Positions 1 through 64,000 of a stretch of 64,000 nt of DNA are shown here, piece by piece. Below the pieces are notes generated by a model, which had not been told where the DNA came from, did no database searches, and was given only the letters and a program-made list of their open reading frames with translations. The number at the start of each line of letters is the position of its first letter. Position 1 is the first letter of the stretch. Source of the DNA: Caenorhabditis remanei (Eukaryota; Nematoda; Chromadorea; Rhabditida; Rhabditidae); the NCBI RefSeq assembly GCF_010183535.1, contig NC_071329.1:17250879-17314878 (forward strand), given 5' to 3'. The position numbers and the translations under genes were made by a program.

Positions 1-603
1 ATCTTAAGTCTGAAAGAGAAACAACTAGTGAACTGTTCAACTCCAATGATTCTGATCACAAAGACTACAAACTACAAACTTTCAGGAGCTGCTTATGCTG
101 AAGGCTACAATTCCAAACTGTGCTCAGTTTATGGAAACTTAAACATCAGTAGACAATCAATGGGTTCTGTCAATTCATTTCATGTCGTTGGTTCGGCCGG
201 TTTTCTGTTAGCGTGGAGTTGAATAGGTGATAAGGAGTGAGAGAATTAGCTGATAAAACTGGGAAAAGAAGAAAAAAGGCGATGAAGAGTGAGGAATAAG
301 TAGATTATAATCTGAATTAAACCGTCGAAATAGTGGTAAACACACTTTGATTACACCACTTGTCGACTTCATCTCTATCAATGAGTATACACTTCATCTC
401 TATCAAATGAGTATCAATGAGACTACTCTTCGGCTCACAGTTATATTCGAATACAGTTTTCTATTTAACTTTATTTTGCTCTTCGAATAAATTTTCTTCT
501 ATAGAATCTCTAGAAATCTAATGCATGGGACTAGATGATTAAATTTTCGAATTTCAATATATTCATAAAGTTAATTCTATATTTTCAATTTCAGAGAGGC
601 ATG
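1..603. other. Gene-free upstream stretch
   Basis: No gene is recognised here. Short open frames lack family resemblance. A splice acceptor (tttcag) lies at about 590-595, just before the first recognisable bath coding exon, so this stretch may hold the promoter and any first exon of that gene. Confidence 0.4.
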
Positions 604-1307
604 AATGATACTCTGTCCGAATGGACAATCGAAAAAGTTCTCGATATGCGCAAAGAGATTCTGGATAAACAGAAGGATATTGAAAAGTCGAATTTGGAAA
701 TTGTTGAGATGCTCAAGTTATGCGATGAGAAAATTGAGAAACTGTCAAATCAACAACAGGAAAAATTTGATTCAATTCAAACAAAACTGGATAAAATCGT
801 TGAGATCTTAAAACCGGAAGTATCGTCGGAAGTTGTCGAGGACAACAATTCTGCATATCCGACGGCTCATGTCAATTCTACTCAGAATCTAGTAAAAAAC
901 GAGGAAATGATTTCGACATTTGGAAAATACTTTGTGTTGAAGCATAAATTCACCAACGTTTCTAGACTCACAACAAAACAATGGTTGCGAAGAACATTTT
1001 GGTGTTGAATGGTGTGAATTGAAGTTAATCCAAGCACATTAAATTGAATTCTTTACAGGAGAACTATTATGGAACGGCGCGATGGATTTCTCTCATTCTT
1101 TCTCTTTTACTTTTCACTTAATAACACAGAGAAAAACTGGGAAATTGAAGTCGAATTCGAACCGAAATTAGTGTTCCTTAGCTCCAGTGGAAAAAAAGAA
1201 CAAAGAAAAAAAAAGAGTTCCATTGTTTTCCAAAGTGACCCTATAAAATATGGTTTATGGCGGTGTTTAAAAAACATTCAATGGAACGAACTGGAAAACG
1301 ATCCCGT

Positions 1308-1623
1308 TGTAATAATACTTGCCGGTTGGGGGTTGTACGGACCCGGACCATCAAAGTATTAGCGGAATAACCTTCTCATCTCTCGATGAGAATAGTAGGC
1401 TTCCTCTGTGTGTAGCGGTTTTATCTCTGTGAGACACCTCTTCACACTTGCGTTATTTCTACATATTTATTCAACAAACAGAAATTAAAGAAAGATAAGA
1501 GTAATCAAAAACCGACCTCGAATACTCTGACAAGGAGCATTTTATACACTCCTTATCAGTAGTATTCTCGGTCAGAGAAACTACTAGAAAACGGGGTTGA
1601 CGTCAGAACTTACGTCCATGACA
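1308..1623 (-). repeat. 3' LTR of the env-bearing element
   Basis: 316-bp direct repeat matching 7632-7947 except for three substitutions. On the minus strand this is the downstream LTR, because a purine tract borders it at 1624. Confidence 0.95.
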
Positions 1624-1635
1624 TCCCCCACCCTT
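1624..1635 (-). other. Polypurine tract
   Basis: Read on the minus strand this is AAGGGTGGGGGA, directly beside the 3' LTR, the expected primer for plus-strand DNA synthesis. A related tract occupies the same place in the small LTR element at 10784. Confidence 0.8.
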
Positions 1636-1692
1636 AGGACAAGCTCGTCCCGGGCGTTAAAAAAGAAAATTATAAATAAATAAAAAGAAATA

Positions 1693-4311
1693 TTAGAGAG
1701 ATGTATGTTCTACCGGCAACTGCTGGAGACGTCGACTGCGTCGCAATGCATTGTCCAGTGAGGTGGGCGTCGACTGATCCAAGGATCCTTCTGATTGTTC
1801 TGGCATTTGATTCGGCTCCCCATGTAAAGTGAAACGTCGTTGTTGTTGTTGAGTGGGGTGATCCAAAATACTTCCAGCACTGTTGATTCTCCTAGTCCTT
1901 GGTTGACGACCTCTCTTGTCTCCTGGCGTTGGTGAGCATTCCTCCTCCTCAGCATCCATGGCACTGTTGCGGCTTGTTCTTGTAGTCTTGTCCTGGCCCT
2001 CCTCGATGAACTTCTTCACCCGATTCTTGTGAACTGTTTCGAGTTTTCCTCTCTCAGTCTTCACTGTGATCGTGGACGCGGTGGTAGCAGTGATAATGAC
2101 CGGTCTTGCACACTGATGCATCAGTTTTCCCGCTGTGTGGTCTTTTATCACTACCTTGTCTCCGATTTGGAAGTCAGGTTCGGCGACCTTCCTCCTTGCG
2201 TCATGCGTCTTTTTAGTCTCGTTTTGAGAATTTTCCAGTGTTCTCGACACGAGCTCATGACATTGACGGATGGATTCCGTCAAATTTTCTACCAGATCAT
2301 CATCGTTCTGATAGCAAGACCGAAGAGTTTTCAGCATGATATCAGTCGGTGATACGGTCACCCTCCCAAAAACGATATTTTTCGGGGGGAAATTTACGGT
2401 TGAATTATTCCCCTCTTTTTGCGATTGAATCACAATAGGTGGTTTTTCCTCCCGTTCAGAGTGCTTTTCTGAGTTTTTGACTTTGCCAATATAAATCTCC
2501 GTCTGACTTTTGGAAATTCTTTGACAGTCTTCTTGACTCAGCATCTTAACATTCATTTCTCCAATGGTGATGTCTCCCGCTGGGTTGAATGAAACATTAA
2601 GCTTCTGCTTGTTCAGTTGTTGGATGAAGTCCATTCCGAGAACACATTGTTCTGGGGCTCCTTTCTCCTCAACTATAAATAGTTTCATGAGAACGTGGTA
2701 TGTCCCTACAGACACGATCACCGACACCATTCCTTGAAAATGCATTAACTCGCCGTTTGCCGTCGTAGCGTATGCTGGAGAGTATTTTTGAATTTTCTTC
2801 TCAGCCCCCAGTCTCTTTATCATCATGTCCGTGATAAGAGAAATGGACGCTCCGGTGTCAATTAGGGCGATAGCATTTTCATGGTTGACTTGGATTGGTA
2901 GTCTCGGTACCGTATACATACCGTCATAGGTTAAGATAGTATGTACTTGAGGTATGGTAACTACTGAATCACTTCTTTCAATGCTAAAAACATCAAGCTC
3001 AGTGGCATCCTCGTCCTGTAACATGATGTTATGGACTTCGGGTTTCCACCGTCTTATCACTTTTTGAATTGATAGTGGGGCACTTCGCGTGAGGTTCACC
3101 AGTTCTGAGATAGCTGTGCCGGCTGCTTTTTTGAACAAATAAATTTTCAAAGCTATAACTGCAGCTGCTGCTAACACCAGAATGATTAGGATTGGTATTA
3201 CGACGCTTTTTATAACTGATATAATGTGCGTTCTTATAAAACCATTTTTTTCTTCTATGCTGTTGTGGATTTCACCCACAATGCCCAGAAGTTTTCCTGC
3301 ACCATCACCCAGGATATGTTCGATTGGAGATGAAGATAGACCCTTACTGCGTAAATTCCGCATTAATTCCATCTGTGTCTCTTTCAATCTCATCATACTA
3401 ACTGTCCAGGTTGCTAAATACACCAACGGGTTATCAATATTTTCCAGTTTGTTGAATACTGGTGGAGCTGATAACGTAAGGTTGATTTTTTCAACCTTTT
3501 TCATGAAAGTGATCGGGATATTGCGGACCACTGAAGGACCATTTCGGCTCTTACAGTTTCCGTCTTCATCCTTGTAGATTCCTAATGTGACTTCTTCACA
3601 TGGGATTTCTGCACTTTCTTTCACTAAGTCTTTTTCCATGCCTGGGGCAATGAACCATGTTTGGTTCTGTAACCTGACTGATGTATCGACGTAGCAAGTT
3701 CCATTAACGTTATGGTCATAGTACACTTCGTCAACTGTTACTTGACTGCATTGTGATACTAGGTACACCATTCCTGCTCTTTTTGCGACTACGTCTTGTC
3801 TTTTCAACAAGGCACGCATTCCGAGTGTGGGGTCAATGGCTAACAGGGTTTTCGATATCTCAATATGTGAGTTTTGCATCTCACAAAGTTTGTGATAAAT
3901 GTTATCGAACTCCTGGTGGTTTGCTTCAATGATCCTGTCGGCAACGAACTGGAGTCTCCCGTTGAGTTGAGAGTTGTCTCGGTTTTCAGTTGCTTTCCGA
4001 TGTATATCAGACATTTGTCTGATGTACTCGATGCCAGCAGCTTCTCTGCTCCTGGGCGTTCGGGTGGTGATTGGGGCGGTGGGTGGTGTATGTACACTCC
4101 ACTCCCTTTTCTCACTTCCTACTAGTGCTCTGGCAGCTCCGAATTCTTCATTCAGATACCCATCGAAGTGGTGTGATGGTTGTTCAAGTTGCTTTATGGT
4201 CACAGCATTCTTGAGGTTTCCAACATCTTCTGAGCTCTCGAATGAGTTGCTTTCTGTATTCCCCCTCCCTGATTGCCCTGAGCACCGCAATTTGCTTATC
4301 GGGGAGATCAA
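1693..4311 (-). pseudogene. Env transmembrane part + aspartic protease + integrase C-terminal tail
   Basis: An open frame of 872 codons. The first third is the C-terminal part of an envelope-like glycoprotein with several N-x-S/T sites and a strong membrane segment (VVIPILIILVLAAAAVIAL) followed by a basic anchor. Next comes an aspartic protease with active site ALIDTGAS and the later VLGMDF motif. The last third resembles the tail of retroelement integrases (PKNIVFGR, then ARRKVAEPDFQIGDKVVIK). The 2-2.5 kb that should encode reverse transcriptase, RNase H and the integrase core between them is missing, and the join is in frame. The N-terminus overlaps the upstream env frame by 128 bp in a different phase, so either a frameshift mutation or an unusual expression device separates them. 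Confidence 0.75.
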
Positions 4312-5113
4312 AATTTTCCCATTGATAGCGAATGTGACTCAAAGCGATGTCATATCTTCTGATCTCGTGCAGAATTCGCGGATCAGTAATGGGGTCATAG
4401 GAGAACATAGGATAACTTGAGAGAGTTGCATTTGGTCCATACAGACGTTGGATTAGCAAATCCGATGGTCTGTTTTTCAATTGCAAGGATCTCTTCCTTC
4501 TGGTCTTTTTGTTTTCGACCGAGTCAATCAGTTCAGAAAGTGATTGTTTATGATTTGTGATAGAAATCACAAACCCGTTATTTGTTATCACCGCCATGCG
4601 GAGACCACAATTTTCCGTGTGTGTCTCGTTTTGGTCTTGTTTAATTTCAAGAGCCATTTGGAGGGACGGAATCGCGATTTTGGTTTTCGTCACAAATGCT
4701 TCCGTGGTTTCTACCTTAGAATATTTGCAGAACTTTGTGATTTTCTCTGAGCTCCAAACAATTCGAGCATCATAGATTTCACATTCACCAGTCGCTGCTT
4801 TGCAATTCGCTGTGTCACCTAATGAGGTTATCACTCGATCTCCGTCTGGAGTTGCAATTTCACCAACTTCCAACATGTATACCACTCCTGCATTACAGTA
4901 GGTTCCATTTGGAAGTTTTGTTTTGTTCACCACATGGGGTTTTGAATGAAAAATTCCATTCCCCATAGAAACCAGTGTTTGGTTTTTCACTTGGTGTTGG
5001 TCAATGGCTTGGAGGCAATCGTCGTGGCTCATCGGCTTTACAGTGATATTGACAATGTTGTCGTTTTCCTGAAAGATCCAGAAGCCTTTTCCTTCACAAG
5101 CTTGATACTCCAC
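4184..5113 (-). pseudogene. Env-like surface domain
   Basis: An open frame of 309 codons with no ATG at its edge, continuing an envelope-type ectodomain that begins in the gag frame upstream. It has many cysteines, several N-glycosylation sequons (NITV, NKTK, NGTY, NATL) and a furin-like basic cluster (KKTRRKRS), as expected of a surface protein cleaved from a membrane subunit. The family of the glycoprotein is not recognised. It is shifted by one frame from both neighbouring frames, so the present copy cannot produce a continuous glycoprotein without frameshifting. The call rests on topology and motifs, not on sequence homology. Confidence 0.65.
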
Positions 5114-6340
5114 ATCTATGAGCTTTTGCCTTTATAGATCCTCCAAACTCTGTATAAATATCAATCGTCGCTTTCACTACCGTTTCCATTGGGTTAAGTT
5201 CGCATGTCATTTGAGGTGGTGGTGAAAAATATTCTCCACTTCGGACATTCGGACAAATTTGGAAATCGGCTGTCACCAAGGGGAAGCAAAGAGCAACGCA
5301 CGTCACTATCATTAAGAAATGAATTCCTGATTGTGCCGGAGCTCGGTTTGTTTGCCATCCTCTTCTAGAGCGGGAGTTTTCTTCATTCCGCGAAGTTCGT
5401 TCAAAATTTGACGTGCTTCTTTGGTGATGAAAATTTCCACGATTCTGCTGATCGGAGAATCGAACTCGTTGGTTTTGGTTGCGACCATGCCCGTTGTTTG
5501 GGTTTCGTCCTTGGAAGTTTGATGGAGATTGGTAGTGGTTCCAACGATCTTGATCGAGCAAACGTTGCTGTTCCTCGTTTTCAATAGTGAGCTGTCTCAC
5601 TTGATCTCTCAGAATCTCTTCTACCTCATCACGGCCGGACCTGGTTACATCATCAATCAGATTGATAGTTTCTTGGTCCTCCTCGCGCATGATTTCCTCC
5701 ATCTTCTCTGCGAGTTCAATCGCTTCATCTAGATCTTCCGGAGCGTCCTCGACCTTAACTTTGGTCCGGATTCGCGTTGGAAGCCCTTCAATAAAACGAT
5801 TGATAGTGAGTTCAGCTCGTTGCTCATCTGTCCCCGCCGGGAATGAGGCATTTACGAGAGACTCTACTCGCTTGGCAAACTTTATCATCGATTCCGATGA
5901 CTTTTTAGTTGCCTTGGACATTTCGCTCATGGCCCTGTTTCGCCCTCCGTGATTTCTTAATTTCACGGCGAGAGCTTGAGTAGCCAAGGCAAAGTCCGCT
6001 TTCTCAGCGTCCGTTAACCCGTCATATTTAAGACGAGCTGAGCCGGTCAGCATCCGCGGAAAGATTCCCGCAGTTAGCTGCCTTCCGAGACGGAGTGTGT
6101 TCGCCTCAATGGCATACTTTTGTATCCATTGAGCGAATGTTTCCTCATCTCTCTCTCCGGTAAACTTCGGAAGAGAGGTGAGCATTGCTTCAGTAGCTGT
6201 CTTGATGTCCTTAAAGGCTACGGGGCTACTGGTTCAGCGGCCTGCGCTCTTGCTCGACCTGCCGGTTGCTCGACTCGAGCTCCTGGGGGTCTCGCACCTA
6301 GCGCTGGGCGAATAACCTGACGATTACGAAGATGCAACAT
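5094..6340 (-). pseudogene. gag: Gag, fused in frame to the start of the env-like ectodomain
   Basis: The main frame (5094-6185) begins like a retroelement capsid (LPKFTGERDEETFAQWIQKY) and carries conserved helices, an acidic coiled-coil region and an RN/Q-rich basic tail instead of zinc knuckles. It then runs directly into a hydrophobic signal-peptide-like segment (FLMIVTCVALCFPLVTADF) and an ectodomain. An internal ATG at 5312 could start env from a spliced RNA. Upstream, an ATG at 6340 opens an Arg/Ala/Pro-rich N-terminus that stops near 6220 in another frame, implying a small indel in gag. Gag order and env position are unusual because env lies before protease. Confidence 0.7.
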
Positions 6341-7619
6341 TAGAGTTGTAGTGACCCACTGAAGTATACAGTCCTCTTTTATACTGTTTCTTATCAGTTA
6401 TGGTCAATCTTCATTTGCGTCATCAGATTTTCCAGAGTTTTCTTTGACTTTCTGATAACGTTTTCTTCAGTTATCTCATTTGCGTCACTAACGGAGACTA
6501 TACTGATCTCCGTAGTCGTGTTGCGTCATTGAATTCCTGGTTGTTTGCCTACCTAATTTTAGTGCTCGGCATCTCAATTTTCGTTTTACGATCTCGGAGA
6601 GTCGTAAAACTTCTGACTAATAGATGCTTTCGTCAATTTGAAAAGTCATTCTAGTCATATAGTATTCTCTCTGCTTTTTCAGACGGGAGAAAATAAGTAC
6701 TGTCAACCACTGTCTTATTTGTTAGATTTTCGGGTTTCATTTGGAAAATGAATGTTGAAATCAAGGTTAAGACTGTATATGTGGCCAACAAGAGTGGTTT
6801 TTGATCCTTATCATGTTGAAGTTCTTTTAGTCAATTCGAGTTTTACAACTTCACTTTGATAGGGTGTCACTACTTTTCTAGCACTATCACGTTTATTATT
6901 CAAGTTTTACGTTTTCCGAAAAAAAATTTGGGAAATCGATCACTTTTTGACTTTGGTCTTTTTGGATCCGTTGACCGTTGTCACGTGAGAAAATAATCAT
7001 ACGGTAGAGTCCGGGAATAGTACGGAGGTTCTACGCGATGATGATGACTAATTGATACCACGGGCTCCGCCGGGTTGTTCTCAAAATTCTGCATAAATGT
7101 CATCAATAGGACTATCCTCCTGATATTATATCATTTCTATCGTCACTTTCCCTGTGATTCGACGATCAACATTATCAGTTGGCTACCAGCCGTTGAGGTG
7201 TAACCCGTAAGAAGAAGTCGATGGCTATTAACCAACTATTGAGCAGAACCTTTCTCAGGTCACGACTATCGGCTCTTAAAGAGACTTCTTCCTCAGGTTA
7301 ACGAGTCGAACCTGCCGAGCAATAAACATCACTGCTACCTTTCTGAAGATTTGCCTTTCGCAAATCTCCGTATCCGGTTAAATGAGAACGAGAAAATTTC
7401 AACGAACTCGGCAGATTTTGTGCAGATAGTAATATTCTTGTTTTTACAGGTGTTACAGGAAAGTAGGTGGCCACCTCATAAAACTGAATAAAACTTAGTG
7501 CTAGAAAATGGATATTCCTAGGCCTAGTCACTTTTGAAAGTTCTAGAGGCTGGAATAGTAATTCACACTCTCGAATTCTGAGAATCGAGTTCCACAGAAG
7601 CAGTATACTTCTGTGAAGA
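6341..7619 (-). other. Leader of the env-bearing element, no gene seen
   Basis: About 1.3 kb between the primer site and gag. No convincing protein was found on either strand. It would contain packaging signals and any splice donor for env. Confidence 0.5.
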
Positions 7620-7631
7620 GTGGAACCTCCA
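7620..7631 (-). other. Primer binding site, tRNA-Gln type
   Basis: The plus-strand bases GTGGAACCTCCA beside the LTR equal the 3' end of eukaryotic tRNA-Gln plus CCA, recalled from general knowledge of tRNA-Gln. On the element's strand this is the complementary primer site, directly after the 5' LTR. Confidence 0.8.
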
Positions 7632-7947
7632 TGTAATAATACTTGCCGGTTGGGGGTTGTACGGACCCGGACCATCAAAGTATTAGCGGAATAACCTTCT
7701 CATCTCTCGATGAGAATAGTAGGCTTCCTCTGTGTGTAGCGGTTTTATCTCTGTAAGGCACCTCTTCACACTTGCGTTATTTCTACATATTTATTCAACA
7801 AACAGAAATTAAAGAAAGATAAGAGTAATCAAAAACCGACCTCGAATACTCTGACAAGGAGCATTTTATACACTCCTTATCAGTAGTATTCTCGGTCAGA
7901 GAAACTTCTAGAAAACGGGGTTGACGTCAGAACTTACGTCCATGACA
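7632..7947 (-). repeat. 5' LTR of the env-bearing element
   Basis: 316-bp direct repeat paired with 1308-1623. It is followed by the second copy of the CCGT target duplication at 7948-7951, after which the MATH coding sequence resumes. Confidence 0.95.
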
Positions 7948-8179
7948 CCGTTGTAGATGACTGCATTTATGTTGAAATTGCTGTGAAAGTGAAAAAGATG
8001 AGTGGAATTTACAAAGAGAACTTGAGAAGTTTCAATGAAACAATGGAAGAATTTTCGGATGCCGTTCTAATCGTCAATGATGAAAAGTTTTATGTTTCCA
8101 AATTGGTAAGTAATGAGTATGTGAAATGCATCTACAGAAGTTCTTAGTTTTTCAGTATCTTGCCACGCATTCTTCATAT

Positions 8180-9910
8180 AAGAAAGCCGGAATTTGGAAA
8201 TTTTTAATTTGTCACTCACAAATCAAAGTTTTCAAAATTCTCTTGGGGGCACCCAGAAAAATCAAGAAATCGCATTTTCTAAATAATTCTGGGAAATTTC
8301 GGGAGTTTCATCAGAGAAAACACATTTTTTCCGAATATCTATTTATTCTGTGCTCCACTCAATTCCTATTCATAATGAGGCAAACATTATAATCACTCAA
8401 CTCCATTGATACGTAAACTTTATTAGAAAATCAGAAACACAGAATCGGCAATATCGCCAACTCAGTGAAAAACAAATGAACTGAAGGAAAAAATAAATAA
8501 AAACACGTGAACTACACAGGGAATAAAAGGATTCCCAGAATCGGCAAGCTTGCCGATACTGTTATTTAAAAAAGATATTCCAAAACATTTAGAAACGTGA
8601 ACTCGGTGTCATTAAACGTGAACTCGGTGTCATTCGTGGATATTCGAAATCGTGAAAACTGTCAATAGGATAAAGTAGATGCCGAATATGCATATGAAAT
8701 GGGTGCCGTTCAAGTCTAAGGTGTCTGAAATAATGAGGATTTATAGAAAACTTTGGTTTCTATTACTAACCTTTGTAAAGTATTATTCCAATTGTATCAA
8801 AATGATTTCAGTAATAAACCAACACTTATATTTATTGATTAAAAAACAGATAAGAAAACTGATAGATTGGGTCCTGCAATATGAACTTGTATTATGTATA
8901 TATCTTACCTGTCCGAGAGAAGAACGCTTTTTGAATAGTTTTCCATTGAGATAAACCAAAAATAAAGAACATTGCTCTAGAACTGTGTTTTTTTAAATAT
9001 AGGGCACGCTGATATTTTTCCAGCGATCTTCATTCCCTGATGCTCACTTGAATGCGAAGAAAATTCATTTCTCATTCAGCGGTAGCAATGTTTTCATTTT
9101 TGGTTTATCTCAATGGAAAACTATTCAAAAAGCGTTCTTCTCTCGGACAGGTATGATATATACATAATACAAGTTCATATTGCAGGACCCAATCTATCAG
9201 TTTTCTTATCTGTTTTTTTAATCAATAAATATAAGTGTTGGTTTATTACTGAAATCATTTTGATACAATTGGAATAATACTTTACAAAGGTTAGTAATAG
9301 AAACCAAAGTTTTCTATAAATCCTCATTATTTCAGACACCTTAGACTTGAATGGCACCCATTTCATATGTATCTACTATAACTTATCAACAGTTTTCACG
9401 ATTTCGAAGATCGATTTTATCCACGGAGTACCCTTCTACTGGCACCGAGTTCACGTTTTTAAATGTTTTGGAATATCTTTTTTAAATAACAGTATCGGCA
9501 AGCTTGCCGATTCTGGGAATCCTTTTCCTCCCTGTGTAGTTCACGTGTTTTTATATTTTTCCTTCAATTAATTTGTTTTTCACAGAGTTGGCGTTATTGC
9601 CGATTCTGGGTTTCTGATATTTGAATAAAGTTCACGTATTTATTTTATCAATGGTGTCAAGTTTCAGAAAACGTAAGCTTTATATTAGGTAAAACTGGAA
9701 ACAACGCATAGTTGTTATTTTACTGAAACTCCCCAACAGAATTATCTACATTTGGTCTGATTGCAACTTTTTCTGACTAAAAACGTTGAATTTTCAGATA
9801 TAATGCAATTTTTTGCAAAAAAGAAGTTTTCCTGTGAGCAGTCACAGGAATTTTTAAGTTTTTCGTATTTTGTTAATCAAAATCAAAAATTTCCAAATTC
9901 TGGCTTTCTT
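8180..9910. mobile_element. Foldback (palindromic) DNA element in the BTB exon
   Basis: The ends are inverted (AAGAAAGCCGGAATTTGG at the left, its near complement at 9893-9910) and ATAT is duplicated at 8176-8179 and 9911-9914. Inside is a large near-perfect palindrome, about 8402-8945 against 9110-9660, with mirrored blocks such as the AATCGGCAAGCTTGCCGAT motif near 8540 and 9500. It encodes nothing convincing. The palindrome may be a second element nested in the first. Confidence 0.8.
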
Positions 9911-10546
9911 ATATTTCAAAACTTTGTTTTTAGGAAAATTCAACGAAGCAAAGAAAACTGAGATCAAACTGTCTGGAATCGATGCGGATGATTTTCAGAA
10001 CTATCTTGAAGTTCTTTATGGAGAACAAGCAATTGATGGTAATAATGTCTAGATTTTTGTAAGTTTTAAAGTTACAATATTCAGAAATCACTGTCGAAGG
10101 AATCCTCATGGTGGCTGACATATACGACACCTCTCTGGTCACTCAGAAATGTGAGAATTTTCTACAGAAAGAATCAAAGAAAGAACTGAAGAAGAAGAAG
10201 TTGCAATTGTCTACTCGATACAACTTGCCAAAACTTATGGTGTGTTCACATTACCAAATTATTTACATTTAACAAAGTTTTTTACAGAAACAGTGTCTCG
10301 GGGAGATCAAATCAATGGATGATATTGAATCAGTGATTCCCGGAGATATTCACGATTTGGACCCATCGATCATGGCGGAGTTCCTTCAAAGAGCGCTTTA
10401 TCTTTATAATTCTGAATAAATAAGAGCCAAAGAGTGTGTTACCCAATGAAGTTCACGTATACATTGTAATTGTAAAAACTAGGAGATTATGAGTTTTTTT
10501 CTGAAAAAAATGGTATGAAACCTCAGAAATTTAGCTGCTTTCTGAT

Positions 10547-10783
10547 TGTTATATAGAGATTCTTTCTGCCATTCAGTGTAGCGGTATCATCATCTTTATT
10601 TAGTGTCAGTTAGACATCATTATGTCCAATAAACATAGATAAGAGAACCGACCAAGACTGGTCGGTGGCAGGGGTTAAATACAAATGTCTTATCAGTTAG
10701 TACCGGGAGCTGGTCACTATATGGAAGGTGCTAGAATAAGTGTTTACGTCAGAGGAACTCAAAGAACGTTATGGGGCATGACA
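10547..10783 (-). repeat. 3' LTR of the small element
   Basis: 237-bp direct repeat, identical by eye to 12265-12501, with TG and CA ends. Confidence 0.93.
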
Positions 10784-12264
10784 TCCCCCTTCTTTTGGGA
10801 AAGCTCGTCCCGAGCGACTCAAATAAAAAGCTATAGGGGTAAATCGGGAAATGAAATATTTAAAGTGAGTAAATTATCTGATGTAGCGGTAGGTGTAGAT
10901 AATGTTGATGCCATTGTCCAAAATTGAGTTCATTTCCAACTTCTGTAGTTCCAATCCTTCTCCAAACCATTCCATATTCTGTTGTTGCGATCCTCAGCTT
11001 CCGAAGACAAACCATCCTGCTTCTTGTCCTTGTTGCTGTTCCGTTGTAGCATGACTCCTTGACACGATTTGAGTTGTTCCAGATGTTGTTGTTAACGCCA
11101 TTGATCTTTTTGTAGTGTCCCGTTGAATGAAGCCATTGTTGGTGTCCACAATGATGCCACTGTTTGCCAAGGTTGTAAAATACAAATTTAGCATTTTGTG
11201 CCGCCATTTCTTTGTTATCAGTCAGAGAGTTTTCATGATTTGCCAGTAGCACGTCTTACGTTGGCAAGTTTTGTTTTCAAAGGTTTCATCTCGACAGATG
11301 AATGAATTGAAATACTTTACTTGCTAAGACTGAATGGTCGACAATCATCTTCTAACTGCTGATCTGTCTTTACTGAATTTCTACTTTTAAGGCAGAATTC
11401 AGTTGGGCAAGGTCCGTCTTACACCTTTTATGGGGGTATTAAACGGTTACCTTTTTTTCGGTCAGGTTCCCAATGATTTGTTTTCCGATAGAAAACATCA
11501 TTGCATATCTCATCTAGTTCTTTAGACGTAACTTTTCCGTACTCGAAATCTTGGCTCGTTCTTTGAAAAGAGTTTCGATCTTACTCGCCACATCAGGTAT
11601 TTACCGTTATCATCTTCTTTGAGCATGACAACTTAAACCAATTAATCTCTTCTCTGATGTGGATTGAATTCTCTCAAAATTATGAATTTCAAGATATTTC
11701 AATACGACATGATTCTCCTTACTTATCATTCATTGATAAGCTTTTTACAGAGTAACGAGCTTCTTTCTTCAAGCTTCGCCTTATTTCATTTCAACTATTT
11801 TTTTTCTGGACACGAAGAGAGTGTTTCTGGACACGAAGAGAACAGAATCATGTTGAACGAGCTTGAAGTCATTCCTATCAAAGTACTTGCTTTGATAACG
11901 AGCATTTCAGATGTCTAGCTTCACTCTGAATACATTTGAGTGGCGGACTAATAAGATGTTTTGATTATAAAATGATTTCTTAGTTCACTAGCTCTTACAA
12001 AAGCGGAGGATTGGTTGACTTTTGCATTAGAGGTAGTTTCTGAGATTTACCAGCTCTGACAGTAGAGAATGGAGAAGATACTGTCACAGGTGGAATCTTT
12101 TTTTTTTCTTTTACAAAACCAAGCAATTTGCTGTTGGGTACTCTTTGGTAGCCTAGCAATTGGTCAGAATTATAAAGAAGAACTCGTCATTTCAGAATCA
12201 GGTTTCGAACTCTGCACCCTTGTTCACCAAGAGCAGTGTACTCATGGCGAAGGTGGTACCTCCA
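10784..12264. other. Interior of the small LTR element, non-coding
   Basis: Only short, low-complexity open frames are present, with no gag, protease or polymerase motifs on either strand. A direct repeat of 16-17 bp (tctggacacgaagaga) occurs at about 11807 and 11826. Confidence 0.55.
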
Positions 12265-12501
12265 TGTTATATAGAGATTCTTTCTGCCATTCAGTGTAGC
12301 GGTATCATCATCTTTATTTAGTGTCAGTTAGACATCATTATGTCCAATAAACATAGATAAGAGAACCGACCAAGACTGGTCGGTGGCAGGGGTTAAATAC
12401 AAATGTCTTATCAGTTAGTACCGGGAGCTGGTCACTATATGGAAGGTGCTAGAATAAGTGTTTACGTCAGAGGAACTCAAAGAACGTTATGGGGCATGAC
12501 A
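12265..12501 (-). repeat. 5' LTR of the small element
   Basis: 237-bp direct repeat paired with 10547-10783. The primer site abuts it on its inner side. Confidence 0.93.
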
Positions 12502-12712
12502 TGATTATGATTACTGACGTTCGTCGAGACAGAACTTACTGAGCATTTGGCGATTTTATAATCAAAAAAAAATAAAAAAGAGTTCAACTCGGTAAATAAA
12601 AAAACACGTGACCAAAAAAATCCGAGAAAAAACTTTCAGAAAAATCTCATTTTTTCCAATTTGACCGTGGCATGACCCTATATTTGTCTTATCCCGTCCT
12701 CATTTTTTTCCA

Positions 12713-12720
12713 TATAAATA
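12713..12720 (+). promoter_or_regulatory. TATA-like box
   Basis: TATAAATA about 100 bp before the start codon of the small membrane-protein gene at 12819, with a GATA-type site (cttatc) about 25 bp farther upstream. Confidence 0.4.
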
Positions 12721-12818
12721 TCGATCGATAGAGTGAAAAGCTTCAGTTTCAACTTTACTGTTGCCCTCTTCTCTCTTCTCGCGAGTCTTCAAGCTTCAAG
12801 TCGAATACGAAAATTGAA

Positions 12819-13367
12819 ATGGCCTTATACGCGCTTGCTAAAGAAGCATGTAAAGAATGTAGGTTTATGGTTTTGTTTTCACTCATCCTGTCCCTAATAA
12901 TTGCAGACATGGAGAGCCCCGACTACAAAGAAGGTCACTATAAAGATCCAAAATATAAAACATGTTGCGAGACATTTGACTTCTGCAGCTTCTACGTTCA
13001 AGTGAGTTATTAGCACAACACGCGGGTTACAACCGCGCTCTAATAAAACCAAAGAAAATTGTGTGCGAAATTAAGAGACTCAGAGAAAAATAGACAGTTC
13101 TCAAGAGCATTTTGGTAGAGCGCTGTTGTAAAACCTGTGTCGGGCTAATATCGCAAACCCAAGAAAACCTTCATCTCTCAATCTTTTCAGACCTGGTTCT
13201 GGGCTCTTGTTGGTGGGCTCATCGCCCTCGCCATCATTGCTTCAATCGTCGGAAGTTGCATCTGTTGCCGTCGTAGAGGAGGTGGAAAAGATGCAAATTT
13301 CAATTACGATGATGACAGTGAGCCGAGTGATGACAGCACTTCCAGCACCAAACCCAACCCTGCATGA
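12819..13367 (+). CDS. Small single-pass membrane protein
   Basis: Three exons (12819-12858, 12907-13001, 13191-13367) join in frame to give 103 residues. The N-terminal half is soluble and Tyr/Lys/Asp-rich, with cysteines (KTCCETFDFCSFYV). One membrane helix follows (WFWALVGGLIALAIIASIVG), then a Cys/Arg-rich stop-transfer stretch (SCICCRRRGGG) and a Ser/Asp-rich C-terminal tail. The double-cysteine clusters beside the helix are typical palmitoylation sites. Splice sites are canonical for worm introns (48 and 189 bp) and an AATAAA lies near 13432. I do not recognise the family. A role at a membrane is inferred only from topology. Confidence 0.7.
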
Positions 13368-13439
13368 TTCTTGATTTTCGCATGTTTTATCGATTGATCA
13401 TTGATTTCTTTCGATATGATATACAGTAAACTAATAAAG

Positions 13440-14043
13440 TAAATAACTAATAGTGAAACCCTTTCCCATTTCTGCCATAACATATTTTTCCACAGATGTG
13501 CAAGGTCCGCCACAAAAATGGCGGTTTTCATTGAAAGATACGTCAAAAAACGTCAAATTTAAATTTCGCGCCAACCTTTGTACAACAGAGCGCGTTTACG
13601 CTACTTTACGCCTCCTACTGCTATGTTTTTCTGTTTATATAAGCAACAGGTGCATATGTTGTGCAAAGGTCACTCTCATTCTCTGGTCAACCAAAAAAAT
13701 ACTAGAGAGTACCAGACGTGTCGACAACAACATGATCATTTGAATCACACTCCTCCTAACAGATGACCAATTGAGAGATAGTGGGTAGGTGAGAGACGCC
13801 TCCTGCGTCTCTCACTATTTCCATGCATATGTAAATCAGTCCTCTCCATCTCTCACTCTACTCCGGCAGAGGAGAATGTGTTCTTCTCCCTATTTCTCTT
13901 TCGTTTTGTTGTTTTTTTTTTCGATTTTGGAAAAATGGCTTAGCATTGTTTCAAAAGTTCCTTTTTTCCAGGTTTTGTTTTTGGCCAACTTTACGCTTTT
14001 ACTCACCTTTTTTACCTGAAAACCAAAAATTATATTTCAGGAA
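13440..14043. other. Intergenic stretch with a short perfect hairpin
   Basis: No gene is seen. The stretch has a TATA-like box (tttatata) near 13634 and an 11-bp perfect stem at 13789-13815. An acceptor (tttcag, ending at 14040) lies just before the next start codon, compatible with trans-splicing or a 5' intron. Confidence 0.45.
13789..13815. repeat. Perfect 11-bp hairpin
   Basis: GTGAGAGACGC, loop CTCCT, GCGTCTCTCAC. The stem is GC-rich and lies upstream of the DUF3557-like gene. It could be structural RNA or a remnant of a mobile element. Confidence 0.6.
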
Positions 14044-16404
14044 ATGTCAGCCCCCAGAGTCATCGAAACCACGTTTGGCGGTCGTAAAATGCATATTATC
14101 GGAAAACCGCCAGCTTGGTACCAGACACCTGAAGAGAAGTCCGCATCGAATAGCTACGGAGTCATGGCTTCGGCGACGAAGCCGTTGAACTACTCCAGTG
14201 CCAAAGCGGTTCTTGAGCATATGGATGCGAATAAAAGGTGAGAAGGGGGGCTGTTTTAAAATGATGAGTTTTTATACGAATCAGTCCAAATTTTTGAGAA
14301 AAAATGTACATTTTCTTCGAGATAATACTAGGGGAAGGTCCTGGAGCCAGTTTGCAGAAATTGGTCGTGACATATAATTAGAATGCGGAGAAAATGCTGA
14401 TTCCAAATATATAATTATCTTTTTCCCTCGAAGCCTGGTATTCAAGAAAAACGAGTCCAAAGTTCGGAAAAATTGAGAATTTTCACCTTTTTAACACGCG
14501 AAAGTTGCAAAAAAATAGTAAAATCACTCAAAAATTAGTTGTCTGGCGTGCTTCTGGCGCGTTTTCTTGAGATTTATCTCAAATTTATATCATCTGCCTT
14601 TTTTATGGGCCAAAAAGTACATAAAATTCAAAAATTCACTATTTTTATATCAAATTGTGCGACAACTCTGAAAAATTTCTGAAAAATCGCATATTTTCCA
14701 TAAATTTTCTGTTTTTGAATTTGAAAACGCGTCAAAGGGGCGCCAGATAATCTAATCTTGAGATAAACTTCATGAAATCGCGGCGACTGCGCACCAAAAA
14801 CATTCAAAAACGCGCCAGAAGCACGCCAGACAACTCATTTTTCCGTCGTTTTTACCAATTTTTTGCGATTTTTGTGTGTTAAAAAGGTGAAAATTCTCTA
14901 TTTTTCCGAATTTTGGCCTTGTTTTTCTCGAATACGAGACCTCGAAGGAGAAAACTAGTTATATATTTGGGATCAGCGTTTTCTCAGCTTTCCAATGATA
15001 TAGGTCAGGATCCATATCTCTCCACATTGACTCCATGAAGCAGTGTTTTTACCGAGTTGAAAAATCTCAAAAAGTTTCCCTGTTTTCCAGAATCGCCCTC
15101 GTCGCCAAAAACCCAAAAATATTTGGAGCAATAGACAAGTGCGTTCCATATCACTTCCAAAACTTGAAGTTCAGCCAAGAAGGGATCCTAATCAATCAGA
15201 AACTGTTCGCTCGCTTCACTCCCAATCTCGGACACATGCAGATGCTCAAAGCCTTCCTCGGAGCGAATCGAGTTCATTCTGTGGACTGTTTGACTGCCAA
15301 CGACATGAACTCCATCTCAGGTCTCCCGAAGAATCTGCAGCTGAAGGTCAACAAAATGGTCTTCCGCGATCAAACTCTGCAAGTCCTCCAAGCCGTTCGT
15401 CAAGTCATCCTGGCAGAATGCTTCCCACTCAAACATATGTGCATCTTCCCGGATCATCCAGAAGACACAATCCTCAACAACCGGATCACCAGCGCCGACA
15501 CCGACACGATGGCGTTGATTCTTCCAGAACCAAAATATGGAGAGCCTCAATTCGCAGAGCCACTGAAGATGCTCCGTCACCCAAATGTGGAGATCAACGA
15601 CTTCGAGATCACATTCAGTGATTTCGTCAGAGTCGCTCAGGATTGGATGAGAAGCCCACGTCCAATCGGCACGAAGTTCGGCATGACGACCAACCGATAC
15701 CACAAGTATATCGGGGCAGTGTATGGAACACTCGACTGTAAAGTGTTCTCGGATAGGTACGTAATTTTTTTCTATCTGCATGCGTCATATTCGACGACAA
15801 TTTTTGAAAAAAAAAAACACACTTCATTCGAAATTCGTCAAATTTTCCAAAACTACTCATGTTTTGACTTCTTTGTCAGTGCACTTTTCACAAATTGAAT
15901 TGGCGGTGGGTCGGCGGTCGGTCCGGTCGGCAGTCGGTCGGCAGTCGTTTCGGTCGGTCGGCTGTCGGTCGATCCGGTCGGCAGTCAGTTGATCCGGTCG
16001 GCAGTCGGCCGGCGGTCGGTCCGGTTGGCGAACGGTCGGCGGTCTGACAGCGGTCGGTCGGCGGTCGGACCGATCGGCGAACGGTCGGCGATCAGCCAAT
16101 CCGGTCGGCGGTCGGTTGGCAGTCGGTCGGTGGTCAGACCGAACCCGACCGAAAAATAGAACTCTTAGGAGGGTTGTGATCTGAATCTAAACATTTATTC
16201 TCATAAAAAATATTTTCCAGATCCATGTTCTTCAACTACGGTCTCTGTCTCAAATCTGGAAACGGGCTCTCCTCGGAGATTGTGATCCGCGTCGTCAAAT
16301 CTCCGTACTTCGAGCAGGAGCTTCCGCTTTTGCACGACCGCGTGCTCTCAATGGTTCTGATGGAGGTGGTGCCAAAAGGACCGGCGGATAGATTCTTCAT
16401 GTGA
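14044..16404 (+). CDS. DUF3557-like nematode protein 1
   Basis: Three exons (14044-14237, 15091-15756, 16221-16404) join in frame to encode 347 residues. The opening (PLNYSSAKAVLEHMDANKR followed by IALVAKN) resembles the start of the nematode-specific DUF3557 family, whose proteins have an F-box-associated-like layout. The middle contains a substrate-domain-like run ending near DWMRSPRPIGTKFGM, which parallels DWITTGREIGTRFSW in the next gene, so the two are paralogues. No enzyme motif is present. The start codon follows an acceptor at 14040, suggesting SL trans-splicing. Introns carry a MITE and a minisatellite. Family assignment is from remembered consensus and is moderately sure. The function of the family is unknown. 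Confidence 0.7.
14385..15010. mobile_element. Palindromic MITE in intron 1
   Basis: Long imperfect inverted arms. TTGTCTGGCGTGCTTCTGGC near 14540 is mirrored near 14812, and blocks at 14395-14500 are mirrored at 14875-14990 (gctgattccaaatatat and its complement). The same family appears in intron 3 of the first lectin (20815-21420 and 21770-21910). Exact ends are unclear. Confidence 0.65.
15899..16150. repeat. GGTCGGC minisatellite in intron 2
   Basis: About 250 bp of degenerate tandem repeat built on GGTCGGCAGTC and GGTCGGCGGTC units, strikingly GC-rich and strand-biased (G-rich on plus) in an AT-rich intron. Apparent frames such as a DRRPTAD-type repeat are by-products. Confidence 0.9.
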
Positions 16405-17011
16405 GATGATACATTTATCTTTTTCTTTGAATCTCTTCTTTCGAACTCAATTTTTTACTTTTTCATGACTTTTCTCTTTTTCGTTTGAATAACTGTCTGT
16501 TACAGTTGCAAGTTAAATCAAGTTGAAATAAAATAATGCTCAAAATGTTTATTCAATAATTTTCAATTTATTATGAAACCGGCAAGACCGTCGCATGGAA
16601 TCCTTTATCCACTTCCGACCCGGCTCCTCCAGATTTCGGCTCGAAGGTTACTGTAGCCGGGAGAGGGAGATAAGAAAATTTGTTTGAAAATATTTGTTGG
16701 TTGGTTTTAACGTTGTTTTATAGCTAATACTTACTACAAGCTCTCACTGAAACTGTAGGACATTTTACTATATAAGTAGCCCAGTGCAATTCTCTGAGTT
16801 TTTAAATTTCTATTTATATATGTCGTTTTTTAAAATTAAAATTTTCTTTTTTTGTTGAAATACCACAAACGTCATCCAATAAATAATTACAGCAAACATA
16901 TGAAACAATTTTCTTATCTATATTTTCTTGCGCCCAGAGACGCTGCCCTGTGATTCTTATCACTTTAGCATACTCTTCTCACTCCTAATTATCGATTTTT
17001 CAGTTTGAAAA
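16405..17011. other. Intergenic stretch
   Basis: Contains AATAAA near 16529 serving the upstream gene and AT-rich sequence. An acceptor-like cag ends near 17003, just before the next start codon. No gene is seen. Confidence 0.5.
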
Positions 17012-18293
17012 ATGGAAAACCAAGAAGTTTTGAGAAGTAAGCCACTCTCCTATGAAGCGTCGAAGTGTCTTTGCTTAATTTGGGCAATTCGGCAGAAAAT
17101 GACTAAAAATTCCTTTTTTCAGAGAACACATCAACAGACGGATTCCGGCACTTCGCACTATCAACTCTCGCTTACCATATGTTTTGGTAAATGTAGTCAT
17201 AACAAGTGCAACTTTTGAAACCAACGGAAGATGTTGGTACACTAAACCAGCCTGGGTACAAGATTCTGAAAATCCATTAAGATTAGTGCCACTTCGAGAT
17301 GGACAAACTGAGGATGGTGGAAAGAGCGGATTGACCATCATTCAGGATAATTCACGTAAAGCAGCTCGCTATCGTGTTAACAAATCGGCTGAAGAGATTT
17401 TGGAGCAACTGTTTGATGAGTACATAAGGGATGGGACAATTGCCAGCGGATCACTTTGTCTTTGTGGAATTCCGAAATTTCTGAAAGGAAGAAGAGAGGA
17501 TTTGAAGATGAAAGTAAAGAATTTGAACTTGAGAACTCTTCCTGCAGACGATTATGAGCACTTTATTCGGTTTATTGATTTGGGTGTGTTGGAAAATGTC
17601 AAGTTTGTTTCTGCGGAGAACTCACTGCCCATTCTTGACAAGCCAGAGGTGAGTGCTTTTGAATTAATAAACGGGGAAGCTCCCCGATTTTTACGGTGTC
17701 CCATCATTAAAAGTGTCTAATAGTGAAATGGGATGCACGCGACGCAACCGCGACGCGAACAACGAAACTAAGAAACCATAGTCTCCTCTTTCAGATCAAA
17801 ACCTGCAAGAACCTCATCGTTACTGTACATAAGTATTTTGTCCCCCCATCAGTCGACCAACTTCTCCGTCTCCGAAATCAACATCTCCATTTCGAAGATT
17901 ACCGCTTCAATCTTCGTGAACTACAACTGTTTGTAGAGGTAAATAAGCCTAAGTTGGGACGAAATTCAATCGATTTAATTTCAGGACTGGATAACGACAG
18001 GCCGAGAGATCGGGACACGCTTCAGTTGGGAGCAGATTCGATTCGAGGACGTATGTGGCATTCTAGAGCATCTGAAGACGCATTTTGGTGCTGATGAAGT
18101 GGGATCAAATCTGGAGAATTTTTTCTCCAGCAAAACAATTCTTGGAAATAGTATATCTCTCAAAATCGGAGATGATCGTGAGCTTGTGATGTTTTGTGAC
18201 AAGAGCAAGATCCAGTCGGAGAGATTTACCAATTATCTATGGGTTTTTGAAATGGAGGTTGTAGCGAGCGCCACTGCCGGTCATGATATCTGA
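17012..18293 (+). CDS. DUF3557-like nematode protein 2
   Basis: Four exons (17012-17064, 17123-17648, 17795-17938, 17985-18293) join in frame to 343 residues. The N-terminus shows the family opening (SKPLSYEASK) and HINRRIPALR. The body contains a conserved run (LVNVVITSATFETNGRCWY), and the last exons hold an F-box-associated-like C-terminus (FNLRELQLFVE, then DWITTGREIGTRFSW). Intron 1 splits the opening, and about 15 residues typical of the family after EASKC seem to be missing there, so exon 1 could be mis-modelled or slightly eroded. It is a paralogue of the gene at 14044, in the same orientation 0.6 kb upstream. Confidence 0.65.
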
Positions 18294-18767
18294 ATTTTCG
18301 TACTTTTGTTCTTTTTTTTTCTGAATGAAGCATCTGTATTTTAATTGTTATTTATTGCACAATTATCAATAACGGTTACGGGACATTGCCGAACCAGACA
18401 TTTCAGAATCGAACATTTGGAAACCAAGATATTTTATGTGTCTGGTTACGAAAAGGCAAGCTTACAACAAAAACGAAAACCGCCGGTTTACATTTTTTAA
18501 GGAATTCGAGTACTAAGGGTTTTTGGTAGGTAAAAACCTTTCTATTTGAGGGCAAATCCTGAAAATTGAATGAAATTTTCTGGTCTGCAAAAACACCGAT
18601 CCCTTTTCAGAACCCGGATCGATTTTGACAAGTTTCCGAAGTATCATAAAGCATACGGGGTCAAAACTGTTCAACAACTTTTAAATGACGAATTCGGGAA
18701 ACTGGAAATCACAAAAACGGTCATACTCCTTATCTTCATTTTATAAACTTTTGAACCTTCGCGTCTC
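18294..18767. other. Intergenic stretch
   Basis: About 0.5 kb between the DUF3557-like gene and the first lectin promoter. No gene is recognised. Confidence 0.5.
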
Positions 18768-18807
18768 TATATAAACTGCCTCCCCCCTCCGACTAACGTA
18801 TTGATAA
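18768..18807 (+). promoter_or_regulatory. TATA box and GATA site of lectin gene A
   Basis: TATATAAA at 18768-18775 and TGATAA at 18802-18807, close upstream of the start codon at 18821. TGATAA matches the intestinal GATA-factor (ELT-2 type) core known from worm gut promoters. Confidence 0.55.
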
Positions 18808-18820
18808 CACTACTCTGTAA

Positions 18821-21800
18821 ATGTCAAAATTATATTCTCTTTTCTTCTTATTTTTCAATTTATTCTCCATTATTCATGCCTCTGAAATTGTTTGCCCATC
18901 CGGCTTCCAACTAATAAATCAAAATAAATGTCTGAAATTATTTCCAACTAATTTGAAACATTTGGAAGCAGAACTCACTTGTACTAGCTGTGGAGGTACT
19001 CTGGTCAATATCAATAATGCGATTGTGAGTTCTCCAGAGATTAATTTTTGATCTACATTTTCTCTTTTTCAGGACAACCGCGCCGTGTCTAACCTAGTTG
19101 CTAGCACCAGCGCTACCAGTATTTGGATCGGCACCTTCTGTTTTTCAAGTCGTGATATTTCCACGTGCTATAATGATAACGGCTCTGGAAATTTGACCTA
19201 CACAAATTTTGCTGCAGGATACCCAAATGTCGGTGAAGGATACGGTGGATGTGTCAGTATGCAGACATCCGGACCGACAGCTGGAAAATGGATAAGTGCT
19301 CCTTGTGAGGTTGCCGGGATGCCGTTTGTGTGTGAAGTTCCAGCCACGGTGGCGGGTGAGTTTTATTGCATTTTGGGGTCTAAATGAACTTTTTTAACAG
19401 ATTCAGTCAATGAACACTAAGAATCTTGACGATAGTCGTAGGCCGACATGGGCCGCCGAGTAACTTGCTTAAAACGTAATATTATGAGCTCAAAAATATA
19501 TCAAAATGAAGATCTCGGCGAGTTCTATGGCTCTGAAATAAAACGGGTCGGATGGCTATTTGTTAATGTGCTGCGAGCCGGGAGAAAGTGCCAAAACTTT
19601 TTATCGATGTTTCTCAGAAACCCGAGATTTCACACTCAAATAATTTTTATTTCTGAATTCACCTCGTTTCAAGCTTTCAGAAAAGTACCCACAAGCCTAG
19701 ATTTTGTTCAGTTTGGGTCCCACTACAAAAAGGGTTACTGTAGTTTTCGTGGCGAGACCCGAATCGCTCGGAATATAGGCTTGTGGGTACTTTTCTGAAC
19801 GCTTGAAATGAGATGAGTTTGAAAATTATCATTAAATTTTTGAAAAATTGGGTCCTACCAAAATACTCTTGTTGTTGTTTCAAGACAACTTTTTCGCTTT
19901 TTAACAGACGGAACTACAGTGGATACTTTTTCGAGAGTTTCATAACAATCTTCAAATTCAGCTCGTTGAGACGGTTTAAAAAAGTACCCACAAGCCTATG
20001 TTCTGAGCGATTTGGGTCTCGCCACGAAAACTACAGTAACCCGGGAGGTTCGTGGTGGGACCCAAAATGAACGGAATCTAGGCTTTTGTGAAAACTTGAA
20101 ACAAGGTGAACTGAGAAATAAGAATTATTGGAGTGTAGAATCTCAGGTTTCCAAAAAAATTCGAAAATTAAATTTTTGATACTTTTTGCCATCCGGCCCG
20201 TAGCAGATCATTGACATTAAAACTGTTGAGATTTACATTTCGCTATATTTTTCAGCTTATAATTTTAAGCGAGTTACGCGCCCGATCTGCAAGTATGTAT
20301 CTATCTGTCTACATAAAAATTTCCTTAAAATATCCAGACCCGACCTGCACCCATAACTACAACGGCTACTGCTACACCCCATCCCACGAAATGCCCGGAT
20401 CCTCTCCATCCGCCTCATTTTTCGACGCAGAGAAGATCTGTTTCAATGGAGGTTCCAAAATGGTGTCAATCCATTCAAAACGCGAAATCGACTACATCCG
20501 TGAGATCTACAAAGATTCGGAAGTCACCAATCAAATCACGCTGGGCGCTTTTTCCTACGACTCGGATGTGTTCAAGTGGGTCGATAGTTCACGCTGGAAT
20601 TTCGATTATTTCGATCCGTTGGATATGTCATTTGGAGATTGTTTAGGGATGGATTTGTCGGAGGAGCCTAATAGTGGGATGTGGACTAGAGTCAATTGTT
20701 CGACGTCTAATTACTTTTTGTGCAAGAGAAAAATTGCAAGTACCACCAGTACTGTAATGACAAAGGAAGCAGAAAATCTTCAAGGTAGTAAGTCATTTCA
20801 GGACATGACATATATGACTGAAAAGCTGAAAAAACGCTGATTCCAAATATATACTCAATTTTTGCCTGGTACTCGAGAAAAATAAAGTCAAAAGTCAGCA
20901 AAAATGATAAATGTTTAGAATTTTTTTGCAATATTCAAATCTTTGTAACTTTCTAGAAGCATAACCAAATTTTGGGGTTTCTGGACATTCAGACATTCGG
21001 ACACACCGACAGACAGAGAGACACAAAATTTGTATTTGGTGTAGTTTTAGGCCCAAACGTCTAACTTTTTTCAACGAAATTTTTTTAAAGTGTTTTTTTT
21101 TCAAACTCTTTAAAAAAAATTTTTTTTTTAGTTAAAACTCTCTGGAAACTTGACCAGATCTCAATATCTACATATGTATGATTTTAAAAGTCTTAACTTT
21201 ATTTTTCATATGAACTACCGTTTAGGTACTTGGAGCCTTAGGCCTCAACCCTTATGCCCAAACTTTGCCTTCGTTTTTCTCGAATACCAGACATTGAGGT
21301 CAAAAACTGACTTTGTATATTCGGAATCAGAGTTTTCTCAGCTTTCCAATGGTATAAATCACGTCCCATATCTCTAAACTTACTCTATGACTTTCCCTAG
21401 TTACTCAATTTTGGCCAATTTTAAGTAATTTTAAATGATTTTAAGCTATCTTTGACGATCTCAGGCTATCTTGGAGCATCTTTGTTGATCTCACCCATTT
21501 GGACCGATCCCAACAAACTTTAGTCAATTTTAGAAAGTCTTATGTGATCCTAGGCGATCTTAGGCTATCTAAGCCGATTTTAAACAATTTTAACCGATTT
21601 CAACCGATTTTTGATGATTTTTGACAGTTTTAGAAAATCTTAGGCTATCTTAGGTATTCTTTAACGATATCGGCCAATTTTGGCCGATTTCAACCAATAT
21701 TAGACAATTTTAAACGATCTCAAGCAATCTAAGCCGATCTCAACCAATTTTAAGAAATCTTAGTCAATTCACCTTGTTTTTCTCGAATACCATGGCTCGA

Positions 21801-22275
21801 GGGTAAAAATTGAATATATATTTGGAATCAGCGTTTTCAAAGCTTTCCAGTGATATATGTAGGTCATGTCTTGTAACTCCACACTGACTCCATGACCTTC
21901 CCTAATTAGCTTCAAACCCTAGTTTTTTTTTCAGTTCTACCCCAACCGGACCCCTTCGACTTCTCTCACTGCAACACCACTCTCTACCTAGCTCCTGGCC
22001 AAATCACGTCCCTTGGCTACCCGATATCCCAGCCACCTGCGGCATACTGTACCTGGAAACTTGCAACAGTTGGTGCCTACCGTCTTGGAATATACTTTAC
22101 TGATATCTCGGTTGCCAAGAGTGTTTATATTTATGATGAGTATGGAAACTTACTGGCGGATCCATCTGGAAATTTGTCGCCGTTTAAAGTGCTGGCACCC
22201 ACAAATATTATGACAATTACTCATGACGGGTCCAGTGGTGATCATGGTTTTAGTGCCACGTTTTTGTCTTATTAA
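18821..22275 (+). CDS. Secreted C-type lectin with two CTLDs and a CUB domain (lectin A)
   Basis: Four exons (18821-19024, 19073-19355, 20338-20784, 21935-22275) join in frame to 424 residues. Exon 1 encodes a signal peptide and the CTLD start (VCPSGFQLINQNKCLKLF). Exon 2 completes CTLD 1 (IWIGTFCF, GGCVSMQTSG, FVCEVP). Exon 3 is CTLD 2 (CTHNYNGYCY, VSIHSKREIDYI, NYFLCKRK). Exon 4 is a CUB domain (CNTTLYLAPGQITSLGYP, GIYFTD, HGFSATFLSY). This plan matches the worm clec genes with CUB, many of which are gut-expressed and respond to pathogens. Residues for classical sugar binding (EPN or QPD) are not evident. Introns 2 and 3 (982 and 1150 bp) are swollen by MITEs. Confidence 0.93.
19658..19817. 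repeat. Palindromic MITE copy 1 (AAGTACCCACAAGCC family)
   Basis: Inverted arms AAAGTACCCACAAGCCTAGA and its complement around the centre GGTTACTGTAG. It lies in intron 2 of lectin A. At least seven copies lie in this lectin region. Confidence 0.85.
19962..20105. repeat. Palindromic MITE copy 2
   Basis: Same family, opposite orientation to copy 1 (CTACAGTAACCCGGGAGG centre), also in intron 2 of lectin A. The right arm is partly eroded. Confidence 0.8.
20815..21420. mobile_element. Inverted-repeat element in intron 3 of lectin A
   Basis: Arms at about 20815-20960 (gctgattccaaatatata) and 21265-21400 match the MITE at 14385-15010. A further single arm lies at 21770-21910. Confidence 0.6.
21410..21770. 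repeat. Degenerate short tandem repeat
   Basis: Roughly 30 copies of an 11-13 bp unit such as cgattttaagcaatctt or ggctatctt, heavily diverged, inside intron 3 of lectin A. Confidence 0.7.
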
Positions 22276-22530
22276 AATATTTTGTTTCATAAATTCTTCA
22301 TTCAAAATGTATCAACCCTTTCACCTGGCTGAATTGCGTTGTCTCTTCTGAACACGGGAAAAAGATATTTAGAAACAGATTTGCAATCAAATTGAGACAT
22401 GAACAGCTGTACGTTTCGCTTGTTGCAGAACAAATACGTGGTTTGGATAATGATGGGTGTCATAAAAAATGTTGAAATGCTCAACTCGATGAATATCTGA
22501 AAATGTAGAGAGTGGTCAACGATAACATAC

Positions 22531-22999
22531 AGTACCGGACCAAAAGGTATCAACTTTGGTTGTTTTCAGTGAAAAATGACTAACTTCGAGTGTGTGCCGT
22601 AGTAATTCTGAATGTCACACTATAAAAATGTTTGATGGATTATACAGATTAAGGGTAGAACTTCATTTTTGTAGTTGACAACTTTTTTGTACGAACACTC
22701 CCTAGAGAGTTATAGTCATTTTAAGACAACAGCTCAAAAATCGTCCTAATTTGCACTGAAATCGGTCGATTGCACTGAAATTGGTCGACAAAGTAATAAG
22801 GGAGGTATTACTTTGTCGATATGTAACTTGCTAGGGAGTGTCCGTACAAAAAAGTTGTCAACTACAAAAATAAATTTCTACCCTTGATCTGTATGATCCT
22901 TTACAGTTTTCTTGATGTGATAATCAGAATTGCTATGACACACTCTCAAAGTTGGTCATTTTCCACTGAAAACAGCAAAAGTTGATACTTATGGTTACC
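22531..22999. mobile_element. Tc1/mariner-like MITE
   Basis: Left end CAGTACCGGACCAAAAGG after TA. The right part is its inverted, partly lost partner (aagttgatacttatggttac). The interior has mirrored blocks with gttgacaacttttttgtac, shared with the element at 55943. It lies in the last intron of srz D. Confidence 0.65.
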
Positions 23000-23004
23000 T
23001 ACAT

Positions 23005-23820
23005 ACATACTTGTCAACCGGGCCGAAACGGGTTCATGAGACAAACTGATTTCTATCAGCTGAAAAATATTCCAAAATGTGGACTGAGTTCTATCTCCGC
23101 GACCTACTAAAAGGGGCATTCTAGCCCGGCCCGTAGTTGACAGTGATAAAAATACAGTGACCAAGTTACACTGCACTCCGCTCAATCCAGTTTGTCAGTG
23201 TAACTTGGTTACTGTAGCTTTGGTTACTGTACCGCGGACCTTCCGGATTCCGAAATTCCGGAATTCCGGTTTTTTTTGACATTCCGGTTCCGGTCTTTTG
23301 AGTTTTCTTTTTCCGGAATCCAGAAGTTGAATTTTAAAAATTTTTTTGAGTTTAAAAGACAACTATAGTACTTTTTTTTCGGTTTTGATCCTCAAAAGTA
23401 GTTTAACCTTTATTTATCATTTTAAAAAACTTGAAAGAATGACCTTGCAAATTTAGCGAATCATTCCGAATTCCGGATTCCGAAATTCCAGATTTGGAAA
23501 ATTTTATTCCGGTTCCGGATTCCGAAAATGTAAAATCTCATTCCGGTTCCTTATTCCATAAAAATAAAGCGACCAAAATACAGTGACCAAGTTACACCGC
23601 ACTTTGCTCAATCCTGTTTGTCAGTGTAACTTGGTCACTGTATTTTAGTCAACTAGGGGCCTGGCTAGAAACAATTTTTGCTTTTTTTTGCCCCGTGGCA
23701 CTTTACTGGGCCCGTAGTACATTATCCACCAGCCATTTGTCCTGTAGTAGGTCAGAGACATAGAACTAGCTGAGATCTACATTTTTGTACATAAGTTCAT
23801 GCCCGGTTGACAGGTGTGGT
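23005..23820. mobile_element. Large palindromic element with nested hairpins
   Basis: Outer inverted ends (gtcaaccgggc near 23017 and cccggttgac near 23803). Inside are two copies of a hairpin around AGTGACCAAGTTACAC (about 23155-23215 and 23585-23642) and a ttccgg-rich spacer. It lies in the last intron of srz D. Confidence 0.6.
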
Positions 23821-25518
23821 AACTTATAAGTTATTTTGAAAAACACTCACAAACTCTCTAGCGGACATTTCTAGGTGTGCCGCATAGCTGGTTCCCCCAA
23901 AAATCGATATAACAAAACACATCTGTTAAATAATGAGATTATACCGTATCTCCTGTTCCTGTTTCCACTTACTAATTTTGTCACAAATATGAATAAGGCT
24001 TGATATTTGATATACTTCTCTGGTTGAAACTGTGCTACAGATGGTAGATGAGCAAGTTTTCGTACACTTGAATACATAGGTCCGTATAATATTATTGATG
24101 AAATTGCTAGGAAATCCAGAGAAAATATAACAGTCGTAAAAATGTAATCGAGTAAATCTACAGTCTCGTTACCGCTAGTACTATAGCCAAGATAACTGGT
24201 TGCATTTGAAGTGGTAAAAAATAAAACTAGTTTGGTGAATTTCAATCCGATATTTAACAGAATCGACGAAATGTAGAAGATTATAAGAAAAAGTTTCCAA
24301 GAGGAGAAAGTGAAATATTTCTCAGAGTTCCGTGCGAAATATAAAAGAAATCTTTGAACAGCTAGTATAACCAATAAAATATTGAAAATTGGGGAAGTTG
24401 CAACGGAGAGAACGTATACAATTGGTAATGTGTAAATTATAATTGGGATGTAAACTTCTTCCCAGTTTTTACTGTAATTCAGGAGGACTGTAGTCATATT
24501 TTTCGATTTCAGATTTCGGATAATTCAGATGATTCTAAGAAACATTTTTCATTGGAGCATATGCTTAATTCCCGTTCTTCTGAAATTTATTGGAAAATGT
24601 AAAAAATCTTGTCCGAGAGGACAAGACTGTCGTGCTGAAAAACTCTTCCATCTAGGCCAAGAGAACGGTCTTGTAATTTACTGTGACAAAAGTTACACTG
24701 ACAAAAGTTACAGTGACCAACTTTCGTTAAACTCTAGACGTGTTTTATCGTGAAGCTACCAGTAAAAAAAATCATATTAAAAAATTAGTTTTCTTCAAAA
24801 TTACTGGAAATTAAATGCGTACACGTGCTCCATTTCTTAGAATTATCTGAAGTATCATAATCTGAAATTAAAAAAAACTCACTAATTCACAGCAAATATA
24901 AAAATTAAAACGATATAGAACCCACTCATAGCACAGGAGACATAATAAAAGTGGGATAAAATGGGGTGCGTTGGAGACTGAAAAAATCAGTTTGACCGTC
25001 CAAAAACCTTTAAAAACCCTTACCTGCTTCTCATTTTTTGATTTTTAAGTCGCACAACATAGTAAGCAGGAAATGAAAAAATAGAAAATATCATAGAAAT
25101 AGTAACAGACACCACGAGAAAAAATTCTGATATGATTGATCCAATCCAAATGAAATATAATTTTTCAATTGGAGCAATTTGATTAGGATCTAGATTTATG
25201 ATACTTGAAAAATTGGAGAAAGGCATTTGATGTCTGGAAAAATGAAAAATGAAAGGTTTTCGATGTTTGTTGTGCGAATGAAATTTTTCACCTGTTCAAT
25301 TCTCAATCAGTTTTTAAACTTTGATAGCATGAAAAAGGCCAAAAAATAGCCAAAAACATTCTAGCCGAGCACGAGGCACATTAACCCAAACTACAATGAT
25401 CAAGTTACACTGACAAACAGGGTTGTGCGGTGTAACTTGGTCTCTGTAAACAACAAAAACGGTATTTTCGTGGTAGGATTCATTTTTTCGAGAATTTCAT
25501 TTTGATTTTCAAATTCAG

Positions 25519-25675
25519 CTCGTTGAGACGGTTTAGAAAAGTACCCATAAGCCAATATTCTGAGCGTTTGGGATCTCGCCACGAAAACTACAGTAACCCG
25601 GGAGGTTCGTGATGGGCCCCAAAGTGAACGGAATCTAGGCTTGTGGGTACTTTTCTGAAAGCTTGGAACGAGGTG
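25519..25675. repeat. Palindromic MITE copy 3
   Basis: AAGTACCCACAAGCC family, between srz D and lectin B. Confidence 0.8.
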
Positions 25676-25761
25676 AAATCAGAAATAAAAACAATTTGAG
25701 TGTAGAATCTTAGGTTTCCGAGAAATTTCTAAAATTATAATATTTATTGAAAAAAAGTAAA

Positions 25762-28502
25762 TCAATACGGCAAGATAGTGGCACTAAACCCATGAAATTG
25801 AAGCTCTGCATCCTTCGCGGAGTCATGTGTCAACGTCACCATATTATACGGTGCCAAAACACTAAACGGTTTCATTTCATATTTTGGACTAGCCAGCAAA
25901 TTATTCTTCTCATCGTAGATATTCACCGGATACATAACAGAAAAGTCAGTGAAGTAGATGCCAAGACGATAGGCACCAACTACTGCCACTTTCCAGGTAC
26001 AGTATGTCGCAGGTGGCTGGGATATCGGGTAACCGAAGGAGGTAATGACTCCAGGAGCAATGAATAGGGTAGAGTTGCAGAGATCAGAGAGGTCAAGGTG
26101 TTGGATTCGGAGTTCTGAAAAAATGTCAAAAATTTCATTTTTTAAATTTCTCGAAAACCTGAAATCCTACACTTAAATAATTTTTATTTCTCAATTCACC
26201 TCGTTTCAAGCATTCTGAAAAATACCCACAAGCCTAGATTCCGTTCACTTTGGGTCCCACCACGAACCTCCCGGGTTATTGTAGCGTTCGTGGCGAGACC
26301 CAAATCGCTCAGAATCTAGGCTCGTGGGTACTTTTCTGAACCGTCTCAACGAGCTGAATTTGAAAATCAATATGAAATTCTCAAAAAAAGTGGACCCTAT
26401 CAAGAAAATACTCTAATTGTTATTTCAGACCAAATTTTCGCGTTAAGAAGGAACTACAGTGACCTGTTTGTCAGTGTAACTTGGTCATTCTATTTTTGTC
26501 ACTGTATTTCAATTGACTACGGGCCGGATCCCTTTTTTGATCATTTTTAAAGTTTTTTTTAGTCATACCTCGTTTTTCAGTGGCCATCTGGAATTTGAAT
26601 TTTGGATTGACGTCTTTCTCCTCCTCCTTCTGCTGTTCCTCTTTTCCAGCTACAGTAACCGCCACTCCCGCTTTCCTTTTGCACACAAAATAGTTCACTG
26701 TCTGGCAATTGATCTGAGACCACATCCCATTATCCACCCGACTCGACAAATCCATTTGCAAACAATTTCCCTTTGTCGTTGCCAGCGGATCAAAGTTATC
26801 ATAATCAAAACTGGATCCATCTGTCCAGTCGAATGTGTCTTGCATGAATGCCTGAGCTCCCAATGTGATCTGTTGGATTCCAGAATTTGTGTAGAGACTC
26901 TTGATATAGTCGATTTCAGGTTTGGAGTGGATGGATACCAGTCTAGCGTTGATCGACTTGCAAATGTTCTGGGCGGTTGAGTAGGTGGTGTTAGGAGTGT
27001 TGATGGAGAGCTCATGAGATGGCAGGTAGCAGTTTCCGTTGTAGTTATGGGTGCACGCTTTGTCTGAAAATTAATTTTCGACGTTTCTCGGAAACCTGAG
27101 ATCCTACAATCAAATAATATTTATTTCTGAATTCATCTTGTTTCAAGCTTTCAGAAAAGTACCCACAAGCCTAGATTCCGTTCATTTTGGGTCTCACCAC
27201 GAACCTCCCGGGTTACTGTAGTTTTCGTGGCGAGACCCAAATCTCTCAGAATATAGGCTTGTGGGTACTTTTCTAAAAGCTTGAAACAAGGTGAATTTGA
27301 AAATTTTGAAAAATTGGATCTTACCAAGAAAATACCCTTATTGTTGTTTTAAGACAAACTTTTTATTTTCCTGAAATTTCCTTACCATTCACCGTCGACG
27401 GTGCCTCACAAACATACTCCAGTCCTGTGTATTCACATGGAGAACTAAACCATTTTCCAACATCCGAACCGTAAGTTGTCATATAAACACATCCACCGTA
27501 TTGAGCATCTCTTTTCGGGTGTCCTGTGGCAAAGTTACTGTAGGTGAGTGGTCCTGAGTTGTCATCTAGGTAGCAGGAAGTGGTGACGTTGGAGAAGCAG
27601 TAGACACCCAACCAGACGAATGGGTTACTGTGGCCTCCTGCCAGGTCGGACACGGCGCGGTTGTCCTTGAAATATTTGAATTTGGGGTGGAAAAATAAGG
27701 GTATTTTTTCGTGGTGGGATCCAATTTTTCGAGAATTTCATAAAATAATTGTTTTCGAATTCAGCTCGTTGAGACGGTTTAGAAAAGTACCCACAAGCCT
27801 ATATTCTGAGCGATTTGGGTCTCGCCACGAAAACTACAGTAACCCGGGAGTCTCGTGGTGGGACCCAAAGTGAACGGAAGCTAGGCTTGTGGGTACTTTT
27901 CTGAAAGCTTGAAACGAGGTGAATTCAGAAATGAATATTATTTGGATGTAAAATCTCAGGCTTCCGAGAAATTTCGTGGAAAACCAAAAAATAGAGAATC
28001 AGAACCAAAAAGCAATTTTACTTACTTTTGAAATTTCGGTCAGCTGGATTCAAATTTTTTCACAAAAATTTTTGACATTTTTTGACATTTTTGTAAATAA
28101 TAGTCATAGTCGAAAAGTCTCCTTTTTGGAAAAACTTCAAAAAACTAAATTTTTTCAACTTTTTTGTACTGTAGCACAATTATGTATTTTAAAAAGAAAC
28201 TTTACAGTCAGAATCTCATTTTTTTCTAATTTAAAAGCATAGAACTATCAATTACAGATGATACGGACAATAAATGCCAAAATTAACACTTAGTTACTCA
28301 CCGCAGAATTCTTAATAGTCGCCAGAGACCCTCCATATCCTCTACAGACGGCTTCCGCCTCATCATGCAGCTTGTAATCCGGGAACGATTTCAGACATTT
28401 CTTGCGGTTGACCAATTTGAAACCATCTGGACAAACGGGTGTGGAAGCGGCGTATGTAGAGCAGAATAGGGAGAACAGAGCGAATAAAATATATGAATTC
28501 AT
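25762..28502 (-). CDS. Secreted C-type lectin with two CTLDs and a CUB domain (lectin B)
   Basis: Exons (minus strand) 28502-28302, 27665-27386, 27063-26569 and 26114-25762 join in frame to 442 residues. Exon 1 gives a signal peptide and CTLD start (VCPDGFKLVNRKKCLK). Exon 2 ends CTLD 1 (FVWLGVYCF, GGCVYMTT). Exon 3 is CTLD 2 (CTHNYNGNCYLPSHEL, NYFVCKRK) plus an acidic linker. Exon 4 is CUB (CNSTLFIAPGVITSFGYP, GIYFTDFS). All introns have the same positions and phases as lectin A, so they are duplicates. The acceptor before exon 2 is TTCAAG rather than CAG, a weaker site worth testing. Introns 2 and 3 each hold a MITE. Confidence 0.92.
26198..26356. repeat. Palindromic MITE copy 4
   Basis: AAGTACCCACAAGCC family, in intron 3 of lectin B. 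Confidence 0.8.
27130..27290. repeat. Palindromic MITE copy 5
   Basis: AAGTACCCACAAGCC family, in intron 2 of lectin B. Confidence 0.8.
27768..27925. repeat. Palindromic MITE copy 6
   Basis: AAGTACCCACAAGCC family, in intron 1 of lectin B. Confidence 0.8.
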
Positions 28503-28514
28503 TTTTCTGTGAGC

Positions 28515-28550
28515 TTATCATAGTCCAGAGCACATTGTCGGTTTTTATAG
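28515..28550 (-). promoter_or_regulatory. GATA site and TATA box of lectin B
   Basis: TGATAA (minus, 28515-28520) and CTATAAAA (minus, 28543-28550) directly upstream of the start at 28502. Confidence 0.5.
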
Positions 28551-28915
28551 ACAGTATTGTCATCGTGTCAGTGGAAAACGTGTCTGATAAAATACAAACT
28601 ACACAAATTGCTTTTGATGATAAGGAAGTGAGGGACATGAAAAATGACGACACAGGTCAAAAAACCAATTTTTAAAAATTATTTTAAAAAATTATCATAA
28701 CAAAAATAGGCAAAAACACGAAAAGAACAACTGGAAAACAGGATAAATATTTTAAAAACAAAAAAGAAGGACATCTGGACAAACAGATAGTGTGACAGAC
28801 AACCCCGCCGACACGCCCGGGGACGAGCCCCGCCCATTTTCCGTGGGTTGTGCTTTTGTCATGATTTTACGAATTATCAAACCAAAAGACCATTACTTTC
28901 ACTCTCTTTCATCAC
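28551..28915. other. Shared upstream region of lectins B and C
   Basis: Lectins B and C diverge with 508 bp between start codons. This middle part has no gene and a further TGATAA-type site (ttatca, 28874-28879). Confidence 0.5.
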
Positions 28916-28975
28916 TTATCAACACTTTCAGCGTCTCTTCAAGATGATGACAATTTCGGCCATGCACCTATAAAA
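28916..28975 (+). promoter_or_regulatory. GATA site and TATA box of lectin C
   Basis: TTATCA (28916-28921, a TGATAA on the other strand) and TATAAAA (28969-28975) upstream of the start at 29011. Confidence 0.5.
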
Positions 28976-29010
28976 CCAAGCCGCTAGACTAGTTAGCGTA
29001 TTCTCGAAAA

Positions 29011-32000
29011 ATGAAATCTTTTATATTTTTATTTTTCTTGGTTATTCTGAGTTTTCTAGCGGAATTATCGGACGCTAAAATTGCATGCCCTACTGGCTTT
29101 GCGTTGGTCAATCAGCAGAAGTGTCTGAAAATATTTCCGAATCACTTGAAGCATTTGGAGGCGGAGCTTGACTGCACTCATTTTGGAGGGACTCTTGCTA
29201 CTATTCATAACGCTATTGTGAGTTTTTTCTAGGATCCAATCCAATTTTTCGAGAATTTTATGATGATTTTCGGATTCAGCTCGTTGAGACGGTTTAGAAT
29301 AGTACCCACACGCCTATATTCTGAGCGATTTGGGTCTCGCCACGAAAGTAACCTGGGTACGGTAGTTTTCGTGGTGGGACCCGAAGTGAAGGAAACCTGG
29401 GCTTGTGGGTACTTTTCTGAAAGCGTGAAACGAGGTGAACTCAGAAATAGAAATTATTTGAGTGTAGGGTCTGAGCTTTTCAAGAAATGTCGAGAATTAA
29501 TTTTTGGCTTTTACCAGGATAACCGCGCCGTATCCAATTTCGCTGCCAACGCCGGAGTTCAAAACGCGTGGATTGGTGTCTTTTGCTTTGAGAATCAAAC
29601 CACTTCTTGCTATTATGACGACAACTCGGGACCCCTCAGCTATAATAATTTTATTCCCGGGCACCCGAGACTAGACAATGATTACGGTGGATGTGTGTAC
29701 ATGACGACCACCGGGAAAAATGCTGGACAGTGGTCGAGTGGACCGTGTGGAGTGGTGGGACTGGCGTTTGTTTGTGAGGTCCCGACTACGGTAGCAGGTT
29801 GGTATTTTTAAAAATGAAATTTTCTGATAGTTTTCGAAAAAAAACCGTTAGAAAAACTCGAAATTTTTTCTTCAAAAAGGAAGTAACAAAAATAGGGAAT
29901 TTTCGATTTTTCCTTAAATTTTTAAAAGTTTTGTACTAAAAAACATGGTTTTTCTTGAAACACTTAAAGTACAAACTCATGATTTTCGCCTCCTGAAAAC
30001 TCTATTTTTCAGACAGTTTTCTTGAAATTTAGTTTCGAAATTTTCGGTTTTTTCGGCCAAAAATTTTCGGAAAAAAGTTTTTTTATTTTTATTTCTGAGT
30101 TTCCTAGGAAAATTGTTAACGTTTGAAAATAAGGTATAGTTTTTGCATTATAAAAAATATTTAATTTTTGCAAAACATTGGAATTTTTAAAAATTTGACA
30201 AAAAAACCCATATTTTCAAAGTCCCGAAAGCCCGGAAAATTGGAGCCAAAATTCAAAAATCAAGTTTCTAAAAAAAATTTGAATTTTTCTCCCGAAATGC
30301 TCTAATTTTTTACTATAATCCAGAATAAGAAGAAATTCTGAAAAATCATTTAGAAGTGTTCTCATTTTCGATGAAAAAGCCGAATCTTCAAAAATTTTGC
30401 AAGACCCGGTATGGAAATTCTCAATTTCCGGTCTCAATTTTTTTTCATTCCGTTGAATAGCAAAGCAATTTTTAGGAACGTTTTCTAAAATTTTATGTTC
30501 TTCAGATCCCACGTGCTTGCACAACTTCAATGGTAACTGCTACCTGCCATCCCATGAACTAACCGGTTCCCCACCCAACGCCACTTATTCCGATGCTCGA
30601 GGAATCTGTCATTCCAACTCTGCAGAGCTCGCTTCGATTCATTCCCATCAAGAAATTGATTTCATCCGATCAATCTACAAAGACCTCGATTTCTATTCCG
30701 TTTTGATTGGTGGTCAGGTATCGGCGGATGTTAACAATGTTACCTGGGTGGATGGTTCAGATTTCGACTATAATTATATGAATCCGATTGGACAGACAGA
30801 TGGCAATTGCCTTCAGATGAACACGATCAAAAGTCAGACTAATAATGGATTATGGTCAAAATTTAAATGTGAAAGGATCAATTACTTCTTGTGCAAGAGG
30901 AAAATTGGGGATGCTGCTGTAAATCCCAAATTTAAGAGTGTAGCCAAAGTTATTGGTAGGTTGAAAAACATATATTTCAGGGCTGTGCGAAAAATTTTCC
31001 TTTTTTTTGGGTGTTTTCGAATAGTTTTGTAGCGAAAAATCGGATTGTTTTCAAAAAAATGTAGTAACAAAAATAATGATTTTCGATTTTTTCTGAAAAA
31101 AAAAACAGCTTTCTGTGGGTTGGTCCTTGAAGTACTTACAGTTTTCCTACAAATTCAAGATTTTTGCCTCATAAAAACTAATTTTTTCAGACAGTTTTCT
31201 TGAATTTTTTTTTCGAATTTTCCAGTTTTTTCGGTAAATTTTTTTCGAAAAACAAAATTTTATCGATTTTTTTCGGAGGTTTTTTTGTTGAACAAATCAG
31301 TCTAAAATAACACGAAATCAACAAAAATGTCAAATTTTCAAAGTTTTCAAAAAAAATTTGTGGCCGAGAAATTTTATTGGTGGCCTAGGAACCCAAACCC
31401 TTGATTTTTTTGGCTTATTCCCGACATTTTGGTGTTTTTCCGTTTTCGGAATGTCCTGGTCATCAAAAAACATAATTTTGGAGTGGTGGTCTAGAAAACC
31501 ACTTGGTGGCCTAGAAACCCGAATTTTCGATTTTCAAGGTTTATTGCTATCTAGAATTACACGAAATTCATAAAAATTTCGAAAAAAAAATTTGGTGGCC
31601 GAAAAATTTTTTTGGTGGCCTACAAACCCAAATCCTTGATTTTCTCGATTTTTTTTGCCGAAATTTCTGGTGTTTTTCCACTTTCAGAAGGTCCTGGTCA
31701 TCAAAAAACATAACTTTGGAGTGGTGGCCTAGAAAACCACTTGGTGGCCTAGAAACCCGAATTTTCGATTTTCAAGGTTATTCTGAAAGTACATAGTACA
31801 ATTTTTTAAATTCCAGACAAACCTACCCATACCATCAATCTTGCCGACGCATCCCACTGTAACTCTACATTGTTTTTGGCTCCTGGAATAGTCACTACCC
31901 TGGGATACCCTAACTCAGTAGAAGGTGTTTTCTGTACCTGGAAAATAGGAGTACTTGGTGCGTATCGTGTCGGAATCTACTTCACTGACTTCTCGATAAA

Positions 32001-32172
32001 CGGAGCTTTGAATATTTATGATGAATATGGAAACTTGATTGAGGCCCCGTCGATTTCGAGGTACCCATTCCAGGCGTTAGGTCCGACAAATCTAGTCTCG
32101 ATGACGCATGACTCGAGATATGAGAAACCTGGGTTATATCATGGATTTAGTGCAACTATCTTGCCATATTAA
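29011..32172 (+). CDS. Secreted C-type lectin with two CTLDs and a CUB domain (lectin C)
   Basis: Exons 29011-29217, 29518-29797, 30506-30955 and 31817-32172 join in frame to 430 residues. The signal peptide is followed by CTLD 1 (ACPTGFALVNQQKCLKIF; WIGVFCFENQTTSCYYDD; GGCVYMTTTG), CTLD 2 (CLHNFNGNCYLPSHEL; IHSHQEIDFIRSIYK; NYFLCKRK) and CUB (CNSTLFLAPGIVTTLGYP; VGIYFTDFS; HGFSATILPY). Intron positions and phases equal those of lectins A, B and D. N-glycosylation sites are frequent. Introns 1 and 3 carry repeats of two families. Confidence 0.93.
29279..29435. repeat. Palindromic MITE copy 7
   Basis: AAGTACCCACAAGCC family, in intron 1 of lectin C. Confidence 0.8.
31360..31785. repeat. GGTGGCCTAGAAACC repeat, two tandem copies
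   Basis: Two about 200-bp copies (31360-31545, 31590-31785) sharing aaggtcctggtcatcaaaaa and ggtggcctagaaacccg, in intron 3 of lectin C. Further copies lie at 32255-32585 (inverted pair) and 34660-34860. Confidence 0.8.
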
Positions 32173-32254
32173 ATGTTTTTTTCGAATAAATGTTTCTCAT
32201 TGATTTTTTTGTTCTGAAAATGATTTAAGGATGTACAGTGGTAAAATTTCGAAA

Positions 32255-32585
32255 AAATAATTGGTGGCTTAGGAACACAAATCCTTGATTTTCTTGGGTT
32301 TTTTACCAAAGTTTTTGTGATTTTCATTTTCAGAAGGTCCTGGTCATCAAAAAACACCCGTTTTGAGTGGTGGCCTAAAAAATATAAAAAAGGACAGAAA
32401 ATCAAAAATTCGGGTTTCTAGGCCACCAATCCAAAACTATGTTTTTGATGACCAGGACCTTTTGAAAATGAAAAAAAAACACGAAAATTTCAGAAAAAAA
32501 ACTGAGAAAATCAAGGATTAGGGTACCTAGGCCACCAAAAAAAATTTCTCGGCCACTAAATTTTTTTTCGAAATTTTTGAAAATT
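32255..32585. repeat. Inverted pair of GGTGGCC repeats
   Basis: Head-to-head copies forming a palindrome centred near 32400, between the convergent ends of lectins C and D. Confidence 0.75.
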
Positions 32586-32660
32586 TGACATTTTTATCGG
32601 TTTTTGTTATTTTAGACTGTCTTAAAGCTATAAATTCAGATTTATTCAACAAAAAAACAA

Positions 32661-35600
32661 TTAGAATGGCAAAATAGTGGCGGTGAAACCATGATAATTA
32701 TAAGCAGCATCATATCTCGAGTCATGAGTAATCTTCACCACATTTGTGGCTCCCAAGACTTGGAATGGTCTCATGTTGCCATTCGGACTGGTGATCAAGT
32801 TTCCAAACTCATCATAAATGTAAACGGCGTTGTACGTGGAGAAATCAGTAAAGTAGATTCCGACGCGGTATGGTCCAAGGGCAGCAATGTTCCAGGTACA
32901 GGAAGTAATTGGGGGTCTGGTATTGGGGTATCCAAATGATGTAATGGTTCCTGGAGCCATGAGGAGAGTTGAGTTGCAGTTGGAGAAGTCGATGAGCTCG
33001 GTTTGTTTTTTGATGGAGTCTGGAAGAAAGAATGATTGGGATTTTCGGACTTTTGAGTCTTGAAATAAAATTTCTCAGCATTTTGAAAATGTGTGCATTT
33101 CGTCGTGTGATATGGTGCATCTACAGTAGCCTAGAGTGGAATTTTGAGATTGTCAGTTTATTTTGAAAGATTTGAAACGGCTATAACTTCAGAATCTGGA
33201 TGGGTGTGGTTTTTTGAGAAAAATGTTTCATCGGAAATCTGAAATTTTGTGCATTTTAAAATTTGTGCATATAGAATTTTTAAATTTTCAGCTTATTTTG
33301 ATAGATTTAAAACAAATTTTAACGTAAAAATCTGGTTTTCTGACGGTTTTTCGGTCTAGAAAAATGTTTTGTCGGAATTTTGAAAATTTGTGTATTTTCT
33401 CGTGAGATATGGTGCATCTACAATAACCTAAAGTAGAATTTTAAGATTTTCATTTTTTTTCGGATTTCTGACGTTATTGGGTTTAGAAACGAGAAAAAAT
33501 GACACAATTAAATTTTCCCGATAAAATTTTACAATCTTTTTGTCCGCGTTTTGTAGTCTTACCTTTTAAAGTTCTGACGAATTTTGGGTTGACTGGCTTC
33601 TCTTGCTCAACAACACTGTTATCTTCATCTTCTTCCATAGGTTTTGCAGTGGACGCTGGCTGAGCAGCACCGGCCTTTCTCTTACACAAGAAGTAGTTGA
33701 TATTCTGACAATTAGTCTCCGACCACATTCCGTTGTTTGGTCTACTCGACAAATCCATAGTCATACAGTTTCCTTTGGAAGTGGCTAGTGGATCAGTGTA
33801 GTCGAAATCCCAATTAGATCCATCTGACCAGTCAAAAGTGTCAGGAAGGAACGCCATGGCTCCCACAAATATTTGTTGGATACCAGAGGTTCTGTAGATG
33901 GCGCGAACGTAGTCAACTTCTGGTTTCGAGTGGAACGACACCATGTTTCCGCCGTTGGATTGGCAGATGCTTTGGGCCTTGACGTAGGTGGTGTTGACAG
34001 TAGCCAACTGCATTTCGTGGGAGGCCATGTAGCACCAGCCGTTGTAGTTATGGGTGCAGGTGGGGTCTGAAACAATTTTGAAAAATATCAGAGTGAAAAT
34101 TTGTGGGGACAGTCTCCATAAGTCTCTAGAATAAATTTCAGCCGGATCGGATATAATTGGTAGGAGCTACCGATGTTTAATAACGCTTCCCTTTGGGGGA
34201 TGAGGAGTCTACTGGGGATACTGTAACTCTCACAGTTTTGAAATTAGAAATACAAATTTTGACAAGAATGATGTCTAAGGCTTTATAAGTATACTGTAAA
34301 AATTTCAACTCAATAGGACTAAAATGGGAGGACCCCCATTGAAGAAGGCGGTGGCAAATGAGCTAAGTTTATTTGGAGTACTGTAAACACTGTAGTTTTG
34401 AAGAATTGGGCTGAAATTTTGTGAGAACAGTCTCCAAGATGTGATAAGTCTACAAAATAAATTTCAGCAAAATCGGACTGAAGTGGGCGGAGCTACAGAT
34501 GCTAAAATGCGCTTCACTTTGGGAGATGAGGAAACTGAAGTATGCTTATTGGTGGTACTGTACCTATTGTAGTTTTAGAGATATTGGGCTGAAATTTTGC
34601 AAAAAAGGAATGTCGGACTTTTAAACATTCTTAAATGATAAAAATTTCGAATTTTCCAAAATTTCGAAAAAAAAACTTGGTGGCCGAGAAATTTTTTTGG
34701 TGACCTAGAAACCCAAATCATTGATTCTCCCAGTTTTTCCCAAAATTCGAATTTTATTCCACTTTCAGAAGGTCCTGGTCATCAAAAAAAAACATAATTT
34801 TTGAGTGGTGGCCTAGAAAACAACTTGGTGGCCTAGAAACCCGCCTTTTCGATTTTAGTTTGAGGTAAGTCTACTGGGGATACTGTAACTCCCACAGTTT
34901 GGAACATATATATGTATGAATTTTTGCAAGGAGGATGCCTAAGGCTTTAAAAGTATATTGTGAAAATTTCAACTCTATCGAACTAAATGGGCGGAGTTAG
35001 AGGACTCCCATTGGAGAAGGCGGTGGCAAATGAGGCTAGTTTAATTGGAGTACTGTAAACAGTTTTGAAGATATTGGGCTGAAGTTTTGTAAAAACAGTA
35101 ATCAAGGCTTGATAAGTCTACAGAATAAAAAATCCAAATTTCAGAACTTACCAGCATTAGTCAATGGAACCTCGCAAATAAATGGCATACCAACGACCTC
35201 GCATGGGGCACTCAACCATTGTCCGGCGGTTTTTCCGGATGTCTGCATGTAGACACATCCTCCGTTTCCAGCAACTGCTGGGTTTCCAGCTGCGAAACTG
35301 TTGTAGGAAAGTGGTCCGGAGTTGTCATCGTGGTAGCAAGTGGTGGTGTTACCCGTGGCGAAACAGAACATGCCGAGCCAGACAGTGGTGGCGCCGGCGC
35401 TAGCGGCGAAGGTGGAGACGGCGCGGTTGTCCTGGAGTGGGTAATGGTAAAGTCGAATGTTTTTTTTAGAACTTTTTCTAACAGCATCATAACTAAAAAT
35501 ATAGGCATTCAATGGAATATAAGGTAAAATTTTGAAATTTTGCGAAATCTCGTCAGGTTGTAAAGAGTAAAGATATTGTCTGTTGTCAACTTTACCAGAG

Positions 35601-38600
35601 AATGTTCTCAGTTGCCAACTTGAAGGTCATCTGAAGGCCCCCTAAGGTTTTGCCCACAAAACTAGGACCTTCAGAACCTTCGTTACTCTCTGTTCTACTC
35701 ACCTTGTTATTATTCTCCTTTATTTCCTGTTATCAGGCTTATTTTATATTGATTAACAATTAATTATAATTCAAATACCCTCGCAAAGTAAATATGCAAA
35801 CGCGCTCCCCTGCACTTCTCTAATCCTCCACTCTCTCACTGAGAGATTCCCACACCCACTCATTCAGTTGCGAATAGTTTCGTATATGCGAACGGGTGCA
35901 AGGAGGAGCGCGCGTATTTGTTGTGAGTGCATTGAATGGATTTTCCATCTTTTCCGAAGGTTTTTGGGTGCATTGTCACTCTTTTTACCTTCGCCATCAA
36001 TGACAACACCCGCACGCACTCCTCGCAGTCACCTGCTCGTCATACCGTCAACTTTATCATTTTTATCTTCTTTTTACCTTTTTTGGTGCTTTATCAAGGG
36101 ATTCCGTGATAGAGAGCGTAATAAATGGGTCATTGAATACATGTGTACTGTTATTTCCGGTTGCATAGCTTATCTTACACAAAACTAGCCATTATTCATA
36201 TTAGAGTGCGTGATAATAACGGATTAGGCAATAGTCTTCGACCGCTCTTACTTGCCTTCTCCACATGGTGCATAACGACCGTTCAATTTCTTAATTGATG
36301 GCCAGCGGCGAATCGTTAATTTATCGATTTCGGCATTTCCGTTGTATAGTGGCTCTGATGTCTCTACATAAATCGCAAATTTATCGATTTCGACATTATT
36401 TCCCACTCGAAAACGGCTCTCATGTCTCTACACAAATCGTTAATTTATCGAGGACTTCTTTCCCGCTGTATATGAACCGAGTCGGCTCGCACAATTCTGA
36501 TTTTCTGAATATTTGGCTAAAAACGTGTTAAAAGTGAGCAATTGTAGCTAAAAAATAGCAACATGTTACCCTTTACCCTCTTTGTTTCGTTTTTCTTTGA
36601 TTTTCCGCGCTTTCGTCGTCTTTCCGTTCTCTCCTTTTCAGATTTTTTTCCTTTGTCACCAGTCGACGGCTCAGGGCATTGTCCGCTAGTCCATTCCTGG
36701 TCAAAGGAGAATTTTGGCAGTCATCGTCACCAGTCGACGGCTCCCGGCATTGTCCGCGAGTCCATTCCTGGTCAAAAGAGGATTTCGGCAGTCAACGACG
36801 CGAATCGAGCTGAAAAGTCCTACACCACAGTGTGTAGGCAGAAGAAAGAAGGTCAAATGGATCGAAGAAGTCGTGGTTGGCCAACATTCCGCTCGAAAAT
36901 CGTTGAAGAAAGAAGCACAATTCAGTCTACGAAGTCTGCGTTATTCTACGAGGTCTACGTCAAGTTTTCTACGATGTCTGCGTTTTTTCTACGATGTCAC
37001 GGTCACTCTACGAAGTCTGCATTATTCTACGAAGTCTACGTTGGCCAACATCCGCTCGAAAATCGCCGTTGAAGCTGACATCTTCTGAAAAACGACGGAA
37101 CTAGCCTCAGACCCGCACTAGAGACCCTTTTTCGATTGTCGTTCTCATTAGAATGCCGAAAAACTCTGTGTCAAGTCATGGCGAAACTCTGTTCGATTTT
37201 TTCTATTCACCCAAGTCGAAATTCTATGAATTTCGCACAAATTTGCGTCATTATGAGCAATTTTGCTTTTAACATGAGCAACAATGCCGTAAATCGACAC
37301 AAGTTTGAATTTCCCGCCAAAAAGTCGTACTGTCTAATGTTCACCGACATTGCGTACGACTGCGGACCTAACGAGCGCGAACGAAAAATTTTTCTTCTCC
37401 TAAAATTTTTATCGTCTCTCTTGCCGTTTCTCCGCAATTTCCGTTGATTTTATCCGTATTTTCCGTGATAATAATTAATTAAAGGGTTTATTTCAGACTT
37501 CTCGATGGCATGTGACAACGAAACACCACCATCCGCCCAACAGGCCAGCGAAAACGTGGAGGGACAGTCCGTGACAACCTCCGCAGCGATTCCAGCGCCA
37601 ACATCCGCGGACTCAAGCTCTAATAAGAGTGAGGTTGGTATTTTCTTGTCATGAATAGAAAAAATAACCAAAAAATCTGAAAATATCTGAGAATTTTCGA
37701 CCAAAAACGCAAAAAATCGATAATTTTCGACTGAAAATCATCGAAAAGTAGCTAAAAGCTTAAAATTTTGTGTCAAATCCAGATAAAATTCACTCTTTTG
37801 TGGATAAAAAGGCCAAAGGCCAGGCTTTCGGCAAAATTTTAGTCGCATTCGCTAAAATTTCGTGAAATTTCGACAAAAAACGCTAAAAATCAGTGATTTT
37901 GAGCAGTTTTAAGCTAAAATTCAGTGAACGCCGACGAACTAGTAGTCAAACTGCTGAAATTCGGTAAAAGCATCAAAGCTAACACCATTTCCGCCCAGTT
38001 TCTATTAGATTTTAAGGACTTCCGAGAGAATTTCAGCAAAAAACCTCACTTAATGATGCAATTTTTGAATTCCGGTGGAGGCGACGCGGCCGCGTAGCGG
38101 TTCCAGCGCTACTTTCGAAAATATTTCGAATTCCCACCCATAGAAATCGATTATTGCTCATAGCTCAGAATTTCGGTCACTATTTCATTGAAATTTAATA
38201 GAAATATACTGAAAGACACTGATTTGCAGCTAAAAAATTGCTAATTTAAGGCAAATGAACTCAAACTCAACTCTCTTTACCTATAATAACCCACAATTGT
38301 ACTGTTTTTATTACAGCACGATGTCGACAGCCGCAACAATCAATCGGACAACGACGTCAACAAGGATTCTGGCGCTTCAGACAACGACGTCGACAAGGAG
38401 TCTGGTGATTCCGACACCGACAACAACATCCGCATGCCGCCTAGAGCATCGGGTGCTCCACGTCATCTACATCCGCTAGAAGCCGATCTCCACAAGGGTA
38501 TAGAGTAATTGAGAGAAGAATTGTTGTATAACTATATAGTTACAGCATTCAACGAGCGAGTCCAAGCCTCTATGGCCAAAGGATGGGTCAACTTGGGAGG

Positions 38601-41600
38601 AGGACACTTCAACCAGTGCCGAGTCATCAACGCTGACGGGACAAGCTCTCTAATCCCGCATCCGTTCCCACCAGGACTCTCTGCGGACACATCTGTTTAC
38701 AACAGCCGCACAACTCCACCTCAGGCCAACAACCCGCGTCCAACGCCACCAACCGCATCTGCTCCAATCATGGACAGAATCGGAGGTACAATTATAGCAA
38801 AACGTCGAAAATATAACAAATTTCTTCCTTGCAGGGTTAGTCCAAAGAGCCGTATGCTGTTCGGGGATCTCGGAAGGCATTCGTCAACTCGTCCGAAGCT
38901 GCGGTGACAACGAGCAAAAGCTCACTGAAATTCTGCAAAGAGTTTCGTTGAAGCCGATGCCAAGGGACGCGAAGACAATCATCAATGGACTCTCAAAATG
39001 GTCGGAGGCCCGCGAGTTCCTTGGAACTCGCTTCAACATCCGCATCCACACGAAGAGCTCCACCCAAATTGCATACTACTCCGTTCATGGAGCGTATGCT
39101 AAGCAGCTGCTGTACTTGGATGACCAACACCCGCAATTCAAGGAGAAGAAGCGTATCGCCGACAAGAAGGAGGAGGACTGGGCCAAGGAGACAACTTCCG
39201 CACTTGTAGTGACGGAGTTGGTACAACATCCGCCCGTCCACACCTTCAGGCCACACACCTTCGGTCGCAGAAAGTGTCCATGCATCAAAACGATGATGCA
39301 CCACTATGCAGCACACGACGCCAACATTCAATGCGAAGCCAGAAGAGTCCTCCAAGAGGCAATTCTCGAAGTACATCACCAGATGACCTCTCACTCGCTT
39401 AGCGAGCTGAAGTCTCTCAAGCTCGGATGGAACCCATTGGATAATGGCGCCAACACCCGCAGACACTGAAGTCGTGTGAAAATGGCTGATAGCCGAAGAA
39501 CGCCTTTGAGGCATTGTTAACCTTTGTTTTGTTGAAACCATTGTTTTACCTTCTCTGTTTTTATCAGGAAAAAAGAATAAAAAGTTGAATAAAATTCACT
39601 TTCTTACTGATATTTCAGATCACTTCTCGTATTATACGACTATTGTTATCTTTCGCTATACTCTCATAGTGTCTCCATGTAATATTTATTGCAGAATGAG
39701 TGACATTGAGGAAATTCAAAGCGACGACGACACATCCAGAGTCGTGAGAGCGATCCAAGAGGAGTTGAAGACACCACCCGCACCATCCAAACGTACTTCT
39801 CGTCGTTCGGCAAGCCCGAGACGCCAAGAGGAGGACCAGGACAACGTGCCATCGTCTTCGGCGAAGAAGAGAGGAGCCAAGACTTCTGGGATTCATGCTT
39901 CGGAGCCGCAGGTCATTCCCAAGAAGGGAAGAATCTCGGAGCCAACATCCGCTGAAACTCGAAAAGAAGATCTTGAAGTCCGATCGATCGCCTCCAAGCC
40001 AATGGAGCCAACATCCGCCTTCGTAGCGTCAAAGGGTAACAATACGCTTCTATAAGCCTATAACCTTTAACGTCCCGTTTTTTTCCAGAGTACAAGGAAC
40101 TGCGTGAAGCGATCAAGTTTGTCAAGAACAAGTTGGAAACGTTCAAATCAGCAGATGACGTGGCTCCAGCGTGGATCAGATCAACCGATCAGATAGCCAC
40201 AATGATGTCCTGCATTGATAAGAACATGAAAGAACTTGTGAAGTCAAACAACAAGACCGTTGACACTCTACAGAATGCATGTGACATCATCCGCGGTCTC
40301 CAAGACCTTGTCGCATCACTCATCAACACGCATCACCAAGAGGACTGGCTCAAAGGCATGGCTGATGTCGTCGGCCGCACTGATGAGACTCGCAAACTAG
40401 TGGGCTCGCTAGCAGCGGCCACCGGACGCATCGAAGGTCTCTTGACAGCGACAACACCTGCCGTCTCGTCAGTCACTCGCAATCCTTACAAACTGGAGAA
40501 CACTAAAAGTGAAAAACCAGGGACAACATCCGCAAAAGTCAACGTGAGTTATCTTTTGATTCATTTGAAAGAGAACCATAACTGATATATTTCAGCGAGG
40601 TTGCATTCTCTGTGACTCCGACGCCCACAACACCGAAAACTGTCGTTCGTATCCAAAATCGATCGACAGGATTCAACAGGCACACAAGTTGAACGTCTGC
40701 ATCCAATGTCTGGAGCCATTTCGAGCCAACGACAAAGGATTGCATGAGGAATGCACAAGAGTCGGCGTTAAATGCCGCAGTTGCTTCCGCTACGTCGACT
40801 ACGATGAGGCCTCGTATCATCACCCGGTCTTCTGCTGCTTCAGAGCGCAGAGCAACGGTGCGGGAACGAGTCACGAGCCACCAAACAAGCCAAAAACTCC
40901 TGTCATCAAGGTATAACCTATAACACAGCCTGATAGTAAGCAATCATTGATAGTTTCAGCAACATCCGCTGAGACGCGGCACTTCACGACGTGGACATTG
41001 AGCCGGTCACAGAAGGCGCCAACATCCGCTGACGAACTTCAACATCCGCTGATCCTCAATCAAATTGTTGCTTTTTCTATTATTTTTGTTGTTAACCTTG
41101 TTATCTCCTCGGAGACACTCTTGTTTTTGTTCCATTCTACATGGACAATTGTTGCAGTAAAAGCTTTGGAGCATTTGCTCATTGAATAAAGCATTAAAAG
41201 TTATCAAACATATTTCTTATCTCTTCTTCTGTGACTCTTGAGTATATATACTCTGTCGAATATCTGTTTATAGGCGACATCACGGAGATTTTGGAGAGAA
41301 TGAGATGATGACTAGCAACAAGGTGCTCTTTTGAACACAAACTTTAAAGCAACACATTTAGCTACAACAACACCGTATAGGTACACATTCACTGATTACT
41401 CAAAGAGCATCAGATACATGGGGATGACAAACCCACATAAATTTTCAACAATGCAAGACATATTTTGCACAACACTACAGATGACACATCATCAACACTT
41501 CAAACGTTAGTCCTCGGACAAACGTCTACATAAGAAGACCTACACAAACGAGTATAGGCAACATCCACCTCGGTTCTTCAAAGCTACTGCTTTGTATCCA

Positions 41601-44600
41601 GAGCCAAAACATCAACGACAGACAGTAAAGGAAGTGAAATATCTTTCCAGAACTAGAAGTCAAAACATCTCGAGTAAGATGCGACTTGCATTGAACTCAC
41701 CCACTTCAATCGAGGTATCCCCCACGTGACCATAAGTTTCGGCTAGGTTCAGGGAAACTTCACCCATTTGGGATTGTTATTCCGAAAGTTAGGTTATAGT
41801 TTCGGCTATAATTGAAGTATGGAGATGTTACTAGAATCCATAAACTATGGCACTGACGATAGTTAAAGCTGCGTAGTATCCAGGACATTGTAGTATCCAA
41901 AGGAGTCGCCAACTCCTGAGGACCCAACAGAATACTCATAAAGCCAATGCACGTGACTTTGTCGACAGATTAAGGTCTATAAGTGGCAGTTACAGATTGT
42001 AGCAGAAAGAATGTTGTCTGTATCGGAGTTATAACCCGGTACGCAAAGGATTGCATGAGTAATAATGTTGGTAGCGAGATTTCACACATCAAAAGACTGG
42101 GCTGGCACCCAGGAATTTGAACAAAAGATTACAAGAAAGATCGTACTATAAAAGAGATATAATGCAGACAAGACTCCGTCAGGGAGGCTGTTTTTATGAT
42201 ATTCTTGCATCAAATCTATATCGATTGATATTGAGGACATTAGTCTGAACTGTAAGCAGCAAAAAGTTAAATATTTTACGTGAACTACAGACATAGCGAC
42301 ACGTTGCACTGACACGTTAACCTATTGCTCTAGATTCGCGCATTATATAAGAGATCGAATACTAAAGATTGTACATAACCAGAACAATTCTGATAGCAGT
42401 CTTCAAAAATCTGCGCCTTGTTGTAAGTCTCCTCTCCAAACTTGTCGTGATGAAACCAAAAGCCCTGAAAGAGAAAACAATTCCATAATTCAGATGGCCA
42501 ATCAACGTCCGAATCTTCTCCCGCTGGAACACGTCCCGCCGGAAGGTCACGAGCGTCCGCCCAACATCCGCGGACCATACGTACAACATCCGCCAAGACA
42601 TCCACAACCAAGAGAGGAAGACGTCGTCATCAGACAAATGTCATTTGAGCAGTTCTTCGATAGAAGAACACCTTTCACGTTGACAGATATTCGTCTTTTC
42701 GCGAGATTCGAGGAGACTTGGACAATCAACCTGTTGCCCAACTCAATCTTCGACGGCGAATCGTTACGTCTATTCGTTTGGAGACAAGAGAGACCAACAC
42801 CCGCAGTGCACTGGGAACAATCGGTGATTCGACTCCCCGTAATCCAGCAGGCACCGAGAGCACAACAATTCTTCTTACGTTACGCAAGATCAGTGCATGA
42901 ACCAATGGTCAACGGAGTTTCGAGACGCTGCCCCATATGTGCCAGCCAATTGTTGGGATTCCCGATGTGGGACCACGCGGCGACCGAATGTCCGTTCGCG
43001 GACCTCAGAGACACCACCCGCATCGAGTTCATGAGCATCAATCTCGTGTCATACTGCAACTGGTGCAATTCGAGGTCGGCAACCCACATCAACTGTACCC
43101 CATTGCTGTGCCAACTGTGCAGAAGACCTGGACACACAACCGCAACTGACCTCTGTCATCATCGATTTGGACATCCCGAAAATGTGAACGAGCTCCGAGC
43201 TTTCGTCAACAACATCCGCCGCCAACACTATACTAGAATGCGTCAGATGCTGCAATCCGGACAACATATGCTCTTGTATCGTTCACATGTGGACAACCCA
43301 TATCACCTACTCTTGCGTCGAATGCCAGCCAATCGACAACAGGTACATCGAGGACTTCACTTCTTCGAAGATTGGAACAACGAGTTTCCCTTTCCGGAAA
43401 TCCGTGCCTACATCCGCGCCAGGGAAAACCGGAGAGCCGACTATCGATCCATGGTTCCACCGGAATTCTTCAATCAGGCGCAGGCTCCGATTCCACTCTT
43501 CGACGAAGAATCCATCGCATACTTGGAGAGAATCGGACAAATGGTCACAGAGGCCAGAATGTATCCAGATCGCATACAATCGGTAAGAGTTTTAATCTAT
43601 TCTAATGATAAAAACTCATCGAGGAATTCTAAAAGACATTTGTATTTACAGATGCAAATGCCACCACCGCCAACTGCCAATAGACGTCTAGTCTATCCAC
43701 GACACCATCCGCATCAGGTCCAGAGACAATATTCGCCACCTGTTCAACGTCCACTTGAACGTCCAGCCGTCCAAAGACCAGTTGATCGGAATCTCGTGGA
43801 AACTCCAATCTTGAGAGCAGACCCTCCAGGATTGAGACAACCGCCGAGATTTGTGGAAAGACCACAGTATGGCACTCCTCAATTGCCGACATACGATCAC
43901 TCGGATTCACAGCCGAGCACAAGTGCAAGGCCAACATCCGCGGTTCATCAGAACTCAACGGTAAGCTACTTTTGAGACAATACGGAGGATAAATATGCTT
44001 TTTGCAGACTCCGAGTGCATCAGAATCGACATCCAATCAACCAAATCTGTGTGTAAGACCATCCGAATCTATCAGCGACTGGGCTTTGCATATGGAAAGA
44101 AAACTTGAGATGGAGATTCGAGCACAATCCGCTATGCAAGTTGTCGAAACTCTCGACAATCATAGTCAACTCTCATCGGAAGCCAACACCCGCGAGGTAA
44201 ACAAGATTAAGATAGAGTAACCAATCAAATCGTAAATATTCAGGAAACTCCTGAACCTCAGGCGAGCCAGCAAGCGTCACAGTCACAGTCTCCACAACAG
44301 AATGGAATCACTTCCGACACGGTTTGTCTCGAAATAAATCAAGACATAACTGGAAGACATTCTTGTTTCAGACTGCTGAAAGACCAACATCCGCCGCTGC
44401 AACACACACATCAAGTCCCTCTCAAGGTTCACAGGCCAGCAATGGTTCTGAGGTAAACTATCTAACCCCAGCTGTAAAAAATGCAAAACAATTTGTTTTT
44501 CAGCAAAGAGACATTCGCGAAGCCAACCTTGATAGAGAGATGAGCTCGAAAGTTCTTCCCTGGTGCCACGAACCACTCAGAATCTTGGACCAACCAGCGA

Positions 44601-47600
44601 GACATGCGTTCCAACATCGCGCCTTCAATAAGCTGATGCGTATCCCACCTCCAGACGGGAAACCAGCATACATCGGCCGTTCTCAAGCGTTGACTCACAT
44701 CCTCACAGCTCAAGAGGACCAACGTATGGACGTGTGGAATCAGTACGATTTGGCCAACATCCGCAAATACTATCGTTGGTTAGTCAAGCTGGGACATGCG
44801 CTGTCGCACGAACGTATTCTGATCGTGATGCTGGAGAAGAACAACGCCATCAATGTGTGTGCCAAAGCAACAATCGGAGCTGACTTCGTCTTGGTCCCAA
44901 CGATCGATTTATGGCAGCAGGAGACGGTACAAAATGCATTCCAATCAATGCTCGGTGACGATCGGTTCGGACCTGTACGAGATTTCGATCGCTTCGAAAA
45001 CCAGGACAACAACCGCTGGTTCCGCGACGAAATCCCACGGTTCAGGGACGGGAACGAGCAAGAGGAAATGGCGGAAGAACAACTGGCCGCACAACTCTTC
45101 GCTGAAGATATGTGGTTCGGCGTCTTAAGATCCCAGGACCTCGAGCAAGCCCTCAACTCCGCAGTACCCAGGTCAATGCCAACACTCGCCGTACACACCC
45201 AGTGGATGCTCAGCTTTCTGACTCAGAAGATCCAACCAGACATCGAAAGTGACAACTTCGCGATGATTCACTACTACCCATTAGTCAGAGCTGCCATGCA
45301 GGTGATGGTCGAAGTCCGGCAGAATCCGGTCAACACAGTCGAAGTTACTCTCTACGACTGCCCGGACGAATTGGCCGCAGCTGGAGCATTTGGACATCGT
45401 TTGGTCATGCCCACGATAGAGCTGTTCTCCAAATTTCCAGCACGACGTTGGAGAGTTTGGCTCCAGTATACTTGGGAACAGCTCATGACTCAACTGGAGG
45501 AGGATACGGAGGATTGCGGATGTCAGTCGACCAACTTCGAGGAGATTCCTCAAGAGCTATAGCTCGAAGTCAACAACATCCGCTAATCTTTCCATTCTTT
45601 CATACAACAACCCGCAAACCGATCCTGTGCCATATGTTTTACTCGTCTTACTTGTCTTCTTAAATCCAATCAAATAAATTTGAATTGAGATTAAATCTGT
45701 GTTCCTGTTCTTAAATAAACAAGACAAAAGCTAAACAATCGATAATATTCGACTCACAAAAGATCTAATATAGACATAACTTCGCGCTTTAGCGCTGACT
45801 GCTGCAACTAGGTCTAATAGAATCAATATTCCTAACCGGACCGGGTATTTAAAATATTACCTGAAATTAGGCGGAAGACGCATTTATGTATCGGACACCG
45901 ACATTAAGGTTTTACTCTGAACAGCCACTGCATGAGGAGCATATATTGCGGACCTGTGGTCGCGCTGAATCCGGTGATTGTAAGAGCTGCTCGTCGTCAG
46001 TATCAGTCTCTGAAAGGAGGCTGAGGAAACCACTATAAGTAGGCACCCTAGTATTTGCGAACCTACGGTTACAATGCTCGACGCTCCGACAGTCTGTCGG
46101 AGCCGGAATGGGCGGGTCCTATGAAGCTATGTTGCCCAGATGATTCCGACGGTTTACTGGAATCGGACGGGTGCGCGGTGACTTTCCACCAAGAGTTGCG
46201 CAGCTCTCGGTTACTGTAGAGTGTCAATCCCAACCCAGTCATTCAGTATATTGCGCTGCTGTGCAATATACAAACATCCAGCAGCTTTTACCGCTGTCTG
46301 GACATACTCTGTAACATTCATACATACAGTCTACACATACACAACATCATGTAGCCCAAATGTGTTCAAAAGAGCAGCTATTTCTCACAAGATCTTAGCT
46401 AGTCATCATCCCCAAGGCTCCAGTATCCACCGATGATGGTTGCATTTGCAACTTCTAGGTATACAACATCTTTTTTTCAGTTAACTGGATTCTTCATTGT
46501 CATCGACAATCGATCGCCCAAAAGGATGTCTAGCCTCACTAGCCGCTCTCAATCCCCGGTACCAAGAAGCCGCAAAGCTCTTTCGCTCCCCCCGGAGCGT
46601 GAGGTGCCACGTACAGGAGCCAAGTCTCGCTCACGATCTCGACCGACGCTCACGCAGTCGATCGTAGGTCCCACCAAAACTGTGATCAAAAAATCCATCG
46701 GCAAAGCCAAGGAGCTCATTGAAGCCTCGAAAGCGAAGCTGACGTTTTTCGATGATCCACAGAACAAGACCCTCGAAAATATTGACGCTGAGACACTCGA
46801 ATCTACGGATAAGCTAGTCCTCAAAATGAAGACTGCGATCCAAAAGATCACGGAACTCAGTGACTTTATTGAGAGACAATTCAACAAACCGGAGATGCGT
46901 GCATCCCCGGAAAGAGACGCATTCCTCAAGGAAGTCACGGACGCTCTCCATGACAGTGGTGCCAACGAAGTCTTACTTGACCTCAACAACGGCGTCAACA
47001 ACTTGGAGTATGTCCTGGCCTCTTGTGGTCGTCGCCCAACTGAATTCGATCCTTATGGAACGGGTGCTCAGGAAGATGACAGATTGGTAGAAGCTAACGA
47101 AGTCGGTAGCGGTATTTCGGACAACGTCCGCCAAAACAACATGCAGTCCACAACTGTAGAACAACCATCCGCTATCCGCACTGAGTCTCAATCTAGCTCC
47201 GGACCAATCACATCATCCGCAGCACGAAACATCTCTCAAATGGACTACGACTACGAAGCATTCGATCAGCTGGCCAACGGTCACAAGTTCATGAACTTGA
47301 GACTCCAAGAAGAGAACCGTATCCTAAGGATCAATGCAGACAAACATCGTCGCGCCCACGATGAGGACATCAGAAGGAGAACTGCTCAAGAGACTGAAAA
47401 CATTGATCGTGTCTACTCTCTGCAGAATGAGCTTGCACAACAGCCGCGAGACATTATGACATTGGCTCAACCACATGTTGAACATTCACCAATGCCGAAC
47501 CAGGCGCTTGCTCTCCACGCAGATAGACCCCAACGTATCACTGCTCAACCATCGCCAATAGCAGCGTCGACTCCGAATAATAATGTAGCCACGGCTCCAG

Positions 47601-50600
47601 CCACTATGGCAACAAGAGCCCAAGCCACGATGCAAATGGTTTCGACGTCTGCGGGCACACGAGCCTCAGTCATCACTAATGTTGAAAAACACATTGAAAC
47701 GCCAATCTTGAGCGCACCAGTACCCTTCAGAAGCCCTCTAGTTGTGCCACAACATAACGAGACACCAATCGCAAACAATACTCCAAACATGCATGATATC
47801 ATGCAAGCGATACATTCAGTTGCTGAGCATCAAAAGCAGATAGTGCATCATAATACCAGCATGATTCATGAACTGGAGCAGCGAATGGATGCCCGTTTCC
47901 AAGAAAGAGCCGAATCTATCATCTCAAAGAGAAGCAAGAGACAACAGCAACAGAACTCAGAGGGTTCCGAGTCTGACTATGCGAGCAGATACGAACAAGG
48001 ACTAGCTTCCGCAGACTCCGGCGATGAAACAGATCGCCCACAAGAAGCGCAGGCGCCACGTCCCCAAACTACAAGAAATCGCAAAAAGGAAGTTCCGAAA
48101 CCCAAAACCACTGAGCCCTCAGCTGCTGGCCCGCAAAACACCGGGGTACCAGCAGACTTTATGCTGAAATACTTGCCGAAATTTGATGGTACAACGGATT
48201 TGGACTTTTTCGAACATGTATATTCAAAGTTCGTTCTATCGAACAGTCACTTCAACGCGGAGGCGAAGTATGCCATTCTTCTGAATCATATTACTGGTCC
48301 AGCAAAGAATTGCATCTCGCTTGCCAAAGACTCGCACATCGCTATCATGACAACATTCTGCTCATTGAAGAAGGTCTATGGAAAGATCAACAATCGACAC
48401 AGCCTCATTTCGAAGCTGCAGAAAATGCCCTTCCATCAAACAGACCCAGATGCAATGCGTTTGGACGTCGTGAAAATAGCCGGAATTCTTCAACAGCTAA
48501 AAGACAAAGGTGTTCCAACAACCGACCACATGGTCAGCGGAGCCATTGGAGCAAAACTTCCAGCAGACTTCAGGAAAAGTCTAGCCAGATATACGGTGGA
48601 GATCGGAGAGGACAACATCACTCACGATCAAATCCTCGATCACATCAGCAGTGAAATCGAAGTCATAACTATCGAACATACATTCACTAGCCAGATGAAT
48701 CAGCCTCCAATGAATGAACTACCAGAGTCATACGCTGCTATACACTATACGAATTCCAATCAGAGTCGGACAGCATCCGCAGGTCAACAAAGCTACAAGA
48801 CCGCAAGCGCAAATAATAGGGATCCAGTTTACGTTGCATCACAACATCCGCATGAATACACAGATCCTGCCACCAACGCCAAACTGGAAGGCTATTATGC
48901 CCCAGGAGCTAAAGGCGTTAATCTGAAATTGATTCATCGGACGTTTCCATACACCAACGAGGAAGACTCGAAATGCGCTGTCTGCGGTGGAAAACATCAT
49001 ATCATCAGATGCCCACTGCCAAGTACAGAATTCCGCAACAAGATCAAACAGAAAGGGCTTTGCCCAATCTGTGCTCGTAAACATGAGATCACCAAATGCG
49101 TCGCGGCGTACCGCTGCGGTTACTGCGATGGACTCCACAACATGGGTGGTTGTCCCAGGAAAGAACATTACAGAAACCCAAAGAACTATCCAAAAGGTGC
49201 CAAGAAGGTCGAAACATTTTTTCGTGCCCGTAACACCAACAAGTCTCAATAAAGGCATTCCGGCAGACACGGGGTCAAAAGTACCGAATCCCGTGTCACA
49301 CGCTGACTTGCCAACAGCATATTACAATAACTATTGTTCTGAGATTTCACCTGTTTGTTCTACTAACCTTGTTTCTAATAATAATGTTTCTTTCTCTGCA
49401 GTACCACCGAGGTACTTTGTTGCTGACCCTACCAATATCACCTATTTCAAAAATCTCGTTTCTGAAGATTGTTCGGAGGACAAAGATCCTAACGAACTGG
49501 CTATGTTGTTGTTTACCAGATTTCTGGCAAGATCACCACCTCATCAAGTGACTGCGGCGATTGCCGATTGTGACAACAACCGCTTAACGTTTCTATGTCT
49601 GGAGACCTCGGATGGTCAACATCTGCTGGCTCTGTCGGATTCGGGCGCATCGTTGTCTCTCATACACGAGGCTAAAGCCAAAGCATTGTCACTACCAATC
49701 TTGAAAGAAACACAACTTACAGTTCAAGGATTCAGTTCCACCACTTTCGCCAGAACGAAGATTTTTGCTCTAAACTTATCCTTATATGGTACCGATAAAC
49801 CACTTTCTATTATGATTGTAGGTACCCCAACACTTCCTAATACAAAGTTCGCTGCTCCAAAATGTTCGTCAGAAGATTCACAGTATATTAAAAGCCATAG
49901 AATTGATACTCAAAGAGTCAGAACCAGTGCAAAATACAACGGTCGAAAAATTGACATGATTCTGGGAAACGATCTGTTATCCTGGATCTCAGCTCAACGC
50001 CAATACCGCAAACACATTCTTCCATCCGGAAGAGCACTGGAGCAAACTCAGCTCGGAATGTTGATCCACCCTGTGCCGAGGCTAGACCTATGGTCACCTG
50101 GACACCATCCGCTACCGTCTGACGAGTATCAATCAACAATCAACATGGCCAACACAATTCTGAACAGCTGTGAACCTGAAGACGCCATGACAAAGCTAAC
50201 GTATCTTGTTGCCCAAATGTACAGAGTTGAGAATCTGGGAATCGAGAACATAACGGTATCCGATGATCTCAAGAAGACCACTCTCGATCTACTTGTTGAA
50301 TTCAACAAAACCGTCAAATTCAACAAAGACGGACAACTGGAAGTAGCACTTCCCTACAATGGCAACCAAGTACGTCTAGCTGACAATTATGCAGTAGCGT
50401 TCAAAAGATTAGTAAGTCTTCTTCTGACTTTGAAGAGAGGCAAAGATCTTCTCGAAAAGTACGCGAAGATTATCATAGATCAAGAAATCGCTGGCTATAT
50501 TGAGAAGGTTACACCGGAGATGCTGAAAGTCAAAGGTCCAAAGTACAACATCCCGCATCGTTGCGTAGTAAAAGAAGATTCAATGACAACCAAGCTACGC

Positions 50601-53600
50601 ATTGTCTTGGACGCCTCCAGCCACGCTGCCGGCGAACTCTCATTGAATGAATGCTTATACGCCGGGACTAACATGATCACTCCTATATTCGGAATTCTAG
50701 TCAGAGTAAGGTTCCCACCAATCATCGTGGTAGCTGATATCGAAAAGGCTTTTCATCAAGTCAGACTTCAACCTGAATTCCGTAATGTGACAATGTTTCT
50801 TTGGCTGAAAGACGTAACAGCACCCGCAACAGCCGACAATATCCAAGTATATCGATTCACACGTATTCCATTCGGAGTTGCTAGCAGCCCCTTCCAACTT
50901 GCAGCATATATCACCTTCAATCTGGACAACAATCCGCATGATCTCAACAAAGAGATCAAGGACAACATTTACGTTGACAACTGTCTCTTCTGCGTGAATG
51001 ACGCATCGGAAATCTCCGCAATAATCAAAGACTCGAAAGAAATTTTCCAAAAAATGGGAATGAACTTGAGAGAATATATTGTAAATCATCCGGAGACCAT
51101 GCAGTCACTATCACCAGCAGATAGAGCTCAACAGTCCACCATCAAGCTGCTCGGATATACGTGGAATTCGATTGAGGATACACTCTCTGTAAAAATAGCC
51201 CAGCTGAATATTGATCATCCAACTAAAAGAGATGTTGCGTCCAAAATGGCGGAGACGTTCGACCCCTTAGGTCTAGTTTCACCGATTCTAGTACCTTTTA
51301 AAAGGTTGATGCAACGTATCTGGAATGATGACACGAATTGGAAGGATCCCATTCCAAAAGAGCTACTCCATGAATGGGGAGCTCTATGTAACAACTACAT
51401 AGACAGAGCGATCAGCTTACCTAGACAGCTTACGGCAGAATCGGGACATTCTGATATCCACCTGCTTATGTTTAGCGATGCCTCGCATGACATCTATGCT
51501 TCAGTCTGTTACGCCTACTACATCGTGGATGGGAGACCACCAATTGTGTCATTACTCGCCAGTAAGAACAAAATCCGACCGTCAAAGAACGAGAATTGGA
51601 CTATTCCGAAACTTGAGCTTCTTGGCATTCAATGTGCGTCAAATCTAGCCTGTGCAATTATCGCAGAGCTCCGTGTAAACATCGCGTCCATCAAGCTGTT
51701 CACAGACAGTGCTTGTGCTCTCTATTGGATTCTCTCAGAAAAGAACACCCGCCCATGGGTCGGAAATCGGATAAAAACTATCCAAGAGAATCGGAACAAG
51801 ATGAAGGAATGTGGCATTGATACCACAATTCATCATTGTCCAACCAAAGAGAACCCGGCTGACTTTGCCACAAGGGGAATGAGCACCACTGAACTCCAGA
51901 ACAGCAAGATGTGGTTCGAAGGCCCGGATTTCCTCAAACAGGATCCGGGAGATTGGCCATGTATGATCCAAGGGACAGTCACTTGCCCAGCTGAATTCAG
52001 AGAATTGGTCTACTCAGAGATCATTGATCCAGAGACCAAAAAGGCAAGAAAGCCGCTTATGGAAAGAAAAAAGAAAGTGACAACACCCGCGGCCAACAAT
52101 GAAGCTCAGACTCCATCCGATACAGTGATGACTACTGACATCAGAGTCACTCGAAAAGGATCGTTCATTCCGTTCTACGCAACAAAATCTCTAACCAAAT
52201 TGACTAGAATAGTCGTACAGATTCTGTACTCATTAAGCATCTCGCTCAAAAACAAGTCATGGGAAAGTCAAGTGATGAAAGAGTTCACCAAATCGGACTG
52301 CCCGCTCCACAGAGCAAAGGTAGCTCGATTGCTCATTATCACCGAGCATTACAAGGACTGTGAAGCTCTTGACTACAAATACCCAACCGACATTGAGTTC
52401 AACATTGACACACAAGGAATACGTCGAGTGCACAGAAGAATTGAATCTCCAGTACTTCCACAGGAAGCCAGCGAGCCAATCTTCATCCACAATCGACATC
52501 CGCTTGCTCAGCTAATCGCTCGAGAGACACATGAAATAAATGGTCATCTACCAGAGACGTATACAGTATCCGCAATCCGGACCAAGTATTGGATTCCCAA
52601 ACTTGGAGGCATCCTAAAAAATATCATCAGAGAATGTGTCGAGTGTCAGAAAGTGAACAATTTCCCTTTCGACTATCCATACACTAAAAATCTCCCTAAA
52701 TGCCGTACTACTCCATCTAAACCGTTCTCAAATGTAGCACTAGACTACCTAGGACCAATCATGTACCGAGCAGACGATGGCAGATCAGCCAAAAAAGCGT
52801 ACGTCCTCATCTACACTTGTCTCAACACCCGCGGAGCAGTCCTCAAAGTCGTTCCAGATGGAACAGCCTTCAGATACATCCAAACACTCAAAATGATCTT
52901 CGGAGAAGTCGGAGTGCCAAAGAGTATCTATTCGGACAACGCATCCACGTTTAAGTTGAGCGGTGAGATCATCAACAAAGACATTAAGAATGCAGATTAT
53001 AGTCAATCACTTGTCGAGTACCTCGCCAGAGAACTGATCAACTTTAAGTTCATCACACCTCTCGCTCCATGGCAAGGAGGTATCTACGAAAGAGTGGTGA
53101 AACTCGTGAAAACCCAGATCACCAAAGAGTGTGGGGCACGAATGTATGACTACTATTCGCTTCAATATGTCGTGTCAAGAGCTCAGTCAATGGTCAATAA
53201 CCGCCCTCTGATCCCACACGCCAGATCTCCAGGAGACATGGTCGCACTGAGACCCTTCGATTTCATAAACCCAGGAGTCCTAACTGAAATTCCAGCCGAA
53301 TCTGAAGACCCAAATGTACTTCCAAGAAGTACTGAGGCAACAGTTCGAGCACATCTAGATAAGATGGAAGCAGCTACGGAACGAATGTGGAAATTATGGT
53401 CGACAGGATACTTGCTCCATCTGAGAGAAAACATGCACAAAAAGAAGCGTTGTTCGCTCATCAAACCTGAAGTGGGTCAGGTGGTCATCGTTGTTACCAA
53501 GTTGGTTAAAAGGCATAAATGGCCACTAGGCATTATCACTAAAGTCGAAAGATCTGAAAGAGATGGACAAATTCGCTCAGCGATTGTCAAGGTGAAAGGC

Positions 53601-55412
53601 AAGTTGTACTCACGTGCAGTCTGTCAGCTGATCCCGCTTGAACTAAATCCACTGAACCATCTATCTACACAGGCGGTTAAGCAAGCTGATCTAGCAGAGG
53701 ACAACAACTCATTTGAGCTGCCAACACCCGCAATTCTCGAAGATCCCGACATGAGATACGCCCCCGTGCTATTCCCTAAAAACGACTTGCCAAATATTGC
53801 TGAAGCTGAGTACAACTTACCAGAATCAAATCTACCACTGAACCCAATAACCGATAAACTTGAAAGTATCGGAGAACCTGGTGAGCCAGACTACGAGGAC
53901 TTCGAACTCCTCGGGAATGGAGTAGAAGACGAGAGTATCTACCAAGATCCCCAAAGGATCATACCAGCTGAAGCTGCAGAAGATGATTTTGCCGAGTTGC
54001 CGACGGGACGCGTCAGAGAATACCTCTCTCGCAAAGCCAAGAGCATGCCCATCAACTACGTGCATATCACTGACGCTAGCGCAGACGCTAAGAATCCGTC
54101 GCCCCCTCCCCCCCGGGAGTGTTGTCAACTTTACCAGAGAATGTTCTCAGTTGCCAACTTGAAGGTCATCTGAAGGCCCCCTAAGGTTTTGCCCACAAAA
54201 CTAGGACCTTCAGAACCTTCGTTACTCTCTGTTCTACTCACCTTGTTATTATTCTCCTTTATTTCCTGTTATCAGGCTTATTTTATATTGATTAACAATT
54301 AATTATAATTCAAATACCCTCGCAAAGTAAATATGCAAACGCGCTCCCCTGCACTTCTCTAATCCTCCACTCTCTCACTGAGAGATTCCCACACCCACTC
54401 ATTCAGTTGCGAATAGTTTCGTATATGCGAACGGGTGCAAGGAGGAGCGCGCGTATTTGTTGTGAGTGCATTGAATGGATTTTCCATCTTTTCCGAAGGT
54501 TTTTGGGTGCATTGTCACTCTTTTTACCTTCGCCATCAATGACAACACCCGCACGCACTCCTCGCAGTCACCTGCTCGTCATACCGTCAACTTTATCATT
54601 TTTATCTTCTTTTTACCTTTTTTGGTGCTTTATCAAGGGATTCCGTGATAGAGAGCGTAATAAATGGGTCATTGAATACATGTGTACTGTTATTTCCGGT
54701 TGCATAGCTTATCTTACACAAAACTAGCCATTATTCATATTAGAGTGCGTGATAATAACGGATTAGGCAATAGTCTTCGACCGCTCTTACTTGCCTTCTC
54801 CACATTGTCATCTAACTTTTTGAGGGTACATTACAAGTTCAGAGTTGCATTTTTTTATTTGATATTTTATTTGGGTGGAGTGTTACCAGAAAACTATAGT
54901 TACCCTAACGAAATTGGAAAATCCGATTTGTTGGTCAATTTACAAGCACTCACAACTTTCTAGAGGGCTTACATGTTAGAATTCTGAAATTATAGCTTTT
55001 GACTGTAGACAGCCTTACAGTCGGTTATTTCAAAAACCTTCTTACTCAGGTCTACAATGTCTAAATGCTGTTATTTTGATAATATTGAAAAGCTGACGGG
55101 TAACTCCGCCCATTATTGTGCTAGAAAAAATCAGAAAACGGATTCAGAACCCTCACGTCGTCAGCTTTTTAGCTATGTGTTAAACGTGACTAAAAGACGG
55201 AAACTCACGATAGCAGTCTTCACGGTGACCATTGTTCCTCCAATATACTTACAATCTGTCTCAGCCTCCATATGCTTCAACTTATTCGTGAAAACTCTCA
55301 AGCATTTGTTCGAATTGACCAACTTGAATCCAGTTGGACACGCCTGTCCCGCAACATAATGTACGGAAAATAAAGCGAGAAGAAGAGAAATTAAAACTGA
55401 TTTTGCCATCAT
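32661..55412 (-). CDS. Secreted C-type lectin with CTLDs and CUB, split by a 19-kb retrotransposon (lectin D)
   Basis: Exons (minus strand) 55412-55209, 35431-35152, 34066-33563 and 33019-32661 join in frame to 448 residues. Exon 1 (signal peptide, ACPTGFKLVNSNKCLRVF) lies on the far side of the giant BEL element, the rest on the near side. Its donor phase fits exon 2 (DNRAVSTF) as in lectins A-C. CTLD 1 has VWLGMFCF and GGCVYMQTSG. CTLD 2 has CTHNYNGWCYMASHEM and NYFLCKRK plus an acidic linker. CUB has CNSTLLMAPGTITSFGYP and HGFTATILPF. Intron 1 is 19,777 bp and would be about 550 bp without the element, which is inserted antisense. Coding exons are intact, but expression may be lowered by the long intron or by silencing of the element. 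Confidence 0.88.
34080..35130. repeat. Intron 2 of lectin D, repeated blocks
   Basis: Paralogous about 150-bp blocks (ttgggctgaaattttg, gataagtctacagaataaa, ggaggacccccattg) recur near 34080-34330, 34380-34600 and 34860-35120, with one GGTGGCC repeat between them. Confidence 0.6.
35581..36265 (+). repeat. 5' LTR of the giant element
   Basis: 685 bp, TG to CA, identical by eye to 54120-54804. It contains one CAACACCCGC motif (36004-36013). The 106-codon open frame in it is probably chance. Confidence 0.97.
36266..36280 (+). other. Putative primer binding site
   Basis: TGGTGCATAACGACC directly after the 5' LTR. The first eight bases complement the 3' end of tRNA-Gly (ATGCACCA). The rest does not fit that tRNA, so the primer identity is uncertain. 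Confidence 0.55.
36281..37504 (+). repeat. Leader with three sets of tandem repeats
   Basis: About 36305-36450 has three copies of a unit with aaatcg..aatttatcga and gtctctacayaaatcg. About 36655-36800 has a 70-bp unit twice (caccagtcgacggctc; gtccattcctggtcaaa). About 36930-37050 has repeated ctacgaagtctgcg. A CAACATCCGC motif sits at 37046-37055. An acceptor (tttatttcag, ending 37496) lies 8 bp before the X1 start codon. Confidence 0.75.
37505..39469 (+). CDS. Accessory gene X1 of the giant element
   Basis: Exons 37505-37633, 38317-38497, 38546-38785 and 38835-39469 join in frame to 394 residues. The N-terminal third is low-complexity Ser/Ala/Thr/Asp-rich (NKDSGASDNDVDKESGDSD) and probably disordered. 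The C-terminal 230 residues look folded, with alternating charged helices (KWSEAREFLGTRFNIRIH; EAILEVHHQM) and a CPC motif (GRRKCPC) near HH residues that could bind metal. I do not recognise the fold, and no polymerase, protease or envelope motif is present. It is preceded by a splice acceptor and followed by AATAAA at 39576 and 39588, about 100 bp before the acceptor of X2. Seven CAACA[T/C]CCGC motifs fall in its exons, in different frames. Confidence 0.75.
39576..39593 (+). terminator. Poly(A) signals after X1
   Basis: Two AATAAA hexamers (39576-39581, 39588-39593), about 100 bp before the TTATTGCAG acceptor of X2, the spacing seen between genes in worm operons. Confidence 0.6.
39696..41001 (+). 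CDS. Accessory gene X2 of the giant element, zinc-knuckle protein
   Basis: Exons 39696-40035, 40089-40543, 40596-40910 and 40960-41001 join in frame to 383 residues. The N-terminus is acidic then basic (SKRTSRRSASPRRQEED). The middle is a long helical, coiled-coil-like region (IDKNMKELVKSNNKTVDTLQ). Exon 3 carries a zinc knuckle of Gag type (CILCDSDAHNTENC, C-x2-C-x4-H-x4-C) followed by further C-x2-C and H/C pairs (CIQCLEPF, CRSCFRYV). The architecture is like a small Gag or nucleocapsid protein, so RNA binding or capsid interaction is a reasonable inference. Its start follows a TTATTGCAG acceptor by one base. Intron sizes are 49-53 bp, as in host genes. Confidence 0.78.
41002..42493 (+). 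other. Spacer between X2 and X3
   Basis: About 1.5 kb without a convincing gene. It holds two CAACATCCGC copies (41020, 41040) just after the X2 stop, AATAAA at 41185-41190, one arm of an inverted repeat (41304-41339), and an acceptor (aattcag) directly before the X3 ATG. Confidence 0.6.
42494..45562 (+). CDS. Accessory gene X3 of the giant element, large Cys/His-rich protein
   Basis: Six exons (42494-43582, 43652-43960, 44008-44196, 44244-44321, 44372-44452, 44504-45562) join in phase 0 to 934 residues. Residues about 140-220 carry clustered zinc-binding motifs (CPICASQ..H..C; CNWCNSRSATHINC; CQLCRRPGH). Residues about 390-580 are Pro/Gln/Ser-rich and disordered. The last 350 residues look globular and helical (LANIRKYYRWLVKLGHALSHERILIVML; WMLSFLTQKI) with no family I recognise. 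Small phase-0 exons in the linker allow modular alternative splicing. It has nine CAACA[T/C]CCGC motifs including one just after the stop. Possible roles are genomic RNA export, packaging or particle function. None is proven. Confidence 0.78.
45563..46525 (+). other. Structured spacer before gag
   Basis: No gene. AATAAA at 45673-45678 could end X3 transcripts. A CAACATCCGC motif lies at 45574. A 9-bp perfect stem (GCTCCGACA/TGTCGGAGC) is at 46083-46103. The second arm of the inverted repeat is at 46361-46410. A strong acceptor (tttttttcag) ends at 46480, 45 bp before the likely gag ATG at 46526. Confidence 0.6.
46526..49252 (+). CDS. gag: Gag of the giant BEL element
   Basis: 908 residues from the ATG at 46526. 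The frame is open back to 46433, but the acceptor ending at 46480 favours the inner start. The N-terminus is Ser/Arg-rich (SLTSRSQSPVPRSRK), then come coiled coils and Gln/Pro-rich linkers, then a DUF1759-like capsid region (FMLKYLPKFDGTTDLDFFEHVY) as in BEL Gags. Three CxxC-type zinc knuckles end the protein (CAVCGGKHHIIRC, CPICARKHEITKC, CGYCDGLHNMGGC), expected to bind the genomic RNA. It overlaps the pol frame, which is +1 relative to gag. Only one CAACATCCGC motif (48842) occurs in it. Confidence 0.92.
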   Translation: MSSLTSRSQSPVPRSRKALSLPPEREVPRTGAKSRSRSRPTLTQSIVGPTKTVIKKSIGKAKELIEASKAKLTFFDDPQNKTLENIDAETLESTDKLVLKMKTAIQKITELSDFIERQFNKPEMRASPERDAFLKEVTDALHDSGANEVLLDLNNGVNNLEYVLASCGRRPTEFDPYGTGAQEDDRLVEANEVGSGISDNVRQNNMQSTTVEQPSAIRTESQSSSGPITSSAARNISQMDYDYEAFDQLANGHKFMNLRLQEENRILRINADKHRRAHDEDIRRRTAQETENIDRVYSLQNELAQQPRDIMTLAQPHVEHSPMPNQALALHADRPQRITAQPSPIAASTPNNNVATAPATMATRAQATMQMVSTSAGTRASVITNVEKHIETPILSAPVPFRSPLVVPQHNETPIANNTPNMHDIMQAIHSVAEHQKQIVHHNTSMIHELEQRMDARFQERAESIISKRSKRQQQQNSEGSESDYASRYEQGLASADSGDETDRPQEAQAPRPQTTRNRKKEVPKPKTTEPSAAGPQNTGVPADFMLKYLPKFDGTTDLDFFEHVYSKFVLSNSHFNAEAKYAILLNHITGPAKNCISLAKDSHIAIMTTFCSLKKVYGKINNRHSLISKLQKMPFHQTDPDAMRLDVVKIAGILQQLKDKGVPTTDHMVSGAIGAKLPADFRKSLARYTVEIGEDNITHDQILDHISSEIEVITIEHTFTSQMNQPPMNELPESYAAIHYTNSNQSRTASAGQQSYKTASANNRDPVYVASQHPHEYTDPATNAKLEGYYAPGAKGVNLKLIHRTFPYTNEEDSKCAVCGGKHHIIRCPLPSTEFRNKIKQKGLCPICARKHEITKCVAAYRCGYCDGLHNMGGCPRKEHYRNPKNYPKGAKKVETFFRARNTNKSQ
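48987..54173 (+). CDS. pol: Pol polyprotein of the giant BEL element
   Basis: A single open frame of 1728 codons, +1 to gag with up to 266 bp overlap. True Pol probably begins near the gag stop. Domains in order: aspartic protease (LALSDSGASLSLI; ILGNDLLSWI), reverse transcriptase (VVADIEKAFHQVRLQ; FTRIPFGVASSPFQL; IYVDN in the active site), RNase H (LMFSDASHD; ELLGIQ; LFTDSACALYW), integrase zinc domain (HEINGH ... CVECQ), catalytic D, D and E (VALDYLGPI, IYSDNAST, GIYERVVK) and a DUF5641-like C-terminal part (ERMWKLWSTGYLLHLRE). The stop lies 51 bp inside the 3' LTR. The DDE catalytic residues are present and no internal stop is seen, so the enzyme set may be functional. Confidence 0.95.
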   Translation: MENIISSDAHCQVQNSATRSNRKGFAQSVLVNMRSPNASRRTAAVTAMDSTTWVVVPGKNITETQRTIQKVPRRSKHFFVPVTPTSLNKGIPADTGSKVPNPVSHADLPTAYYNNYCSEISPVCSTNLVSNNNVSFSAVPPRYFVADPTNITYFKNLVSEDCSEDKDPNELAMLLFTRFLARSPPHQVTAAIADCDNNRLTFLCLETSDGQHLLALSDSGASLSLIHEAKAKALSLPILKETQLTVQGFSSTTFARTKIFALNLSLYGTDKPLSIMIVGTPTLPNTKFAAPKCSSEDSQYIKSHRIDTQRVRTSAKYNGRKIDMILGNDLLSWISAQRQYRKHILPSGRALEQTQLGMLIHPVPRLDLWSPGHHPLPSDEYQSTINMANTILNSCEPEDAMTKLTYLVAQMYRVENLGIENITVSDDLKKTTLDLLVEFNKTVKFNKDGQLEVALPYNGNQVRLADNYAVAFKRLVSLLLTLKRGKDLLEKYAKIIIDQEIAGYIEKVTPEMLKVKGPKYNIPHRCVVKEDSMTTKLRIVLDASSHAAGELSLNECLYAGTNMITPIFGILVRVRFPPIIVVADIEKAFHQVRLQPEFRNVTMFLWLKDVTAPATADNIQVYRFTRIPFGVASSPFQLAAYITFNLDNNPHDLNKEIKDNIYVDNCLFCVNDASEISAIIKDSKEIFQKMGMNLREYIVNHPETMQSLSPADRAQQSTIKLLGYTWNSIEDTLSVKIAQLNIDHPTKRDVASKMAETFDPLGLVSPILVPFKRLMQRIWNDDTNWKDPIPKELLHEWGALCNNYIDRAISLPRQLTAESGHSDIHLLMFSDASHDIYASVCYAYYIVDGRPPIVSLLASKNKIRPSKNENWTIPKLELLGIQCASNLACAIIAELRVNIASIKLFTDSACALYWILSEKNTRPWVGNRIKTIQENRNKMKECGIDTTIHHCPTKENPADFATRGMSTTELQNSKMWFEGPDFLKQDPGDWPCMIQGTVTCPAEFRELVYSEIIDPETKKARKPLMERKKKVTTPAANNEAQTPSDTVMTTDIRVTRKGSFIPFYATKSLTKLTRIVVQILYSLSISLKNKSWESQVMKEFTKSDCPLHRAKVARLLIITEHYKDCEALDYKYPTDIEFNIDTQGIRRVHRRIESPVLPQEASEPIFIHNRHPLAQLIARETHEINGHLPETYTVSAIRTKYWIPKLGGILKNIIRECVECQKVNNFPFDYPYTKNLPKCRTTPSKPFSNVALDYLGPIMYRADDGRSAKKAYVLIYTCLNTRGAVLKVVPDGTAFRYIQTLKMIFGEVGVPKSIYSDNASTFKLSGEIINKDIKNADYSQSLVEYLARELINFKFITPLAPWQGGIYERVVKLVKTQITKECGARMYDYYSLQYVVSRAQSMVNNRPLIPHARSPGDMVALRPFDFINPGVLTEIPAESEDPNVLPRSTEATVRAHLDKMEAATERMWKLWSTGYLLHLRENMHKKKRCSLIKPEVGQVVIVVTKLVKRHKWPLGIITKVERSERDGQIRSAIVKVKGKLYSRAVCQLIPLELNPLNHLSTQAVKQADLAEDNNSFELPTPAILEDPDMRYAPVLFPKNDLPNIAEAEYNLPESNLPLNPITDKLESIGEPGEPDYEDFELLGNGVEDESIYQDPQRIIPAEAAEDDFAELPTGRVREYLSRKAKSMPINYVHITDASADAKNPSPPPPRECCQLYQRMFSVANLKVI
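54120..54804 (+). repeat. 3' LTR of the giant element
   Basis: 685 bp, identical by eye to the 5' LTR. It is preceded by a C-rich run and GGGAG rather than a long purine tract, and followed by the TTGTC duplication. Confidence 0.97.
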
Positions 55413-55421
55413 TTTCAACTC

Positions 55422-55454
55422 TTATCAGTGCACTCGACCAGGCGGGTTTATATA
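55422..55454 (-). promoter_or_regulatory. GATA site and TATA box of lectin D
   Basis: TGATAA (minus, 55422-55427, within CACTGATAAG) and TATATAAA (minus, 55447-55454), just upstream of the start at 55412. This block is copied at about 58640-58760 and 62215-62340. Confidence 0.6.
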
Positions 55455-55730
55455 GTGGCTGTGTGCATGCGGGGAGATGAAAATAGATAAGAGAAAACCA
55501 CATCATTTTAAATTTTAATTATGTTACTGATAAGAAGACGATGATGATTTTGATGATAGTACTGGGGGAAAAATTGTTTGGAAATAAAGTTTCTGAGAAT
55601 TCGTCACTTTCTGAGTTCTCTCTAGTTTTGCAAACAGGTGAATTTCAAAGGCAAATGGAATAAAACATTTTTGAAACATCTATCTTCTTCCATTATAAAA
55701 ATAATTCATTCAAAAATTGATACTCCTGTT

Positions 55731-58179
55731 ATGAACTCCTCCAATTCAACTACACAATTAGAGATATCAGAAGTTATAAATTACCTGTGGACAGAGGTTG
55801 GAGGTTTTGGACTCGTTATCTTTGCTCCTTTTTTCATTATTGCTTTAGCACTTGGTTCAGTTTTGTCATTTCCTATTTACTGTGTTATTCGCAATAAAAA
55901 CCTTGCGAAGGAGAAGGAGGTATGTGATATGTATTTAAAATACAGCAGTGGTCATAAAGAATGCGACACTTGCAGTTTTTAGTTGAAAATGGTCAACTTT
56001 GTGAATGTGAAACGGCCTTCCTGATAGTCTCACAATATTGATTGTTTTTATGGACTATACAGATCACAAATAGAGCTTCATTTTTGTAGTTGACAACTTT
56101 TTTGTACGGTCACATCCTAAAAAGTTACAGGCAGTCAATGTAAACAGCCCAAAAATGTCTCCTTTTAACACTGAAAAAGGGCAAAATTTTCGAGAAATTC
56201 TTTGACGATTGATAACTTCTTAGGATGTGCACGTAGAAAAAAGTTGTCAACTACAAGACTGGAGTTTTAATTGTAAACTATACATTCCATAAACAATCAA
56301 TATTATGAGACTATCAGGGAGGCCGTCTCAAAGTCACAAAGTTGACCATTTCCAACTAAAAACTACAAGTGTCGCATTCTTTATGGCCAGTACTGTATGT
56401 GGCCTTCTGCATGTTTCGTTTTCAAGAAACTAGTTATACTATGCATCAGAGCTGGGTGGAGGAAAAATTTTTGAAAAACGAAGTCGGAAGTTAATTTTGA
56501 AAATGTCAAATCTGAGGAAATTTTGTAGTCATCACTTGAAACGAATTTTGGCGTTGTTTTCATTCAAAATTTCATCAAAAACCACCAAAATGCAGCCGAA
56601 GTTTCCGGCGAAAATTCAAATTTCGTGAGCACTTTGCACGGAAGTCGGATGTGGCAAAAATTTTAAACGGAAGACGGAAGCCGTAAGTCGATAGCCTGCA
56701 TAGTTATACGGGAAAAACATTTTTCGAATTCCGGAATGAGAAAAAATCCGGAATTTTGAATGATTTGCAAAATTTGCAAGACCAAGTCATTTTTTGAGTG
56801 TTTTTAATGATAAATAAAGTTTAAAACTACTTTTAAGGATTAAAACCGAAAAAGAAGTACTAGTCTTTTAAACTCAAAAAACATTCAAAAAGTCAACATC
56901 CGAACGCAACTGCGACGTTTCGCAACTACGTCTTTTCGTAACCACGACGTTTCTCAACCGGAGCGCATTTACATATTTGTGTCAGCTGAAAATGTTGAGT
57001 GTACCAAAGGGACTGGGAACACATTTGAAAACAATTAAATAGACGAAAATGTTATCTGACCCATTTTTTGACAAAACCAGATTAAACTATTGCTAGTTTT
57101 ATGATTGCGAAACGTCCCAGTTGCGAAATGTCGTAGTTACGAAATTTCGCGGAGCCAATTCCGCACAGCTCTGGTATGCATGTAAAACTCAGAAAAATCG
57201 CGGTACAGAAGTGAAATCTCTTCTAACCCATCCAAACTTCCAGTCTCCAATATATCCAATAGTGGATCATTTCTTTCTTTACTCATGCTTGACATTTGCA
57301 TATATAATTATGCCTTTCATTTGCTGGTTTTTTGATAACCACGTTTTACTAGAATATGGACTCGGAATTATTGTTACTGTTGTCTACATTTTGATGGTCA
57401 CATTATCTCCGATTTTCAATATTCTTCTTATCATTTTAACTCTTCAAAGATTTTTATTGTATTATGTTGAAGACTCTGAAAAATATATGAGCTTCAAAAT
57501 CTTGCACTGGCGATTATTCTTTGGCGCATTGTATATGATCTCTATTACTTTTAATTGTGGAATACGAGTGGCAAAATATGTTTTAGTCGTCTCGAAACCT
57601 TTCAACAATTCATTCGAAATTCCAATGACGGATAACGAAATTATAAATTCTATAGATGACACTTTTATGAATTTAGCTACTGTTTTAGAAGTTCTAGTAA
57701 TAATATCTGCAGCTTTATACATCCCAATGTTTCATAGTATTCAAAAGTTGGCATATCTTCCATCAGTTGCTCAATATGAACCACAAAAATATGTAAAATA
57801 TCAAGCCCTACTGATATCGGTGATGAAAAGTGTATGTTATTCTGACCCGCTTCACTTTCATCATTTTTTAAAATTTAGTTCATGTTTTTACTTGCTTTCT
57901 TTGGCGCTGGTCCCGTTCACAATTTCTTGCTTTGGCCTACCAGAGAGTTGGTATGTATATCAAATGCATAAAAATAATTAATTCAAATCGATTTTCCAGG
58001 CGTTTGTTGCCCTCAGCTTTTCAACATTTTTCACGACTCCTTTGATTATTCAAATGACATACATATTTTGCAACAAGAGGAATGTTAAGATTATATTATC
58101 TTATATATCAGTGGAGAACATCGTTGATAGGCTAAAATTATTGTTCCGAAGAAATAATAATGTACATCCTGTGGCATGA
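55731..58179 (+). CDS. srz-family chemoreceptor (srz A)
   Basis: Exons 55731-55919, 57244-57831, 57879-57950 and 58000-58179 join in frame to 342 residues. It has multiple hydrophobic helices and the srz hallmarks near the end (LPSVAQYEPQKYVKYQALL and TPLIIQMTYIFCNKRNV). Serpentine receptors of class Z are seven-pass proteins presumed to act in chemosensory neurons. The N-terminus has glycosylation sites (NSSNSTT). Intron 1 is 1324 bp and carries a Tc1-like MITE. Spacing to lectin D is head-to-head: the two start codons are 318 bp apart, so a shared upstream region is likely. Exon 3 lacks homology to simple models but aligns with copies B and C. Confidence 0.85.
55943..56395. mobile_element. 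Tc1/mariner-like MITE in intron 1 of srz A
   Basis: TA at both sides (55941-55942, 56396-56397). The inverted ends CAGCAGTGGTCATAAAGAA and CAGTACTGGCCATAAAGAA extend over more than 100 bp on each side. No transposase. Confidence 0.88.
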
Positions 58180-58640
58180 CTAATAAACTATGTTAAATGT
58201 TATATTTAAGACATTTCGGTAGCTACGTGTTTAACAGGTGAAACGCGGAAATGGCATTTCTATTTTTATACTAATTTCTGAATCTCCCTTTAACGTGTCG
58301 GAATCATGTTTGGGTATTGTTTGATACGTCAAATAAACTATTCGAGCAAATAATGTTTGAATTATTTTTTTAATAATTTATTTGACCAAGCATTATTTGA
58401 ATTTTAACTCAAAGAAACTTTAACCGTCAGAGAAAGTTGAAAAAAGAAACAGGAAAGCAGTAAAACAACTTTTAAAACACAGTGGAAATCAATGAAACCT
58501 CATTCTAGCTAAGTTTTGCTGCAAAAATACTACAGTGCCGGCCATAATCTTATTCCCAAGGGTTTTCCGGCCATAACTTTTTTTTCAAATTGATCGGATT
58601 AACCTGAAATTCGAGCAAATTAGATGCGCATTTAAAACGC
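58180..58640. repeat. Tail duplicated after srz A and srz B
   Basis: Nearly identical to 60778-61245, including taacaggtgaaacgcggaaa and a mariner-like end (ctacagtgccggccata). It marks the end of the duplicated unit. Confidence 0.85.
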
Positions 58641-58644
58641 ATTT

Positions 58645-58860
58645 AAAAGAAGAGAAATTAAAACTGATTTTGCCATCATTTCAACTCTTATCAGTGCACT
58701 CGACCAAGCGGGTTTATATAGTGGCTGTGTGCATGAGGAGAGGGAAAATGGGAAAATAGATAAGAGATAGAAAACCACATCATTTTTAATTTTAATTGCG
58801 TTACTGATCAGAAGACGATGATGATATTGATGATAGTACTGGGGGAAAAGTTGTTTGGAA
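58645..58860 (-). pseudogene. Copied 5' fragment of lectin D (promoter plus first codons)
   Basis: Matches the 5' end and upstream DNA of lectin D (about 55382-55600), including the first signal-peptide codons, the GATA site and the TATA box. The rest of exon 1 is missing, so it cannot make a lectin. It lies head-to-head with srz B, as lectin D does with srz A. Confidence 0.85.
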
Positions 58861-59022
58861 ATAACATTTTTAGGGAATTTGTCATTTTCTTAATTTTCTA
58901 GTTTCGCAAACAGGTGAATTTCAAAATTCCAAGAACAGGTGGAAAAAAAACATTTATAAAATATCTATCTTCCTCCAGTCATTCATCCAAAAATATTTCA
59001 GTCAAAAATTGAAACTCATATT

Positions 59023-60777
59023 ATGAACTGCTCCAATTCTGTTATCTATTCCATATATACACTGTTTGGACATTATGGATTCATTACCATTGTTCCTGTG
59101 TTATTTATTGTTTCTGGAGTTTTCTCGATATTGTCATTTCCTATTTACTGTGTTATTCGCAATATAAACCTTGAGAAAGAGAAGGAGGTATGGGATATGA
59201 GGCTGATGCATAAGTGTCTTTCTTGTTTGATGCTGTGACTTTGGTCTTCTGTCTCTGTGCAGTCAGATTGTTTTTCAACCCAAACTTTTTGCATTTTTCT
59301 GAATTCTTTAGTGACTAACGCATTGTGTTTCAAGTTGGTACCAAAACAGTTCGCTTGTTAAAACTATAGTTTTTTTCGGTGCCCAACCTATTTTGGAAAG
59401 TTTTTTGGTTCTAGTCGAATCGCTATTAGCATGACCTTTCATATTTTGAACATACTTTCTATTTCTAGTAATAAATCGCGGGACAAAAATAAAATGTCTT
59501 CTAAAAATGAATTAACAATTTATGTCAAACCCATCCAAACTTCCAGTCTCCAATATATCTAATAGTGGATCATTTCTTTCTCTACTCATGCTTGACATTC
59601 GGATATATAATTATGCCGTTCATTTTCTGGTTTTTTTTTGACGGAGATAATCAAGTAATAGTACTCCAAATTATTGCTTTGGTTTTGTACATGTTGATGG
59701 TCACATTATCCCCGATTTTTAATATTCTTTTAATAATATTAACTCTTCAAAGAGTTGTATTGTATTACATTGAAAACTCTGAAAAATATATGAGCTTCAA
59801 AATCTTGCACTGGCGATTATTCTTTGCTGCATTGTATATAATCTCTACTATTTTCAATTGTGGGATACGAGTGGCAAAATATGTTTTAATCGGCTTGGAA
59901 CCCAACAATTCATTCGAAACCACAATGACGGATAACGAAATTATAAATTCTATAGATGACACATTTATGAATTTAGCTATTGCTTTAGAAGTTCTAGTAA
60001 TAGTATCTGCAGCTTTATACATCCCAATGTTTCATAGTATTCAAAAGTTGGCCTATCTTCCATCGGTTGCTCAATATGAACCACAAAAATATGTCAAATA
60101 TCAAGCCCTACTGATATCGGTGATGAAAAGTGTATGTTATTCTCATACTTGTCAAGGGCCGGGCCGGGCCGGGCTTTTTTTCAAAACGTCAGGCCCGGCC
60201 CGTCAGGCCCGTCTTTTTGGAGGGAATTTTTTTTCAATTTTTTTTCAATTTTTTTTTCAAATTTGATTAAGGTGTACTGAGATGAACTCAGACTTTTCTC
60301 ATAGAATAATATGAGTGTCTTTTTGTCAATTTTTCCGCATGAAAAATTAAAAATTGAAAAAAAATTGAAAATTTTTCTAAAAAATCCCATATCCCTGACA
60401 AGACGGGCCTGACGGGCTGGGCCCGTCATTTGACAAGTATGGTTATTCTGACCGCTGCTTCTCAATTAAAAAAAATTAAGCTTATGTTTCTACTTGCTTT
60501 CTTTTTTGGTGATACCATTACAAATCTCTTTCGTCTTCCTATGAGAGATACGGTATGCCAAATGCATTGAAAACAATCATCAAAATAGTTTTTCCAGGCT
60601 TTTGTTTTCCTCAGCTTCTCAACATTTTTCACGACTCCTTTGATTATTCAAATGACTTATATATTTTGTAACAAGAGGAACGTCACGATTATGTTATCTT
60701 ATATTCCTATGGAGAAGCTCGTTGATAAGCTAAAATTATTGTTCCGAAAAAGTAATAATGTACAGCCTGTGGTATGA
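59023..60777 (+). CDS. srz-family chemoreceptor (srz B)
   Basis: Exons 59023-59187, 59547-60131, 60481-60552 and 60598-60777 join in frame to 333 residues, a tandem copy of srz A with the same intron phases. The conserved C-terminal half (LPSVAQYEPQKYVKYQALL; TPLIIQMTYIFCNKRNV) is nearly unchanged, and the N-terminal helix and loop 2 differ most. Intron 2 is enlarged by a hAT-like MITE (60144-60441), and the exon 3 acceptor is AAG instead of TAG, so splicing of this small exon is the weak point. Confidence 0.8.
60144..60441. mobile_element. hAT-like MITE in intron 2 of srz B
   Basis: 8-bp target duplication GTTATTCT (60136-60143, 60442-60449). Inverted ends CATACTTGTCAA and a GGGCCGGGCC-rich foldback. 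No transposase. Confidence 0.85.
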
Positions 60778-61245
60778 CTAATAAACTATGTTAAATGTTA
60801 TATTTAAGACATTTCGGTAGCTACGTGTTTAACAGGTGAAACGCGGAAATGGCATTTCTATTTTTATACTAATTTCTGAATCTCCCTTTAACGTGTCGGA
60901 ATCAGGTTTGGGTATTGTTTGATACGTCAAATAAACTATTCGACCAAATAATGTTTGAATTATTTTTTAAAATAATTTATTTGACCAAAAATTATTTGAT
61001 TTTTTTTCAAACATTCAAACAGTTTCAAATAATTTCTAACCACTCAAAGAAACTTTAACCGTCAGAGAAAGTTGAAAAAAGAAACAGGAAAGCAGTAAAA
61101 CAACTTTTAAAACACAGTGGAAATCAATGAAACCTCATTCTAGCTAAGTTTTGCTGCAAAAATACTACAGTGCCGGCCATAATCTTATTCCCAAGGGTTT
61201 TCCGGCCATAACTTTTTTTTCAAATTGATCGGATTAAAAAATAAA
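60778..61245. repeat. Duplicated tail after srz B
   Basis: Near-identical partner of 58180-58640, with a short extra AT-rich block. No gene. Confidence 0.8.
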
Positions 61246-61352
61246 TTTTTCTCAAACTTCACCTATATGAATAAAAGTGGACCTTATACTCAAATCAAAG
61301 AATGAAAATATTTGTCAAAGACCTGTCATGAAGAAACAAGTACTGTGAAAAT

Positions 61353-61754
61353 CATAGTTGTCAAGGCCCGGCCCGGGCCGGGCCGGGCCGGGCCTTGTCG
61401 GCGAAATCAGGGCCCGGCCCGGCCCGAAGGCCCGGGCAAATTGGCGCGAAAGTCAAATTTTCAAATTTTTTCAAATTTTTTGAATTTTTTTGAATTTTTT
61501 TGCGAAAAAGTCACATTTTCGACTATCAGTCAGAATTAGAAGAAATTCTGAAAAATAGTCAAAAATGGTCACATTTCCGATGAAAAATTGAAAAAAATTG
61601 GAAAAAAAAATTGGAAAAAAAAAGGTCGTTTTTTGAAGCCGGGCCTTCGGGCCGGGCCGGGCCTTGAAAATTTTCTACCGGCCCGGCCCGGCCCGGCCCG
61701 GGCCTTCGGGCCTTGCCGGGCCTTGCCGGGCCGGCCCGGGCCTTGACAACTATG
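61353..61754. mobile_element. hAT-like MITE with GC-rich arms
   Basis: 8-bp duplication GTGAAAAT (61345-61352, 61755-61762). Inverted ends CATAGTTGTCAAGGCCCGG, and arms made of GGCCCGGGCC repeats around an AT-rich core. A relative of 60144-60441. Confidence 0.88.
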
Positions 61755-61762
61755 GTGAAAAT

Positions 61763-62214
61763 ACAGCGCCGTCGGATTAGGAAAACAGAAGGTTCATATA
61801 GGCAAAAAGTGAGGGCGCGCCGACCGCTCTTATGGCGCAGGCGGTAACATCCTCGGCGGCAAGTTCAAACCACACACTGGCTTAAACCCTCACGATCATC
61901 TTACAATCAGCGGCTTTCTTTTTTTGTTGACTGTATTCATTTTTCACTCAACTTATCGAATATCTGAGAAAAACCTCCGTCAACCGTATAAAATGCAGTT
62001 TTTTTGAACCAGTTTTGTCATAGTCATCGTAGGATTGCATTAAGAATTTTACGGAAAATAACTTCCCTTGTTTTATACGTTTAATTATGAATTTGAACAG
62101 GAAAACCCTAAATGTCGTCAAATATGATGCATTGTGTGCATGCACCGTATCTGACGCAAAAATGCATGCCAATCACAGATTCGATCACAATTTCTTTTGA
62201 GTTCTCACCTCCTT
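61763..62214. other. Intergenic stretch with tRNA-like boxes
   Basis: No protein gene. TGGCGCAGGCGG (61833-61844) and GTTCAAACC (61863-61871) resemble pol III A and B boxes but are too close for a normal tRNA. Confidence 0.3.
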
Positions 62215-62460
62215 TAAAAGAAGAGAAATTAAAACGGATTTTTCCATCATTTTCAACTCTTGTCAGTGCACTCGACCAGGCCTGTTTATATAGTGGCTGT
62301 GTGCATGCGGGGAGGGAAAATGGGAAAATAGATAAGAGATAGAAAACCACATCATTTTTAATTTTTATTACGTTACTGATAAGAAGACGATGATAATATT
62401 GATGATAGTACTGGGGGAAAAGTTGTTTGGAAGTGAAATTTTCTGGAATTCGTCATTTTC
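62215..62460 (-). pseudogene. Second copied 5' fragment of lectin D
   Basis: Third version of the lectin D promoter and first codons. Here the GATA site is mutated (TGACAAG instead of TGATAAG) while the TATA box (about 62286-62293) is kept. It lies head-to-head with srz C. Confidence 0.8.
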
Positions 62461-62593
62461 TATAATAACTTCTCTAGTTTTGAAGACAGGTGAATTTCAA
62501 AATTTCAAAAACAGGTGAAAAAAACATTTATAAAACGTCTCTTTTCCAGTCATTCATCCAAAAATGTTTCATTCAAAAATTGAAACTCATATT

Positions 62594-63806
62594 ATGAACT
62601 GCTCCAATTCTACTACACACGTAGGTATATCAGATGCTGTATATATGCTGCACTTAGTGGTTGGAAGGGTTGGATTCATGTTTCTCTTTCCTGTGTTATT
62701 AATTATTTTTGGAATTCTCTCGGTATTGTCATTTCCTATTTACTGTGTTATTCGCAATAAAAACCTTGAGAAAGAGAAGGAGGTATGTGATATATATTTC
62801 TAAGACGCAATCTCCGAGTCGATCGACCATCGGCAAAAAATAAATATTTAAAAAAAATGCATTTACATTTTATGTTTAACCCATCAAAACTTCCAGTCTC
62901 CAATATATCCAATAGTGGATCATTTCTATCTGTACTCATGCTTGACATTTGGATGTATAATTATACCTTTCATTTTATGGATTCTTGGTAACGCAATTCC
63001 ACAAGACTTTTTATCCTTCTTTACTGTTGTTTTTGTGTACACGTCGATGGTCACATTATCCCCGATTTTCAATATTCTGTTAATAATTTTGACTTTTCAA
63101 AGATTTATATTGTATTACGTTGAAAACTCTGAAAAATATGTGAGCTTCAAAATCTCGTGCTGGAGATTATTTTTTGGTGCATTGTATGTAATCTCTACTA
63201 TTTTCAATTTTGGAATACGAGTGGCGAAACTTGTTTCATTCAGAAAAAACGGTTTATCGGAAACCTCAATTTCGGGAAACAAAATTATAGATTCTATAGA
63301 TGACACATATATAAATATATTTTTTGTTTTAGAAGTTCTAGTTGTAATATCTGCAGTTTTATACATCCCAATGTTCTGTAGTATTCAAAAATTGGCCCAT
63401 CTTCCATCAGTTGCTCAATATGAACCACAAAAATATGTCAAATATCAAGCCCTACTGATCTCGGTTATGAAAAGTGTTAGTTATTTTGACTGCTTCTTTA
63501 TCATAATTCAAAAAAATTTAGTTCATGTTTCTACTTGCTTTCTTTGGTGCTGGTTCTTTGCCCCTGTTAACAAAAGAGTTTGTATGTCTCAGGCGTACAA
63601 AGCATTCATCTAAATAGTTTTTTCAGGCGTTTATTTTCCTCAGCTTTTCAACTTTTTTCACGACTCCTATGGTTATTCAAATGACTTATATATTTGGCAA
63701 CAAGAGGAATGTCATGGTTATGCTATCTTATATATCAGTCGAGAGCGTGATGGATAAGCTAAAGTCAATGTTTCAAAGAAATAATAATGTACATCCTGTG
63801 GCATGA
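62594..63806 (+). CDS. srz-family chemoreceptor (srz C)
   Basis: Exons 62594-62782, 62897-63475, 63522-63581 and 63627-63806 join in frame to 335 residues. It is the most compact copy, with no mobile element in its introns (114, 46 and 45 bp), and shows the ancestral gene layout. It has the same family motifs (LPSVAQYEPQKYVKYQALL; TPMVIQMTYIFGNKRNV), but Cys of the CNKRN motif is replaced by Gly. Loop 2 is diverged from A and B. An in-frame upstream ATG at 62564 exists, but alignment with A and B favours 62594. Confidence 0.88.
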
Positions 63807-64000
63807 CAAATAAACTACGTTAAATGTTATATTTAAGACGTTTTGTTAGCATCCTGTTTTTCAAAACAGGTGGAACTCGGAATCGGCATTTCTATTTTTA
63901 CACGAATTTATAATTGGATGGTTGAAGATAAACTTCTTTTTTTTACACGAATTTCTGAATTTCCTTCCAGCGCGTCAGAATCAAGTCTGGGCAATGTTTG
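63807..64000. other. Downstream of srz C
   Basis: Diverged version of the tail that follows srz A and B. The window ends inside it. Confidence 0.5.

What the first reader, a model, noticed from the sequence alone, without database searches (positions are those of the whole stretch)
35581..54804. A 19.2-kb BEL/Pao retrotransposon carrying three spliced accessory genes
Seen: identical 685-bp LTRs, TTGTC duplications, intact gag and pol, and about 9 kb of additional DNA upstream of gag with three multi-exon genes whose exons sum in frame to 394, 383 and 934 residues. Known: BEL/Pao elements normally encode little beyond Gag-Pol and usually lack introns. Inference: this is a complex-retrovirus-like element in which an unspliced genome must coexist with spliced accessory mRNAs. 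The accessory proteins have no family I recognise.
Basis: partly seen in the sequence, partly recalled or inferred. Interest (0 to 1): 0.96.

Follow-up and report, generated by a model that had tools for sequence, protein, structure and literature searches.

The report
Giant worm retrotransposon with motif-tagged RNA
A 19-kilobase jumping element in the worm Caenorhabditis remanei carries three extra predicted genes that recur in related element families, and several of these families are sprinkled, almost only on the coding strand, with a short sequence tag of their own that likely lets element proteins recognise their own RNA.

Summary
Window 35581-54804 is an LTR element with identical 685-bp LTRs, TTGTC duplications, open gag and pol, and three predicted intron-containing genes before gag (394, 383, 934 aa). 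It is not a one-off: three more 19-kb copies with the same block sit in the same Caenorhabditis remanei genome, each with identical LTRs and its own 5-bp duplication, and X1-X3 are under purifying selection. An X3-type gene lies upstream of reverse transcriptase in 24 of 89 BEL RT rows, down to 46% RT identity. Two copies from two families have lost one X3 intron exactly, so spliced RNA has re-entered the cycle.

Related families carry other short words in the same way (TCCCGCCG 64:0; AYCCGCGG; GACCGCT; GCATCCCAC). In two families the words are conserved beyond their surroundings. X2, X3 and Gag each have three zinc-knuckle-like clusters. Best reading: element proteins, most likely the spliced accessory ones, bind a family-specific tag that marks their own full-length RNA for export or packaging. 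The binding is inferred, not shown.

The parts
35576..35580 (.). target-site duplication TTGTC, left
35581..36265 (+). 5' LTR (685 bp), with one CAACACCCGC at 36004
36266..37504 (+). leader between LTR and X1; word copy at 37046; acceptor-like site 8 nt before the X1 ATG
37505..39469 (+). X1, exons 37505-37633, 38317-38497, 38546-38785, 38835-39469 (394 aa; = GCK72_007624); 6 word copies in coding sequence
39696..41001 (+). X2, exons 39696-40035, 40089-40543, 40596-40910, 40960-41001 (383 aa); three CX2C..H..C clusters at residues 268, 300, 325; 4 word copies in coding sequence, 2 more just after it (41020, 41040)
41631..42361 (+). non-coding stretch 84-91% alike in 14-kb copies, more than the adjoining X2 (68-70%)
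42494..45562 (+). X3, exons 42494-43582, 43652-43960, 44008-44196, 44244-44321, 44372-44452, 44504-45562 (934 aa); CX2C..H..C clusters at residues 146, 188, 206; 9 word copies in coding sequence, 1 after it (45574)
44453..44503 (+). X3 intron 5, exactly absent from the copy at C2:2.81M (L009)
46403..49252 (+). gag ORF (949 codons; acceptor-like site ends at 46480, next in-frame ATG 46526); DUF1759; three CCHC clusters near the C-terminus
48933..54173 (+). pol ORF (1746 codons), overlapping gag in the +1 frame; protease-like, RT, Pao peptidase A17, integrase zinc domain, DUF5641
54120..54804 (+). 3' LTR, identical to the 5' LTR; word copy at 54543
54805..54809 (.). target-site duplication TTGTC, right
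36004..54552 (+). 30 copies of CAACAHCCGC (36004, 37046, 37599, 38424, 39034, 39125, 39224, 39451, 39943, 40009, 40524, 40960, 41020, 41040, 42562, 42584, 42795, 43210, 43932, 44184, 44385, 44755, 45007, 45574, 48842, 49574, 52081, 52823, 53722, 54543); 0 on the - strand of the element

Best explanation
This is a recently inserted 19.2-kb BEL/Pao retrotransposon of C. remanei, one of several related families with predicted spliced genes ahead of gag and with a family-specific short word scattered almost only along the coding strand, and it likely works by having its zinc-knuckle proteins bind that word to mark the element's own full-length RNA. Shown here: the anatomy, the copies, the selection on X1-X3, the strand-specific words and their conservation in two families, and exact intron losses in two copies. 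Inferred: (1) host RNA processing makes separate X1, X2, X3 and gag-pol messages from one long transcript, by cis-splicing inside X1-X3, polyadenylation after each gene and probably spliced-leader trans-splicing at the acceptor-like site before each start codon; (2) X2, perhaps with X3 or the Gag nucleocapsid, binds the word, read as linear single-stranded RNA; (3) binding at many sites keeps the RNA unspliced and exported, and/or selects it for particles over host RNA and over the RNA of sibling families that bear other words. I think step 3 as a self-recognition tag most likely; it is the least tested step.
For: 30 sense against 0 antisense copies of CAACAHCCGC in the element, in three reading frames, UTRs, leader and LTR, 0 in 1197 nt of introns where 4.4 are expected from coding density (P 0.012). 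Other words in other families: TCCCGCCG 64:0 over the two adjoining stretches L022 and L027, AYCCGCGG 28:7, GACCGCT 16:0 and 17:0, GCATCCCAC 11:0; far above shuffles and above 8 BEL loci of RT identity 45% or less. Conservation: 27 of 28 sites in L023/L028 against 51-56% for other 8-mers (P about 2e-6), 15 of 15 in L022/L041 against 63-72% (P 0.004-0.007). Three CCHC-like clusters in X2, X3 and Gag. X1-X3 dN/dS 0.09-0.50. Exact intron losses. Precedent: CERV of Cer1, made from a spliced mRNA, is needed for export of unspliced gRNA (PMC10309623).
Against: No binding, expression or packaging data. In the window family itself the word is sparse in gag-pol (0.65 per kb against 2.27 per kb in the leader and accessory block; score -1.1) and not conserved beyond chance among the four close copies (20, 23 and 20 of 23 sites; P 0.62, 0.057, 0.63) nor in L024/L040 (P 0.3). 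Sites turn over between the 19-kb and 14-kb lineages (3-5 of 12-14 shared in 6 comparisons). Knuckle homology between Gag and X2 or X3 is weak (hhalign probability 5% and 3.5%; X2-X3 0.2%). No preference for unpaired context. The X3 model is useless (pLDDT 34).
Confidence: 0.45

Rival explanations
1. Rev/CERV-like switch only: an accessory protein coats the nuclear transcript through the many word copies, blocks its splicing and internal polyadenylation and exports it; packaging is done by Gag through another signal.
For: Intron-bearing copies predominate (43 of 44 intron positions); AATAAA-type signals follow X1, X2 and X3 inside the element and would have to be bypassed; CERV of Cer1 exports unspliced gRNA and has a cysteine loop needed for it (PMC10309623, section 15 read); in the window family the word is concentrated in the accessory block.
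Against: Does not by itself explain why the word differs between families in one genome; the L022 element also has 20 copies in its gag-pol stretch.
Confidence: 0.25
2. Gag tag without accessory proteins: the words are dispersed packaging sites for the Gag nucleocapsid, and X1-X3 do something else, such as countering host silencing.
For: Words occur in L025, L037 and L038, where no X3 was detected; Gag has three CCHC clusters.
Against: 8 BEL loci with Gag-Pol but RT identity of 45% or less score 0.0 to -3.4, so a word is not a general BEL Gag feature; window gag-pol has few copies.
Confidence: 0.15
3. Host-directed signal: the words are exonic splicing enhancers or shields against small-RNA silencing, bound by host proteins.
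For: No word in 1197 nt of window introns; strand-specific and exonic.
Against: Related families in the same host use different words; L022 has copies in its non-coding stretches and in its gag-pol stretch.
Confidence: 0.1
4. X1-X3 are unrelated host genes trapped in a single chimeric locus.
For: None beyond the unusual size.
Against: Four full copies with clean duplications and the same order; homologous X3 genes before gag-pol in other families.
Confidence: 0.01

Closest known systems
BEL/Pao retrotransposons (Belpaoviridae; ICTV profile PMC8742986, whole text read)
   Same: LTRs, Pao peptidase A17, RT and integrase domains, overlapping gag and pol.
   Different: The profile gives 4.2-10 kb and gag, pol and sometimes an env-like gene; this one is 19.2 kb with three spliced genes before gag and a dispersed word.
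CERV of Cer1, a Ty3/Gypsy element of C. elegans (PMC10309623; abstract, 12 of 21 found passages and sections 6 and 15 seen)
   Same: A spliced accessory message in a nematode LTR element; a cysteine-rich protein needed for export of unspliced genomic RNA.
   Different: Other superfamily; CERV shares exons with gag, whereas X1-X3 are separate genes before gag; no dispersed word was seen in the parts read. Homology to CERV was not tested.
Rev/RRE-type switch of complex retroviruses (recalled; passage in PMC10309623)
   Same: Unspliced genome and spliced regulatory messages from one transcript.
   Different: RRE is one structured region; here many short linear words.
Dispersed packaging signals of RNA viruses (search listing only: e.g. 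PMC4751978, PMC7612645)
   Same: Many short RNA sites along a genome, bound by an own coat or core protein.
   Different: Those are described as motifs in stem-loops; no stem-loop preference was found here.
Bacterial DNA uptake sequences (recalled)
   Same: A short word dispersed through a genome as a self label that differs between relatives.
   Different: Double-stranded DNA in bacteria, not a one-strand word of a mobile element.
Additional ORFs of plant LTR retrotransposons (PMC7264820, listing and start of abstract)
   Same: LTR elements with genes beyond gag-pol.
   Different: Plant elements; homology and placement were not compared here.

Membership tests
BEL/Pao LTR retrotransposon | Pao retrotransposon peptidase A17 and RT in one pol frame | tested here: met
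   PF05380 E 8e-32 and 5e-16 in the two pol pieces, PF00078 E 1e-9
BEL/Pao LTR retrotransposon | Integrase region after RT | tested here: met
   PF17921 and PF18701 in the second pol piece
BEL/Pao LTR retrotransposon | LTR pair with target-site duplication | tested here: met
   identical LTRs, TTGTC
BEL/Pao LTR retrotransposon | tRNA primer-binding site | not tested
   the stretch after the LTR begins TGG; no tRNA was matched
Rev/CERV-like RNA exporter | Made from spliced RNA of the element | tested here: met
   exact intron losses for X3; gene models only for X1 and X2
Rev/CERV-like RNA exporter | Binds own genomic RNA and is needed for its export | not testable with these tools
   needs experiments
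Dispersed stem-loop packaging signals | Motif presented in stem-loops | tested here: not met
   unpaired probability of the word equals that of in-place shuffles in 5 of 6 sets; L024 slightly higher, 1 of 10 shuffles as high
Dispersed stem-loop packaging signals | Many copies along the genome on the packaged strand | tested here: met
env-like third gene | A membrane-spanning envelope-like protein | tested here: not met
   highest 19-residue Kyte-Doolittle mean in X1, X2, X3 is 0.82, 1.00, 1.38; no Pfam match above cut-off

The most novel reading that the evidence does not exclude
A set of animal retrotransposons labels its RNA with a self-identity code: each family scatters its own 7-10-nt word along the sense strand, in coding and non-coding parts alike, and an element-encoded zinc-knuckle protein that diverges with the family, most likely the accessory X2, reads the word, so that co-resident families keep their RNAs apart and full-length RNA is told from host RNA.
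Probability: 0.42. Interest if true: 0.93.

Novelty: new variant of a known kind. Interest (0 to 1): 0.86.

Why it matters
How LTR elements pick their own RNA out of a cell, and how intron-bearing genomes escape splicing, are open questions outside a few well-studied retroviruses. Here one genome holds a natural series of related families with an accessory gene block and a coding-strand word that changes from family to family, so a reader and its code can be tested by swapping partners in vitro. The element is also about twice the upper size that the ICTV profile gives for BEL/Pao elements.

Tried and rejected
AlphaFold2 of X3 (P0002 with four relatives) gave mean pLDDT 34, so no fold search was made. 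PDB by sequence: only a RING/CHY fragment at E 0.13 for X3 and nothing for gag. Rfam: 0 matches. Hairpin presentation of the word: not found. X3 as a DNA-transposon insertion (suggested by the inverted repeat and the 14-kb copies without X3): rejected, because X3 lies before gag in several other families, so loss in the 14-kb lineage is simpler. One origin of the word-bearing group by RT tree: not shown (5 rows labelled by RT identity of 49% or more, 2 changes needed, one change in 3% of bootstrap trees). BEL loci of RT identity 45% or less as motif controls: best scores 0.0 to -3.4 in 8 loci (L029-L036; L030 and L033 are one family); L030 and L033 show a weak CCCCAGCG, so a faint form of the phenomenon outside the group is not excluded. 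In one search the top octamer of L017, L020 and L021 was not the family word. A prokaryotic promoter/terminator scan is meaningless here and not used. Print: 10 searches listed no BEL element with such genes or words, but the library is open-access only and nearly all papers were seen as listings; PMC3118150 (BEL/Pao in metazoan genomes) was only term-searched.

Full report
WHAT IS THERE. The window is C2:17250879-17314878 of a 130.47-Mb, 186-contig genome. X1 is letter for letter the C. remanei protein GCK72_007624, on a contig of the same length as C2, so the host is C. remanei (strain PX506 is recalled). The element spans 35581-54804 with two identical 685-bp LTRs and TTGTC on both sides. 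Gag (949 codons) and pol (1746 codons) are open and overlap, pol in the +1 frame. Pfam places RT, the Pao peptidase A17, the integrase zinc domain and DUF5641 in pol and DUF1759 below its cut-off in gag. The 10.1 kb before the gag ORF hold X1 (4 exons, 394 aa), X2 (4 exons, 383 aa) and X3 (6 exons, 934 aa), all with GT..AG introns. Pfam finds nothing above its cut-offs in ten ORF stretches of the block, nor in the annotated proteins P0001 and P0002.

IT IS A HERITABLE MODULE. The LTR search gave four pairs about 18.5 kb apart and five pairs 13.5-14.1 kb apart, start to start (only the best 40 of 72 candidates were scored). The three other long copies are 97.7-98.4% identical to the window over about 9.9 kb of the 5' half. 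Each of the four has an LTR pair without a difference and a 5-bp duplication of its own: TTGTC, TAATT, GTCAT, GATGC, so all are recent insertions. Against the window copy, dN/dS is 0.43-0.50 (X1), 0.26-0.30 (X2) and 0.09-0.19 (X3), without stops in the compared codons (about the last 80 nt of X3 were outside the comparison). The 14-kb copies keep LTR (88-98%), leader and X1 exon 1, have a diverged X2 (38-47% aa per exon; 68-70% DNA), and in the three fetched loci long enough to show it (L018, L019, L020) lack about 3.4 kb with X3. Several have stops in the RT stretch. An X3-type match lies upstream on the same strand within 15 kb in 24 of 89 RT rows: 24 of 49 rows with RT identity 46% or more, 0 of 40 with 45% or less. 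Both lists are capped, one element can give two RT rows, and the X3 search may miss remote relatives, so the zero is not proof of absence. At C6:3.51M the order X1, X2, X3, gag, pol is complete in a family of 76% RT identity. X2-type knuckles also occur in L023, L024, L026, L028 and L040. An RT tree of 12 rows does not make the group one clade.

IT IS SPLICED. The copy at C2:2.81M (L009) lacks exactly the 51 nt of X3 intron 5, joined exon to exon, whereas the window, L010 and L011 keep it. In a second family L023 lacks a 48-nt X3 intron (GTGAGG...TTTCAG, allowing for one base of gap placement) that L028 keeps. Such losses are expected when spliced or partly spliced RNA is reverse-transcribed. 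In the four long copies 43 of 44 intron positions are retained, so the RNA that is copied is normally unspliced. In the window, acceptor-like sites end 8, 1 and 0 nt before the ATGs of X1, X2 and X3 and 45 nt before an in-frame gag ATG; the X3 site is also adjacent to the ATG in L010, L011 and L023. AATAAA-type signals follow X1, X2 and X3. This looks like a nematode operon resolved by trans-splicing, which is inference.

THE WORD. CAACATCCGC occurs 19 times on the + strand of the 64-kb window and never on the - strand, all 19 inside the element. As CAACAHCCGC the element has 30 on + and 0 on -: 2 in LTRs, 1 in the leader, 19 in X1-X3 coding sequence in all three frames, 3 in presumed 3' UTRs, 5 in gag-pol, and 0 in 1197 nt of introns where 4.4 would be expected. 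The genome holds 260 exact copies of CAACATCCGC (170 forward, 90 reverse) against 94 of the reversed word. Related families have other words: TCCCGCCG 44:0 in L022, 20:0 in the adjoining gag-pol stretch L027, 24:0 in L025 and 26:0 in L041; AYCCGCGG 28:7 in L023 (the core is palindromic); GACCGCT 16:0 and 17:0 in L024 and L040; GCATCCCAC 11:0 in L026 and 6:0 in L037; ACCGCG 17:1 in L039; CCTCGA 22:3 in L038.

CONTROLS FOR THE WORD. Scored against dinucleotide expectation with a 4^k correction, the best log10 values are -30 (window accessory block), -86 (L022), -36 (L027), -22 (L023), -20 (L028), -15 (L024), -43 (L025), -17 (L026), -6 (L037), -10 (L039), -7 (L038), -6 and -6 (14-kb L018 and L016), and only -1.1 for the window gag-pol. 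Eight BEL loci of RT identity 45% or less score 0.0 to -3.4; shuffles 0.3 to -3.4. Five host chunks of the window score -1.8, -8.3 (a tandem repeat), -2.8, -7.1 (a word found on both strands) and -3.3. Of these loci, X3 was detected for the window, L022/L027, L023, L024, L026, L028 and L039, but not for L025, L037 and L038. On gag-pol pieces alone, values below -4 occur in 4 of 5 loci of the RT 49%-or-more group (L027, L037, L038, L039, not the window) and in 0 of 8 others. So the word follows the RT group; it is not tied one to one to a detected X3.

IS THE WORD MAINTAINED? In L023/L028, 27 of 28 sites are kept where 51-56% of other 8-mers are (P about 2e-6); in L022/L041, 15 of 15 aligned sites against 63-72% (P 0.004-0.007). 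L024/L040 (15 of 16, P 0.3) and the close window copies (20, 23 and 20 of 23; P 0.62, 0.057, 0.63) show no clear excess. Between the 19-kb and six 14-kb copies only 3-5 of 12-14 aligned sites are shared, and between L022 and L025 6 of 17 by strict columns, where gap placement splits some sites, so words also turn over. Apart from the word, the flanks of the copies show no common sequence by eye. No preference for unpaired or hairpin context was found.

WHO READS IT? The strand bias and frame independence point to RNA, or single-stranded cDNA. The change of word between related families points to a reader that changes with the family, so an element protein. Candidates are X2, X3 and Gag, each with three CX2C...H...C clusters. 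X2 is my best guess: it is found in the window family, the 14-kb copies, L022, L023, L024 and L026, and it diverged strongly between the 19-kb and 14-kb lineages. Gag remains possible, because words occur where no X3 was detected and X2 was not established for L025, L037 and L038. Profile comparison of Gag and X2 knuckles is in register but weak (probability 5%, P 0.0023), Gag and X3 likewise (3.5%, P 0.0039), X2 and X3 not (0.2%, P 0.16). CERV of Cer1 shows that a nematode LTR element can use a spliced-mRNA protein with a cysteine loop to export its unspliced RNA (PMC10309623). The sparse word in window gag-pol is the main point against a pure packaging tag; it would fit a tag that separates genomic RNA from a gag-pol message.

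VERDICT. The finding is real and larger than reported: several related BEL families with an accessory block, and a family-specific coding-strand word. It is filed as BEL/Pao by pol; the word and its presumed reader are the new part. No step of the mechanism after splicing has been tested.

Noticed in passing
41631-42361 and 45756-46403; L022 6006-6462 (turned to the coding strand): Non-coding DNA around X3 that is better conserved than the X2 gene (84-91% and 77-79% against 68-70% in 14-kb copies) and still 68% alike (window 41778-42234) in another family. Function unknown; perhaps part of the gag-pol leader.
   Followed up: no
L012-L016, L018-L020 (14-kb copies): Mosaic divergence: LTR and leader 88-98% and 86-92% alike to the window but X2 only 68-70% and the second half of X1 hardly alignable, as if the block had been exchanged between lineages.
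   Followed up: partly
L025 (C1:15764230-15775863): An LTR-flanked relative of the L022 family without an RT match and without detected X1-X3, yet with 24 sense copies of TCCCGCCG; possibly non-autonomous.
   Followed up: partly
L030 and L033: Two copies of a BEL family outside the word-bearing RT group show a weak strand-specific CCCCAGCG (5:0) and CCCCAGC 11:0 in L030.
   Followed up: partly
36655-36796: A 71-nt tandem duplication in the leader (90% identical), also present in the other copies.
   Followed up: no
48933-49252: Gag and pol overlap by 320 nt with pol in the +1 frame, so a +1 shift or splicing is needed to make pol.
   Followed up: no
55940-56398: Nested inverted repeats (108-nt arms, 91%) just downstream of the element.
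   Followed up: no
34206-35061: Pairs of 46- and 62-nt direct repeats about 665 nt apart just upstream of the element.
   Followed up: no
15902-16125: A degenerate G+C-rich tandem repeat around CGGTCGGC.
   Followed up: yes
P0007 (GCK72_011150): Annotated as ATP-dependent DNA helicase: a PIF1 fragment joined to an X3-type piece, likely a gene model fused across two mobile elements.
   Followed up: no
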